Shown here piece after piece: positions 1 through 64,000 of a stretch of DNA of 64,000 bases; positions within the stretch are counted from its first letter, which is position 1; every line of letters begins with the position of its first letter. This DNA is from Gavia stellata (Eukaryota; Chordata; Aves; Gaviiformes; Gaviidae), in the NCBI RefSeq assembly GCF_030936135.1, contig NC_082596.1:372001-436000 (forward strand), read 5' to 3'. The notes below the pieces were generated by a model, which did not search any database, was not told the origin of the DNA, and was given only the letters and a program-made list of their open reading frames with translations. The translations under genes were made by a program, and so were the position numbers.

Positions 1-51
1 CTGCAGCGGGGCGGCCACGGGGCGCCTGAGCTCACCCCTGCCTTTCCCCAG

Positions 52-135
52 AAACTCCTGGAAGAGTGCGACCGCAATAAGGAGAAGGTGGAGGAGTGCC
101 AGCGCTACGCCAAGCAGTACATTGATGCCATCAAG
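52..135 (+). CDS. PLEC: PLEC exon at the end of the plakin domain
   Basis: An 84-bp phase-0 exon after a pyrimidine tract and CAG (acceptor at 50-51), ending at a GTGTGC donor. It encodes 28 residues beginning KLLEECDRNKEKVEECQRYA and ending QYIDAIK. In plectin this segment leads out of the plakin domain toward the rod. It is too short and too internal to stand as its own gene. Confidence 0.93.
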
Positions 136-3100
136 GTGTGCCCGATGGCCGTGCCAGCCCGCTCCAGGCTGGCCTCCCTGGGGGTGCCGGGGCAGACGTG
201 TGGCTGGGGAGGGGCGGCCCGGTGCCTGGCGGCCCCGAAGGGCCTGGGGGGCTTGCCGGGGATGCTGGCCAGCGTGCTGAGGACCCCTCTCCCCGGCAGG
301 ATTATGAGCTGCAGCTGGTGAGCTTCAAGGCGCAGGTGGAGCCAATGGCCTCTCCGGCCAAAAAGCCCAAAGTACAGTCTGCATCCGACAGCATCATCCA
401 GGAGGTGAGGGGGGGCCCCTCCGCGCGCAGGCCTGGGGCGCCCCACGGGTCCTGGCATGCGGCTGAGCCCGGGCAGCTCCTTCCCCAGGAGCGGAAGGCT
501 GCAGGCCTTTGCCGAAGGGGTGGGCACGGGGGGCTGGGGTGCAGGCTTGCCTCCGTCCGGCCCTGCCGCCGCTGGGCTGTGGGGCAGCTGGGCAGGGGGG
601 TGCCATGGGCCCGCACCGCCCCGCTGACCCCTGCCGTCTGCCACAGTACGTGGACTTGCGGACGCGGTACAGCGAGCTGACCACACTCACGAGCCAGTAC
701 ATCAAGTTCATCACGGAGACGCTGCGGCGGCTGGAGGAGGAGGAGGTAGGGGAGCGGCGTGCGGGCACGTGGGGTGGCATGACTCCGACTGCATTGTCTC
801 TCCTGCATAACAACGGGGAACATGGTTCATGATGACTGCCGGCCCCCCATCACTAACGCTGGCCCACGGCCTCTAACCCCGCTCTGATCTGGGCTCCTGG
901 GACCGAAGCTGCTGGCTCTGGGTGCAGCGGGTCTCCGAGCTGAGAGGGCCGGCCGGGGCGGCGTGCAGAGCCGGCTCCGGGCACCGCCGGGCTCTGGTGT
1001 GACTGGTGGTAGGAGGCACTTCCCAGATACACGTAGCGCAGTCAGCATCTGCCTTCCGCATGAACGCTGTGCTCGGGCGCCGCGGGACCGGAGCCCTCGG
1101 GTGTTCTGTCTTGGTAACCTTTCTAACTCTTGGTTTCTGCCCTTGGAAGTCGAGCCGCTTTGCCAGTGCTTTGTCTTGGGGGATGTTTGTGTTGGTGGGG
1201 ATCTAATGGAGGGTAAAAAACCAGGATGACTCTGGCACCCCTGCACCAGGTACTCACTCCGCGCATGTCCCCCTCCCCACGGCACCCCTCCGCCTCACCT
1301 CATGGCTGCCAGCAGCGTGCGCGCCCCTCCTGCCCGCTGCACCCCCGCCCTCCGGAGAGCCACTCACCCCCGCGCTCCTTGCCCTCCTCTGCCTTTGCCT
1401 CTGCTCCCGGGCCCTCGCTGCACCCCTTGGGGTGGTGCGAGGGGACCCACCCCACGGCACGGGGGTCCGGCTCACCCGCATGTGTGCTGCCCAAGCCCGG
1501 GCCCTGCACGGAGCGCGCGCCTGCCTCGCTCACGGTGCATGCGGCACGAGCGCTCTGCGGCACGGCCCCGAGCCACGCGCAAGCAGACAACTGGCTGGCC
1601 GGGTTGCCTGGAGTGGGCCAGTGAGGGGGGGTTCGGACCAGCTGGGGCAGCATGGGCCAGAGCTTGGATTGCTTTCCACGTCGTTGAGGCTTTCCCGGCG
1701 GGGAAAGCTCTGCTGGCACCTCCCTCGGCACCCACTCCCCTCTGTCCTGCTCGCCCCGGTGCTCTGGCTGGGTCTCTCATTCCCCCAAGGTGGTGGCTCT
1801 CCGCGCCGGCCCCTCTCGCACGGGGAGCCCCGGCGAGAGCGGGAGGAGGCTCCCCTCTGCGGGGGGCTGGGGCAGGGCTCTCCCCGGAGGACAGTGGGCA
1901 CGGTGGTGGTGTGCAAGCTGCTCGCATCCGTCTCCATCGCCTCTGGCTTTGCTCGCGCTCCATTCCTTCTCCGTGGTACGTGGGCCATCCCGCTTCCTGC
2001 GCTGCTGTCTCGGTCCTGTCGCCCACGCTGTGCTAAGCGACACACGGTAGTCGTGTGTCCCCTGTCTGCCATACGTCTTCTGGAAGCTGGCGTCACCGCC
2101 TCCAGCTCGTGGGGAGGCCCAGGGAGCCGAAGCCATTCCATGCGCATCCTCCACCCCTCCGCCCCGGACCGTCCCGTCTCTTGGTGGTGCGTGGTTGTGG
2201 CTGGCGTTGACGCCGCGGCTTGGTCGCATCCCTTGTGATTTCTCTCTCTCTCCCCTCTCTGTTTTCTCTGCACCCTCTTTCCCCTCCAGAAAGCCGCCGA
2301 GAAGCTGAAGGAGGAGGAGAGGAAGCGGCTGGCGGAGGTGGAGGCCCAGCTGGAGAAGCAGCGGCAGCTGGCCGAGGCCCACGCCAAAGCCAAGGCGCAG
2401 GCGGAGGCGGAGGCGCGGGAGCTGCAGCTCCGCATGCAGGAGGAGGTCACCCGGCGGGAGGTGGTGGCCGTGGATGCCGAGCAGCAGAAGCAGAACATCC
2501 AGCAGGAGCTGATGCAGCTGCGGCAGAACTCCGACCACCAGATCAAGTCCAAGGTCAAGCTGATCGAGGAGGCTGAGTACAACCGCAAGAAGGTGGAGGA
2601 GGAGATCCGCCTCATCCGCCTCCAGCTGGAGACCACCGAGAAGCAGCGGGCGGGCGCCGAGACGGAGCTGCAGGAGCTGCGGGCACGCGCCGAAGATGCC
2701 GAGCGGCAGAAGAGGCAGGCGCAGGAGGAGGCCGAGCGCCTGCGCCGGCAGGTGAAGGAGGAGAGCCAGAAGAAGCGGGAGGCGGAGGAGGAGCTGAAGC
2801 GCAAGGTGCAGGCCGAGCGGGATGCGGCGCGGGAGAAGCAGAAGGCGGTGGCCGACCTGGAGAAGCTGCGGCTGCAGGCGGAGGAGGCCGAGCGGCGGAT
2901 GCGGCAAGCGGAGGCCGAGAAGGAGCGGCAGATCCAGGTGGCCCAGGAGGTGGCCCAGCGGAGCGCAGAGGCCGAGCTGCAGAGCAAGCGGCTGTCCTTC
3001 GCCGAGAAGACGGCGCAGCTGGAGCTGTCGCTGCAGCAGGAGCACATCACGGTGGCCCACCTGCAGGAGGAGGCCGAGCGGCTGAAGAAGCAGCAGCTGG

Positions 3101-6100
3101 AGGCCGAGCAGTTGCGGGAGGAGGCCGAGAAGGAGCTGGAGCACTGGCGGCAGAAGGCCAACGAGGCGCTGCGGCTGCGGCTGCAGGCGGAGGAGGTGGC
3201 CCACAAGAAGGCGCTGGCGCAGGAGGAGGCAGAGAAGCAGAAGGAGGACGCAGAGCGGGAGGCCCGCAAGCGCGCCAAGGCGGAGGAGTCGGCCCTGCGG
3301 CAGAAGGAGCTGGCGGAGGAGGAGCTGGAGAAGCAGCGGGAGCTGGCGGAGGGCACGGCCCAGCAGAAGCTGGCGGCGGAGCAGGAGCTGATCCGGCTGA
3401 AGGCGGAGATGGAGAACAGGGAGCAGCAGCGCTTGCTCCTGGAGGAGGAGCTCTTCCGGCTGAAGAAGGAGGTGAGCGAGGCCATCCAGAAGAGGAAGGA
3501 GGTAGAGGACGAGCTGGCCAAGCTGCGGGCCGAGATGGAGATCCTTCTGGAGAGCAAGGCCAAGACGGAGGAGGAGTCGCGCTCCACCAGCGAGAAGTCC
3601 AAGCAGCGGCTGGAGGCTGAGGCCAGCAAGCTGCGGGAGCTGGCCGAGGAGGCCGCCCGGCTGCGGGCCCTCTCCGAGGAGGCCAAGAGGCAGCGGCAGC
3701 TGGCGGAGGACGAGGCCAGCCGGCAGCGGGCCGAGGCCGAGCGCATCCTGAAGGAGAAGCTGGCGGCCATCAACGAGGCCTCACGGCTGAAGGCGGAGGC
3801 GGAGATCACCCTAAAGGAGAAGGAGGCGGAAAACGAGCGGCTGCGGCGGCTGGCGGAGGACGAGGCCTACCAGCGCAAGCTGCTGGAGGAGCAGGCCGCC
3901 CAGCACAAGCAGGACATCGAGGAGAAGATCGCCCTGCTGAAGCGCTCCTCGGAGAGCGAGCTGGAGCGGCAGAAGGGCCTGGTGGAGGACACGCTGCGGC
4001 AGCGGCGCCAGGTGGAGGAGGAGATCCGTGCCCTGAAGGCCAGCTTCGAGAAGGCCTCGGCGGGCAAGACCGACCTGGAGCGGGAGCTGAGCCGCATCCG
4101 TGGGGAGGCAGAGGAGGTGCAGCGCAGCCGGGAGCAGGCCGAGCGGGAGGCTGAGCGGCAGCGGGCGCTGGCGCTGGAGGAGGAGGGCCGCCGGCGGGAG
4201 GCTGAGGAGAAGGTGCAGGCCATCCTGGCGGCCGAGGAGGAGGCCGGGCGGCAGCGGCGGCTGGCCCTGGAGGAGGTGGAGCGGCTGAAGGCCATGGTGG
4301 AGGAGGCCAGGCGGCAGAAGGAGCTGGCGGAGAAGGAGTCGGAGCGGCAGATCCAGCTGGCGCGGGAGGCGGCGCAGAAGCGGATCGCGGCGGAGGAGAA
4401 GGCCCACCTGGCCGCCGTGCAGCAGAAGGAGCAGGAGCTGCTGCAGACGCGGCAGCAGGAACAGAGCCTGCTGGACCGGCTGCGGGAGGAGGCCGAGCGG
4501 GCCAGGCGGGCGGCAGAGGAGGCCGAGTTCGCCCGCAGCAAGGCCGAGCAGGACGCCAGCCTCTCCCGGCAGCGGGTGGAGGAGGCCGAGCGGCTGAAGC
4601 AGCGGGCGGAGGAGGAGGCGCAGGCCAAGGCGCAGGCGCAGGCGGACGCGGAGAAGCTGCGGAAGGAGGCCGAGCTGGAGGCGGCAAAGCGGGCACAGGC
4701 GGAGCAGGCGGCTCTGCGGCAGAAGCAGCTGGCGGACGCTGAGATGGAGAAGCACAAGAAGTTTGCTGAGCAGACGCTGCGGCAGAAGGCGCAGGTGGAG
4801 CAGGAACTGACCAAGGTCAAGCTGCAGCTGGATGAGACAGACCACCAGAAGGGCATTCTGGATGAGGAGCTGCAGCGGCTGAAGGAGGAGGTGACGGACG
4901 CCGTCCGGCAGAAGACTCAGGTGGAGGAGGAGCTCTTCAAGGTCCGGGTGCAGATGGAGGAGCTGGCGAAGCTGAAGAGCCGGATCGAGGAGGAGAACAA
5001 GGCGCTGATCCTCAAGGACAAGGACAACACGCAGAAGTTCCTGGCGGAGGAGGCCGAGAAGATGAAGCAGGTGGCAGAGGAGGTCGCCCGGCTCAGCGTG
5101 GAGGCCCAGGAGGCCGCCCGCATGCGGAAGCTGGCCGAGGATGACCTGGCGCAGCAGCGGGCGCTGGCAGAGAAGATGCTCAAGGAGAAGATGCAGGCGG
5201 TGCAGGAGGCCACGCGGCTGAAGGCCGAGGCAGAGATGCTGCAGAAGCAGAAGGACCTGGCGCAGGAGCACGCCAAGCGGCTGCAGGAGGACAAGGAGCA
5301 GATGCAGCAGCGCCTGGCTGAGGAGACCGAGGGTTTCCAGAAAACCCTGGAGGCTGAGCGCCGGCGGCAGCTGGAGATCACGGCCGAGGCCGAGCGCCTC
5401 AAGCTGCACGTGGCGGAGATGAGCATGGCCCAGGCCAAGGCTGAGGAGGAAGCCAAGCGGTTCAAGAAGCAGGCAGAGGAGATCAGCGAGAGGCTGCACG
5501 AGACGGAGCTGGCCACGCAGGAGAAGATGACGCTGGTTCACACTCTGGAGATCCAACGGCACCAGAGCGACCAGGATGCAGACAAGCTGCGGAGGGCCAT
5601 CGCCGACCTGGAGCAGGAGAAGGAGAAGCTGAAGCAGGAGGCAGCATTGCTGCAGCAGAAGGCGGAGGAGGTACTGGGCTACGGGTCCCCCTTAGCGGTG
5701 GTGGTATGCAGGGAGGCCTTCCCTCTCCCCAGGCGCCCCACGCCGTGTCCCAGGACAGTAGGTGCGCGGCGGCTGGCCAGGCTCTGGGAGCTGTGCTGTC
5801 CGTTCCCTGAGGACCATCACTGCAGCCTGCACCCGGCGGGTGTGGGCACGGGGCTGGCTGCTGGCACCGTCCGGGAGGTGAAGGCGTCACTGAGCCTCCC
5901 ACCCCAGCATCTGTCCCCCCTGCCAGGTGTCACGGCGAGCGGCTGCTTGTGGGGCAGGACCCCCACGTGCGCAGAGCCAGCATCAGGAGTAGCGAGGCAA
6001 ACCCAGCAGGGAGGTGTCGGAGCAGGACCTCCCACCCCCTGCCCTCTCCTGCTGCGGGCAGCTCCTTCTGTGGAGGGGCAATCCCCACCACCTGTGCCGG

Positions 6101-9100
6101 CTTTTCGGCCCCGTGGCGCATCCTGCCTTATTCCTCTCCGCAGACAAGAGCCGTCCCCGGTGCCGTGCGGAGAATCCCTGACACCCGCAGAAAAGCTTGT
6201 GTCTTTTCCCTGCTCATTCCGCCCACGTGTTGTTTGCTGTGGCTCCCTAACCCCAGCTCTGCTCCCTTAACTCTTAACCGGCGTAGCAGCGTGGTTGGGT
6301 GACTCTGCACCCCTACCAGCCGGGTGCCACCCCTGTCCTCCCGCCCCAGCCCGCCCCCGCTGCCCCATGGGTGCTGCTGCCCTCCTGGGCGGACAGTGCC
6401 ATCTGACCGTGCTGTCTGTCCTCTCTCCCACCCCAGATGCAGGTGGCTCAGCAGGCGCAGCTCCGCCAGGAGACACAGCTCCTGCAGCAGACCTTCCTGA
6501 CGGAGAAGGACGCCCTGCTGCAGAAGGAGAAGTTCATCGAGGAGGAGAAAACAAAGCTGGAGAAGCTCTTCAAAGACGAGGTGAACAAAGCCCAGAACCT
6601 GAAGGCAGAGCAGGAGCGGCAGCAGAAGGAGATGGAGCAGGAGAAGCAGCAGCTGAAAGCCATGCTGGACGAAGCCAAGAAGCATCAGCAAGAAGCAGAG
6701 GAAAACGTCCGGCACAAGCAGGAGGAGCTGCAGCAGCTGGAGAGACAGCGGCAGCAGCAGGAGAAACTCCTGGAAGAGGAGAACAAGAAGCTCAGGGAGA
6801 GACTTGAGCAGATGCAGGAAGAGTACAAGGCCGCCCTGGCACAGACACGAGAGATCATGATCCAGACGGACGACCTGCCCGAGGAGACTACGGTTACGAT
6901 GACGCAGCTGCCAGATATCAAAGCTGTGCCCAATGGCAGAGACGCGGTGGATGGCTTAGCGCAGAATGGGGAGCCGGAGTTTGCATTTGATGGCATCCGT
7001 CAGAAGGTATCTGCAGAGAAGCTGGCTGATGCTGGCATTTTGAGCAAGGAGAACTTGGACAAGTTGGTGAAGGGTGTTGTGAGTGTTAGCGAGCTCTCGC
7101 AGAGGGAAGACGTCAAGAAGTACCTGCAGGGCAAGAGCAGCATCGCCGGTTTGTTAATCAAACCCAGTAATCAAAAGATGAGCATCTATGAAGCCATGAA
7201 GAAGAAGCTGCTCAGCCCAGGCACCGCGCTGGTCCTCCTGGAAGCGCAGGCTGCCTCTGGCTTCATAATTGACCCTGTGAGAAACGCGAGGCTCTCGGTG
7301 AATGAGGCGGTGAGAGAGGGAGTGATTGGGCCAGAACTGCACAATAAGATGCTGTCTGCTGAACGGGCAGTAACCGGCTACAAGGATCCTTACACGGGCG
7401 ACAAGATCTCCCTCTTCCAGGCCATGACGAAGGAGCTCATCGTCAGGGAGCACGGCATCCGCCTGCTCGAGGCCCAGATCGCCACCGGCGGCATCATCGA
7501 TCCCGTCAACAGCCACCGCCTGCCTGTAGAAGTTGCCTACAAGCGTGGCTACTTTGACCAGGAGATGAACCAGATCCTCTCTGACCCCACCGACGACACC
7601 AAGGGCTTCTTCGACCCCAACACACAGGAGAACCTCACCTACCTGCAGCTCATGGAGCGGTGCGTGACTGACCCGGACACAGGGCTGTGCCTCCTGCCAC
7701 TCACTGACCAGGCGGCCAAAGCAAGAGAGATGGTCTACACCGACAAAGAAGCTAAGGATGTCTTTAAGAAGGCCACAGTGACGGCACCATTTGGCAAGTT
7801 CCAAGGGAAGACGGTGACCATCTGGGAGATCATCAACTCTGAATATTTCACTGAGGACCAAAGGCGGGACCTGATCCAGCAGTACAGGACTGGCAAGATC
7901 ACGGTGGAGAAGATCATTAAGATCATCATCACGGTTGTGGAGGAAAGCGAGAAAAAGAGACAGATGTGCTTCGAGGGCCTCCGGGCCCCCGTGCCTGCTG
8001 CTGAGCTGCTGGAAAGCAAAATCATCGACAAGGACCTCTACAACCAACTACACCAGGGCAAGAAGTCTGTGAAGGACGTGACGGAGATGGAGTCTGTGCG
8101 GCAGTACCTGAAGGGCACGGATGCCATTGCCGGCGTCCTAGTGGAGTCGACCGGCCAGAAGCTCACCTTCTACGACGCCCTGAAGAGAAACCTGCTGAAG
8201 CCAGAGATTGCCTTGTCCCTGCTGGAAGCACAGGCTGCCACTGGCTACATCATTGACCCCGTGAGGAACAAGCTGTTCTCTGTTGACGAGGCAGTGAAGG
8301 CTGAGGTGGTCGGGCCCGAGTTTCACGAGAAGCTGCTGTCCGCAGAGAAGGCGGTGACTGGCTACAAGGATCCATATACGGGCCAGACAGTTTCCCTCTT
8401 CCAAGCGCTCAAGAAGGGCCTCATCCCCAGCGATACAGGGGTCCGTCTGCTGGATGTCCAGCTCGCCACTGGAGGCATCATCGATCCTGTGAACAGCCAC
8501 CGGCTCCCACTCGAGGTCGCCTACAAGCGGGGCTACTTCAACCCAGAGATAAATGAGGCTCTGGCTGATCTTCAAGATGATGCCAAGGCTTTCTATTGTC
8601 CGAACACCCAAGAGCACCTCACCTACGCCCAGTTGCAGAAGAATTGCCACCGTGACAAGCAGACTGGCTTCTGCCTGCTGCCTCTGTCAGACAAAGCCAT
8701 CCAGTCGCAGCAGGAGGAGGTCTACACAGACAGCCAGGCGAAGGAGTGCTTTGACAAGGCGACCGTAGAGGTCCCGGTGGGCAGCATGAAGGGCCAGACA
8801 ATGACCATCTGGGAGCTGATCCACTCCGAGTACTTCACGGAGGAGCACAGGCGGGAGCTCCTCCGACAGTACAAGACTGGCAAGGTGACCATCGAGAAGA
8901 TCATCAAGATCGTGATCACCATTATTGAGGAGGCAGAGACCAAAAAGAAAGAGAAGCTGACGTTCAGCGGTCTCCGGGCACCTGTACCCGCCAGCGAGCT
9001 GGTGGAGTCCCGCATCATCAGCAAAGCCCAGTACGAGCAGCTGAAGGAAGGCAAGAAATCGGTGAAGGACCTCTCCGAGACAGATGCAGTGAGGAGATTC

Positions 9101-12100
9101 CTGCATGGCAACGACTGCATTGCTGGCGTCTACGTGGAGGCGACCAAGGAGAAGCTGAACATCTACGAGGCCATGAAGAGGAACCTGCTGAGGCCCAGCA
9201 CCGCCGTGGTCCTCCTGGAGGCCCAGGCAGCGACTGGGTTCTTGATCGACCCTGTGAAGAACCGGAAACTGTATGTCAACGAGGCTGTGAAGGCTGGTGT
9301 CGTCGGGCCTGAACTGCACGAGAAGCTGCTGTCTGCCGAGAAGGCTGTCACTGGTTACAAGGACCCCTACTCGGGCAACACCATCTCCCTCTTCCAGGCC
9401 ATGAAGAAAGGACTCATTGTCAAGGAGCACGGCATCCGCCTGCTTGAGGCCCAGATCGCCACCGGCGGCATCATCGACCCCGTCAACAGCCACCGCCTTC
9501 CCTTGGAGGTGGCCTACAAGCGGGGATACTTCGACGAGGAGATGAACCGGACCCTCTCCGACCCCACCGACGACACCAAGGGCTTCTTCGACCCCAACAC
9601 CCACGAGAACCTCACCTACACGCAGCTGAAGGAGAAGTGCATCGAGGATCCCGAGACGGGCCTGTACCTGCTGCCTCTGCGGGAGCCTGAGAAGCCTGCA
9701 GTGGTGGAGACCACCCAGGTGTACACGGAGGCAGAGACGCGGAAGGTGTTTGAGGAGACACAGGTGAACATCCCCGTGGGCAGCAGGGCGGGCTCCTCCA
9801 TGTCGCTGTGGGAGATCATGCACTCGGACCTGCTGCCCGAGGAGCAACGGAAGCAGCTCATGGAAGAGTTCCAGTCGGGCCGTGTGTCCAAGGAGCGCAT
9901 GATCATCATCATCATTGAGATCATTGAGAAGACTGAGATCATTAGGCAGCAGAATCTCACGTCCTATGACTACGTCCGGCGCCGCATCACGGCCGAGGAC
10001 CTCTACGAGGCCAAGATCATCTCTGTAGACATCTACAACCTGCTGAAGCAGGGCTCCAAAACCTTCCGGGAGCTCCTGGACGTGGAAACTGTCTGGAAGT
10101 ACCTCTATGGGTCGGGCTGTGTGGCCGGCATCTACATCCCCTCTTCCAAGCAGAAGCTCAGTATCTACCAGGCACTGAAGAAGGGGCTGATCAACTCTGA
10201 AGTGGCCCGCTCCCTCCTGGAGGCCCAGGCTGCCACCGGTTTCATGATCGACCCCACAAAGAATGAGATGCTGACTGTCGATGAAGCAGTCAGGAAAGGC
10301 GTGGTGGGGCCTGAAATCCACGACCGGCTCCTGTCCGCAGAGAGGGCCGTGACCGGTTACAGAGACCCATACAGTGAACAGAAGATTTCCATCTTCCAGG
10401 CCATGAAGAAAGACCTCATTCCCAGTGAAGAGGCCCTCAAGCTCCTGGATGCCCAAATCGCCACCGGTGGCATCATCGACCCGCACCTGGGCTTCCATCT
10501 GCCCCTGGAGGTGGCCTACCAGCGGGGCTTCATCAACAAGGACACGTACGACATGCTCTCCGAGCCCAGCGAGGTGCGAAGCTACGTGGATCCGTCCACG
10601 GAGGAGAAGCTCAGCTACACGCAGCTCCTGAAGCGGTGCCGGAAGGACGAGAACAGCGGGCTCCTCCTGCTCCCACTCTGCGACACGAGGAAGCTCACCT
10701 TCCGGGGACTGCGGAAGCAGATCACCGTGGAGGAGCTGGTCCGTTCGCAAGTGATGGACGAAGCCACTGCCCAGCGCCTCCAGGAGGGCCTCACCTCCAT
10801 CGAGGAGGTCTCCAAGAACCTGAAGAAGTTCCTGGAGGGCACCAGCTGCATTGCTGGCGTCTTTGTGGACTCCACAAAGGAGCGGCTGTCTGTGTACCAG
10901 GCCATGAAGAAGGGCATCATCAGGCCAGGCACCGCGTTCGAGCTCCTGGAGGCGCAGGCAGCCACGGGGTACGTGATTGACCCCATCAAGGGCCTCAAGC
11001 TGACAGTGGAGGAAGCTGTGCGGATGGGCATTGTGGGCCCCGAGTTCAAGGACAAGCTGCTCTCTGCTGAGAGGGCGGTCACCGGCTACCGGGATCCCTA
11101 CTCCGGAAAGCTCATCTCCCTCTTCCAGGCCATGAAGAAGGGTCTGATCCTGAAGGACCACGGGATCCGCTTGCTCGAGGCCCAGATTGCAACAGGAGGC
11201 ATAATCGATCCCGAGGAGAGCCACCGCCTCCCTGTGGAAATGGCCTACAAGAGGGGCCTCTTCGACGAGGAGATGAATGAGATCCTGCTGGATCCTAGCG
11301 ATGACACCAAGGGCTTCTTCGACCCGAACACGGAGGAGAACCTAACCTACCTGCAGCTCATGGAGCGGTGCATCACTGACCCAGAGACTGGCCTCTGCCT
11401 CCTGCCCCTGAAGGAGAAGAAGCGGGAGAGGAAGACCTCCTCCAAGTCCTCCGTCCGCAAGCGCAGGGTGGTGATCGTCGACCCAGAGACAGGCAAGGAG
11501 ATGTCTGTGTACGAAGCCTATCGCAAGGGCCTCATCGACCACCAGACCTACTTGGAGCTGTCGGAGCAGGAGTGTGAGTGGGAGGAGATCACCACCTCCT
11601 CCTCTGACGGTGTGGTGAAGTCAATGATCATCGACAGGCGCTCAGGCCGCCAGTACGACATCGACGATGCCATCAGCAAGGGCCTGATTGACCAGTCGGC
11701 CCTGGACCAGTACCGCTCGGGCACCCTCTCCATCACCGAGTTTGCAGACATGCTCTCCGGCAACATGAGTGGCTTCCGGTCACGGTCATCCTCCGTGGGA
11801 TCCTCCTCCTCCTACACCGTCAGCCCGGCCCCCACACGAACGCAGATATCCATGTGGAGCGACCCGACCGAGGAGACCGGGCCGGTGGCGGGCATCCTGG
11901 ACACGGACACTCTGGAGAAGGTGTCCATCACAGAGGCGATGCGCCGCAACCTCGTGGATAACATCACGGGGCAGAGGCTGCTGGAAGCCCAGGCCTGCAC
12001 CGGGGGCATCATCGACCCCAACACCGGGGATAAGTGCTCCGTCGCTGACGCGGTGAACAAGGGCCTGGTCGACAAAATCATGGTGGACCGCATCAACCTG

Positions 12101-12766
12101 GCGCAGAAGGCCTTCTATGGCTTCGAGGACCCACGGACCAAGACGAAGATGTCGGCAGCCCAGGCCCTGAAGAAGGGCTGGCTGTACTACGAGGCCGGGC
12201 AGCGCTTCCTGGAGGTGCAGTACCTGACGGGGGGCCTGATCGAGCCCGACGTCGAGGGCCGCGTCTCCTTGGACGAGGCGCTGCAGAAGGGCACCATTGA
12301 CACGCGCACAGCCCAGAAGTTGCGGGACGTGAACACCTACTCCAAGTATCTCACCTGCCCCAAAACCAAGCTCAAGATCTCCTACAAGGACGCGATGGAC
12401 CGAAGCATGATCGAGGACGGGACCGGCCTGCGGCTGCTGGAGGCCTCCTCCCAGTCCAGCAAGGGCTACTACAGCCCCTACAACGTCAGCAGCGCCGGCT
12501 CCACCTCCGGCTCGCGGTCGGGCTCCCGGACTGGGTCCCGGTCGGGCTCCAGGCGAGGTAGCTTCGACGCCACCGGCTCCGGCTTCTCCATGACCTTCTC
12601 TTCCTCCTCCTACTCTTCCTCGAGCTTTGGGCGCAGATATGCCGTAGGTCCCCAGAGCACCGTGGAGGCGGCCGCCCTCGCCTTGTCTCTCCTGAGCAGG
12701 AGCTGCGGGCGGGAGGCGAGTGGGGAGCGCCCCGGGCTGCGCGGGCCCCCGCTCCGCGTGGCCTGA
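52..12766 (+). CDS. PLEC: Plectin, 3' half (five exons; 5' end outside window)
   Basis: Cytolinker that crosslinks intermediate filaments to actin, microtubules and junctions. The visible coding exons are 52-135, 300-404, 647-745, 2290-5670 and 6437-12766. All have AG/GT borders and all are multiples of three, so the frame is phase 0 throughout. The order is end of the plakin domain, coiled-coil rod, six plakin-repeat domains and a GSR-rich tail, which is the plectin layout. Signature strings include ASPAKKPKVQS, YVDLRTRYSELTTLTSQYIK and RRGSFDATGSGFSMTFSSSS. The actin-binding CH domains and most of the plakin domain lie upstream of the window. The stop codon is TGA at 12764-12766. The C-terminus runs about 30 residues past where I remember mammalian plectin ending. 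Identity is very secure; only the species is uncertain. Confidence 0.98.
300..404 (+). CDS. PLEC: PLEC exon, plakin-domain to rod transition
   Basis: A 105-bp phase-0 exon (acceptor CCCCGGCAG, donor GTGAGG) encoding 35 residues: DYELQLVSFKAQVEP followed by the well-conserved ASPAKKPKVQSASDSIIQE. The proline/lysine-rich segment is diagnostic of plectin and precedes the start of the coiled coil. Confidence 0.95.
647..745 (+). CDS. PLEC: PLEC exon, start of the rod coiled coil
   Basis: A 99-bp phase-0 exon (acceptor CTGCCACAG, donor GTAGGG) encoding YVDLRTRYSELTTLTSQYIK and then a Glu-rich end. It immediately precedes the giant rod exon. Because it ends in phase 0 and the terminal exon starts in phase 0, skipping of the rod exon (the known rodless plectin isoform of mammals) would stay in frame here too. 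Confidence 0.95.
746..2289 (+). other. PLEC intron before the rod exon
   Basis: A 1544-bp intron with a GTAGGG donor and a long C/T tract (about 2240-2288) before the acceptor. I see no conserved exon, RNA gene or repeat. Long open frames on both strands here are by-products of high GC. Confidence 0.8.
2290..5670 (+). CDS. PLEC: PLEC giant rod exon (coiled coil)
   Basis: A single 3381-bp exon (1127 codons, phase 0 at both ends), starting KAAEKLKEEERKRLAEVEAQ and ending just before a GTACTG donor. The whole exon is a heptad-patterned, Glu/Arg/Lys/Ala/Gln-rich dimerising coiled coil with repeated motifs such as EEAERLRR, RQRQLAE and EKMKQVAEE. It corresponds to the rod exon (exon 31 in mammals), which is alternatively skipped to give rodless plectin. 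Codon third positions are overwhelmingly G or C, so both strands and all frames look artificially open. Confidence 0.98.
5671..6436 (+). other. PLEC intron between the rod exon and the terminal exon
   Basis: A 766-bp intron with a GTACTG donor and an acceptor after CTCTCTCCCACCCCAG. The rod reading frame happens to stay open for another 200 codons into it, to a stop at 6268-6270. The translated intron loses the heptad pattern and becomes Pro/Gly/Cys-rich, so it is not coding in the normal mRNA. Confidence 0.9.
6437..12766 (+). CDS. PLEC: PLEC giant terminal exon: rod end, six PRDs, GSR tail
   Basis: A 6330-bp exon with 2109 codons before the stop. About 140 residues finish the coiled coil (6437-6860). 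Six plakin-repeat domains follow, opening with an (I/V)AG(V/I/L) box near 7137, 8119, 9112, 10105, 10846 and 11881. Each has the LLEAQAATG / GPE..KLLSAE(K/R)AVTGY / LLEAQIATGGIIDP pattern and ends in LLPL. The segment between PRD5 and PRD6 (about 11425-11850, RKTSSKSSVRKRR onward) corresponds to the known intermediate-filament-binding region. The tail (about 12490-12640) has GSR repeats, as in microtubule-binding tails of plakins, and RRGSFDATG, whose serine corresponds to a known kinase target in mammalian plectin. Confidence 0.98.
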   Translation: MQVAQQAQLRQETQLLQQTFLTEKDALLQKEKFIEEEKTKLEKLFKDEVNKAQNLKAEQERQQKEMEQEKQQLKAMLDEAKKHQQEAEENVRHKQEELQQLERQRQQQEKLLEEENKKLRERLEQMQEEYKAALAQTREIMIQTDDLPEETTVTMTQLPDIKAVPNGRDAVDGLAQNGEPEFAFDGIRQKVSAEKLADAGILSKENLDKLVKGVVSVSELSQREDVKKYLQGKSSIAGLLIKPSNQKMSIYEAMKKKLLSPGTALVLLEAQAASGFIIDPVRNARLSVNEAVREGVIGPELHNKMLSAERAVTGYKDPYTGDKISLFQAMTKELIVREHGIRLLEAQIATGGIIDPVNSHRLPVEVAYKRGYFDQEMNQILSDPTDDTKGFFDPNTQENLTYLQLMERCVTDPDTGLCLLPLTDQAAKAREMVYTDKEAKDVFKKATVTAPFGKFQGKTVTIWEIINSEYFTEDQRRDLIQQYRTGKITVEKIIKIIITVVEESEKKRQMCFEGLRAPVPAAELLESKIIDKDLYNQLHQGKKSVKDVTEMESVRQYLKGTDAIAGVLVESTGQKLTFYDALKRNLLKPEIALSLLEAQAATGYIIDPVRNKLFSVDEAVKAEVVGPEFHEKLLSAEKAVTGYKDPYTGQTVSLFQALKKGLIPSDTGVRLLDVQLATGGIIDPVNSHRLPLEVAYKRGYFNPEINEALADLQDDAKAFYCPNTQEHLTYAQLQKNCHRDKQTGFCLLPLSDKAIQSQQEEVYTDSQAKECFDKATVEVPVGSMKGQTMTIWELIHSEYFTEEHRRELLRQYKTGKVTIEKIIKIVITIIEEAETKKKEKLTFSGLRAPVPASELVESRIISKAQYEQLKEGKKSVKDLSETDAVRRFLHGNDCIAGVYVEATKEKLNIYEAMKRNLLRPSTAVVLLEAQAATGFLIDPVKNRKLYVNEAVKAGVVGPELHEKLLSAEKAVTGYKDPYSGNTISLFQAMKKGLIVKEHGIRLLEAQIATGGIIDPVNSHRLPLEVAYKRGYFDEEMNRTLSDPTDDTKGFFDPNTHENLTYTQLKEKCIEDPETGLYLLPLREPEKPAVVETTQVYTEAETRKVFEETQVNIPVGSRAGSSMSLWEIMHSDLLPEEQRKQLMEEFQSGRVSKERMIIIIIEIIEKTEIIRQQNLTSYDYVRRRITAEDLYEAKIISVDIYNLLKQGSKTFRELLDVETVWKYLYGSGCVAGIYIPSSKQKLSIYQALKKGLINSEVARSLLEAQAATGFMIDPTKNEMLTVDEAVRKGVVGPEIHDRLLSAERAVTGYRDPYSEQKISIFQAMKKDLIPSEEALKLLDAQIATGGIIDPHLGFHLPLEVAYQRGFINKDTYDMLSEPSEVRSYVDPSTEEKLSYTQLLKRCRKDENSGLLLLPLCDTRKLTFRGLRKQITVEELVRSQVMDEATAQRLQEGLTSIEEVSKNLKKFLEGTSCIAGVFVDSTKERLSVYQAMKKGIIRPGTAFELLEAQAATGYVIDPIKGLKLTVEEAVRMGIVGPEFKDKLLSAERAVTGYRDPYSGKLISLFQAMKKGLILKDHGIRLLEAQIATGGIIDPEESHRLPVEMAYKRGLFDEEMNEILLDPSDDTKGFFDPNTEENLTYLQLMERCITDPETGLCLLPLKEKKRERKTSSKSSVRKRRVVIVDPETGKEMSVYEAYRKGLIDHQTYLELSEQECEWEEITTSSSDGVVKSMIIDRRSGRQYDIDDAISKGLIDQSALDQYRSGTLSITEFADMLSGNMSGFRSRSSSVGSSSSYTVSPAPTRTQISMWSDPTEETGPVAGILDTDTLEKVSITEAMRRNLVDNITGQRLLEAQACTGGIIDPNTGDKCSVADAVNKGLVDKIMVDRINLAQKAFYGFEDPRTKTKMSAAQALKKGWLYYEAGQRFLEVQYLTGGLIEPDVEGRVSLDEALQKGTIDTRTAQKLRDVNTYSKYLTCPKTKLKISYKDAMDRSMIEDGTGLRLLEASSQSSKGYYSPYNVSSAGSTSGSRSGSRTGSRSGSRRGSFDATGSGFSMTFSSSSYSSSSFGRRYAVGPQSTVEAAALALSLLSRSCGREASGERPGLRGPPLRVA
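7137..7710 (+). other. PLEC: PLEC plakin-repeat domain 1
   Basis: Globular module of tandem 38-residue plakin repeats, opening SSIAGLLIKPSNQKMSIYEA and closing CLLPL. Its second half (about 7405-7640) is very similar in DNA sequence to PRD3 (about 9390-9640) and to one domain of the downstream EPPK1 gene. Confidence 0.9.
11425..11850 (+). other. PLEC: PLEC intermediate-filament-binding linker between PRD5 and PRD6
   Basis: Basic strip RKTSSKSSVRKRRVVIVDP followed by a PRD-like segment (GKEMSVYEAYRKGLIDHQ) and a Ser-rich stretch SRSSSVGSSSSY. By family knowledge this is where plectin binds vimentin, desmin and keratins. It is the best-conserved part of the exon compared with mammalian plectin as I remember it. 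Confidence 0.88.
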
Positions 12767-13150
12767 AACCTGCCAGCCCCTTCCCGAGGAACCCGCCGCC
12801 TCACCTGCTCCGCATGTGGCAACGCTGCTGGCTAATCACTAGTATTTTTTTTAATTTTTAAACTCCATTCTTCTTCCAAAGCAGTGCCTAAAGTTTAACC
12901 AAAAAGACTAGACTAATATATTAATATATACGATTGTTCTGACAGTATTTGTATATTAAGAGATGAGAGAGAAAACACACTACCCTCCCAGATCTGCCGC
13001 CCCGGGAACCTGCTGCTGTTCCTGCCCTCTGCAGAGCCGATCCCGCCCAGCTGCTCGGACATGGCGAGGCAGAGCTGGAAAACAGGAAAACAGTTCCGCC
13101 TTTTTGATCTAACCACTTAGCGACTCTTTTGTAATTAACCCTGCCGGCTT
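12767..13150 (+). other. PLEC: PLEC 3' UTR (at least this far)
   Basis: After the TGA the composition flips to AT-rich (T-run at 12844-12852, TAATATATTAATATATA around 12915), which contrasts sharply with the GC-rich surroundings and fits a conserved 3' UTR. I found no canonical AATAAA up to about 15500, so the cleavage site is unknown. A further AT-richer stretch at 13700-13760 may still belong to the UTR. Confidence 0.6.
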
Positions 13151-14101
13151 CATCCCCCACACCCCGAAGGAGGAGATGACCCTGTCCCCGCTGCGCACCG
13201 ACCCTGTCCCCGTGGCACACCGCAGCCGGCGTGCCGGCAGGACAGAAGAGGACATCGCGGGCTCCCTGCCGCTCGGCACTGGACAGCCAGACCCTCCGCA
13301 CCGGCCCTGGAGCTGTCGCCTGGACCCCTTCCACCTTGCCCTCAGTGCGGCGTGGCGAGGAGGGGGCTGTGCGCCCCAGCTCCTGAGCTGCCCCAGCATC
13401 CTGGCTTGGCCTCCCGGCACATCCCCACCACCACGCCGTGGAGCTGGTGCCCCAACCGTAAGTGCGCGCTGGCGCTGCCCGGTGCTTCTGCGCCGTGCGG
13501 AGGGACCTGCCTCCGCTCCGCCGCTTCGCCCGCCGAGGGGCTTCGCTGCGTGTCCACCGCCGCCTCCGCCAGCCCGCCCGCCCGCTGGGACGCACCCGCC
13601 GCGCTTGGCTCTCCCCGCCCGCGTGGCTCGTGTCGCCGCTAGCCGGCAGCCGCGCCTGCCGCTGCCTGTCTGTCTGTCTGTCTGCCTCTCCGTGTATCTG
13701 GGAAGTGCTCCGCACAAGGTTGATTTCTTAACGCTGACGTGGCTTAATGAATTGACAGGCGTCCGCCAGAGCCCGCGCCCGAGCTCGGCAGAGCCTGCGC
13801 TGCCAAAGCCAGCCCGGCTCTGCGTGCGGTTCCTGCGCCCAGACCCCAGCCGCTGCCCAGCCACGCGCCCCCCCCTCGCCACGGAGGTTCTCCAGACCCT
13901 CTTGAGGGGCGCAGAGGCCGCAGGACCCTCCGTGCGCAGGGGGGGTCGTGGGACGCTGCAGCAGCCCGGCGTGCTCTCTTGTTAGAAAAAAGGCGGATCT
14001 CTGTAAAACCGGACTCCTCTTTTCTTCCTCGTGGTAATTCCTTTCCTCTTGGTTTTCCTCTCCTTCCCTTCACCCGCAATAACGCGCTCTCTCTCTGGCA
14101 G
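13151..14101 (+). other. Region downstream of the PLEC stop, no gene recognised
   Basis: GC-rich sequence with a short CTGT tetranucleotide run at about 13664-13685 and an AT-richer pocket at 13710-13760. It may be distal PLEC 3' UTR. It ends in a strong pyrimidine tract (14030-14099) leading into the candidate exon at 14102. Confidence 0.5.
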
Positions 14102-14242
14102 ATGTCTTTTTCCAGTCCCACCAAAGAAGTCCCCTTGCCGATGGGCGAGTTCCTTAGCTGGGTCTCCGATGTCAGCAAGTCGTGGATGAGCTTGAGGGGA
14201 GCCCAGGACGCGGCAGCTCCTCGGCCGTGCTCGTCCGCACAG
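14102..14242 (+). CDS. Candidate bridging exon (spectrin-helix-like, phase 0-0)
   Basis: Flanked by an excellent acceptor (pyrimidine tract ending CTCTGGCAG) and a good donor (CACAG then GTAACG). Length 141 bp, open, phase 0 at both ends, 47 residues beginning MSFSSPTKEVPLP and containing GEFLSWVSDVSKSW, which resembles the start of a spectrin-repeat helix. The ATG directly follows the acceptor, so it may be an internal Met rather than a start. Its phase fits the exon at 22688 downstream and also a possible donor at 12644 inside the PLEC tail. Whether it belongs to PLEC, to the spectrin-repeat gene or to both is not decidable from sequence alone. Confidence 0.45.
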
Positions 14243-17200
14243 GTAACGCCAACCTTTCCAGTCTCTCTCTTTGGAGCCGGGGTTCCTCGCTGTGCTGCGG
14301 CTCGCTGGGCTGGTGCTGGGGCTTTAGCTGGGTGCTGCGTTCTCCAGGCGGTGACACCAAGGTGTCCCGCGGGCATCGTTTTCCTCCAAGTACAGTTTGG
14401 GGTACAGTCGCCCACGGTGAAGGCTTTCCAGCCGTGCTTGTGCCGGACCGGTGCTGCACCCTGCCGCTCTGGCTGCGGGAGGGCTGGCCCCGGTCGGGAA
14501 GTGTCGCTCGCTGAGGCAGTGCGGGGACGAGCAGGCTGGCACGGGGCGGGCACGCAGCACTGCCGGCTGGGCTCGATGGCTTCATCTCATGGACCAGTCT
14601 CCCTGTCTCATCCCATCTTTTCTGTTCGCTTTGTTTTAGTGTTGCTGGATGTCCATCCCAACTCCCCTCACCGCTGCCACGGAGCCCGTACCCCCGTCCT
14701 GGGGCAAGTGGGACCGCACTTGAGGACACTGGGACATGCTCCCTCTCCCTTTGCACTTGCCAGAGTCCCCAGGCTGAGGCTGGGGGTCATGCTGCCCAGG
14801 CATGGGGGCTGCCCCACGGCACTGGAGCCCCCTGGCCGGCAGCGGGGTGCCCTGGCCCACCTGCTGCCCCTGCCCCCTGGCAGCACGCAGCCCCCGTCCC
14901 CCGCCACACTCCACCGGGACCCCATGCAGGGGCTGAAGCAATAAGTGACGCAGCGGTGGCGGGGCTGCACCGGCTCAGGCTGTCGGGGCCGTAGCCCCCG
15001 CAGCCTGCCCCCCCCGGGGGCTGTAGCCCCCAGGAGGCACCCATGTGGTCGCCTGGCCCTCCCCACGCCCTGTGCCAGCGTGCCCCGAGGTGCACCCGCT
15101 CCTCCCCGGGGACAGCCTCCCGGCACGGTGCCACAGCTCACCCGCGGATCTCCACAGCACCTCTCCTCCTTCCCACCTGCTCTCATTTGCCACGTGTAAA
15201 TCGAGCCATGTTATTCCTCAGCATTCGTTGTTATTATTCTCATTATCCAGTTTTGCTTTTGCATGACATGCTAACGTGGGCGACTCTGTACCGTAGCCCA
15301 GCCTGAGCCGGGGCTCCCGCTCCCTCGGGGCCTTGCGCTCCCCTGATTTCCCAATCATTTCTCGTCAGGGCAGCTGGGGCTGATCAGTAATCCAAAAGCA
15401 TCTCTTTATGGGGGCAAAACACTAAAACCTGACTTGTATATACCGTGAAGTGTTTGTAAAACATGCAGTATGGACCCATGGCCCTCCCCAGTGAGGTCAG
15501 TAAAAAGAGATCCTATGAAACCAGCCGGCAGCTCTGCGTGGTCTGTTCGCCCTCACTGCTCCCCGTGGGCTGCCGTGCCCCGGCCTCACCGCGGCGGGTG
15601 TGGGCTGGGGGCTCCCGGTCGCCTCCCGCGCCTTCGTGCCATGCGCCGTGGCATCTGGTGTCCGTGCTGCCGCGGGTTGTGGTGGAGCATGCCAGGGCAC
15701 CGGAGGCCTGACCAGCTCCTGCCACGAGCTCTGTAGCAGTGTGCTAGGCTGGTGCGCAGCCATGCTCCGGCGTCCCCACAGTCCTGCGCCGCCGGGCACG
15801 GAGCAGGGCCACGGGGTTGTCCCCAGAGCTGCTCACAGCCCCGGGCTGGTGGCACCCCTGGCCCCAGGGTTTGCTCTGCGTGGAGGTGAGTGTGACTGCA
15901 GCGGAGCCGGGGTCTCTCCCGCCCTGGGAGGCTGCGGCCCTGTGCCAGTGGGTCCCCGGTTTTGGGGATGGGGAGCAGCAGTGTGCGGGCATGTCTGGTG
16001 GTGTGGAGGCTTCTGAGGCTGCGTCCTTCACACCGGGACAGATGTGTCCCTCCAGCAGTGGGGCTCCGGGCAAGGGCAGTGCTTGCTGTCCCCCAAAGCG
16101 CTTGTCCCCTGTATCGATATGTGCTGCTACCGCGCGAGCGGGGCCGGGCCAGGGCTACGCACACTGGTGCCTTGGGCTCTGTGCCGCGCATCCCTGCACT
16201 GCCGCCCGGAGCGGGCAGGCTGTGTCATGGGTGCTCCCTTAGCCTGGCAGCGCAGGAGCTGTTGTGGCTGGGATGGCAGCGGTCGGGGAGCCCTGGTCGG
16301 CTGCGAGCACGAGAGGCTGAACGGGGGATAAGGGCGAGCTGTCTGGGCAGCCAGCCAGCGGTGGGACAGCGGGGTTCGTTAGGGGCAGCCTGGGCAAACC
16401 TGGGAGATGTCAGTGCAGACGCTCGCTCAGGAGGTTCACTGGCGCTGGCTTGGACCCGTCAAGGAGTCTTTCCAGCCCTGCGAGCCATGTGCTACTGCTC
16501 TGTCCAGGCTGGGTTTCCCTGCGCCGGGAAGCTCGTCCTGCGGCACTGCCTCCCGCCAGGCACCGTGCCGTGAGCACCGGAGCCGCACGGGACCTTGCGC
16601 CTGCTCCGTGCAACATCTGGGGGCCGGTGGGGTCTGCCCGGGAGCAGCGGGACTGTGCCGGGAGCAGCCGAGCGTGTCACCCCCTCTAGCAGCACCCGGG
16701 TGGAGAGCCTGGGCTGGCCCGGACAGATGGCAGCAGCTTGGGAGCACGGTAATTGCATTGTGCGTCTGCAATTAGCGGCAGCGTCCCTGCCTGCCTGCCT
16801 GCAGCGGGCTGCACCAGGACGTGGCCGTTGGACACAGCCGGCGTGGGGGGACCGTGTGGGGGAGCATCCCCTGTGCTGGGGGCGGTCACAGGCTGCTGAG
16901 CCCATCGGGGGGGTCAGGATGGGTCCCAGGGAGGGTGGCAAGAACTGTTCCCTGGGGATGGCACGGGCAGCCCAGGGCCGTGCTCTACCTCACAGCCCCT
17001 TCAGATATTCCCTGCTCCCCCCCACCTTCCTGATCCCCCCTTCAAGGCCGGACGCCTCTCACAAACCCCATGAGGCCACCGAGACCCCTCTGCATCCAGG
17101 GCGAAACTCCATGGCCCAGCCCCACTCCATGGGCTAGAAAGCCCTCACCTTCCCACGACTTTGGGGAGTGCAGTTCCCCTTCCCCGGGTGAGAAATCCCC

Positions 17201-20200
17201 CAGCTCCTGAGCGCATCCCCTGGGCCCGGCCTTTGGGACCAGTGCCCGTTTGCTGGAGGGGACCCTCTTCCCCACACGCCCTTCAGCCCTGTGTCCGTGT
17301 TGGTGCCGGCACAGGGACCCTCCCCGGTGTGGCGGGATGCCGGGGTGAGCCGGGCAGGCACCGGGCAGAAGCTGCTCCACTCGCCGGGGTGATGGGCAAG
17401 CCGGGGCGGTGGGATCCCACTGCGGCGGCTGGCAAAGGGACAGGCCCTGGTGTGGGGCGCAAGGGGCGAGGTGGAGAGGGACACCCTGTGCACCCAGGCT
17501 GTCCGCTCCCGGGCATCTGTCAGGCACACAGGGCCACCTGCGGCCTGGTGCCGTGGGGCCAGCCGTGGGGTGAGCGGTGCAGCGCGTGGGGAAGGCCTGT
17601 GCTCCCGCCTGGCGTGGCGTCCCTCATCCGCGGAGCCGTTCCAGCTGTCTCGTGCCACTCCACGTCACCCTCCTGCTCCCCTGGGACCCCCGGTCCTTCC
17701 CAAAGCCCCTTCCCGTGGGCAGCAACTGCCTCCCATGCGCTCGCCCCAGAGCCGCCTGGCTTCCCGTGGGCACTGGCGGTGCTGGTGCGGAGCCGACAGG
17801 CAGGGCTCGGCATCAGCCGGGCTCAGCACAGGCAGCGCGACGGCAAGCGGCACCGCTGGGACAGCGGGGAGCTGGGGACCTCAGCCTCTAGCTGGTCCCC
17901 AAAGCAGCCACAGCCGAACCACGCAGCATGGCGCTACCGAGGGCTCAGCAGGAGAAATGCACCGTGCAGGCGAAACAGCCCCCGCACCCCGTGCTGCCGT
18001 ACCCCTGGGCGGTGGAGGGCCGGTCGCAAGGGGCGCTGGGGTCTGTGGGGCAGGATTTGGCTGAGCCCCACGAGCTGGCAGGGGCCCAGCAGCTCCAGCC
18101 CTGCTGCGCCAGGGTGGTGGGTGAGCGGCGGGTCCGGGGCAGAGCTGCGGCAGGGGCTGGCAGGGCTGCCCCGTCCTGTCGCTCCCTCCTGGTCGATGCG
18201 GTGGAGAGGGCCGGTGTCTGCCACCCTGCCGGCCTTGGCACAGCTGGCTGAGCCCCAGCGCCGTGCGAGGAAGCAACAAGGCCGGCAGCTGGGCGAGGGC
18301 AAGCAGCAGCTCAGCCATGAGGAGCATCAGCTGCCATGGAGCTGCATGGCGTGCCGGGAGCGGCCGAGTGAGCATGTAATTGGGCCAAGCTAATTATGAT
18401 GGATAACTCTATTATATTCCCATTTTTAATGCACTGCAGCTTAGCTTGCCCCGCTGACGCGCGGGCCAGAGTTCACCTCTTTCAGGCCCTCCGAGCTAAA
18501 CTGTCGTGTAGCGTTAAAACTGCGGGGCAGTGGCGTGCGAAGCACTGAATGCCGCACCGGTCGTGGCTGTCAGTCAGCCCTGGAAGGGCTCCTTCGCCCC
18601 CTGAGCAGCCGCCCGGCACACACGGGCATTTGCAAACAGCCTGTCACCGGCTCACACACAGCGCTGGCGGGACCGTTGGGATGCTCACCGGGAGGGCACA
18701 CTATGTGGTGCCCCCAGGTGTGCCGCGGCCGAGCTGGGCTGTGCCCGGGGACCCTGCGTGCCACAGCCCCACAGTGGGACGGTTTCTCACGCCCGAGCGT
18801 GAGGGTGCTCGCCATCACTGTATGAACGGCAGCACCGTCGGCTGCACCACCCCGTCCTGCCGCAGTAGCCGCCTCTGGCCATGGGCCGGCACGTGGGACC
18901 CGTGGCTGCCGGCCCAAGCGGGGCCGCGGCAGCCAGCTCAGCCCCGCTGGCACACACTATCTGCCAGCTCTGCACGCCCACTGCCCTGGGCACTGCTGGC
19001 TCCAGCCCGCAGCGCGCCGCTCTGGGAACTCTCTGTACAGCTTACCCAGCAGCCACAAAGCCGGACCGGCCTCTCCCACGCCCCCCCTCCCAGGGGCACT
19101 GAACCTTTCTTTAGGGAGGTAAGCTGCCCAGCTCTGCTTCCTCCGTGCGTGCAGGGACCCCGAGACCCCCCCGGGCCGCGCCGCTGCCCTGGGGCACGGA
19201 GTCCGCATCACTGCAGGGAGGTCGCAGCCTCACCACAGCGAAATCCCAATGTGCGCCGGCCAAGGGCAGCACTGCTTCGTGGTAACGCGCCTGCGTCTCT
19301 GTGCCGTCGAGCGGCGCGGTGCAGTCTGTGCAGGGGGCTGGTGTCGGCTGGGCTGGTGAATCCACCCCTGTCCTTGCTGCAGGTCCCGGGGGTGCGAGCG
19401 GGGCGATGGTGCTGCTTGCCCGCAAGCTTGCCCCAGGGCTGCAGCCAGTGCGTCGCTCGTCCCACCGGGCACCGGGCAGCTCTGCAGGCTGGGGCACTGC
19501 TGGGCACAGGGCCAGGGTGTCCGCAGTGGGGACAGTGGTGGTGCTGAGCAGCTCCGAGCCATGCAGCCACCGGTGGGGCTGCGCCAGCAGCCGGTGCAGG
19601 GACCCGTGCCTCCTCCCTCCTGGGGCACCGTGTCGCTGCTGTCAGGCAACTCCAAATCCGTTTGTTCCGGCTGTCATGTCCCAGGGCGTAGCCGGCGCAG
19701 CCCGCTGTGCCTGGTGGCTGTCCCGGGCCGGCAGCCGAGCCAGGGCTGGGGGCTGCTCTGGATCCACCCCCAATGTGCTGGGGCAGGCGGCGGCTGCGGG
19801 GACCCTTGCGGCTGTTCCCGTTGCAGGCACGTGCAGCACCCAGCGCGTGGGCATTCTTGCACTGGTTTGGGATTTGCTGCTCCTTGTTGTCTCGTGTCTC
19901 TCGGCGTGTCCCCAGGACTCGGGTGGCCCGTCCTGCCTGCGCTGTGTCTGGGAGAGGCTGTCAGCAATAGCCAGGGCTCCATCCCCGCTAGCCCAGGCTG
20001 GGTTTTGGGCTCTGTTGCTGGAAGAGCATTTCCCACCACAGAAGCTGTGGTCGGGGCTCCCCGTGCCATCGTCTGCCGCCTGCCTGCGGCAGCATCCTCC
20101 AGCTCTCCAGCGGCAACGGGGTTCCCCATGCTTGGGCTCCAGCAGCGGGGCTGGCACCGTGCGCTGAGGGCGTTGCATTGCTGCCCTGAGATGAGGGCTC

Positions 20201-22687
20201 ACCCACGGGGCACACGGGGCCGGGGATCAGCGGCACTGGGCAGGAGGGCTGCGGGACAATGCGTGCCGCTCTGTGAGTGATTGCACCGGTCGGCACCGGA
20301 GCTGCCACGACACCACGTGCCTCAGTGCCCCTGACCGCACCCTCCTGCTCCCTCCTCCGGACGCTCGCCTGGCCTTGAGATGAAGCCCATGGCTTGGCCA
20401 GCTGGCGAGGGGCCACGGCTGTGGGGTGTGTGGGGCTGTGGGCCCCCACTGCAGCGGATGGCATCGTGCACACAGGGTCTGCAGCGAGTGCACGTGCCCG
20501 GGAGCCTCTCTGGTGTGCCAGAGCCCTGCTGGCACTTCAGCCGAGGAATACTGCCATTCTCCCTGTCCAACACGGTGGAATATGGTCCTTTTTCTGTATT
20601 TACTTAGTTTTCAGGGTGTGAACAAACATCCATCTCTTCTTGACCATCTTGGTGAGCATCCCCCAGCGTCCGGTACCCTTAACCCCTGGGGAGCTCATCC
20701 CTTCTGGCTCCTCTCTGCCCAGGCAGAGGGTACAGGGACAGTGCGGTCCCTCCTGCAAACCCGGCTTCTCTGCTGGGGCACGGAGCAACCCCTGGCATCT
20801 GCATCCTCCCCCTGTCTCCGTGCCCATGCAGAGAAGCATGGCTCCTAGGCTTGTTTTTACGTGGCATCTCCTTCCACTTGTGCAGCAAAGCAGCTGAGCT
20901 CACAGCACCGGAGCCTGGAACGGCTGCAGGCTCCGCACAAGGTGCGCGGGCTCCGAGCCGGCTGGTGGCAGAGCCAGGGCCCTGGGAAGCCTCCAACGGC
21001 TCGGGCGGCCAGTCGCACCAGGAGGTGCAGCCCGAGGTGAGCCTGGGGACGTCTCCGGCAGACAGCGGTTCCTGGGCTGGCGGAGTTCGGGCAGGTGCCT
21101 CTTCCCACAGCGCGGTGATCTGCAGCAAGAGAAAGGCTCGTAGGGCTGATAACGCGTTATCTTTACCACCACGGCCGCACCGTCCTGGCCCTTCTGGCAC
21201 CAGCACAGAAGCAGAGGAGGTTTCTGCCAGGAAGACGCTGGTCCCCGTGGGAGCTGGTGGGGGGGAGCAGCGGGCAGGTCCCCACAGCAGCACTTCTCCC
21301 CAGGCTGGGCTGTACCCTGAGGTGCATTTTGGGGAAGGGAGAGAGGTGGGGAGGGTGCCATGGGGGGGCTGCTCCTCCTGCACAGGGTGGCCCCGCCAGC
21401 CCCACGCAGCACCCGTGCCGTGGCCGGACCTCCCCAGGGTGCCCCGGCTCAGCTCTGCCCGTGTCCCGGTCCAGAGCGGGCTGAGCCTGGCTGCCAGTGC
21501 CTGAGGGCGGCAGCTCCGGCAGTACCTGCAGGCTCTTGGCAAACTGTGGTGAATGGCCTTGGCATGCCACGCTCCCCACAGGGATCTGTTAACGCGGCCC
21601 CTTGTTTGCCCCGTCACGTGCGGGAGCGCGGTGGCGTGTTGCAGGTGGACACGCGTGCCCAGAAATGTCCTGCGAGGCCACATGTGCTGTCTGCAAGGGG
21701 CCATGTGTACTGTCTGCACACGGCCGCGTGCGACGGGCTGCGCAGGCTGCTCCGGGGCCCTGGCTGCCGTGGTGCAAGGAGCAGCGCCCATCCCCGCGCC
21801 TTTTCTTCGTGTCTGAGATGCCGTCGCTCTGTGCCTCTGCAGTGGGCCGGCTCCGCCATCCAGGGCGCTCCAAGGGTGTGCAGGGTGCCCAAGGCTGATT
21901 CGGGTTCAACTCGTAATTGCTGGAAAAGCCCCAAAACCGGGATGATACTCTCCCGCCTCCCCTGGCATCCTGCCTGCCTGAGCCTCGCTGCCTCCGGCAG
22001 ATACTGCCTGCGCCCAGCAAAGGCACCAGCTGTGCCGGGGGCAGAGGGGCCTGATCCTGTGCGTAGGGCTGGGAAAATGGTGTGGTTCTGGGGACGGTGG
22101 AGGTATGAGGTGGGTGGGTGAGCGGCAGAGCCCCCAGCCGGGCTGGAAAGCGCTGCGGTTCAGTTTGCCATGGCTCGGTTCGGGCTCAGCCAGGCGCCAG
22201 CCCGTGGCCTCTGTAGCACACAGCCTTGCAAGGGGCAGATGTCGGGACATCGGAGAGCAGCGACCGAAACAAGCTGAAGGGGCTGGCAGGTGTAGTTGGC
22301 AGCAAGTGAGATCTGGGAGCAATCCCGGGTAAAAAAGGGTCAGGAAATTCAGGAGCGCTGCGGGAATTGCCGCATTGAGCGGCGCTCATCCCGCCAGAGG
22401 AGATCGAGAGGAGCGGAGCCAAAACCCGCAGGTACCGGCGATGGCTGGCGGGTGAGGGCTGCGAGGATGGAGGACGGAGGTCGGGGATCCCAGCCAGGGG
22501 TGCTCAGCCCTGGCTGGTGAGGATGGGCTGGTGGCTCTGCGCGGAGGGCAGTCCCTGGGGGGGACACAACGACACCCTGAGATGTCTGCACTGGTGTACG
22601 GGGGGGGGACTGGCAGAGCCTCATCCTCCTACCCTTCCGCCAGGTCCCGACACCCCGTCCCCACCCGTTCCTCTGCTCTCCTTGCAG
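14243..22687 (+). other. 8.4 kb without a recognised gene
   Basis: GC-rich sequence full of chance open frames on both strands, none with recognisable domains. AT-rich islands stand out at about 15180-15500, 18370-18450 (several TAAT cores), 20570-20650 and 21880-21930, and may be regulatory. If the exons at 14102 and 22688 are joined, this is an intron. Confidence 0.6.
18370..18450. promoter_or_regulatory. AT-rich island with clustered TAAT motifs
   Basis: Within strongly GC-rich DNA this short stretch contains GTAATTGGG, GCTAATTATG and TTTTTAATGCACTG. TAATTA-type cores are homeodomain recognition sequences, so a conserved enhancer is possible. This rests only on composition and motif; there is no direct evidence of function. 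Confidence 0.3.
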
Positions 22688-22767
22688 AAGCACTGTGCTG
22701 CGGATGACACCCGTCTGTCCGGAAAGAGCGTGGAGGGGTTGTCGCCAGATGGGGAGGAGATGGAGAG
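22688..22767 (+). CDS. Upstream exon of the spectrin-repeat gene (longer isoform)
   Basis: An 80-bp exon between CTCCTTGCAG and GTACGG, open in phase 0, encoding KHCAADDTRLSGKSVEGLSP and then DGEEMER, ending in phase 2. The next exon (23649) begins in exactly the complementary phase, restoring an Arg codon across the junction. The matched unusual phase is good evidence that the two exons are spliced together. Confidence 0.6.
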
Positions 22768-23648
22768 GTACGGACGCCGCTGGGCACAGTGGGATGAGCC
22801 ATGGCGCCTTGTCGGGGCAGGTCAGGCCTGGGGTCTGCATGTGCGTGCGTGGGCATCTGTACCACGATCATGGGAGCTGGGCAAATCCTGCACCGCACCG
22901 GGGGTCTGGGTCAGCCGCGGGGATGGGGAGGGTGTGGGTCAGCAGGAAATGTCCCCCCCGGGGCGAGCAGGGATGGGACCAGGCATAGCCGCGAGCACTG
23001 GGTGCAGGCGTGGGGAACTGGGAGCCATGGGAATGGCGCTGGGTTTATCTTGCCAACGGCACAGACTTGGGGAGAGGCCCCGGCCGTGAACCTGGCCGAG
23101 GCTGGCAGCCCCGGGAGCGCTCCCCTTGCGGGGCGTCCCCTGCCAAGGGGGTGCACGTGGGGCTGGGGACAGCTTGGGGGACGCCTGCCCCGCAGCGCGC
23201 GGGGACGCACCAGCGCTGGACAAGGCGGGGGTAGATGTGGCTGAGCGGGTGCCAGCCGTGCCGGTGGGATGGAGTGCAAGGCCGGTTACGGGAAGCCTGA
23301 GAGGGTTGTCCAGATCGTCTGGGAGCGGAGCCGCGGAGCTGCCTGCCCTGGTGTCCACGTTGGCCGGCTGGTCAGGTGCATGGGCTGCTCATGGGTGGAG
23401 TCACCTTTAGGGTCCCCAGTCCCCCAGTCCCCAGTCTCGTAGAGCCGCGTGGTGGAGAGGTGGGTGCTGCAGGCAGAGGGGTGCTGGCAGCCCCGGGCAC
23501 CGTTTCATCCCTCTCCCACTCAAGAGCAGCAGAGGGGTTCCTGGGCAGAGGTGCCCCTTGGCAGCGGCTGGGGCTCAGCGTGGTGCTGGGCAGGGGAGGT
23601 GGCGGCTGTGCAGCTCCGCAGCCTGGCACGTCCCCACTCTCTCTCCAG

Positions 23649-23778
23649 AGCGTGGCAGCAGGGTGAGAGGACAGAGTGGAGGCTGGACGTGCAGGAGCAG
23701 CTGCTGGCCCTGCGGCACTGGCTGGACACCGTGGAGAAGAGGCTGCCTGCCCTGCCGGAGCCCGGCCCTGCCCTGCAG
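23649..23778 (+). CDS. Upstream spectrin-repeat exon (longer isoform)
   Basis: A 130-bp exon (acceptor CTCTCTCCAG, donor GTAATG). It accepts the split codon from 22767 and encodes AWQQGERTEWRLDVQEQ and LLALRHWLDTVEKRLPALP, a typical spectrin-repeat first helix with the invariant Trp. It ends in phase 0, which fits the first common exon at 31200, so it provides an alternative 5' route into the spectrin array that bypasses the MGNSVS exon. Confidence 0.65.
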
Positions 23779-24194
23779 GTAATGGGCTCGCCCTGGGCGC
23801 GTGGCAGCCGGCAGAACCGCTCAGAGCCAGGCAGGACCCAGCCCACGTCTCCACAGAGGCTGGTGAGGTCTTGGTCCCTGAAAGGGAGGATGGTGCCTGG
23901 CCACGGCCAGCTGGGAGTCCCTTCGGCACGGCCCCGCAAACCTGCCGGTGACACCCGTGGGCCAGGCAGGGTCCCGTGTCCCCGGTTCCTGCTCCCCAGC
24001 CTGACAGCGCTTGCCCAGTCCGTGGCCTCTGTCCCCCACTGACGCCACCATCAGCTGCCGTGGGCCGGGAGCCTGCTGTACCCATGGCCCCGCTGGTACC
24101 CGTGGCATCGCTGCCTCGGAGCCCCACTGGCGGCAGGGCCACCTTCTGCTCCGGGCTCAGTCATGTCCCGTGGCACCACGGCCCAGGCGGCACG

Positions 24195-25050
24195 TGCCGC
24201 TGTGCACGGGGAGCGTGCAGCCATGCAAGGAGTGTGCAGCTGTGCATGGGGTGTGCAGCTATGTCCCCCTGCCCAGGCGAGGGGTGTGCAGCTGTGCAAG
24301 GGGCATGCAGCCATGCAAGGGGTGTGTGCAGCCGTGCACAGGGGGTGTGCAGCCGTGCACGGGGTGTGTGCAACTGTGCAAGGTGTGTGTGCAGCTGTGC
24401 AAGGTGTGTGTGCAGCCGTGTGCCCCTGCCCAGGCGAGGGGTGTGCAGCCATGCGAGGGGCATGAAGCCATGCATGGGTTGTGTGCAGCCGTGCACAGGG
24501 AGTGTGCAGCCGTGTCCCCCGGCCCAGGCGAGGGGTGTGCAGCCATGCAATGGGTGTGCAGCCATGCACAGGGAGTGTGCAGCCGTGTCCCCCGGCCCAG
24601 GCGAGGGGTGTGCAGCCATGCAATGGGTGTGCAGCCATGCACAGGGAGTGTGCAACCGTGTGCCCCTGTCCAGGCGAGGGGTGTGCAGCCATGCAATGGG
24701 TGTGCAGCCATGCACAGGGAGTGTGCAGCCGTGTCCCCCGGCCCAGGCGAGGGGTGTGCAGCCATGCAATGGGTGTGCAGCCATGCACAGGGAGTGTGCA
24801 ACCGTGTGCCCCTGTCCAGGCGAGGGGTGTGCAGCCATGCGAGGGGCATGCAGCCATGCATGGGGTGTGTGCAGCCATGCACGGGGTGTGTGCAGCCATG
24901 CACAGGGTGCACGCAGTCATGTACATGGTGTGCAGCCGTGCACAGGGAGTGTGCAGCCGTGTCCCCCAGCCCAGGCGTGGGGTGTGCAGCCATGCGAAGG
25001 GTGCGCAGCCAAGCGAGGGGTGTCCCTCTGCCCAGGCATGTGCAGTGGTG
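24195..25050. repeat. Minisatellite with a 73-bp period
   Basis: A GTGTGCAGCCATGCA-like core of about 18-20 bp is repeated throughout. From about 24530 to 24830 a 73-bp unit recurs four times (ATGCAATGGG at 24545, 24618, 24691 and 24764). Alternate copies differ in the same way (CCCCCGGCCCAGG versus GCCCCTGTCCAGG), so the real recent unit is a 146-bp dimer. It lies between the exons at 23649 and 29921. The long open frames across it are repeat artefacts. Confidence 0.95.
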
Positions 25051-26699
25051 CTCCTGCTGTCCAGACCTCATGTGCCCCTCTGCTCGCCGCCCCCCTGCCC
25101 GGAGCCAGGAGAACGCTAGCGTGTCCTTCCCCCTGCCTCCGGCCGGCACAGGCCGCCAGCTCCCGCCAGCCCCGGCTGTGCAGAGCAGCAGCGGGAGCAC
25201 CCGGCAGCGGGGGCTGCCCTGGCCGGCCCCTCCTCGCCGCCCTGCGAACAGTCCCTCGCCGGCTCCTTTTGTTCCGGGCCTGGCCAGCACACGGGCTCCC
25301 TCCGCACACATGACAGCACAAACTGAAAGGGCCATTCATCCCGGCCCTGGCGCAGACAAAGCCGAGGCCGAGGAGAAACCCACCCGGCTCCCGGGATCTG
25401 AGGCTGCGGATTCCAGCCGACCGCTCTCGCCTAGTGCCCCGCACCGGGCTCCCTCTGTCCGGGGCGCCCGTGCCACCCCCAGCCCGGTACCTGGGGCTGC
25501 GGAGCGTGCCAGGCGAGCTCCCGGCAGGCGCACGGGACGGGAGGCAGCGAGTCGCTCCACCAAAGGAGCTGGCTCGCTGCCCCCTGCCCAGCCCCTGCCA
25601 CGCGGGGTTCTGGCCGCGTGCCATGGGGTGCCCGGGGTGCCTCGCCAGCACGGTGGCTGGGCCCCGGGGGTCCCACGGCTCGTGCGTGCCCCCCGTGGGG
25701 CAACAGGGAGGAGGGTGGGAGCTGCGTTGCTGGAGGTGGTAGACTGAGCCATGGGGCTCTGGGCGGCAGGCGAGGGCATCAGCCCCCCCGGCCAGCCTGT
25801 TGGTGCTTGGTGGGGCAGCATCTTCCCCAGCAAGGCAGCGGGCAGCGCCCAGGTGCTTAGCACCATCAGCCAGGCCCAGGTCCCGCCTGGTTGGCCCGGT
25901 TCAGCTGGGGATGCCCAGAGCACCCAGGGGAGCCCGCGCCTCAGCAGGGCACCCACCCACACATCCAGTGCTGGGTCCTGAGCTCCTCGCTGCCGACAGC
26001 GGGAAGACGCTGGAGCGGAGCGGGGAAGACAGTGTGGTGCCACAGGAGAGCTGGGGATATGCTAATTCCCTGCAGCGTCTCTGGCAGCCGAGCAGACAAA
26101 GCCCCCGGCCCCTCCGCCCGCTGCTTTCAGGAGAGCCCAAGGGAGCCCCATCCATCAGCGCAGTGCGACGCTCCTTGCAGCAGCCCCCAGGCTCCCCGGG
26201 GCCCAGCGAGGGGCACCCGCTCCTTTGTGTGGGGCAGGACCCCCCGCCCTGGAGGGCCTCTCGCGGGCTGTGGGGCCGCTGTGCCGGAGCCGGGTCCAGG
26301 CAGGCTGAGGATGGGGCTCGCACCATGTGCACCGCAGGCAGAAGCAGACCCCCATCCCGGCACCTCTGGCAGCCCCTTGTCCCCCCCAGCCCCGCCTGCA
26401 TCCAGGGCAGAGGCAGGAGGGGGTCTGTGAGCTCCAGGCCTGGAGGACCCCGGCTCTCCGGTGAGGCGGGTGGTGGGCTTTGCAGTGGCATGTCCGCAGC
26501 TCAGCCCAGCTGCCCCATCCCTGCCCTGCTCCGCTGCGCCCGGCCACCCCGGCCGAGGACACCCTGCACCCACAAAGCAGCTGGGGAGTGGGGCCGTGCC
26601 CCCTCTGACACTGCGGCAGCCCGCTGCGGCTCTGGCTGGCAGCGCCGTGATCTGGGGGGCCAGAGTTGGTGTGGGGGGTCAGCGCATCCCAGAGGGGCT
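25051..26699 (+). other. Spacer between two minisatellites, no gene recognised
   Basis: GC-rich, with no exon-like segment that combines good splice sites, matching phase and spectrin-like sequence. Large open frames on both strands reflect base composition. Confidence 0.6.
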
Positions 26700-27435
26700 G
26701 TGTCGCGGTGGAGCTATGCCGCCATGGGGCTGTGCCGCGGTGGGGTTGTGCCGCTGTGGGGCTATGCTGCCATGGGGCTGTGCTACACTGGGGCTGTGCT
26801 GCCGTGGGGCTGTGCCACGCTGGGGCTGTGCCTCCGTGGGGCTGTCCTGCCGTGGGGCTATGCTACCATGGGGCTATGCCACGCTGGGGCTGTGCCGCCG
26901 TGGGGCTTTGCTGCCGTGGGGCTGTGCCACGCTGGGGCTGTGCCGCCGTGGGGCTGTGCTGCCATGGGGCTGTGCCTCTGTGGGGCTGTGCTACCGTGGG
27001 GCTGTGCTACCATGGGGCTATGCCACGGTGGGGTTGTGCTGCCGTGGGACTGTGCCTCCGTGGGGCTGTGCTGCTGTGGGGCTATGCTGCCATGGGGTTG
27101 TGCTGCCGTGGGGCTGTGCCTCTGTGGGGCTGTGCTGCCGTGGGGCTATGCTGCCATGGGGTTGTGCTGCCATGGGGTTGTGCTGCCGTGGGACTGTGCC
27201 TCTGTGGGGCTGTGCCGCCGTGGGGCTATGCTGCCATGGGGCTGTGCTGCCGTGGGGCTGTGCTACCATGGGGCTGTGCTGCCGTGGTGTTGTGCTACCA
27301 TGGGGCTATGCTGTGGTGGGGCTATGCCGCGGTTGGGCTGTGCCGCCGTGGGGCTGTACTGCCGTGGGGCTGTGCCGCCGTGGGGCTGTGCCACGCTGGG
27401 GCTGTCCCGCCGTGGGGCTGTCCCGCCGTGGGGCT
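26700..27435. repeat. 16-bp minisatellite, about 46 copies
   Basis: Tandem copies of a unit close to GTGGGGCTGTGCTGCC, with variants CTATG, CCACG and CCTCC. Since 16 is not a multiple of 3, every frame encodes a 16-residue repeat (for example WGCAAVGLC) and stays open. The + strand is strongly G-rich with a GGGG run in nearly every unit. It ends about 150 bp upstream of the CpG island. Confidence 0.97.
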
Positions 27436-27505
27436 GCAGGTGCAGGCACGCAGGGGATGCAGTGCGTGGCCGGGCCCGGGGCAGGCACAGCCCGGGGCAG
27501 GGTCG

Positions 27506-27597
27506 GATCCCGGGTCAGGGTCGGATCCCGGGTCAGGGACGGATCCCCGCCTCCCGAGCCGCGCCGGTGCCGGTGCCGGTGCCGGTGCCGGTGCGGG
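27506..27597. repeat. Short tandem repeats at the island edge
   Basis: Two copies of a 17-bp unit around GATCCCGGGTCAGG (27506-27540), then about five copies of the hexamer CCGGTG (27564-27594). They sit at the upstream edge of the CpG island. Confidence 0.85.
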
Positions 27598-27599
27598 AG

Positions 27600-28600
27600 C
27601 AGGTGCGGGCCGTGGCAGGTGCGGGGGGGTCCGGGCTGCTCCCCCGGGGCAGCGCCGCGCGGGGCGGGCGGTGGGAACGGCGCTGCTCCCCTCCCCCTGC
27701 CCGGGATGGCTGCGAGTCCCCGGGGGTTTCCCCGGTAACGGCGCCCTTCGGCGCCCGAAGAGTTAACGCGGGCGGCCGTATTGTATCAGCGGGGCGTGCG
27801 GCGGGGTCAGCCCCGCCGCGCCGGTGCGGTGCCGCGCCGCGCCGAGCCGAGCCGAGCCGGAGGGTCCCGCCCGCCCGGTGCCGCCCGGTGCCGCCCGGTG
27901 CCGCCGCCCCGTCCCCCCGCACCGCCCGGCCGCGGGGCGCAGCGCACAAAGGCGGCGGCGGGGCCGGGGCGGGCCATGCCCGGGCGGCGGTAACGGGGGC
28001 CGAGCCCCGCTCCGCTCCGCCGCCCCGCACGGGTCGGGCCGGGCCGCCCCGCGCGTCCCCGCGCCCCGGCTCCGCCCGCCGGCTCGGCCCCCGCGATGGC
28101 CCGGCGGCGCGGCGGGTAACGGGGGCGGCGAGCCCCCCGGCCCGGCCCCGGCCCCATGGACGCCCGGCTCCGCCGCGGGGTGAGTGCCGGGGCGCGGCGG
28201 GGGGCGCTGGGGCGGCTCCGCTGCGTGTCCGCGCGTGTCCGCGCCCGCCGGCCCCACGCGGGGCGGGGGAGCGCCGATCGCCGGCGGCGAGACCGCGGGG
28301 GTGCGTGGGGAACGGCCGGCGGGCGGCTGCGGGTCGGGCTGCGGGTCGGGCTGCGGGCAGCGCATCCCGTGTCCCCGCGGCCGCGGCGGCTGCCGGCGGG
28401 GGAGCGCCCGGTGATGCCCCGGGAGCGCGCGGGGCCGGTGCGGGGTCTCCCCGAGTCAGCCCTCTCCTCGCCCGCCCGACGGCCCCGGCGCGATGCCGCG
28501 CGTGGGGCTGCGCGGTCTCCCCGCGAGCGTGGCGGGGCCCCGCGAGGTGCGGCCGCGCGTAAGCGTTGCGTGGCCACGCCGTGCGTGGGGACTGCGCCCG
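27600..28600 (+). promoter_or_regulatory. CpG-island promoter of the spectrin-EF-GAS2 gene
   Basis: Dense CpG, GC-box-like GGGGCGGGCGG (about 27660) and GGGGCGGGCC (about 27968), and no TATA box at a sensible place, as in a housekeeping-type promoter. A strong donor, GCGGG then GTGAGT, lies at about 28179-28185. It could splice a 5' non-coding exon to the acceptor at 29920. An ATG at 28156 in that exon would read only eleven codons before TGA after splicing, so it would act as a small upstream ORF rather than the main start. Confidence 0.7.
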
Positions 28601-29920
28601 TGGCCTGGGCCACGGTGGGCGAGCGGGGCTCGGTGCCTGCGCGCTGCTCGGGGGTGCTCCGGCCGCGCAGGAGCGCACCCCGGGGTGCACGGCTGCCGTC
28701 GGGGCGCGTACGCGTGGAGCGGGCTGGCTCCTGCGTGCTCCCGTTGCGTGTGTGCGCAGCTGACGTGGGCATGTTTGCACGGCGCGTGTAGCCCTGTTGA
28801 TGCAGGCGCGCGAGCAGTGGCGTGGGGTCTCTGCCCATTGCTCCGTGTGTGGCAGAGCAGGGTGGGCGCGTGCGAAGCGTGGGGCCCGCACGTGCAGCAC
28901 ATGGTCCCGCTGCGGTCTGTGTGCACGCGTGGAGTGTCTGCGCGGCCAGGTGTGCGTGCGCAGGCTGCATGCACGCTGCGCAGCCCTTCGGTGGGTGCCC
29001 GCAGCACCCCGACCCGCACCGGGGGTGGGATGCCCAGCCAGAGGGGTCTGTGGGGCGAGGGGATACACGTGCACGCAGAGCCCCAGCCTGTGGGGCGGCT
29101 GTCGGTGCATGACCGATGTGGGTGGGTGCAGACCATCGTGTGCCTGTGCAAGCCGGTGCGTGTGCATGTGCGGTTGCATGCACGTGTGCCCAGTGCCTGG
29201 CAGGAGGGCCGGGTGTGGGGTTTGGGCGCAGGCAGCGGTGGGTTTGGGCGCAGGCAGCGCTGCGGCGGGGCTCTGGCGAGGGGCTGGCGTGGGAGGGTCC
29301 TGCCGGGTGGCGCGGGGGATTTATGGCTGCGGCAGGCGGGCAGGGCCGGCAGGGTGGGTGCTCCCAGACGGATGGCCCCCAGCCCCGCTCCCCCCAGCAG
29401 ATCCCCGGGGCCGCCTTTGTCAGGCCCTGCAGACAGATGGCTCTTTTCTCCCGGCTCCGTTGGCCTCCGAGTTAATCTAACGGCACAAAGCGATGCCGGT
29501 CGGGAGCATCTGCCTGTCTGCTGGGTGCCCTGCGCTGCCTCCCGGTACCCTTCATTTACATGTCTGCTAACGAGACCCGCGCCTGCTAGTGCAGGGACGC
29601 GTGCCCCACGCGCTGCCAGCCGAGGGGTGGCAACGCCGCGAATCGCTCAGGGTCCCCTCCCTCCACTTGGCCCTAGGTGACGGCCAGCGCCTCATCCCTC
29701 CCTGTCCCCAGGGTCCCGGCTCTCAGCACCCCTATGCTCGGGGGGGCTGGGACACCCCCAACGCCCGTGCAGGAATTTGGGCAGCACCAGCAGCCGCCCA
29801 GGGCAGAGGCGCAGCTGGGAGTGGGGGCAGGAGAGGGTGGCCTCGGGCGCAGGACGGGGACTGGGCGCCGTGCAGCCCCGCGGTGGCTCCGATAACGCGC
29901 GTCCTCCTGGCTTGTTTCAG
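28185..29920 (+). other. Probable first intron of the spectrin-EF-GAS2 gene
   Basis: From the GTGAGT donor to the CTTGTTTCAG acceptor. The stretch 28730-29200 is rich in alternating TG/CG/CA steps, a composition that can favour Z-DNA. No exon recognised. Confidence 0.6.
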
Positions 29921-30516
29921 GCCGGGATTTGAGGTGGGGGCCCGGCGCCCGTGCCCGTGCCATGGGGAACTCGGTGAGCCGGCCCAGCTGCCTGGGCGAG
30001 AAGAGCCGGCGGTCGGAGGAGCTCCTCCGGGAGCCGCAGCTCCAGGACCTGGGGCTGGATGTGGGGCAGCCACCTGGCAGGAGCATCGCAGAGGCCTGGC
30101 CGGGGCTGCCGGAGAAGCCGCCGGTGCCAGTGGAGAACGGCTGGAGCCCGGTGCCCGGTGCTGTCCGGAGTCAGCCGGGCAGCCCCGTGCTGAAGCGCAG
30201 CCAGTCGGAGGTGGCGGTGCAGAACGGGAGCACGGCCTGCGTCCCGCTGAAGGGGCAGGTGGGGGGTGCAGCCTGGACACCCCCCCGGGCCAGCGCCCCC
30301 CGGAGCGCCTGGTCCTGGAAACCCGTCACCACCCGGGAGGTGACAGAGGTGACAGAGGTGACTGAGACCATCGTGACGGAGATTGTGGAGGTGACCGAAT
30401 ACCCGGCCGGCGAGAAGGGCGGGGAGCCCCTGGTCACCCGGACGGTCACGGTGCTGACGGAGCGTGCGGGGGAGCTCGCGGCCGGCGGCCGCTCCGGACA
30501 CACGGACGCCACAGAG
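29921..30516 (+). CDS. First coding exon: N-myristoylation signal and TE-rich strip
   Basis: Acceptor CTTGTTTCAG at 29920, ATG at 29962, donor ACAGAG then GTGACT (phase 0, matching 31200); 185 codons. It starts [20 protein letters not shown]. Gly2 with Ser6 fits the N-myristoyltransferase consensus, and Cys10 could be palmitoylated. [16 protein letters not shown] contains a basophilic kinase site. A Thr/Glu/Val strip, [18 protein letters not shown], is followed by [16 protein letters not shown] second possible donor (GGGCAG then GTGGGG, also phase 0, about 30258) would remove the TE-rich strip, so two isoforms are possible. Confidence 0.8.
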
Positions 30517-33500
30517 GTGACTGCCGGGCAGAGACCCTCGCTGCAGAAGACGCTGTGCCGGCCCCACGCCACGGGCCGGCCGTGGCGGGGCTGCTCTGCT
30601 GGCACGGTTGTCTCTGCAAGCGAGTCTCGGACTTTGTCTGCCTCGACCATGGCTCGCGCAGGGCCACGCCCTCCTGCTGCCCTCCTGCGCTGCTGGGGCC
30701 TGCACCCTGCGTGCGGCGGGTGTGCGCGGTGCCGACCCGCCTGCGGTGCCCCTGTGCGGGCAGGGCCGGCGGCACCCCCACCCCAGCGCTTCAGGGTGGC
30801 ACCGGGCACCCAGCCGGGTGCCGGAGGATGGGGCCGGCGCCCTTCCCTCTGCCACGGCTGGTGGGGGCTGCGCGTCTGGAGGGTGTCAGCTTGGCGCAGG
30901 GTGCACCCGTGCTGCACAGCCCCTGCTTTGGGGAGCCCCGCGGGCAGCGCCCGGTCTTTTGGCCCCGAGGAGGAGCGTAGGTCTGTGGAGAGCCCGTCCT
31001 GGCACAGCCCTGCCGATGGGGCGAGCAGGGGACGCGGGGGCTGCGCACGGGATGTGGGGGAGACCCGGGCTAGACCAGCTCCCCCTCTCCCCAGCGTCGC
31101 CTCTGGACAGGGCATGGTGGGGAGGGGCGCACCCCAGCCCCACGGCTGCCCCACGGCTGCCCCTGCCCGTCTGGGTGGCTCAACCACCTCTCTCCCCAGG
31201 TGTCCCTGCGGGCTGTCCCTGTCCCGGAGGAGGCGGCAGGAGCCCAGGACACGCTGGAGAGCCTGCTGGCCTGGGTGGCGGACATGGAGGAGCTGGTGGG
31301 CAACCAGAAGCCGCCCTCGGCGGAGGTGAAGGTGGCGAAGGCCCAGCTGGAGGAGCAGAAGGTCAGCAGATCCGGGCTGGCGCGTCCCACCCACGCCGCT
31401 CTCCAGCCGGGGATTAGGGGGCTGGGGGGGCCGGGGGCAGAGCGGCCGTCCTGGGGCTGTCAACTCTCTGCCTGCAGTGCCGGGCTGCGCCGAGGCGGTG
31501 TGGGAGGGAGGGGGGTCCCCGGCACAGTGCTGTGCCACACTGCCTTGCAGCTCCTGAAGCGGCTGCTGGAGGAGCGGAGGCCACGGGTGGAGCTCATCCT
31601 GCAGGACAGACCTGTGCCGCCGGCGCACGGCTCCGGCACGGCAGCGACCGAGGGGAGCGGGAGCCTCTCCGGCCTCAGGGAGAAGTGGGGCAAGCTGATG
31701 CAGGAGGCTGAAGCCAGGTGGGTCAGGGCTGAGAGCTTGGTCAGCGGGGTTGGCAGCTCCGTCCCCGCCTGCACGGGCTCTCATGACAGCCGGCAGCAGA
31801 CTGCGGTGCTGCAACCCCCCCCCACCATCCCTGCGTGCAGCAGCAGCGTGCCCTGCCCTGCTCGAGCCATGGCTGCCTTGGCAGAGGGACTGTCCCTGTC
31901 GCATGTGCCGGGCCTGCACCGTGCCCCACAGACCGCGCTGCCTCCAGCCGTGTGCGGTGCCCGGTTGGTCCCTGCAGCCACCCCGGGGCTCTGCCGAGCG
32001 GGGATCCACCATCGCCTCACTGCACTGCCTGGACGCCGATGCCGCCAGCAAGCGAGGGGCTTGGTCCGGAGCGGTTCAGGCAGGCACGGTGCAGAGCGGC
32101 AGGCGAGGGCTCTGCTTTGGGACAGGCTCTTGCCACATCTCTCCCCTCCTTCCTGGTCCCAGGCTCAGTGGGTCCGTGGCTCTGCGGCTGCTCCGGCACG
32201 AGGCTGTGGAGCGCTGGGGAGAGAGCTGGACCTTCGCTGCCAGCGACAGAGGAGCTCGCTGGGGTCCCGCTGGGCCTGGAGCAGAGCAGCACGGCTGGGT
32301 GCCCCAGTGTGGCTGTGCCAGCGCCCAGCCTGGCTGGCAGGATGATGCCAGGGCAGGGGGGGGTCCTGCCCTGCGGAGGACGGGCAGCCGATGGGTCACA
32401 GAGCAGGGCTGGAGCTGGCGCAGCCTGGCAGGGGCTGCCTCCTCCTGCATCCCCATGTCCCCAGCCCTCGCCGGGAGAAAACGGGACCCTCAGCCCAGGG
32501 CACCTGCAGACTGTCCTCAGGATGCGCCCGGTGCTGCCTGGGCTGGGCAGGGGACGCTGGCCTCACCTCGCTCCTTGCGTTCAGGGTGGGAAGCTTTGGG
32601 GCGGGGAGCACAGGGCAGGGGGACCCCAAATGTAGGAGTTGGCCACCCAGCCCCGTGGCAGGCGGAGAGGAGGCTTTTCCAGCCGGGATCTTGGTCTCGC
32701 ACCTGCGAGGCCCCTGGGGCCGGGGGGCTGTCACCCTCCCCGGCTCACCCAGCCTTCCTGGAGCAGGTACGGCTGCCTGGAGCGGATCCTGCCGGCAGCA
32801 CAGGGCTTCCAGGAGGCCGTGGACTCCTTCCAGGAGTGGCTCAGCGCCACGGAGCGGCAGCTGGCCCAGCTCTGGCATGCCAACGGCTGCGTCAGCCGCG
32901 TGCAGGATGCCCACCGGCAAACCCAGGTCGGAGCCGGGCTGGGTGCGGGGTGGGCTCGGGCACCTGCCACGGCACAGGGCGGCTGGGCAGGCAGGGTGTG
33001 TGGGGCACGGCGAGACGGGCAGAGCCACGAGTGGGGCCATAGGGAGGGCTGGGGGTGGCGATGGGGATGGGGGGACGCCCGTGGGTGCAGCTGGGACGGG
33101 GCGAGTGGCGTCCACGGCAGTCACTGCCACGGGAGCCTCTTGCCCAGGCCCTCTGCGAGGAGATTCGTGGCCGGCTGGGAGAGCTGGACGGCGTCCTGGA
33201 GAGCGGGCAGCGGGTCCTGGAGATGGTGACAGGCAAGTGGGGTTGGCTGGAAGTGGCGACCGCAGGGTCGGGACCACGGGACGTGGGAGGGAATGCCCTG
33301 GGCTGTGCCAGGAATCCTGGGCACTGGGTGTCCTCAGGGTGCTCTGCTCCCCACCAGCGGCGGCCAGCGGCTGTGGGAGCACGGCGTCGCATGATGGGGC
33401 ACACGGCATCCCGTCGGATGGAGAGGGGCCAGGAGAGAACCTGGCTCGTGGGGGTCAGGGGCACGGTGGGACAGGGTGCACCAGCAGCGGGGGGTGGCCG

Positions 33501-36500
33501 GGGAGTTGAATTTTGCCTCCGGCGGGGATGAGGGGCCAGAGCCGGGTCCAGGAGAAGCAGGAGAGGGGCAGGCACAGGGGAAGATCGTTACAGAGCAACC
33601 GTTATGAGGGAGGGAAGGTGTTGGTGCGGCACGTCCCCAGCCCCGGGGATGCCAGCCGCAGCAGCGCTGATGCTGGCCGCGTTGCTGCCACAGGGGAGGA
33701 GGCCCAGCTGGCACAGGAGAAGATGGAGTCCCTGCGGATGCGGTATCTCATCGTGGGCCAGAGCAGTGCCGACACCATGCACCGGCTGGGACAGACCCTG
33801 GAGGCCTCGTCCCACCTGGGCACTGCCCAGGAGGACCTGGCGCTTTGGCTGGGCCGCATGGAGAAGGAGCTGGCCTCCTGGGACAGCCAGCACGGTGGCC
33901 AGGAGCCCCCGGCCAGCACGAGCGACAGGGAAAAGGTGCGGGACGTGGGGCTCTGGAGACTGTCACCCTCTGCCCCCTTCACCACTCCCCGGCCCCGCAG
34001 CATTGCTGCCTGCAGTGGGAGACGGGGAAGTGGGGTCTGGAGGGACACAGCCGGATGGGATATGCCAGCTTATGGCAGAAGATCCCACGCTAACCAGTAG
34101 CAGATGCGCCGGGAGTCTGTGTCCCGGAGAGGCTTCCCCGATGTGCCTGCCCTCCCTGCCGGCACGGCTGACTGCGCTCCTCTCCGCTGCAGTTCGAGCA
34201 GATCCTGGACTCCCAGCTCACCCGCTTGGCTGGGCTCGGCGAGCGGCTGGAGGAGATCGGGCAGGTGCAGCTGGACACCCAGGCGCTCCGCTCGCAGCTC
34301 TCCGATCAGAAGGTGGGTCTGCAGGCTGCTTTGGGCTGGGGTGCGCCCCACTGGTACCCGCACCCCAAAGGGGTGCCCAGAAGTCCCCAGGGGCACTGGC
34401 TCTGTGTCCCCACTCTGCTGGGCTCCCGCGCTGACCACGCAGTCATGCGTGCGTGGACCTGCCGACGTCTCTGCAGGACCTGGCACCCATATGGCTCTGT
34501 CTTCCAGCTGCTCTCCGCTGAGATCCTGCACCACCGGGGACTGGTGGAGCGTCTGCTGGGGATCTCGGACCCACTGCTCCGTTCCTGCTCCGAGCCCTTG
34601 CGGCAGCATCTCCAGGTGAGTGGCCGTGACGGGGCTGCACCAGTGGGTGCTGGGTGGGATGCTGCTGCAGCAGGGCCTGCTTGCGTCAGGGGACGGCCGT
34701 GCCCCGTATCCCCAGCCCTGCGGCAGCGGGGCACACCGGTGAGCCGCCCGTCTCCGCAGCCCTCAGTGCAGGCGCTGCGGGAGCGGACGGAGCAGCTCTT
34801 CCTGCGCAGCGGAGCCTGCACCGTGCAGCTGGAGCACGCGCAGTCCCTGCTCGCCCAGTTCTCCGAGGCCCACGAGGAGCTGTCGCCCTGGCTGGAGGAG
34901 ACACAGGTCGTCGGGGTGCAGCTTTCCCCCAATGCCATCAGCTACGAGGCCTTCAAGGAACAGCAGGCACTGCTGCAGGTGAGGGCAGGGTGGCCCCAGC
35001 CGGGGCATGGGGAAGGGGAAGGGGAAGGCAGGGACAGGCTCTGCCACCCTGCGGGGTCTGGAGCAGAGAGGCGGCGGTGCAGTGTGCGGTCTGCGACCAG
35101 ATGGAGGGGGCACCGCTGCACCCAACGTGCACAAGCACCATCCACCGCGAGCAGAGCCGGCGCGTGGGTACGGTGTCAGTCCCGCGGCAGCACCAGGGTG
35201 CAGCAGGGCACGTCCCCGTATGCCCTGTCCCAGTCCTGTACGTACCCACGGCATTTCCTCTGCCCTCAGTGTCTGCGGGAGGCCATCGCCGAGCACCGGC
35301 CCCTGATGGGGAAGCTGCAGCGCGTCTCGGCGCAGCTGGTGGAGCTGAGCCCGGAGCAGGGTGCCCCGTTCCAGCAGCGCTGGCGGGACGCGGAGGAGCA
35401 GTACTGCCGCATCCGCGAGCGTGTGCGCCAGGCAGCTGCCCTGCTGGAGGACGCCCTGCCGCGTTACAGCCAGGTATGGGGCCGGCACCGGGGCGCTGGT
35501 GTTCCCCGGGGCTTCCCCTCAAGTGACGGGGCTGGTCCTCCCTGCACCTTCCACAGCTGACCGAGCGCATGGACCTGCTGCTGGAGTGCCTGGAGCGGCT
35601 GCAGAGCCGCCTGCAGAGCCAGCCCTCCGTCCGCGGTGATGCGGCCCACCTTCGGGAGCAGATCCGCGAGAACAGCCTGGCCCTGGGCGAGCTGGAGAAG
35701 CTGGGGGTGGCCCTGGAGGCCGTCCAGGCGCAGGGCAGCGAGCTGCTGGCCAGCATGCAGGCAGCAAACTCCGATGCTGCTGCCAGAGGTACTGGCACGG
35801 CCCCTGGGCGGGTGTGCATGCGTGGCAGCACGTCCCCGCGCACGGGGTGTCCCGGCGGGGCTGTGTCCCTGTTCAGGGCTGTGTCAGGGTGCCGGGTCCC
35901 TCGCAGCGCCGCGAGGGGCCCCAGGCCGAGCCCCAGCCCTCTCATGCCCCGCAGGGATCCAGGAGCGGACGGCGCAGCTGCTGTCCCAGTGGGGCTGCCT
36001 GCGGGGCCGCTGCCAGGAGCAGGAGCGCTGGCTGCGGGAGCTGCTGGCCCTGGCCGACCGCTTCTGGCATGGCCTCTCCGAGCTGGCCCTGACGCTGAGC
36101 GACACCCAGCAGCTGGTGCTGGGGCTGGAGGAGGCCGGCGGCGAGCCCGAGGCCATCCGCACGCGACTCCGCACCATGCAGGTACGGGGTGGGGAGGGAG
36201 CCCGGCAGGCAGCCCCGCGGCACGGGCAGTGCCGAGCCCCGTCTCGACCCACAGGCACTGCGGGAGGAGATCGACTCGCTGCAGGGTGAGCTGGACACGC
36301 TGGGCAGCCTGGGCGTGGAGCTGATGTCCTCCTGCGGGGACCCGGACAAGCCCGATGTCACCAAGAGCCTGGACGATGTGAGTGCCAATGGGTGTGGGTC
36401 CAGCAAGGGACAGGGTCCTGGGGGCGTGGGGATGCTGCTCGCGGGGATGGGATATCCCCGGAGCTGAGCCATAACTGGCCCCTGGAGAAGGGGCAGGCGT

Positions 36501-39500
36501 GCTCCCTAGATCCAGTGTCACCTGGATGTCCCAGGGCTGGGCTGGATGGAGGGTGGCTGTCCTGGGCTGGGGTCCCTGCACAAGGGACCATGTGTCTGCC
36601 AAGCCTCACACCCTGCACCGGTGCCCACCATCCCTTGCACCCTGTGGCAGTGCTGGCTGGCTCTTGAACCCTGCGCTCATGCCCACTGGCCCCCCGCGCG
36701 GTGCCGCTGGCCCTCGCGCCCCGGCCCCCCGCGCGGTGCCGCTGACCATCGCGCCCGGCCCCCCGCGCGGTGCCGCTGACCCTCGCACCCGGCCCCCTGC
36801 GCGGTGCCGCTGACCATCACACCCAGACCCCCCGCGCGGTGCCGCTGACCCTCGCGCCCCAGACCCCTGCGCGGTGCCGCTGACCCTCGCGCCCTGCCGC
36901 AGCTCTACTCCTCCTGGCACAGCCTGAACAAGGTGTGGACAGAGCGGTACACCCGCCTCGAGGAGCAGCTCCACGCCTCCGTCAGTTACCAGGAGACCAT
37001 GCAGGTGGGGTGCTGGGGGCCTGCTCAGGCAGACACCCCACATAGGGGCCTGCCCCCCATCTGCGTCACTCTCCCATCCTCACTCGGGGGTGTGAGGGGC
37101 CGTGGGGCCACCATGGTGGTCCCTGGGCATGGCTTAAAGGCAGGACCTGGCAGTGGGGCTGGCGGTGGGCCCGGCTGGGCAGCAGGGCTGTGGGGGGGTG
37201 CAGGACTATAGGGGCGTGGGGCTAGCTGGGCTATAGGGCCATGATGCTGCCGTGGGTGGGGGCTGGCTGGGCTGGGGGTGGGAAATGGGGCTGGCGGGAC
37301 TGTAGGGCAGTGGGGCAGGGAGCAGCGGGGCTGGCCGTGCCCGTGTCCTGCCCCACTGTGACATGCCCACATGGAGGGTCCCCTCAGTGGAGGTGGGGCT
37401 GGAGCACCCTCCGGCCCTCCCTGGGGACCACAGTGGGTCCCAGCCCCACTCCTGGCTATGGGGCTGCAGAGCACAGGGGTGAGCATGCCGGTGCCCCCAG
37501 GAATACAGCTGTCCTGGCAGGGCTGATGTATCTGGCATGCGGGGACACGGATGGGAACAGGGTGGGGGGCCTGCCCCCCCCGACCCCAAGGTCCCTCTCT
37601 GTCCCCAGCGGCTGTTTGAATGGCTGGACACGGCCGAGCTGCGCATCGCGGAGGAGTTCCTTGTCGGCGGGGACCTGGACATGGTGCAGCAGCAGCTGGC
37701 GGAGCTGAAGGTGGGCCGTGCCGCAGGATGGGGCCCCAAGCCCTGGGGTCAGGCAGGGGGGGCAGCAGGGGGGCAAGCGGGATGCTCGGGGCAGCAGTGG
37801 GATGAAAGCGTGGCACGTTGGACGGTGCTGGTACCCCCACGGCACCCGCTCATGGTGGGTGCTGGGTAGCCAAGTCCTGCCCCTGCAAGGTGCCCGAGTG
37901 GGCAGGGATCCCCGCTCTCCACGAGGAGGAGCTCTGGGCACAGGTGCCCGTGCCAAGCTGTGCCATGCCATGCCGTGCTGTGCCATGCCAAACCATGCAC
38001 TGCGTGCCAGACCCAGCTCTGCCATGCCGTGCCACGCCACGCCATTCTGTGCCAAACCAGACCGAGTTCTGCCATGCCATGCCATGCTGTGTTATGCCAT
38101 GCCGTGCCGTGCCAAACCATGCAGTGTGTGCCAAACCCAGCTCGGCCATGTCACGCTGTGCTATGCCAAACCAGACCCAGCTCTGCCATGTCGTGCTGTG
38201 GTGTGCCACGCCTGGTGACACGGCAGACCCCATCTCTGTGTGTGGGGCTGGGGGTTGCCCACACACGGCTGCCCCGCAGGAGTTCAAGAGGGAGCTCTAC
38301 CAGTGCAAGGTGGACGTGGAGAGCCTGCGGCACCAGGGCAGCCCAGGGGGCACGGGGCAGGGGGACCCCCCGGCCCCGCTCAGCGACTTCCGCCAGCGCT
38401 GGGACCGCCTGGAGGAGGAGATCGTCAGCCGCCAGGTAGGGAGGGTGCCCGGCCGGTGCGGGGGCAGTCCCAGGCGCGGGGCAGGGCTGGGTGGGTGATG
38501 CTGTCCTGGGCACGGGGGCTCGGGGGCTCTAGGTGGTGGTGGTGGCACCTGACCTGTTGACTGCACCTGCCACTGGCACAAGGCAAGAGCCACGGCAGGA
38601 TGGATGCACGGGGTGCCGTGTGGGTGCTGGGCGCGTGGTGCCGTGTGGGTGCATGGGGTGCCGTGTGGGTGCTGGGTGTGTGGGGGCTGTGCAGGTGCGT
38701 GGGGTGCTGTGTGGGTGCTGGGTGGGCGTGTCGGGTTGTGCAGGCGCGGGGTGCACAGTGCCCTGCGATGCCTGCGGCACCATGGGCGCATGGGGCCGTG
38801 CGGGCGCTGGGCGCATGGTCAGGGCTGCCATTGCTCCCACCAAACGGCTGCCTGGTTCTGCCCTTGCCGAGGCAGCACCAGCTGGAGGCAGCTCTGCTGG
38901 GCCTGGGGCAGTTCCAGCACCAGCTGGAGGAGCTGCTGCAGTGGCTGTCCCGCACCGCCGAGCAGCTGCAGGGCCCAACGCTGCTGCGCCTCGACCTGCA
39001 GAGCTGCGAGATCGAGCTGGCCAAGCACAAGGTGAGGGTGGCGGCGGGATGGGGCTGCCTGCACACCGTGTCCCGAGCTGCCCGGCTGCTGCCCCAGCCA
39101 TCGGCTGCCTGCTCCGACAGCTGGGCGTCCTTGCGGGGACGTCCCCTGGGGGGGATGTGGCACAGTCCTGCTATGTCCCATGGCACAGGAGGTCCCAGTC
39201 GTGGTCCTCTTGCTCTGGGGCCGCATAGTAGCCGCAGGGTGCTGCCCGGCCCCTCCTGGGCCGTTCGGCCTCCCTCCTCCCGGTGCTGCCATCGAGCCCC
39301 GGGGCAATGGCGTCTGGATCGGGCAGGCTGCGACTTGGGGCGGGCGGCGTGAGAACACGTCCCCTCCTGCGGTGACAGCATGGAAGGAATGAGCTGTCTC
39401 CACGCCTGCCGCGAGGCAGCCAAGGCCGCGGCCGGCGCAGAGCTGCTTCCCCTTGCCTGGGCACGCTCGCGCTGAGTCTGACGCAGGCAAGGTGCTGTGA

Positions 39501-42500
39501 AGCACGGGCCGGCCCCGCGACCGGGGGAGCCATGCATGGGGGGTGGCCCCAGCCTCCTCTGTGCCCTGTGCCAGCAACCTCCCTGCCACGAAGCGGCAAA
39601 TTTGGTGCCTCGCACCTGCCCTGTGCCACGCTGACGATGAGAGCCAGGGTGCTGGCTCTGGGGCATCCCCAGGTGCTGTCCTCCCCTGGCGTGGCACCCC
39701 CCGGACCCCAGCCCTGCGGGGCTGCCGCCGCCATGGTGGCAGCGTTGACGTAGGCAGCAGAGGTGACCCGGGTGCTGGGGGCGAGGGGCTTTGCACGGCG
39801 TAGCCGGCTGGGGACGTGGGGTGCTGGCTGTGACCCTGGCACCCTGTCCCCAGGTGCTGAGGAACGACGTGATGTCCCATGCCCGCACGGTGCAGTCTGT
39901 CAACGAGGCCGGGCAGGGCTTGCTGCTCTCCAGCCTGGGGGAGAGCGTGGAGGGGCTCCAGCGCAGCCTGCAGCAGCTCAACCAGCGCTGGGACCTGGTG
40001 CAGAGTGAGACTGAGAGCCGGCAGCTGGAGCTGGAGAACAACCTCAGCCAGGTATGGGGCACTGCGCACCCGCATGCCGGGGCTGCCCACCGCGGCGCTG
40101 CCCGTTGGCAGGGGCAGCACCGAGCTCCCGCACTGCCCGCAGGTGCAGGACGTCACGCTGGAGATCACGGAGCTGCTGCAGTGGCTGGAGCAGGTGGAGC
40201 TGCAGCTCTTCTTCTCCAAGCCGGCGTGGGGCCACCCAGATACCACCAAAGAGAAGCTCACCGCACACCTGGTGAGCACCGGGGCTGTGCCGGCCCCACC
40301 CTGTGGCAGGGCCGTCCCCGAGTGTCCCTTGCGGGGTGTACATGTGCCCCAAATCCACCTCTCTGCACCGAGGTGCCAAGACCCTTCTCTCCCTTCTCCC
40401 CTTTCCGACGGGGCAAAGCCCTCCCGCACCCCTCCTCTGCCCCCTCCAGCTCCCCTGGGACAGAGCGGGAACCCTCCCCGTCCCCGTCCCCATCCCCCTG
40501 TGGGGCAGTGACCCCAGGGCTCCCTGCGGCCTCTCGGCAGGAGCTATGCAAGGAGATGGAGTCCAAGCAGGAGGCGTATAGCGGTGTGCGGGAGCGGCTG
40601 CAGCGGCTGCAGGCCTCCTGCCACGCTGGCCGGCCCTGCAGCACAGAGCACAGCCTCCGCATCCTGGAGCAGAAGTGGGAAAGCGTCCATGCCGAGGCCC
40701 AGGAGAGGAAGGTGCGTGGGACAGGGGCACCCTGCCCGCCGGGGTGCCGACCCTGCCCTGGCTCGGGGGGCAGCGGGTGCCCATCCCCATCAGCGCCTCC
40801 CCCCTGCCCGCAGGAGCGCCTGGCCGAGGGGCTGACAGTCACCACCGAGTTCCACGGCACTGTGCAGGAGCTGCTGCGCTGGGTGGCTCACGCGGAGGAG
40901 CTCCTCGGCTCCCCTGCACCGCCCAGCTTCGTCCTGGACACCGTCACTGCGCAGATCCAGGAGCACAAGGCAAGTGCGGGCTGAGCCAGCGCGGTGCCCT
41001 CCCGCCTGCCGCCCAGGTGTGCCCCCGCACCAGCCAGCAGCACGCCCTGAAGCCGGGGCTGACTTCATGGGGCTGGGGTTTGCCCGGAGCGGTCCTGTGC
41101 GGCAGTGGCACCAGCAGCAGCACCGGCAGGGAGATCTCCCCTGGGCTGCCGGCGGGACGTCTCTCCCTGCAGCAGCAGAGCGAGTCGGCTGTGCACCCCG
41201 TCCCGCTGCGGGCTGTGCTCGGAGCTCCGCTCCTGCCCCGGGGCCGTCCGCGCACCCCCAGCTGCCTCCGCTCTCCTGTAGGCCCTGGTGAAGGAGGCGA
41301 ATGCCCAGGGGGAAAAGCTCAGCAGCTTGGAGGCTGTTGCGTCTCGCTTGAAGGACTTCAGCAGGAAGCAGGATGGTGCCGTCATCCAGAACCTGGTGCT
41401 GACGGCCAGGGAGCGGCTGAGCAAGGTGCTGCAGCGGACGTCGGAGCGAGGGGCGGCGCTGGAGGAGGCCCGCAAGCGCACCAAGCAGGTACTTGGCGGC
41501 CGTGCCAGGGGACGTGGGTCCTGCAGGGAGCTGTGCCGGTGTAGGGGCCATACAGCTCCGGCACGGGGACCGTGCCGCGCTGGCCCATGGTTTGCGCCGC
41601 GGTGGTGCACAGGCCGTGCAGCTCTGTTGCGTGGCTGCTGCGCCTCATTGTCCGGGCTGCCCTGGCCCCTGCTTTGCACACAAGGGGCCCCCCGCACCCC
41701 TCCCCTCCGTTTCAGTTCAGCGAGTCCCGGCGGCTGCTCCTGGACTGGATGGACGAGGTGGAGCAGAGCTTGGAGGTGCCGCAGGACACTGCCACGAACC
41801 AGGAGGAGATCAAGTGCCAACTGGCTGAGCACAAGGTGAGGGGCCTGCCCTGCTCCCCGGCCCAGCGGAGAAGGGGGGTCCCGGCGGGGGCAGCTGCCTG
41901 GCAGTGGGGAGCAGAGCTGGGGGGTTGTGGGGTGGCAGGGGAGGGGGCTTCCCAGCTCCCAGTGGGACAGCAGTGCCCGGATGCACCCGGCGCTGTGGTG
42001 GTCGGACGCCTTTCCAGGGCTGTCTCTGCAGAGTGGGGAGACCTTGGGTGGGGGGAGCCCCCAGCCAAGGAGCATCGGCACCCCAGGCTGCCCCGTGGCA
42101 CGGGGGGAGGCAGGAGTCTCCCTGCAGCCTGCCAGCCCTGGGGCCAGCACCCACATCCCGGGGGTCCGGGTGGGCTCACCCACTCTGGCCGCAGGCTTTC
42201 CAGAAGGTGCTGCGCTTGAAGCGGCCGGTGTACGAGGCCACGCTGCGGAGCGGGCGGGCGCTGCGGGAGAGAGCCCGACTCCCTGAGGACCTGCAGCCGC
42301 TGGAGGAGCTGCTGGGGGAGCTGAAGGAGCGCTGGGACGCGCTGTGCAGCCGGGCTGTGGAGAGGTGAGCACGGGATGGCGTGGGGTGGGAACGCACAGG
42401 ATGGTACAGGATGGCGTGGGATGGGATATGATGGTGTGGGATGGGATGGGATGGGATCCTGTCCTCTGCTTGCCATGCAGCTCCCAGGCAGAAGGCATGG

Positions 42501-45500
42501 TATTGCCCTTCCTCCCTGGGCATCCTGCTCCCTGCTGTGGGACCCCCCCTGCCCCAGCATCACTGGCGCTGGCCCTGTGGCCATCTCCAGGATCCGTCCC
42601 TGGCCATAAGTGAGCCCAGGCCCTTACAGCCGCGCTGCCGGCCTCCCCGTGGGGCGGCCGTTCCCTGTACCGCGGGGCTGAGCCTGTGCCCTTCCTTGCA
42701 GGCAACACAAGCTGGAGGAGAACCTGCTCTTTTCGGGCAAGTTCACGGATGCGCTGCAGGCCCTCATGGACTGGTTATACCGGGCTGAGCCACAACTCAG
42801 CGAGGATGTGCCCGTCGGAGGGGACCGGGACCTGGTCAGTGACCTCATGGACAAGCACAAGGTGGGTGTCCCCAGCTACGTGGGGATGTCCCTGCCCTGC
42901 CTGAGCCCTGGGGAAGTCCCTGGCTCTGCACCAGCCCTGCCTACCCTCCATCCCAGCGCAGGACAGGAGCCAGGCGCAGGATGGGGCTTTGCCCACCGGA
43001 GCAGCCCCCGCTTTACCGGAGCCTGCGCTCCGGATCCTTGGGGCAGTGCTGGGGCACCCCATGTACCCCACAGAGGCAAGGGGACCTGGGGCACGTGGGG
43101 GCCCTGCACAGTAACGGGGGCCAGGCAGGGTGCTGGGACCCCCTGGCGTCTCCCACTCCCTCTGGCCCTCTCTCCAGGTCTTCCAGAAGGAGCTGGGCAA
43201 GCGAGCCAGCTGCATCAAGATGCTGAAGCGCTCGGTGCGCGACCTGACCCGCGGCAGCAGCAGCGTCGACTCCCAGTGGCTGCAGAAGCAGATGGAGGAG
43301 CTGAGCACCCGCTGGGACCTGGTCTGCAAGCTCTCCGTCTCCAAGCAAGCCCGGCTGGAGGCTGCGCTCCGGCAGGTGAGAGCTGGGCAAGCCGGGGGGG
43401 GCTGGCTGGGGGGGCAGCAGCCAGCCCAGGGCCTCCCCGGGCGGAAAGGTCGGGGTCTGCAGCCCGTGCATCCTCATGGGAAGGCTCTGTAGGCAGCTGT
43501 GGGTGTGTGGGGTGCCCAGGGCTGTGTGTGGCTGTGCTGCGTGGGGTGCCTGGGCTCTGTGTGTGGCCACATGTCACCGGGTGCTGCGTGGGGTGCCTGG
43601 ACTCCGTGTGTGCCACGTGTTGCAGGGTGCTGCGTGGGCTGCCCAGGCAGTGGGTGGCCGTGCATTGCAGGGTGCTGCGTGGGGCTGTGGGGCTCTGTGG
43701 TGCCGTGGCCGGGTGCCAGGCTGGGCGCTGTGGGCACCTGTTGCAGGTGTGCCTGCATGCAGGGTGCCCGGGGCAGGATGGCTGCATGTATTGCAGGGTG
43801 CTGTGTGAGGTGCTCTGCTCCACTGAGGTACTGATGGGGGTCAGGGGAAACTGTGTCCCCAGTCTCAAGCTGGGGTGGAGAGCATCCTCTCTGTTCTGCT
43901 GTGGGAGCAGCTCTCCCTCGGGGGCCTGGAGCTGCACCGAGTTCTTGTGTGGCCCCGGGCAGGAGTGGCAGCTGCGGGGCTCGGGGGTCTGGCTGGGGGG
44001 CTGAGGGGGGCAGGACCTGGGACCACGGCCACAAGGTGGGTGCTGAGCGGGTCCCGGGCTGTCCGTGGCAGGCGGAGGAGTTTCACACCCTGGTGCATTC
44101 CTTCCTGGGTCGCCTCTCTGAGTCAGAGAAAACTCTCAAGTACGGTGTCTTCCCCGAGGAGGAGCTGGCCGTGCAGGAGTGCCAGAACCAGCTGCAGGTT
44201 GGTGACTGTCCCTGCCAGCCCCCCAGCACCCCCCAGCCCCTGCCTCCAGGGTGGCTCCGTGCTTGCCTCAGGACGTCCCATTGCTGGAGTCAGCCGGTCC
44301 CAGCTGGCCCCTGCCAGGGTGCGGGGTGCACCGCACCGAGACGTGGGATGTCGGGTCCCATCACACCAAGGCACGGGGTTTGGGGCCCCAAGCACCCTGA
44401 GGCGTGGAGATGTGGGGGTCTCAAGCACCCCATGCAAAGACAGCCATGCTCAGCGGCTGTGCTCGCTGCACCCAGCGTCCTTCCCCCGCCTGCACACCCG
44501 GCTGGGTGGAGGCTGGCCCTGCGGCGCTGGGGTGTGCAGTGGGGTGCAGGGGGCTGAGACCCGGCAGTACCACGGTCCGTGTGCTCCCCCAGGAGCTGAT
44601 GAAGTCCCTGCAGTGCCAGCAGCTGGAGCTGGAGTGCATCACCTCGCTGGGGGAGGAGATCCTTTCCACCTGCCACCCGGACTCCATCATCACCATCAAG
44701 TCCTGGGTCACGGTCGTCAAGAGCCGCTTCCAGGAGGTGAGCTCGGTGCCCCTTCTCCATCCCTCTCCGGGCATGGAGCAGATCTGCATCTGCATGGAGG
44801 ATGAGCATGGCCCCACGCCTTTCCCACCGCCGGTGCCTCTTTGGCGCAGCCCTCCTGACCGGCGCATTGCGGGGAGGTGGGTATGCTCGGCCCCGTCCCC
44901 GGCCATCGCAGATGGTCTGGGTCTTGCCAGGGACCGGATGGCCCTGGCTCAGCTCCTCCTGCACAGACCTGGTCCTCCGTGAGCCACCGGGACGCACCAC
45001 CCCGGCCATCCCCTTGCTCCCACCCCTGCTCCCACATCCTCAGGCCGTGCAGGGGGTCACCTGGGGCCTCTCCGGTTCCACCTGGATGGTGGTTCATTCC
45101 TGTGTGATGGCAGATGCCATGCAGCCCAGGCAGGGAGTCTCTGGGGAGTAGTGTCCCAGGGATCCCCATCCCGGACCCTGCTCCCGCAGTGGCTCGGAGG
45201 CTCCCTGGCGTTGTGGGTTTGCAGGTGAGAGCGCTCCCGGCTCTCCCTGAACGGGTCTGACGGGTTCGGCCGATCCCTCACTCTCATCTGCACAAAGCCC
45301 TGAGTGAGCAGAGATCTTCAGTATCTGATCTGGATCTGCTCCGGGGTCCTGCCACCCTCGGGGCTGCCCTCCTCTCCTCGCTCGCCCCAGATAGCGAGGA
45401 CGTAGCACAGCCCTGCTGCGAGTGCAGCCAGCACGTCCACAGCGGTGCAGACCTGGGTACCGGCACGTTCAGCCGCTGCCCACAGGGATGGACCGAGGAC

Positions 45501-48500
45501 CGGTGCTCAAAGCGCCAACAGCACCGCCCAGGAGCTGCAAAGGCCCCTTGGCACATGAGGGGCAGCGCTGTCAGCCCTGTGCCAGCTGCCCAGCGGGAAC
45601 TCAGTCCTGCCCCATGGTCACGGGTGGTCCATGGAGCCCCCACGTCCCTGCCCCATGTTCCTGCCCCATGGTCATTAGGGCTGCTGGCCGGGGGTCCGTG
45701 TGCCTGCCCCATGGCAGGGGTGGGCCGTTGCTCCCCACATAGAGACTCGTTCCCCCTGAAGCCATGGCCCTGCGGTGCCTGGTCGGGGCTGCAGACACCG
45801 GGGTCTGCAGTGGGGCAGCCAGACCCGTGCCCCCCACCAGTCCCCGTGACCCAGCTCCTCCCACTGTGCCTGCAGGTGCTGAGCTGGGCCCAGCAGCAGG
45901 GTGAGCGGCTGCAGGCGCAGACGGCCAGCCTCGCGGCCGAGCGGGAGGAGATGGCCCAGCTCATCGACTGGATTACGGCCGCCGAGGAGGCGCTGAGCCT
46001 GCGGGACCAGGAGCCACTGCCGGAGGAGGCTGAGCAGCTGGAGGAGCTCAATGCCCAGCACACGGTAAGGGACCCCGTGCCCAGCTCCCCGCCTCGCTGG
46101 GGGCCATGCTGGGGTCCCCCCCACCCTGCCTGGCCCAGGCGAGCGCTCAACCCAATTGAGGACTCTTGGGTGCGCCAGGCTGAGGCCGTGGGTGCAGCTT
46201 GTTCATGCAGCAGTGACGCAGCAGCACCTTTCGCACGTGCCGGCAGCCACAGCCCAAGCTCACTGGGTCTGTGGCAAGGGCTGCTGATGCAGGAGGGTCC
46301 TGGGGAGGGGGGCAGCAGGGCTAGTCTGGGGGTGGCCACTCTCCCAGCTTCAGCCTCCTGCCCCAGCTGTGCCGGCAGGGCGGTGGGGCACACCTGGGGG
46401 ACCTGCCGGAGTGGCTGGCGGGCGCTCAGCGCCAGCGCTCTGTGGCAGGTGTTCATGGAGGAGCTGAACCGCAAGCAGCCCGATGTGGAGAAGGTCACCA
46501 AGAGCTGCAAGCGGAAGCTGGCCACGGAGCTGGGCCCACCGGCTGCCCGCCGGCTGGCCACACGTAAGGGCCACCATTGCCCCCTGCACTGCGCTGCGCC
46601 GGGGTCCCCGGCTGTGCCCTCACTGCCTGTCTCTGCTGGCTGCAGGGCGCCGCAGCACGGGGAAGGTGCAGGGCGTGCCGGCGGTGCCGCTCGGGGGGCT
46701 GGAGCCCCAGACACCCCTCATGGCCCAGCTCCTGCACCGCTGGCAGCAGCTCTGGCTTCTGGCCCTGGACCGGCAGTACCGGCTGGAGACCGCGCTGCAG
46801 CGCCTGCGAGAGGTAGGGGCAGCACGACGGTGCCGCCGCCCCGGGTGGGTGTGGGCAGCTTGTCTCGCCTTCTGCTGGCAGAAGCCCCTGGCCCTGGGTT
46901 GGACACAGATGGGGACGGTCCCCAGGGGTCGGTGGGATGGAGCAGGCAGCACCCAGTCCCCACAGCCAGGAGACCCTGTGCATCCCCGCGGGCAGGGGTG
47001 GGTGCCCCCTTGGCAGCCAAGAGCTGGCTGCTGGAGCCTGTGGCTCCCCTTGCAACCCAGAGCCAGGGGCCCTGGGCAGAGACCCCTTTGCCAGCCTCAG
47101 CAGGGTCAGGGCTGGGAGCAAGCTGGCTGCACGGCAGCAGGGCTGAGCCCAAAAGTGGGTCCTGCGTGGGGCAAAGCGTGGTCACCCAGGCTGATGTGAT
47201 GGGGGGGCTCGGGGGGGCTTTCCTGCCGGCGCGTTAATTCCCATCTGTGCTTCTCCGAGCTGGAGGAGTTTGCTCACTTTGACTTCGGGGTCTGGAGAAA
47301 GCGTTACATGCAGTGGATCAGCCAAATGAAGTCCCGTGTCCTGGATGTTTTCCGAGGCATCGACAGGGATCAGGACGGGCGCATCAGCCAGCGGGAGTTC
47401 ATCGAGAGCGTCCTCTCCTCCAGTGAGTGCCCCCGGCACTGGGCTGGGGTGGCACATCCCACAGGGCTTCCTCCCTGCGAGAGCCTGGGAAGGGGCAGTT
47501 TGGGGAGAGGTGGGGCGGTCCTCGCAGAGATGGGGAGGGACAGGGTCTGCCAGCCAGGATCCCCCTTGGAGGGGGGCCAGGGTTTGGAGCCGGCACCAGC
47601 TGGCCTTGGCGCAGGGGTGCACAGGGCATGGCAGGCTGAGGGTGCCCTTCCCTCCCCAGAGTTCCCTACCAACGTCTTGGAGATGAACGCCGTGGCGAGC
47701 ATCTTCGACATGAATGGCGACGGCTTCATCGACTACTACGAGTTTGTCAGTGCCCTGCACCCCAACCGGGACCCGCTGCGCCGGACCGCCGACGCCGACC
47801 AGATCCAGGACGAGGTACGGTGGAGGGGCCGCGTGGCTGGGGCCGGGCAGGGTGGGGGGCCCCGCGGTGGGTCTGAGCCAAGCGTGCCATCCCCAGGTGA
47901 ACAGGCAAGTGGCCCAGTGCAACTGTGCCAAGCGCTTCCAGGTGGAGCAGATCAGCGCCAACAGGTACCGGGTAAGTGCCAACCCACACCGCTGCGGCCG
48001 CCTCCTGCCCTGCCGCCACGGCCAGCAGCCCCCGTTACCCAGCCCGGGGTTCTGGGCTTGCTCTGACACCCATGCACAGCCTGCACCAGACCCTTTGCAG
48101 TGGCAGGGAGAGGGCACGTCCCCACGTCCCGTGGGATCCCTGGCCCCGGATTCTTCATGCTGTGGCACGGCAGGGAGGGCAGTGCTGGTGGAGATGGAGG
48201 GGCTGCAGGGGACCATATGGCTTGGTGATGGGCAAATCTGGGTGCTGGTACCTGCTCTGGCACCATCTCCCTGGCTCCCAGCCCTGCCAAACCCCCCCTG
48301 GACCCTGCCTTGCCATGACATCCCTTTCCCCCACAGTTCGGGGAGTCCCAGCAGCTGCGGATGGTGCGGATCCTGCGCAGCACCCTGATGGTGCGGGTCG
48401 GTGGGGGCTGGATCGCGCTGGACGAGTTCCTGGTGAAGAACGACCCCTGCAGAGGTGGGTATCGATGTCCCACACTGGGCATGGGGCGCCCACGGCTCTG

Positions 48501-49625
48501 CGGCCAAGAGGATCTGCAGTGGGCTGAGGTCAGGAGAGCCCTGGGGCTGGTGTGGTGGGCATCCCTGTGCCCGGGTGCGATGCCTGCAGGGCCGTGCGGG
48601 TCAGTGGTGCCCATGTGGGACGCAGCCTACCGGGCTCCCCAGGGTCTTGCACCGTCTGGCCTGGGGCTGCGGGACCCCCAGCGCCAGCCCTGCTCACCGC
48701 CTCTCTCATCCCCAGTGAAGGGAAGGACCAACCTGAAGATCAACGAGAAGTACCTGTCCCCAGATGCCTTTGGGGCTGTCGCGGCCAAGTGTGCGGGGAA
48801 CCAGTCGGCCCCCTCATCCAAAGTGCTGTCCCCCAGCCGCTCCAACTCCAGCCTCAGCCTTTACAGCAGCGCCTCAGCCCCCAGCAGCCCCTTGGCCAGG
48901 AAGGTAAGAGCTGGGGAGCCCCCCCAAAAGTCCCGACCCCCCCAGCCCGACCACTGTGGGTGCTGACCCTCTCCCTCCCCAGTCGGTGCTGCGGCGGACA
49001 CGCTCCGGAGACCGGTGTCCCCGCTCCCGCGGCTCCCTGCTGCCTGACGGAGCTGAGCTGCAGTTCACCGCGGCCGAGGAGAGCCTGGCCGTGGCACCCC
49101 CAGGTGAGGGCCGTGCCGCTGCGGGGGGTCCCCAGCCCGCCCCAGGCAGCCTGCTGCAGGCTGCACCCAGCCTGTCATGCAGGGCAGGGGGCTGGGGGGG
49201 GCCCGGCGGGGCTGGGGAAGCACAGGGGAGCCAGAGTCAGTGGGACGGTGTGGGGCAGGGCAGTGGGGCTGTCCCCCGGCACTGGGACCACCAGTGCAGG
49301 GGTGCAGGAGAGCCGCTCCAGCCCCTCCGTGCCCTTGCAGAGCCACCTGAAGGGTCCCCCCCGGAGCGCTGCAGCCCCTGCCGCTGAGCCCTCCCAGCCG
49401 CCCGCCCTGCGCCCAGCACCCTCGGCCGGCCCCACTCAGGACTCTCCTCCCCAGCGGCCGCCCGCCCTGAGGCTGGAGGATGGCGAAGCCGCGGCCGTGC
49501 GCCCCGCGGGTCTCCGGTCCGGCGCTGCAGCCCCCCGAGCGGGTGCCCGCCTGCAAGGGCTGAGCTGTCTGTCCGTCACCGATTCCGCTGGGCCTGGCCC
49601 CAGCATATATGCAAGAATCCCCTGA
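29962..49625 (+). CDS. Spectraplakin-type protein: myristoylated N-terminus, spectrin repeats, EF-hands, GAS2
   Basis: Thirty-eight coding exons, assembled by splice sites, phase and homology, sum to 6516 nt (2171 aa plus stop). Layout: MGNSVS N-terminus, about 14-15 spectrin repeats (31200-46812), two EF-hands (47260-47814), GAS2/GAR domain (47897-48454) and a Ser/Pro-rich tail (48716-49625). The array follows the C-terminal half of MACF1/dystonin repeat by repeat, for example [37 protein letters not shown] and FLVKNDPCR. It lacks CH domains, plakin domain and PRDs, like the short MACF1 isoform that also starts with an MG..LSRP-type sequence. Likely role: membrane-anchored microtubule-binding linker. 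It is a paralogue, not MACF1 or DST themselves, because it sits between PLEC and EPPK1. I give no symbol since I cannot confirm one. Confidence 0.92.
31200..33935 (+). CDS. Spectrin repeats, block 1 (exons 2-6)
   Basis: Exons 31200-31361, 31551-31717, 32767-32926, 33148-33232 and 33694-33935. The first encodes [20 protein letters not shown], nearly identical to the matching repeat of MACF1/DST. Next come [29 protein letters not shown] and [18 protein letters not shown]. The 33148 exon ends ATGGTGACAG followed by GCAAGT, a GC-AG intron supported by the codon split (Gly of TGEE) and by homology. The 1 kb intron 31718-32766 has open frames but no convincing exon. Confidence 0.9.
34193..36181 (+). 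CDS. Spectrin repeats, block 2 (exons 7-12)
   Basis: Exons 34193-34312, 34508-34615, 34760-34978, 35270-35473, 35557-35788 and 35955-36181. All have GT/AG borders; the only split codon is at 35788/35955, where a Gly is restored (ARGIQER). Diagnostic strings are [32 protein letters not shown] and [18 protein letters not shown], matching consecutive MACF1/DST repeats. The junction from 33935 to 34193 jumps about 65 residues relative to MACF1 as I remember it, so this array appears shorter by most of one repeat at that point. Confidence 0.9.
36255..39031 (+). CDS. Spectrin repeats, block 3 (exons 13-17)
   Basis: Exons 36255-36377, 36903-37004, 37609-37710, 38280-38435 and 38876-39031, all phase 0. 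They encode [79 protein letters not shown] and [19 protein letters not shown], again collinear with MACF1/DST. Several introns in this block carry tandem repeats, one directly abutting the 36903 acceptor. Confidence 0.9.
36676..36900. repeat. 35-bp tandem repeat reaching a splice acceptor
   Basis: About six copies of a 34-35 bp unit with the core GCGCGGTGCCGCTGACC (core starts at 36696, 36731, 36765, 36799, 36834 and 36869). The last copy runs into the acceptor CCCTGCCGCAG of the exon at 36903, so the polypyrimidine region of that exon is made of repeat. Confidence 0.93.
37955..38215. repeat. Intronic degenerate tandem repeat (GCCATGCCGTGCC type)
   Basis: Short TGCCA/TGCCG pentamers are grouped into longer units of about 60 bp that include CCAAACCAGACCCAGCTCTG. 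The tract lies in the intron between the exons ending 37710 and starting 38280. Confidence 0.85.
38590..38770. repeat. Intronic GTGTGGGTGCTGGG repeat
   Basis: Imperfect tandem units around GTGCCGTGTGGGTGCTGGG in the intron 38436-38875. Confidence 0.8.
39854..42364 (+). CDS. Spectrin repeats, block 4 (exons 18-24)
   Basis: Exons 39854-40051, 40143-40271, 40541-40711, 40814-40969, 41282-41488, 41716-41835 and 42195-42364. Strings: [95 protein letters not shown] and [20 protein letters not shown]. The exon ending at 40969 is followed by GCAAGT, a second GC-AG intron, confirmed by collinearity across the junction (QIQEHK then ALVKEAN). Exon 42195-42364 ends in phase 2 and joins 42702 through a split Arg codon. 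Confidence 0.91.
42702..46812 (+). CDS. Spectrin repeats, block 5 (exons 25-31)
   Basis: Exons 42702-42861, 43178-43375, 44072-44197, 44593-44736, 45876-46064, 46449-46563 and 46646-46812. This is the best-conserved part: [94 protein letters not shown] and [20 protein letters not shown]. The final repeat ends [20 protein letters not shown], leading into the EF-hands. The split codon 46563/46646 restores an Arg. Confidence 0.93.
43490..43810. repeat. Intronic GTGCTGCGTGGGGTGCC repeat
   Basis: Degenerate tandem units of GGTGCTGCGTGGGGTGCCTGG with interspersed GTTGCAGGGTG, in the intron 43376-44071. Confidence 0.75.
47260..47814 (+). CDS. EF-hand pair (exons 32-33)
   Basis: Exons 47260-47422 and 47660-47814; the donor TCCA then GTGAGT splits the Lys codon of SKFPTN. 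The lead-in [14 protein letters not shown] matches MACF1/DST. Loop 1 is [12 protein letters not shown] and loop 2 is [12 protein letters not shown]. Both keep acidic residues at positions 1 and 5, Glu at 12 and Gly at 6, so both should bind calcium. The pair precedes the GAS2 domain exactly as in spectraplakins. Confidence 0.96.
47897..48454 (+). CDS. GAS2/GAR microtubule-binding domain (exons 34-35)
   Basis: Exons 47897-47971 and 48337-48454 encode [20 protein letters not shown], then [20 protein letters not shown] and [19 protein letters not shown]. This is the GAS2-related domain that binds and stabilises microtubules. The CNC pair and the Cys of NDPC are retained, consistent with an intact zinc site. 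Together with the EF-hands this is the diagnostic spectraplakin C-terminal module, which plectin itself lacks. Confidence 0.97.
48716..49625 (+). CDS. Ser/Pro-rich C-terminal tail (exons 36-38)
   Basis: Exons 48716-48903 ([20 protein letters not shown], then [20 protein letters not shown]), 48983-49103 ([20 protein letters not shown]) and a last exon. The preferred last exon starts at 49300, where the phase fits and the frame reads [16 protein letters not shown] and on to IYARIP and TGA at 49623-49625. A competing acceptor before 49340 (CCCTTGCAG) would give only a 15-residue end and a stop at 49387. I see no GSR repeats and no strict S-x-I-P EB1 motif; the last four residues, ARIP, come close. 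Confidence 0.7.
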
Positions 49626-50244
49626 CACACACCAAACGGCCCCCGGGCTCTGGCTGGCGCGGCCCCCTGCCCCATCCTTCCAGCAGGCAGCGGGTGGGGG
49701 GCTGAGCCCCGATGCCCCGCTCCCAGAGCCCGGGGCAGCTGCAGGCTGCCGGGAGCATCCCGCAGCTGTAGGGTCAGCCAGGGCTGCGGCAGCCCAGATG
49801 CCCCTGGGCTGGGCCCTACTCTTCTCCCCCAGGTTCCTGTGCCGCTGGGGTGGCTGCCGGTGCCCCCAGGCATTTGGCATTGCTGGCAGAGGGTCCCCCC
49901 CATCCTGCAGCCCATGCCCTGCTGGGAGGCGGGAGGTGTCCAGGCTCGGTACCTGGGCACCGGGGCCCCTTGCCAGATGCAGAGCCCCATTTCTGGTGCT
50001 AACCCTCACCCCTTGGGCCTTCGGTGTGTGCATACGGGGCCCCGGCTACCGCTGACCCCCGCCCCGGCAGGGCTGGGGCTGCCACGGGCGGGAGGTCCCT
50101 CGCGCCCATCCCCGTCCCGCCTGCCGCACCTACAGGCGGTGGGACCCCTGCCCTGCTGACGCATGCTCACGTCACCCCGCTAACTGGACAGCAGTAGAGC
50201 TGAATGTAACCCTGGCTGGGCACGACCCTGCCAGCCACAATAAA
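49626..50244 (+). terminator. 3' UTR and poly(A) signal of the spectrin-EF-GAS2 gene
   Basis: AATAAA at 50239-50244 followed by a T-rich downstream element (GGTTTCTTTTTCTATG, about 50250-50266). This is a standard cleavage/polyadenylation signal about 610 bp after the preferred stop codon, and it closes the gene. Confidence 0.88.
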
Positions 50245-53200
50245 GAGTAGGTTTCTTTTTCTATGAGCACCCAGGGCTTGCTGCGGTCTGTCAGTCTGTC
50301 TGTCCGCTCACCCTGCTGTCGGAGCGAGGAGCTGCCACGGCCGGGCGGTGCAGGGGGGGTGTAGCATCACCAAAGCTGGTGCACATGTGGCCCAGCATGG
50401 TGGCACACGGTGGCCGGGCACGGCCGGGTGTGCCTCCAGCCCGGTGCCACCAGCAGAGACACCTGGCGCCAGAGCCGCGGCTCACATGCCTGGGGCATTG
50501 CAGCGGGTGCCAGCAGGCACCTCGCCGTGTTGCCTCCTTTCTGAGGAAAGCATTGCTGAGATTCCTGCTGCGCCCCAGCACCTCTGCCTGGGGCCAGGAG
50601 CCCACGCCCATGGCGGGCAGCACTGGGAGAGGCCGCGTCCCCATCCCTGTGTGCTGGCTGCCCTTCTGCCACCCCGCAGCTGTGAGGGCACCAGGAGTGT
50701 CCGTGCGGTCCCAGCCAGTGCGGTCCCCTGCAGCGGTCCCATGCTGGGGCAGCTGGGGGACAGTTGGGATGGGGCATGGCTGCAGGTCCGTGTGGGACGG
50801 GGTGTCTGGAGACACTGGCAGTGTCCCCACTCCAGGAGGTTGGGACACCTCGTGCACGGGGACTGTCCCCAGGGGTTGCAGCAGCATGGCCCTTGCCTGG
50901 CACCTCTCTGCGTTGGGGAATTCCAAGACCCGCTGTGGTCCTCCTCCGATCCCCCCAGCAGGGCTGGGGCTTCGCCTGGCTCCCTCCTCCCTTGTCTGGG
51001 TCCTGTTGGCTGGCTGGCCACGCCTTCATGGATTGCAGCCCCATTTCTGCACTGTTGTCCCCTAAAACTATCTCCACGCTATTTTTTTTTCTGAACAAAC
51101 ATTTCTGCATTGGACAGCAGCCAAAGGGGGACAGGTCTGGAAATGTGCTAGAGAGCCTGTGCCGGGGCATGTCCCCGTCGATGCATGGAGGAGCCCTGCA
51201 AATACCCCACGTGCAGGAGAGGTCCCTCACTGCTGGCACTGCCAGCAACCCCCCCCGCCCCCGAGAGCAATGCTGAGCCCCACCACTCTCCACGGAGCAG
51301 AGCATCTGCCAACACGTCCTGGGATGGTCTGTGCAGTGCTTCTGGCACAGGCTGGGATCGCCGACACGAGTTGCGTTGCACATTCCTCTGCCTATAGAAA
51401 TCTCATCCACCCCTCCCAGCTGGGGGAACACGCCCGGCACCACTGGCCTGTGTCAGCTGCATCCAGAGCCCAGGCAATGACTCTGGTTTGGGAACCAAAG
51501 ACAACAGACGCGGGGCAGACTGTTTGCAAAATGTTTGCACAGCTATGCCAGCCCTGACAATGCAGGGCTGGAGCTGGGGATGAGGGTGACGAGATGGACA
51601 GAGACACGGACCCAGAGCACGTGGATGGGGACACAGGGTCCAAGTGAGACTGCACCATCCTCAGGGAGACGTGGTGCGGAGGGGGGATGCCCTGGGAGAG
51701 CCTCCACAGCTCGCAGCCCAGGCCAGGCCTGGGAGAGGAGGACCACACGGCTGCTGCAAGCACATTGCTTTGCTGCACGAGTGGCTCCTGGGGTGGCAAG
51801 CAAGCAGGCGGCGGTGGGAGAGCAGGGCTGGAGGCTTGGCCCCCAAACGGGCACCGTCATAGCTGGGCGCTTGGACCCAAGCCGCCACAGCCGTGCTGTC
51901 CGGTGGAGCCGAGTTGCACGGGGCTCTGCTCACGCAGCGGAGCAGCCCTCCCGCTGGCGCGTGCCCTGCAGAGCCAGCCGGCCCCCACTGCAGGGAGGGG
52001 GAGGCGGGTGCCGCCCTGTTGCCCAACCGCCCCAGCACTTGCCCCAGCTGTGGGAACCCCGGGAGCGGGGCCTGCCCCGCCTCACGGGCCCACCCTGCGC
52101 GCCCCACGCAGCCACCCCAGCCCCAGACTGGAGCCACGTGCCAGCGGCAGTTGCTTCATCCCACCCGACGGACCCCGGCCACACCATGGGGGGGGTGAAC
52201 GGTCATGCCCCAGGCCGGGGGATTGGCAAAGGGGAGCACTCTCACATGCCCCCCTGCCCCGACACCTCCCGTCCCCTCTCCAGGGCTGGACGGGGGGGTG
52301 TGAACCCCGAGGGTCCCAGCCTGCTGAGTGACCCCCAGCTCATGCCAGGGCAGCTCCTCCAGCCCCGGGGCGGACAGCCCCAGCTCCCGCTGCTCTGCTC
52401 CTGGCTTTCCAGCTGCCAGCACGGAGGTGTCCCCAGGCTGCTTCGGCTCCCACCTGCAGTTTGCACCCACACCCCACGCAAAGCCCGTGCCCAGTGCCCG
52501 GGGTACGGTGCTGCTGGGCAAGGGGCAAGAGCCCAGAGCCCTCCAGGCTCCCCATCCTGCCCTGTGCAAAGCCACCGTCGGGCCATGGGGTCGGGATGCT
52601 TGCGAGGCTGGAGGCAACGGCACGGTGGCAATGGAGGCTGGCGGAGCTGGAGGCTTTGGTGCCATGCAAGTCGGTGTCGGCATGCCTGCTCTGCTCTTGG
52701 GCTGGGGCCAGCACGTGCACAAGCACACGTATGTGAGCATGCAGAGCCACTTGCACGGCAGATGCGCGTGCACAGCTGTGCCTGTGTGTGTGAGCATCTG
52801 TGTTCACCTGTGCGAGAGCGTTTGTGCACGTGGGCGCAGGTATCGGGCAGCAAAGCCCCAGCAGGCATCTCCCAGCGCTGAGCTCAGCGTCTGCCTCAAG
52901 CCCTGGCATGGTTCATCCCAGCCAGCAACGGGCTGCGCTCCCGCACCACCTCACCCCTTCCTCCGTGCACACCTGGAGGGACAGGGAGCGCGGCGACTCC
53001 TGACCGAGCCAGCCCTCGTGCTGCCACTGCCATCAGCGGCACTCGGGGCCCCCCAGAGCCCCTGGAGCTGTGGGGCTGTATCCTTTGCTGCTGGCCCCGG
53101 GCACAGCCGGGGGCAGGGGATAGACCGCAGGGCGTCCGCAGGCCCAGACTTCTGGTGGCTGGGACAGACGGAGGCGGCACAAGGGGGACGTGCAGCCGAG

Positions 53201-53344
53201 TGATGCCGGGCAGCGTGGGTGAGCGCAGCGGGCTGCCCCATGCTGGGGGCTGCGCTGGAGGCATTGGGTGGTGTGTCCCGGTGGGAAGGGAGCCTGGCCA
53301 GTGGCAGCGTGGTTTGCGGTGGGGAGAGCAGCAGCTGCTGGGCT

Positions 53345-53390
53345 CAGTGACAGCCACATGCAGTGACAGCCACATGCAGTGACAGCCGCA
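53345..53390. repeat. Short tandem repeat, 16 bp x 3
   Basis: Three near-perfect copies of CAGTGACAGCCACATG; the third ends GCCGCAAG. Confidence 0.9.
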
Positions 53391-53811
53391 AGCCCTCTGT
53401 CTGGGACCTGTTGCAGTGCTCTGTCGGTTCAACCCAAGTCCCCACTGCTCCCGCTCGGGCACAGTCCTCTTCCCACAGCCTCCACCAGCAGCCAGGCATG
53501 GCTGCATCTGGCAGCGCGCCCTGTGACACCCGGCTTGGCCGGCCATCCCCACAGACCCACACATATGGGGTTTCCCCGCTGTGGGACTCCTCCTGCAACA
53601 CCAAGCAACTGCGTCTTGATGCCTGCACCTCTGGGCTTTCCCCTTCCCTGCAGCAAAGGGCTCCGCGGCCCCGCTGGCTCAGCAGCCGGCGCAGCAAGGG
53701 TGCCACCAAGGCTCCCGGGAGCCATCAGCCACCTCCAGCCCGAGCCATGGCCGCCCACAGGCAGGGGAGAGGTGCCCAGGCCAGTCCGCTCCTTGTCTTT
53801 GTTTGTAGCTG

Positions 53812-53905
53812 AGATGTTTTGGTTAAGCCGTGTATGGTTAGATAGAATGTGTACATACGAATTGCAACCACACATTACTGCTAATTACCGTAACCAGACC
53901 CTTTC
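53812..53905. promoter_or_regulatory. AT-rich island in the spacer
   Basis: A sharply lower-GC stretch containing GGTTAGATAGAATGTG and CTGCTAATTACCGTAACC. It may be a conserved non-coding element or a 5' exon/promoter of EPPK1. The support is composition only. Confidence 0.25.
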
Positions 53906-56900
53906 CTCTGCCTTTGGGCGGTGCGCCCAAGAAAGCAAAAGAAAAACAGCGTTGGCAGGCGTAGCACAGAACAACCCAGCACGGCCCAGTATGGCCCAGC
54001 ACAGCCCAGCACAGTGCACTGGTTCCTGCATGAGCAGCCGTGCTGCCTGGGGCAGGGGCCGGAGGTTCCCCCTTCCGCCTGTCCCTGCAGCAAGGCAGAG
54101 AGACAATGCCCCATCGGCCACCCGTGCCAGGCTCCCCCGTGCCCGTGCCCGTGCCCGTGCCTGGTCCCGCTGCAGCCCCGGGGCCGTCCTCACTCGCAGC
54201 GCGGGCTGGCAGGGCCCCGGGGAGGCTGCAGGGGAGCATCGCTGGCCCAGACCCCGCCGGAGCATGAGCGGGTCAGCACCTCCATGGCCTCCCCAGTGGG
54301 AAGCTCTGCGGTGAGGGCACCGCTCCAGCATACTGGTGCCGAGCCCTCTGTGCTGGCAGCACTCATCCCTGTTTACCTTCGGATTAAGACTCCTCAGCAC
54401 CTCCTGGGAGCAACACCTCTGCAACAACCATTGACGATGCCCGTGCAGCCATCGGAAACCCATGCTGGTTTCTGGGACACAACCTCCTCTCCATGTGCCA
54501 CAGGAACAGGCACAGGTATGGCAGCAGCTGCCAGCCCTGCCAGGGGGAACGCAGCCCCTGCCTCTCTCACTGGCCCCACTGATGCTGCCCCTTTGCGACA
54601 TCGCCCCATGGGTCCGGGGCATCGTCCGGGCCAGCCCCTCTCTGGGCCCCGCAGCTCTGGCTGCTCCGGGGTGACACCCTCCCGAGGCTCCCTCTGCCCC
54701 CCAGGGACTGCCGGCTTGGCACTGCCCAAGCAGCGGGCACAGAAGGAGCTCCTGCCTGGGTGTTTGGCCGTGCAATTCCCGGGGGAATGCCCCTCCACAT
54801 GGGGTGCACCGCCACTGCCAGGGTTAGCCGCACCCACAGCAAGTGCCAGGGTTGTGTGCCCACCGGACTACGCTGTATCATGCCCCAGGCTCGCCCGGCC
54901 AGCCCTGTGCCTGGATACCGGCAGCTCTCCAGACAACACACTCCCACGCACCATAAACATTTTGCCCAAGCGGTGTGCATCCCTTCCTCAGCGCATTGCG
55001 CCACAGGGCTGGCACCGGGAGGGGTCTGCAGCACGACACCGCAGCGCCCAGTGGCCCCAAAGGTCCCCTTCCCCACGTGTGGTGCCTGCTGCTCTTTCGG
55101 GGCCCACCGAGCGCCCACGGCACTGGGGAGAGGAGAGGGGTGCTCGGGGTGGAGCGGGGAGCTGGGTGTGAGGCTGGGTGCAGGGTCTGGAGAGAGGGCG
55201 TGGGGCTGGTGACGGAGGCAGGGCAGGGGTGTTTGGGTGACTCAGGTGGCAACGGGGTGGCTTGGGCATGTTTTGGGCAATTCAAGCTCCACGTGCACAT
55301 CCAGGGATGCGGGCAAGGTTGAGGGGAGCAGGGAAGGGTCCCCCTCTCCACCGCAGCTGCTGTGGTGCCAGGGTCAGGCCCGCAGCTGGAAGTCTGGGGT
55401 CTGTCAGCCCTGCAGCTGCAGCCCAGGGTCCAGCCAAATAGACACGGCGGTGCAGCTGATTCGATGGGAAACGGACACGCAGCAGGCTTGGGAGGCAAGG
55501 GCTGCATGGGCTGCTGTGGGAGAGGAGCTGGGTGGGAGCTGCCCCCAGGATGAGGCACAGGGGCATTTCTAGGGCTTCTGGCATAGGGGTTGGTTACGGG
55601 GCGATGGGGAGAAGGATGAGAGGCTGCTAGGGACCAGAGCGGCGCAGGCACACTGGCCCCGTGGAGGTCTCTCCCCTTCTCTTGCCTCCTTTGTGGAGGA
55701 CACTGCCCGAGCAAATGGCTGCCTGCTGGGACAGGGCCACCTGCCCACACTGCAGCCGTTTCGGGACCAGCGAACCCCCTCGCCCCTGCTCACAGCCCTG
55801 CCCTGGCCCTGTGCCCCCAGGGGCATGGCACAGGGAGGGCAGCGACAGGGCCGCAGGGACCCAGTGCAGCCGGACCCCTGCAAGGGGGGACCCGGTCACC
55901 GGGAGGAAGCCGTGGGGAGGGCTGGCCCGCATGTTTCTGGCAGGGCTGGGCCGGTGTGTCATCCCCAGGGGCGGGGAAGGGCAAGGTTTTAAACGTGCTC
56001 TGGTCCCAGGCAGGAAGCAGCGGCAAAGCAGTGGGACTGCGGGCACCTGCCAGGTGAACCCATCCTGCGACCACCGTGGGCAGGTAGGAGAGGTCCAGCA
56101 GAGAGGGACCTGGCTGGTCGTCACAGGGCTTGTGCTGGCCGGCCACGGCGGACGAGGTGCTTGCGCAGGTCCCGGGTATGCGAGGAATGCGGCATTGCCC
56201 GCGCCTGCGCCCGCCAGTCTGGCTGGGCTGCGGCCAGGTGCCAGGGTGGGACACTGGGCATAGGGCAACAGCCGCATGGTGCTGCGGCACACTGGACACC
56301 GCTGGCCCTCGTGGCCAAGCACAGCAGGAGGATGCTGGTCCCTGATCCTGGCATGCCCTGGGAGTGGGACAGCAGGTGATGACTGCCCAGGCAGGACGCT
56401 CCCAGGGAAAAGCCTGTGCTGCTCTGGGGCTCTGATGGGTACAGCGGGGTTCGGCAGGGCAGTGGGTGCCGAGGAAGGGGCAGGGAGGAGAGCAAGGCAC
56501 ACGGGGGACTGGCAGCATCATTCCACAGTACCTAGTGAGGTGGGTACACGGTGCTGTGGGACTGCCTGCCGTGGGCAGGGTGCAACCCCATCCCACAGCT
56601 GCAGCGGAGGAGCAGCCCTGCTGCAGGCACCTAACGGGGCAGGTCAGCAGGCAGGAGCCCATTGGCCGCTGGTCATCAGTGGGACCCAGGCACTGCGTCC
56701 CCTGCTCTGTGGCAGCCGGGCAGGCAGCACTGCCCAGGAAGGAGTGCTGGGCTGCCCCCGAGCCCTGCTCCGAGCAGGGCCCCCCAAAGTGCCCCAGCCA
56801 CCCTCCCTGTCCCTATCACCCTTCCGTCACTGCCCCAGCCAACTTCTCTGCTGCTCTCCCTCCCCCTGAAACACCCCAGCTTCAGCCTGTCCCACCAGAG

Positions 56901-59900
56901 ACCACCCCACAGACTTCCCCCCGGCCCCGCCAGGCTCCTTCCCACAGCCCCAGCCCCTCCCCAATGCTCTGCTGCCCCTTCCCCAGCAGAAACCTCCTCC
57001 GCCACCCTCTCCCTGAAACCATGGCCCCCACTCTGCCAGTAAAACCTGTCCCTTCTCCCGGTCCCTCCCCATGGCCCCCAGCAGCCTCTCCCTCCCCAGC
57101 CGGCACCGGCCTGTTGGTGCACCCTGCGGGTGCAGACGTGCAGGGTTGTCCCGCGGGACGTGAGGCAGCCATAGCTGCAACGCTCTCCTGCGCGCTGGGT
57201 GTACAAGGAAGACCCTCCCGTGGTGACTCACGCGGGCAGGGAGGTGTGCGCGGGCTCGCGGCACCAGTGGGTGCAAAGGGGCTGTGCACGCGTGCAAGCG
57301 CCGTCCAGAGCCACGGCTCACGCCAGCACCAGCACATTTCCTGACGCAGCCAGAAGCAAAAGGTGCGGAGCAGCAATTGCTGCTGCCAGGGAGAGCTGCC
57401 TGCGTCAGGGAGAGACCGTGGCCCCAGGGAGGGCGGCAGGTGCCAGCGCCTGAACCTCCGCCAGGAATCTCCCTGGCTATGTAGGCAGAGTCGGTTACTA
57501 AAAGTTTCCATGGGGCTGACGCCTTCTGATTAAAGGCAGAAGCGTTCTTCCTCTGCCTGCACGCCCGCTGCCTCCTCCCCTGCCCGTGAAGGGCAGGGGG
57601 TTCCACCTGCCCCTGGCCCCCAGCCCCGCTGGGAATTGGTGTTCGGAGCTGCCGCAGTGTTATGGGGGGCAGTGCCCAGACCCCCTCTGCTCTCTGGTGC
57701 TGGTTGCCAGCTCGGGTCTGGGACGTGCAGGGATCTTCCTGGGTCTCTCTGGATACCGCAGCCACACCAGCACTGCCCACCCCTGTGCCCGTGGCATGGC
57801 CAGGCTGAGCCCAGCTCCTCCCAAGCGCAGCACAGCCTGCGCCGTCTAACCTGGCACCTCTCTGCCAGAAAAGGGCTGCGGGCGCCGGGAGCAGCTTTCC
57901 CAGCCCTGCAAGGCGGCACAGACCCAGGACCAGGGTGGGCAGAGCCGGTGGTGAGGTGCTGCCAGCCCCATCGTGTGTGTTGCGTGTGCGCGGCAGCAGG
58001 CACAGGGCTGCCCAGCACCAGCACGTCCGGGTGTGCGCACCCAGCACGAGCCTGCGGGCTGGAGGAGACAGCCGTGCAAGGCAGGGGACCCCCCTGCTCC
58101 CAGCCCGCAGCCCACGGCACAGGACAGAGCGGACCCCTCCCACTCTCAGCCAGTCAGACAGGCCCCTCGCCCCCCCCAACAGCAGCCCCCCCACCAGGCA
58201 GAGACCCCCCCCCAAGTCCCGACTCCGCTCTTCTCCTCCCCTCAGCCAGAGTGGCTCAGGACAGCCCTTCCCAGAGGCAGGAGCAGCGCCCCATGGCAGT
58301 CCCGCCCGCCATCCCCACCTCTTGGCACCAGAGCCAGGTGCAATCCTGAACCTGCAAACATTGCTTGGGCAGATCCGAGCCCGTGCGGCTGTGCTCGCAC
58401 TGACATCACAGCGCGGATGCAGCCGGCACCTGTTGGGACCTTTCCCCCAGGACGGGCAGCGAGCCTGGAGCACGGCTGGGACAGAGGAGCCCTTGCAGGA
58501 GAAGGTGCTGGCCTGGCCCGGGAGGCGCGGGATGAGCTGGAGTGGGAACACAGGGACAGAGCCCAGTGCACAGAGCCCCGTTGGAGTGACTGGCCCTGCG
58601 GTGAGCAGGGCCCCAGGCACAGCACCCGCTGGCACTGGTACGCTGCTCTGCACTCCTTGGTGTGTTTGCACTGGTGGCTCAGGGAAGGATGTGGGTCTGT
58701 GAGCCCCAGGCAGGATCCGCGCCCCAGCGCTGGTGCGGGCAGCAAGATACGGCTGGTCCGCACCATCCCCGCTCAGCGCGACCGCCGCAGGACGGTCAGC
58801 GTGGCACCAACTCTCCCTGGGGCTGCTGTGCCAGCGCCCTTCCCCTCCACCTCCACGTACAGCGGTGCGTACCACGGGCTAGCCCTGCTCTGGCTGCGTC
58901 CTTGCAGCCAGGTCCAGAGATGCTGGCGGGCAGCAGCGTGACCCAGCCAGCTCATCTGGGGGAGCTCGGGCAAGCGGGTCTCCTCGGCCTGCCGCAGCGC
59001 TTTGTGCTTGGTCTCACCTGCTTCCGTAGGGCCAGTCCAGCTCTGTCACACCCCACTCTGCACTGGGGCCAGGGGGTCTGCATTAAGGGATGCGACTCAC
59101 GAGGGAGTCGGTGCTATCTATGCAACCTCCTGCTGCAGGACCGGCTTCCAGCCTGAGGACTGAAGGGTGCCAGGCACAGATGTCCTGCTGTGCAAGGCTG
59201 CAGGCAGTGAGGCTCCGCTGCAGCAGCGTGTGCCGCAGCCATAGCCTGGAGGCTGTGGCTGACCACGGCTCCCAGATCTCTGCACAGCCTGTACCCAGCC
59301 GCAAGCGCCCTCCAGCCTTCCAGTGTGCACAGCCCAGCGCTCGACGGCCTCATACTCCCTCCAGCACCATCACTTGACTGTATAATGGCTGTATTGTGGT
59401 TGATCCCAGCGTGCCCAGGAGCTTTCCAAACATGAGTGCAGGCATGCAGATCTGTGTGCTCCTAGTGTGGCCTGCTGCCCCCACCCGCTTCTCCTTCTGC
59501 TGCCCCCTCGACCTTCCCATGCTTTCTGAGCAATGCAAGGAGGGCAGATGCTGCATCTCAGTGCAGCAGTCGGCACCGGGGAAAGGGCCTCCAGGCTTCT
59601 TCTGGGTGCACGGCAGCTCCAGCCCCTGCTCCCAGCTCCTGCTGACCGGTGCTGCTGTGGGGAGTGTGCCGGGGGACCAGGCTGACCCCCTGTCCCTGGC
59701 AGAGGGGAGCAGCCTTTCCATGCTGGCTCAGGGTTTGTTCATCCCTGTGTCAGCGTCAGCAGCAGCCTGAGTGAGTGCCGGCACTCCCTGCCGGTTGCGG
59801 CTTTTGGCTGGTGCTTTGCCCCAAGCCCAGCCACCCTCCAGGACTTTGAAGCGCTGCACAAGGCTTCTGTGCAGGGACAAGCCCTGCACAGACTGGTGGT

Positions 59901-60279
59901 CAAATGCACGTGACAGCTCGTGGGGGCTTTACTCCTCACAGGAGCCAGGACTGTCTCAGCCCAGTGCTCCACAGGTCCCACTGGTGCTTCTGCTCCGGTC
60001 TCTCTCACGCTGACATGTCCTAGTGCACCCAGCAAGTCTAGCTCAGAAAGCAGAGGGTGCTTGCATCTGGCAGGTCTGGTTCAGCATGTCAGGGACCCGG
60101 ACACTGCCCTGAACATGCTCAGCCTTTGGCTTTTACTTGTTCCTGCCTGCAAGGTATTTCTTTGGTTTTATTTCACCGTATTTAGCATGCAAACCATAGA
60201 AAAGTTGATTTCTCACCAAGCTTTCCCATTCTCTCCCCTCTCTCCAGAGTCTTGACAGCTGTGCGAGGAGTGCAGGAGG

Positions 60280-63200
60280 ATGGAGAGCAAGCCAGCAGTG
60301 AATGGCCATGCTGCCCCCATCTCTCACCAGGAGGACATGCCAGGAGCAAACTGCTTGTGCCGGGACGTACTGCCTTGCAAACAGAAAAAAGCAGCTGATG
60401 GGGATGTGATGGTGCTGGATGCTTCTAGTGAGCCCTCGGAGGCAGCTGGCAGCATTGCTGGAGTGTATGTGGAGGCTTCTAAGAAGATAATGAGCTTTTA
60501 TGATGCCACCAGAGAGCACCTTCTGAGTTTGGATTCGGCACTCTGTCTTCTCGAGGCCCAGGCAGCCACGGGCTTCATCACTGACCCGGTGAAGAACAGG
60601 CGTGTGTCTGTAGCAGAAGCCACGCAGCTGGGACTGGTGGGGCTGGAGCTGAAGGAGAGGCTGCTCTCTGCAGAGAAAGCTGCTACTGGCTTTGCGGACC
60701 CCTACACAGAAGAGAAAATCTCCCTCTACCAGGCCATCCAGAAGGACCTGATCGGGAGGGAGCAAGGTATTCGGCTGCTAGAGGCCCAGATTGCAACCGG
60801 AGGCATCATTGACCCAGCCACCGGCTGCCGGCTCCCCCCAGATGTTGCCTGTGAGAGGGGATATTTAAATGAAGAGATGAGACAGCTCCTCTCTGACCCC
60901 AGCAATGAGGACAGCAAAGGGTTCCTCAACCCCAGTACTATGGAGAGGGTCACTTATATGGAGCTTGTAAAGAGGTGTGTCGTTGATCCGGCCTCAGGCT
61001 TCCTCCTCTTGCCCCTGCAAATCACGTTCCCAGGGCTGGGAGGGAGGGTGAGCAGCAGGGATCTGCTGGACGCTGGCATCATCAGCCCTGACACGTTCAG
61101 AGGTCTTGAGGAGGGAAGAGTTTCTGCCCAGGAGGTAGCAGAGGACAACTCTGTACAGCAGTTCCTGCACGGGACAAGGAGCGTGGCTGGTGTTGTCCTG
61201 CCTTCCAGTGAGCGGAAGAGCCTTTACCAGGCACTGAGAGAGCATCTCCTCGTGCCTGGTGCTGCTCTGATGCTCCTGCAAGTCCAGGCCTCCACCGGCA
61301 GCCTGACGGACCCCATAAAGAACAAAAGCTACTCAGTTGATGAGGCTGTCAGGGTTGGTCTCATCGGCCCAGAGCTTCATGAGAAACTGTCTTCAGCTGA
61401 GAGGTCCATCACTGGATACAGGGATCCCTACACTGGAGAAATGCTCTCTCTGTTCCAAGCCATCAGGAAGGGCTTTATCCCCAAGGATCATGGCATTTGC
61501 CTTCTGGAGGCCCAGATGGCCACGGGGGGTATAATTGCTCCAGGCAGGCACCTCCGTGTCCCCACAGAGACAGCTTGCAAGTGGGGGTACCTGGATGAGG
61601 CCACAAGACAGCTCCTCTCCAGTCCTACCGATGACATGAAAGGGTTCTTCGACCCCAGCTCCAAGGAGAAGATGATCTATGCAGACCTGCTCAAGCATTG
61701 TGTCACTGATCCCAAAACGGGGCTCCTTCTGCTGCCACTTGCTGGAGAAAGCAGAGAAGGATCCGAGGGAACCCACCTCTTCTTTGACCATAGGACCCAG
61801 ACAGCTCTGGAAAACACACAGGTACCCATTGGTTTAGGTAAATTCAAGGGAAAGTCGGTGTCTCTCTGGAAACTCCTCTTCTCAGACTACATCCAGGGTG
61901 AGCGAAGAGCTGCTCTCACCCAGCAGTACCTTGCAGGAACGCTCTCTACACAAGAACTGGGTAAGGCAGTCAGTGCCACCATTGAGGAAATGGCTTCCAC
62001 TGCTAATGTCACCTTTGAAGGACTGAGGGACCAGGTGACAGCTGACCAGCTCCTGAGCTCTGAAATCATCAACAAAGATTTGTTTAAGAAACTGAAGGAG
62101 GGAGAAACATCAGCCAAAGAAGTTGTCAGCATGGACACTGTCAAAAAGTACCTGCAAGGAACAGGTAGCATTGGTGGGCTCCTGCTTCCTGACTCCCAGG
62201 AGAAGATCAGCATCTACCAGGCAAAGCGGAAAGGACTCTTAAGGCCAGGAACATCACTGATCCTTCTGGAGGCACAGGCTGCTACTGGATTTATCATTGA
62301 CCCAGCTGCCAACAAAAGGTATTCTGTGGATGAGGCATTAAGAGCGAACGTCATTGGCCCAGATGTTTATGATAAGCTACTGACTGCAGAGAAATCAGTC
62401 ACCGGCTACAGAGATCCTTACTCAGGAAACAAGATCTCCCTCTTCCAGGCCATGAAGAAGGAGCTCATCGTCAAGGAGCACGCTATCCGCCTGCTCGAGG
62501 CCCAGATCGCCACCGGCGGCATCATCGACCCCGTCAACAGCCACCGCATCCCTGTGGAGGTGGCCTACCGGCGCGGCTACTTCGACAAGAAGGTGAACTT
62601 AATCCTTTCTGATCCCACCGACGACACCAAGGGCTTCTTCGACCCCAACACCCACGAGAACCTCACCTACCTGCAGCTGAAGGAGAAGTGCATCACAGAG
62701 TCCTCCACTGGGCTCTGCCTCCTTCCTCTGAACAGCAGGAAGCGCCAGTTCATTGATGACACCACCAGACGGGTGTTCAGGAGCTCCTGGCTGCCGGTCA
62801 GGTTTGGGCGGTTACGGGGGGAGAAGGTCTCTGTGTGGGACTTGCTGAACTCCGAGTACTTCAGCGAGGGGAGGCGCCGGGAGATATTCAACCACTACCA
62901 GCTGAGGAAGCTCACCCTGGAGCAAATCCGGATCATGTTGGAGGAGGAAATGAAAAAATGGGCCCCCATCAAATTCCCAGCCATGAGAGGCAGCGTCAGC
63001 GCTTACCACCTGATGGAAACAGGTGTCATTGACAAGGCCCTGTTTGAGAAGGTGTTGGAGGGATCCGTCACACCGGAGGAAGTCCTGCGCATGGACTCTG
63101 TCAGAAAGTACCTCTATGGCTCTGGCAGCATTGGGGGGATTGTACTCCAGCCGTCAAACCAGAGGATAAGCATTTATGAGGCCATGAAGAAAAACATTGT

Positions 63201-64000
63201 GGTACCAGGAGTAGCCCTCCCACTGCTAGAGGCCCAGGCTGCCACAGGCTTCATCATTGACCCAGTCAACAACCAGAAACTCTGTGTGGATGACGCCATC
63301 AAGGAGGGAGTCATTGGGCCAGAAGTCCATGAGAAGCTGCAGCATGCAGAAGGGGCTGTAACAGGCTATAAAGATCCTTTCACAGGCAAGAAGATACCCC
63401 TCTTCCAGGCGATGAAGAAGGGCCTGATTCCTGACAAACAGGCCATGCAGTTGATGGAGGTGCAGATGGCTACAGGAGGCATCATTGACCCAACATGTGG
63501 CCACCATATCCCCATAGAATCTGCCCAGAAGCGAGGGTGCCTGGATGAGGACACAAGCAAGGCCCTTTCTAAGCCCAGTGACAACAGAGCCTTCTGCACC
63601 CCAGACAGCAAAGAGACCGTCACCTATGCCGAGCTAATCAAGCGCTGCCAGAAGGACGAGATCTCTGGCTTCCACTTGCTGCCTCTGCCACAGACAGCTG
63701 CTCCTGCCTACACCGACGAACAAATCCAACGGATTTTTAAGGAAACTGTGGTGAAGGAAAAAGGGGTCTCCCTCTGGGACCTAATCCACTCTGGGTATTT
63801 CACTGAGGAGCAGAGGAGCGACTTCATGGAGAGGTTCAGGTCTGAGGAAATGCCACTGCAGCAGCTGGTTGCTCTTGTGTTCAGACTGGTTGGGGAGATG
63901 GAAATGAAAGCCTGCACGCACATCACCCTGGAAGGCTTGCGGGGCAGTGTCCCTGCAGTCTGGCTGCTGGATGCTGGCATCATTACTGAGAAGACATTTG
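60280..64000 (+). CDS. EPPK1: Epiplakin, N-terminal part (runs off the window)
   Basis: The acceptor CTCTCTCCAG at 60247 leads into the large coding exon. The ATG at 60280 opens a frame of 1240 codons with no stop before 64000. Protein: a short N-terminus (MESKPAVNGHAAP), then four plakin-repeat domains opening AGSIAGVYVEAS (about 60450), SVAGVVLPSS (about 61180), SIGGLLLPDS (about 62165) and SIGGIVLQPS (about 63125). There is no coiled coil, CH or plakin domain: only PRDs and linkers, which is unique to epiplakin. The position directly downstream of PLEC in the same orientation matches the human order. Epiplakin binds keratin and other intermediate filaments. Codons are less GC-biased than in PLEC except for 62425-62690. 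Confidence 0.95.
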   Translation, partial: MESKPAVNGHAAPISHQEDMPGANCLCRDVLPCKQKKAADGDVMVLDASSEPSEAAGSIAGVYVEASKKIMSFYDATREHLLSLDSALCLLEAQAATGFITDPVKNRRVSVAEATQLGLVGLELKERLLSAEKAATGFADPYTEEKISLYQAIQKDLIGREQGIRLLEAQIATGGIIDPATGCRLPPDVACERGYLNEEMRQLLSDPSNEDSKGFLNPSTMERVTYMELVKRCVVDPASGFLLLPLQITFPGLGGRVSSRDLLDAGIISPDTFRGLEEGRVSAQEVAEDNSVQQFLHGTRSVAGVVLPSSERKSLYQALREHLLVPGAALMLLQVQASTGSLTDPIKNKSYSVDEAVRVGLIGPELHEKLSSAERSITGYRDPYTGEMLSLFQAIRKGFIPKDHGICLLEAQMATGGIIAPGRHLRVPTETACKWGYLDEATRQLLSSPTDDMKGFFDPSSKEKMIYADLLKHCVTDPKTGLLLLPLAGESREGSEGTHLFFDHRTQTALENTQVPIGLGKFKGKSVSLWKLLFSDYIQGERRAALTQQYLAGTLSTQELGKAVSATIEEMASTANVTFEGLRDQVTADQLLSSEIINKDLFKKLKEGETSAKEVVSMDTVKKYLQGTGSIGGLLLPDSQEKISIYQAKRKGLLRPGTSLILLEAQAATGFIIDPAANKRYSVDEALRANVIGPDVYDKLLTAEKSVTGYRDPYSGNKISLFQAMKKELIVKEHAIRLLEAQIATGGIIDPVNSHRIPVEVAYRRGYFDKKVNLILSDPTDDTKGFFDPNTHENLTYLQLKEKCITESSTGLCLLPLNSRKRQFIDDTTRRVFRSSWLPVRFGRLRGEKVSVWDLLNSEYFSEGRRREIFNHYQLRKLTLEQIRIMLEEEMKKWAPIKFPAMRGSVSAYHLMETGVIDKALFEKVLEGSVTPEEVLRMDSVRKYLYGSGSIGGIVLQPSNQRISIYEAMKKNIVVPGVALPLLEAQAATGFIIDPVNNQKLCVDDAIKEGVIGPEVHEKLQHAEGAVTGYKDPFTGKKIPLFQAMKKGLIPDKQAMQLMEVQMATGGIIDPTCGHHIPIESAQKRGCLDEDTSKALSKPSDNRAFCTPDSKETVTYAELIKRCQKDEISGFHLLPLPQTAAPAYTDEQIQRIFKETVVKEKGVSLWDLIHSGYFTEEQRSDFMERFRSEEMPLQQLVALVFRLVGEMEMKACTHITLEGLRGSVPAVWLLDAGIITEKTF
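60450..61020 (+). other. EPPK1: EPPK1 plakin-repeat domain 1
   Basis: About residues 57-247. It has LLEAQAATGFITDP, GLVGLELKERLLSAEKAATG and LLEAQIATGGIIDP and closes FLLLPLQ. The VGLELKE variant (instead of VGPEL.EK) is shared with the first PRD of human epiplakin as I remember it, which supports the start being near the true N-terminus. Confidence 0.85.
61756..62110 (+). other. EPPK1: EPPK1 inter-PRD linker with plectin-like sequence
   Basis: Between PRD2 and PRD3 the sequence GKFKGKSVSLWKLLFSDYI mirrors the plectin linker GKFQGKTVTIWEIINSEYF (about 7795-7850), followed by a matching TFEGLRDQVTADQLLSSEII segment. This shows that whole PRD-plus-linker units, not just PRDs, were copied between the two genes. 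Confidence 0.85.
62425..62690 (+). other. EPPK1: PLEC-like GC-rich tract inside EPPK1 PRD3
   Basis: Two long exact matches to PLEC PRD3: 62497-62547 equals 9446-9496 (51 bp) and 62614-62670 equals 9563-9619 (57 bp), with high similarity between and around them. The third codon positions shift abruptly to G/C compared with the flanking EPPK1 sequence. This is the signature expected of gene conversion from PLEC. Confidence 0.85.

What the first reader, a model, noticed from the sequence alone, without database searches (positions are those of the whole stretch)
1..64000. A split spectraplakin locus: PLEC, a stand-alone spectrin-EF-GAS2 gene and EPPK1 in tandem
Seen: in one orientation, PLEC (rod plus PRDs) is followed by a gene with only the C-terminal half of a MACF1/dystonin-type protein, then by EPPK1 (PRDs only). 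Established: the invertebrate spectraplakin (Drosophila Shot) and vertebrate MACF1/DST carry CH, plakin, optional PRDs, spectrin repeats, EF-hands and GAS2 in this order, while plectin lacks the spectrin-EF-GAS2 half. Inference: the middle gene is plectin's missing half, left in place after the ancestral third spectraplakin gene was divided and given a new internal promoter. If so, this lineage keeps a third microtubule-binding spectraplakin tail that may have been lost or overlooked in mammals.
Basis: partly seen in the sequence, partly recalled or inferred. Interest (0 to 1): 0.93.

Follow-up and report, generated by a model that had tools for sequence, protein, structure and literature searches.

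The report
Split-off tail gene beside plectin
Between the plectin and epiplakin genes of this bird-sized genome lies a separate gene for only the microtubule-binding half of a giant cytoskeletal linker; such a gene was described in 2022, and what is added here is evidence that it may start from an old internal promoter still present inside its two full-length relatives.

Summary
On the + strand the window carries two plectin exons, a gene model with 38 coding exons for spectrin repeats, two EF hands and a GAS2 domain, and the start of epiplakin. [quoted passage not shown] It is not a recent MACF1 or DST copy: against MACF1 and DST of the same genome it is equidistant (79 versus 89 shared sites, against 454 shared by MACF1 and DST), and topology tests reject placing it inside either clade (two of five rows are recalled human sequence, which also guided the alignment). 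MACF1 and DST in this genome each have an internal start exon (MGKPLSRPDCL...) with CpG-rich DNA 0.8-1.8 kb upstream, placed before the repeats this gene keeps. The gene has a similar layout, with [11 protein letters not shown]. Most likely the third vertebrate spectraplakin came apart at an existing internal promoter and lost the spectrin exons in between. The start-exon similarity is short (7 of 11 residues, a stretch chosen after seeing it), and no RNA was examined.

The parts
2290..5670 (+). PLEC coiled-coil rod exon (phase-0 donor GAG|GTACTG)
   Evidence: Open frame 2239-6267 and junctions; the rod was not successfully matched to a Pfam family (0 families), so the PLEC label rests on the adjoining plakin-repeat exon and recall
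6437..12766 (+). PLEC last exon: plakin repeats and GSR tail, stop at 12766; AATATA (weak poly(A) variant) at 12915 and 12923
   Evidence: Pfam Plectin 20 stretches, E 5.5e-301
12767..27200 (.). Spacer in which no plakin, spectrin or other domain was recognised; minisatellites at 24194-24958 and 26694-27436
   Evidence: No tblastn match of PLEC repeats, EPPK1 or the middle gene at E<0.01 in 12801-29900; 20 of 28 + strand ORFs of 150 aa or more in 12767-29921 scanned, 0 Pfam families
27460..28960 (+). CpG island (GC 0.70-0.89, o/e 0.81-1.17): inferred promoter of the middle gene
28156..28179 (+). End of the inferred untranslated first exon, holding a short upstream ORF; donor GGG|GTGAGT at 28180
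   Evidence: transcription start not determined
29921..30516 (+). Exon 2: acceptor TTTCAG, ATG 29962 in gccATGg, [15 protein letters not shown]... (myristoylation-type N-terminus)
   Evidence: similarity to MACF1/DST internal start exons
31200..46812 (+). Spectrin-repeat exons of the middle gene
   Evidence: Gene model; Pfam Spectrin 1.3e-96; collinear with MACF1 and DST matches
47260..47814 (+). Two EF hands (loops [24 protein letters not shown])
   Evidence: PDB 5ve9_A MACF1 6.1e-37; loops
47897..48454 (+). GAS2 domain
   Evidence: PDB 5x57 2.4e-40, 5ve9_C 1.1e-37; Pfam GAS2 2e-29
48716..49387 (+). C-terminal tail exons; the last exon is uncertain; no exact SxIP and no GSR in the modelled frame, one SLLP (SxLP variant)
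50239..50244 (+). Poly(A) signal AATAAA
60280..64000 (+). EPPK1, 5' part of its long open frame (continues beyond the window)
   Evidence: (11 Plectin-repeat stretches, 9.3e-170)

Best explanation
The middle gene is very likely the orthologue of MACF1CTL, the C-terminal transcription unit of the third vertebrate spectraplakin, whose N-terminal unit is plectin. Shown from sequence: a spectrin-rod/EF/GAS2 gene model with no stop inside it, its own CpG island, and equidistance from MACF1 and DST. Inferred: the ancestral gene, like MACF1 and DST in this genome, had an internal CpG-rich promoter and a start exon (MG...SRP.CL) in front of the last half of the spectrin rod. After the spectrin exons between the plakin-repeat exon and that promoter were lost, PLEC ended at the plakin repeats and the tail went on as a separate gene. 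Inferred mode of action: an N-myristoylated, non-actin-binding microtubule linker. The N-terminus tethers it to membrane, the spectrin rod spaces and scaffolds, and the Ca2+-binding EF pair and GAS2 domain bind the microtubule lattice. No CH domain or plakin repeats were found in it, and no exact SxIP in the modelled tail.
For: Domains and best PDB relatives: MACF1 EF and GAS2 chains. Own genome: all 45 matches listed for the C-terminal 1159 aa of the model lie on the window's C3 locus, C2 and C29 (E<=0.001; 40 of 111 candidates scored). Site patterns with own MACF1 and DST: 525 shared by all, MACF1=DST 454, gene=DST 89, gene=MACF1 79, none 256; AU p 6.4e-6 and 3.1e-82 against nesting with own MACF1 or own DST (recalled human rows in the tree and as alignment guide). 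Exon structure: 29 of 37 junctions fall at DST match edges, 1 crossed, 7 without a match; MACF1 24, 7 and 6; random positions give means of 7.1 and 6.6 and none of 5000 draws reaches either count. Internal start exons at C29:3209050 and C2:85398165, 7 of the first 11 residues shared (27 and 57 of 200,000 shuffles with MG held reach it). CpG-rich DNA upstream in all three. Both start exons lie after plakin-repeat exons (C29:3.171-3.175 Mb, C2:85.346-85.354 Mb) and after spectrin matches (C29:3.182, 3.194-3.196; C2:85.370, 85.390-85.391 Mb), and before the first matched exon of the retained half (C29:3215709; C2:85406922).
Against: No RNA was examined. The gene's exon 2 found neither the MACF1 nor the DST start exon in a genome search at E up to 10; the similarity is confined to the N-terminus, the 11-residue stretch was chosen after seeing it, and by gapped local alignment 60 (MACF1) and 67 (DST) of 20,000 shuffles reach it (1 of 5000 against the recalled human exon). 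MACF1's surroundings are CpG-rich in general, so its stretch is less distinct than DST's. For MACF1 and DST an untranslated first exon was not established: the best donors inside their CpG-rich stretches are mediocre. CpG islands could have arisen independently. One and a half or more repeats of MACF1/DST are missing from the model around 32.9-34.2 kb, lost or missed. The gene's branch is long (1.15 versus stems of 0.19 and 0.20), so its position as outgroup is not proven without an invertebrate root. The reading frame is intact partly by construction, since the exon script forbids stops.
Confidence: 0.68

Rival explanations
1. PLEC and the middle gene are still one gene: long transcripts skip the plakin-repeat exon and splice PLEC's rod to the spectrin exons, as isoforms of DST do (recalled); the CpG island is only an alternative promoter.
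For: Phases allow it: PLEC's rod exon ends in phase 0 and exon 31200 begins in phase 0, as do 30 of 38 coding exons. GenBank's zebra finch model joins PLEC and MACF1CTL exons (passage).
Against: Own CpG island, likely untranslated exon and strong start codon; 18.4 kb from the PLEC stop to exon 31200 with no linking domain exon recognised; a gene-prediction join is not evidence of a transcript.
Confidence: 0.15
2. The gene is a segmental duplicate of the MACF1 or DST 3' half that landed between PLEC and EPPK1.
For: Best PDB matches are to MACF1; exon edges are shared.
Against: Equal distance to both and rejection of nested positions; identity 41.8 and 41.9% in the spectrin part against 66.5% between MACF1 and DST. 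A duplication older than the MACF1-DST split is not excluded by this, but then the neighbourhood with PLEC would be coincidence.
Confidence: 0.1
3. The split created a new promoter; the MG...SRP.CL start is convergent on a lipid-anchoring N-terminus.
For: Exon 2 beyond the first residues has no recognised match to the MACF1/DST start exons.
Against: Seven of eleven residues, CpG-rich DNA upstream of the ATG exon, and the same place relative to the retained repeats in all three genes.
Confidence: 0.27

Closest known systems
MACF1CTL (PMC8782857, Sci Rep 2022;12:1112; passages and one section read)
   Same: Position between PLEC and EPPK1, and spectrin repeats + EF hand + GAS2; the gene-fission hypothesis was put forward there
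   Different: That paper's main text has no mention of a promoter or CpG island (0 occurrences) and says gene products need study; here an exon model, CpG island, start exon and possible counterparts in MACF1/DST are given
MACF1 and DST C-terminal halves
   Same: Collinear spectrin rod, EF pair, GAS2; most exon junctions; internal start exon with CpG-rich DNA upstream
   Different: About 42% identity in the rod; no CH, plakin or plakin-repeat part found; no exact SxIP and no GSR in the modelled tail
GAS2 and GAS2-like proteins
   Same: GAS2 domain (1v5r, 1.2e-11)
   Different: Spectrin rod and EF hands; no CH domain found

Membership tests
[quoted passage not shown]
   same strand as both
MACF1CTL | Spectrin repeats, EF hand and GAS2 domain, no CH or plakin repeats | tested here: met
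MACF1CTL | Orthology to the published genes by sequence | not tested
   I had no copy of the published sequences; orthology rests on position and domains
Spectraplakin (full-length MACF1/DST type) | CH domains and plakin domain in the same protein | tested here: not met
   Pfam on the joined protein shows none
Spectraplakin (full-length MACF1/DST type) | Spectrin rod, EF and GAS2 C-terminal half | tested here: met
Spectraplakin tail | Canonical Ca2+ ligands in both EF loops | tested here: met
   [12 protein letters not shown] and [12 protein letters not shown]; canonical pattern recalled
Spectraplakin tail | GAS2 zinc-site residues (CxC and DPC) | tested here: inconclusive
   CNC and DPCR are present; that these are the zinc ligands is recalled, as the source paper was not held
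EB1-binding (+TIP) spectraplakin | SxIP motif in the tail | tested here: inconclusive
   No exact SxIP in the modelled frame; one SLLP there at 49034 (SxLP variant); SLIP at 48702 and SPIP at 49576 lie outside the modelled frame; last exon uncertain
N-myristoylated protein | MGxxxS start | tested here: met
   MGNSVS; consensus recalled; modification itself not testable here

The most novel reading that the evidence does not exclude
All three vertebrate spectraplakin loci share an ancient internal CpG-island promoter and lipid-anchor start exon that makes a short, actin-free, microtubule-binding form. In the PLEC lineage this unit became a free-standing gene, so gene fission happened along a pre-existing promoter rather than by inventing one, and placental mammals lost the resulting third tail.
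Probability: 0.58. Interest if true: 0.6.

Novelty: already known. Interest (0 to 1): 0.42.

Why it matters
The gene and its likely origin are in print. The added point would explain how a giant gene can be cut in two without a new promoter, predicts which part of the rod is kept, and points to a short form of MACF1 and DST whose N-terminus looks lipid-anchored. It can be tested with transcript-start data.

Tried and rejected
Recent duplicate of MACF1 or DST: rejected by site patterns and topology tests. Remnants of lost repeats in the spacer: none found by tblastn or Pfam on 20 of 28 ORFs; the genome-wide Spectrin scan listed none there, but it scored 150 of 244 candidates and cut its list. 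DST-type micro-exon FFLGNQ (recalled): no match with up to one mismatch. RNA genes: no Rfam match at gathering thresholds, no tRNA by ARAGORN. Rooting on the GAS2 domain with GAS2 (1v5r): of 8 usable differences between this gene and MACF1, the outgroup agrees with the gene at 3 and with MACF1 at 2, so no verdict. Genome pattern search for the start motif: my pattern was written wrongly and the result says nothing. Literature on an internal MACF1/DST promoter: searches listed no paper whose title or abstract start describes one; passages read: PMC8012552 says mouse Macf1 has three transcription starts and that MACF1-4 lacks the actin-binding domain and has 8 plectin repeats instead, so my recalled label 'MACF1 isoform 4' for the MGKPLSRP start is not confirmed; PMC9365387 mentions differing first exons of Dst isoforms 1-3 only; MGKPLSRP occurs in no held paper. 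The first chain of own MACF1 exons missed the EF exons; they were then read directly but are not in the tree.

Full report
What is there. On the + strand the window holds two PLEC exons (2290-5670 coiled coil; 6437-12766 plakin repeats), a gene model with 38 coding exons (first coding exon from 29921, coding 29962 to 49387, AATAAA at 50239) and the 5' part of EPPK1 (first ATG 60280). The model came from a self-trained splice-site and codon script that forbids stops; by hand one exon end was moved and one exon added; its last exon is uncertain. It is supported by Pfam on 2036 aa of the model (Spectrin 1.3e-96, GAS2 2e-29, EF hand 2.5e-9), by PDB sequences (MACF1 EF 6.1e-37, MACF1 GAS2 2.4e-40) and by collinear matches to two other loci of the same genome.

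It is already described. PMC8782857 (Sci Rep 2022; [quoted passage not shown] A search for that name found only this paper (1 paper). The paper notes that GenBank joined PLEC and MACF1CTL in zebra finch and that gene products remain to be studied; its main text has no mention of a promoter or CpG island.

The genome. The window is C3:372001-436000 of a 1.32-Gb assembly. Size and composition suggest a bird; this is inference and no name is given.

Relationship to MACF1 and DST. For the C-terminal 1159 aa of the model all 45 listed matches lie on the window locus, C29 (3.194-3.242 Mb) and C2 (85.390-85.461 Mb) (40 of 111 candidates scored). C29 is MACF1 by its EF exons, which read like the PDB MACF1 chain, and by its identity to recalled human MACF1. 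C2 is called DST by its identity to recalled human DST. The own-genome rows were placed on an alignment built with the recalled human sequences and kept only where they locally agree with them; they cover 1832 of 2147 and 1915 of 2172 positions. Over the 1403 columns that hold letters in all three own-genome rows, 525 are identical in all, 454 have MACF1=DST, 89 gene=DST, 79 gene=MACF1 and 256 differ in all. The same count with recalled human rows gave 678, 544, 106, 101 and 322. At sites fixed differently in MACF1 and DST (own and recalled human agreeing), the gene agrees with MACF1 at 57, with DST at 63 and with neither at 144. The five-row tree puts the gene outside both clades, and positions next to own MACF1 or own DST are rejected (AU 6.4e-6 and 3.1e-82). 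Own MACF1 EF exons were missing from that alignment. Without an invertebrate root the gene's place as sister of both is likely but not shown; its branch is long (1.15). PMC9145010 (passages) derives the human-like plakin from the common ancestor of tunicates and vertebrates and puts the DST/MACF1 duplication later, which fits.

Gene structure. Of 37 junctions in the gene, 29 fall within 6 residues of edges of DST matches, 1 is crossed by a match and 7 have no match; for MACF1 the numbers are 24, 7 and 6. Random positions give 7.1 and 6.6 on average, and 0 of 5000 draws reach the observed counts. The gene therefore shares exon structure with MACF1 and DST and is not a processed copy.

The promoter. 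The only place in the window where 1-kb CpG o/e reaches 0.9 is the island at about 27.46-28.96 kb (24 of 1260 windows, contiguous). It holds the best donor of the region (28180). The next exon starts behind a good acceptor at 29921 and opens with gccATGg and [12 protein letters not shown]. Searching the genome with a recalled human MACF1 internal start exon found C29:3209050 (82%, E 4.7e-104) and C2:85398165 (55%, E 3.4e-45), both from residue 1; two further rows had E above 1. Both read MGKPLSRPDCLRQN in this genome. Both lie after the plakin-repeat exons and after spectrin matches (C29:3.182 and 3.194-3.196 Mb; C2:85.370 and 85.390-85.391 Mb), and before the first matched exons of the half of the rod that the middle gene keeps (C29:3215709; C2:85406922). 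CpG-rich stretches lie upstream of all three start codons: MACF1 -1800 to -800 (GC 0.80-0.88, o/e 0.77-0.89, in a CpG-rich neighbourhood), DST -1564 to -815 (GC 0.65-0.78, o/e 0.92-1.02, in a neighbourhood of GC 0.33-0.49), middle gene about -2500 to -1000. Clear untranslated first exons were not found for MACF1 and DST. The gene shares 7 of the first 11 residues with each; with MG held fixed, 27 (MACF1) and 57 (DST) of 200,000 shuffles do as well, and by gapped local alignment 60 and 67 of 20,000. The 11-residue stretch was chosen after seeing the alignment. Against this: the gene's own exon 2 did not find the other two in a genome search, and nothing after the N-terminus aligns convincingly. 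I read this as an inherited internal promoter and start exon, with moderate confidence.

How it most likely works. Inferred from anatomy: lipid-anchored N-terminus, spectrin rod spacer, Ca2+-responsive EF pair with canonical loops, GAS2 domain with CNC and DPCR; no CH domain found and no exact SxIP in the modelled frame, though one SLLP. That would make it a membrane-to-microtubule linker of the MACF1/DST kind without actin or intermediate-filament binding. None of this was tested by experiment.

Spacer. Between the PLEC stop and the CpG island no domain was recognised, so the spectrin exons that MACF1 and DST have between plakin repeats and internal start are gone or unrecognisable here. A PLEC-to-31200 splice would be in frame, so fused transcripts remain possible.

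Verdict.

Noticed in passing
L038 (C3:465401-468001), beyond the window: About 20 kb after EPPK1's last listed plakin repeat, on the same strand, a plakin-repeat module lies near the start of a 2591-aa open frame: apparently a second epiplakin-like gene.
   Followed up: partly
C3:439354-447342, beyond the window: EPPK1's 5073-aa frame holds seven plakin-repeat matches with identical scores, spaced about 1.3 kb apart, suggesting recent homogenisation of units.
   Followed up: no
24194-24958 and 26694-27436: Minisatellites (19-157-bp units; 16-bp unit about 46 times) just upstream of the CpG island.
   Followed up: no
28156-28179: The inferred untranslated first exon ends in an ATG frame (MDARLRRG) that would meet a stop soon after the splice to 29921: a possible upstream ORF.
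   Followed up: no
30319-30516: Exon 2 ends in a TEV-rich stretch ([20 protein letters not shown]) with no convincing counterpart in the fetched parts of MACF1 or DST.
   Followed up: partly
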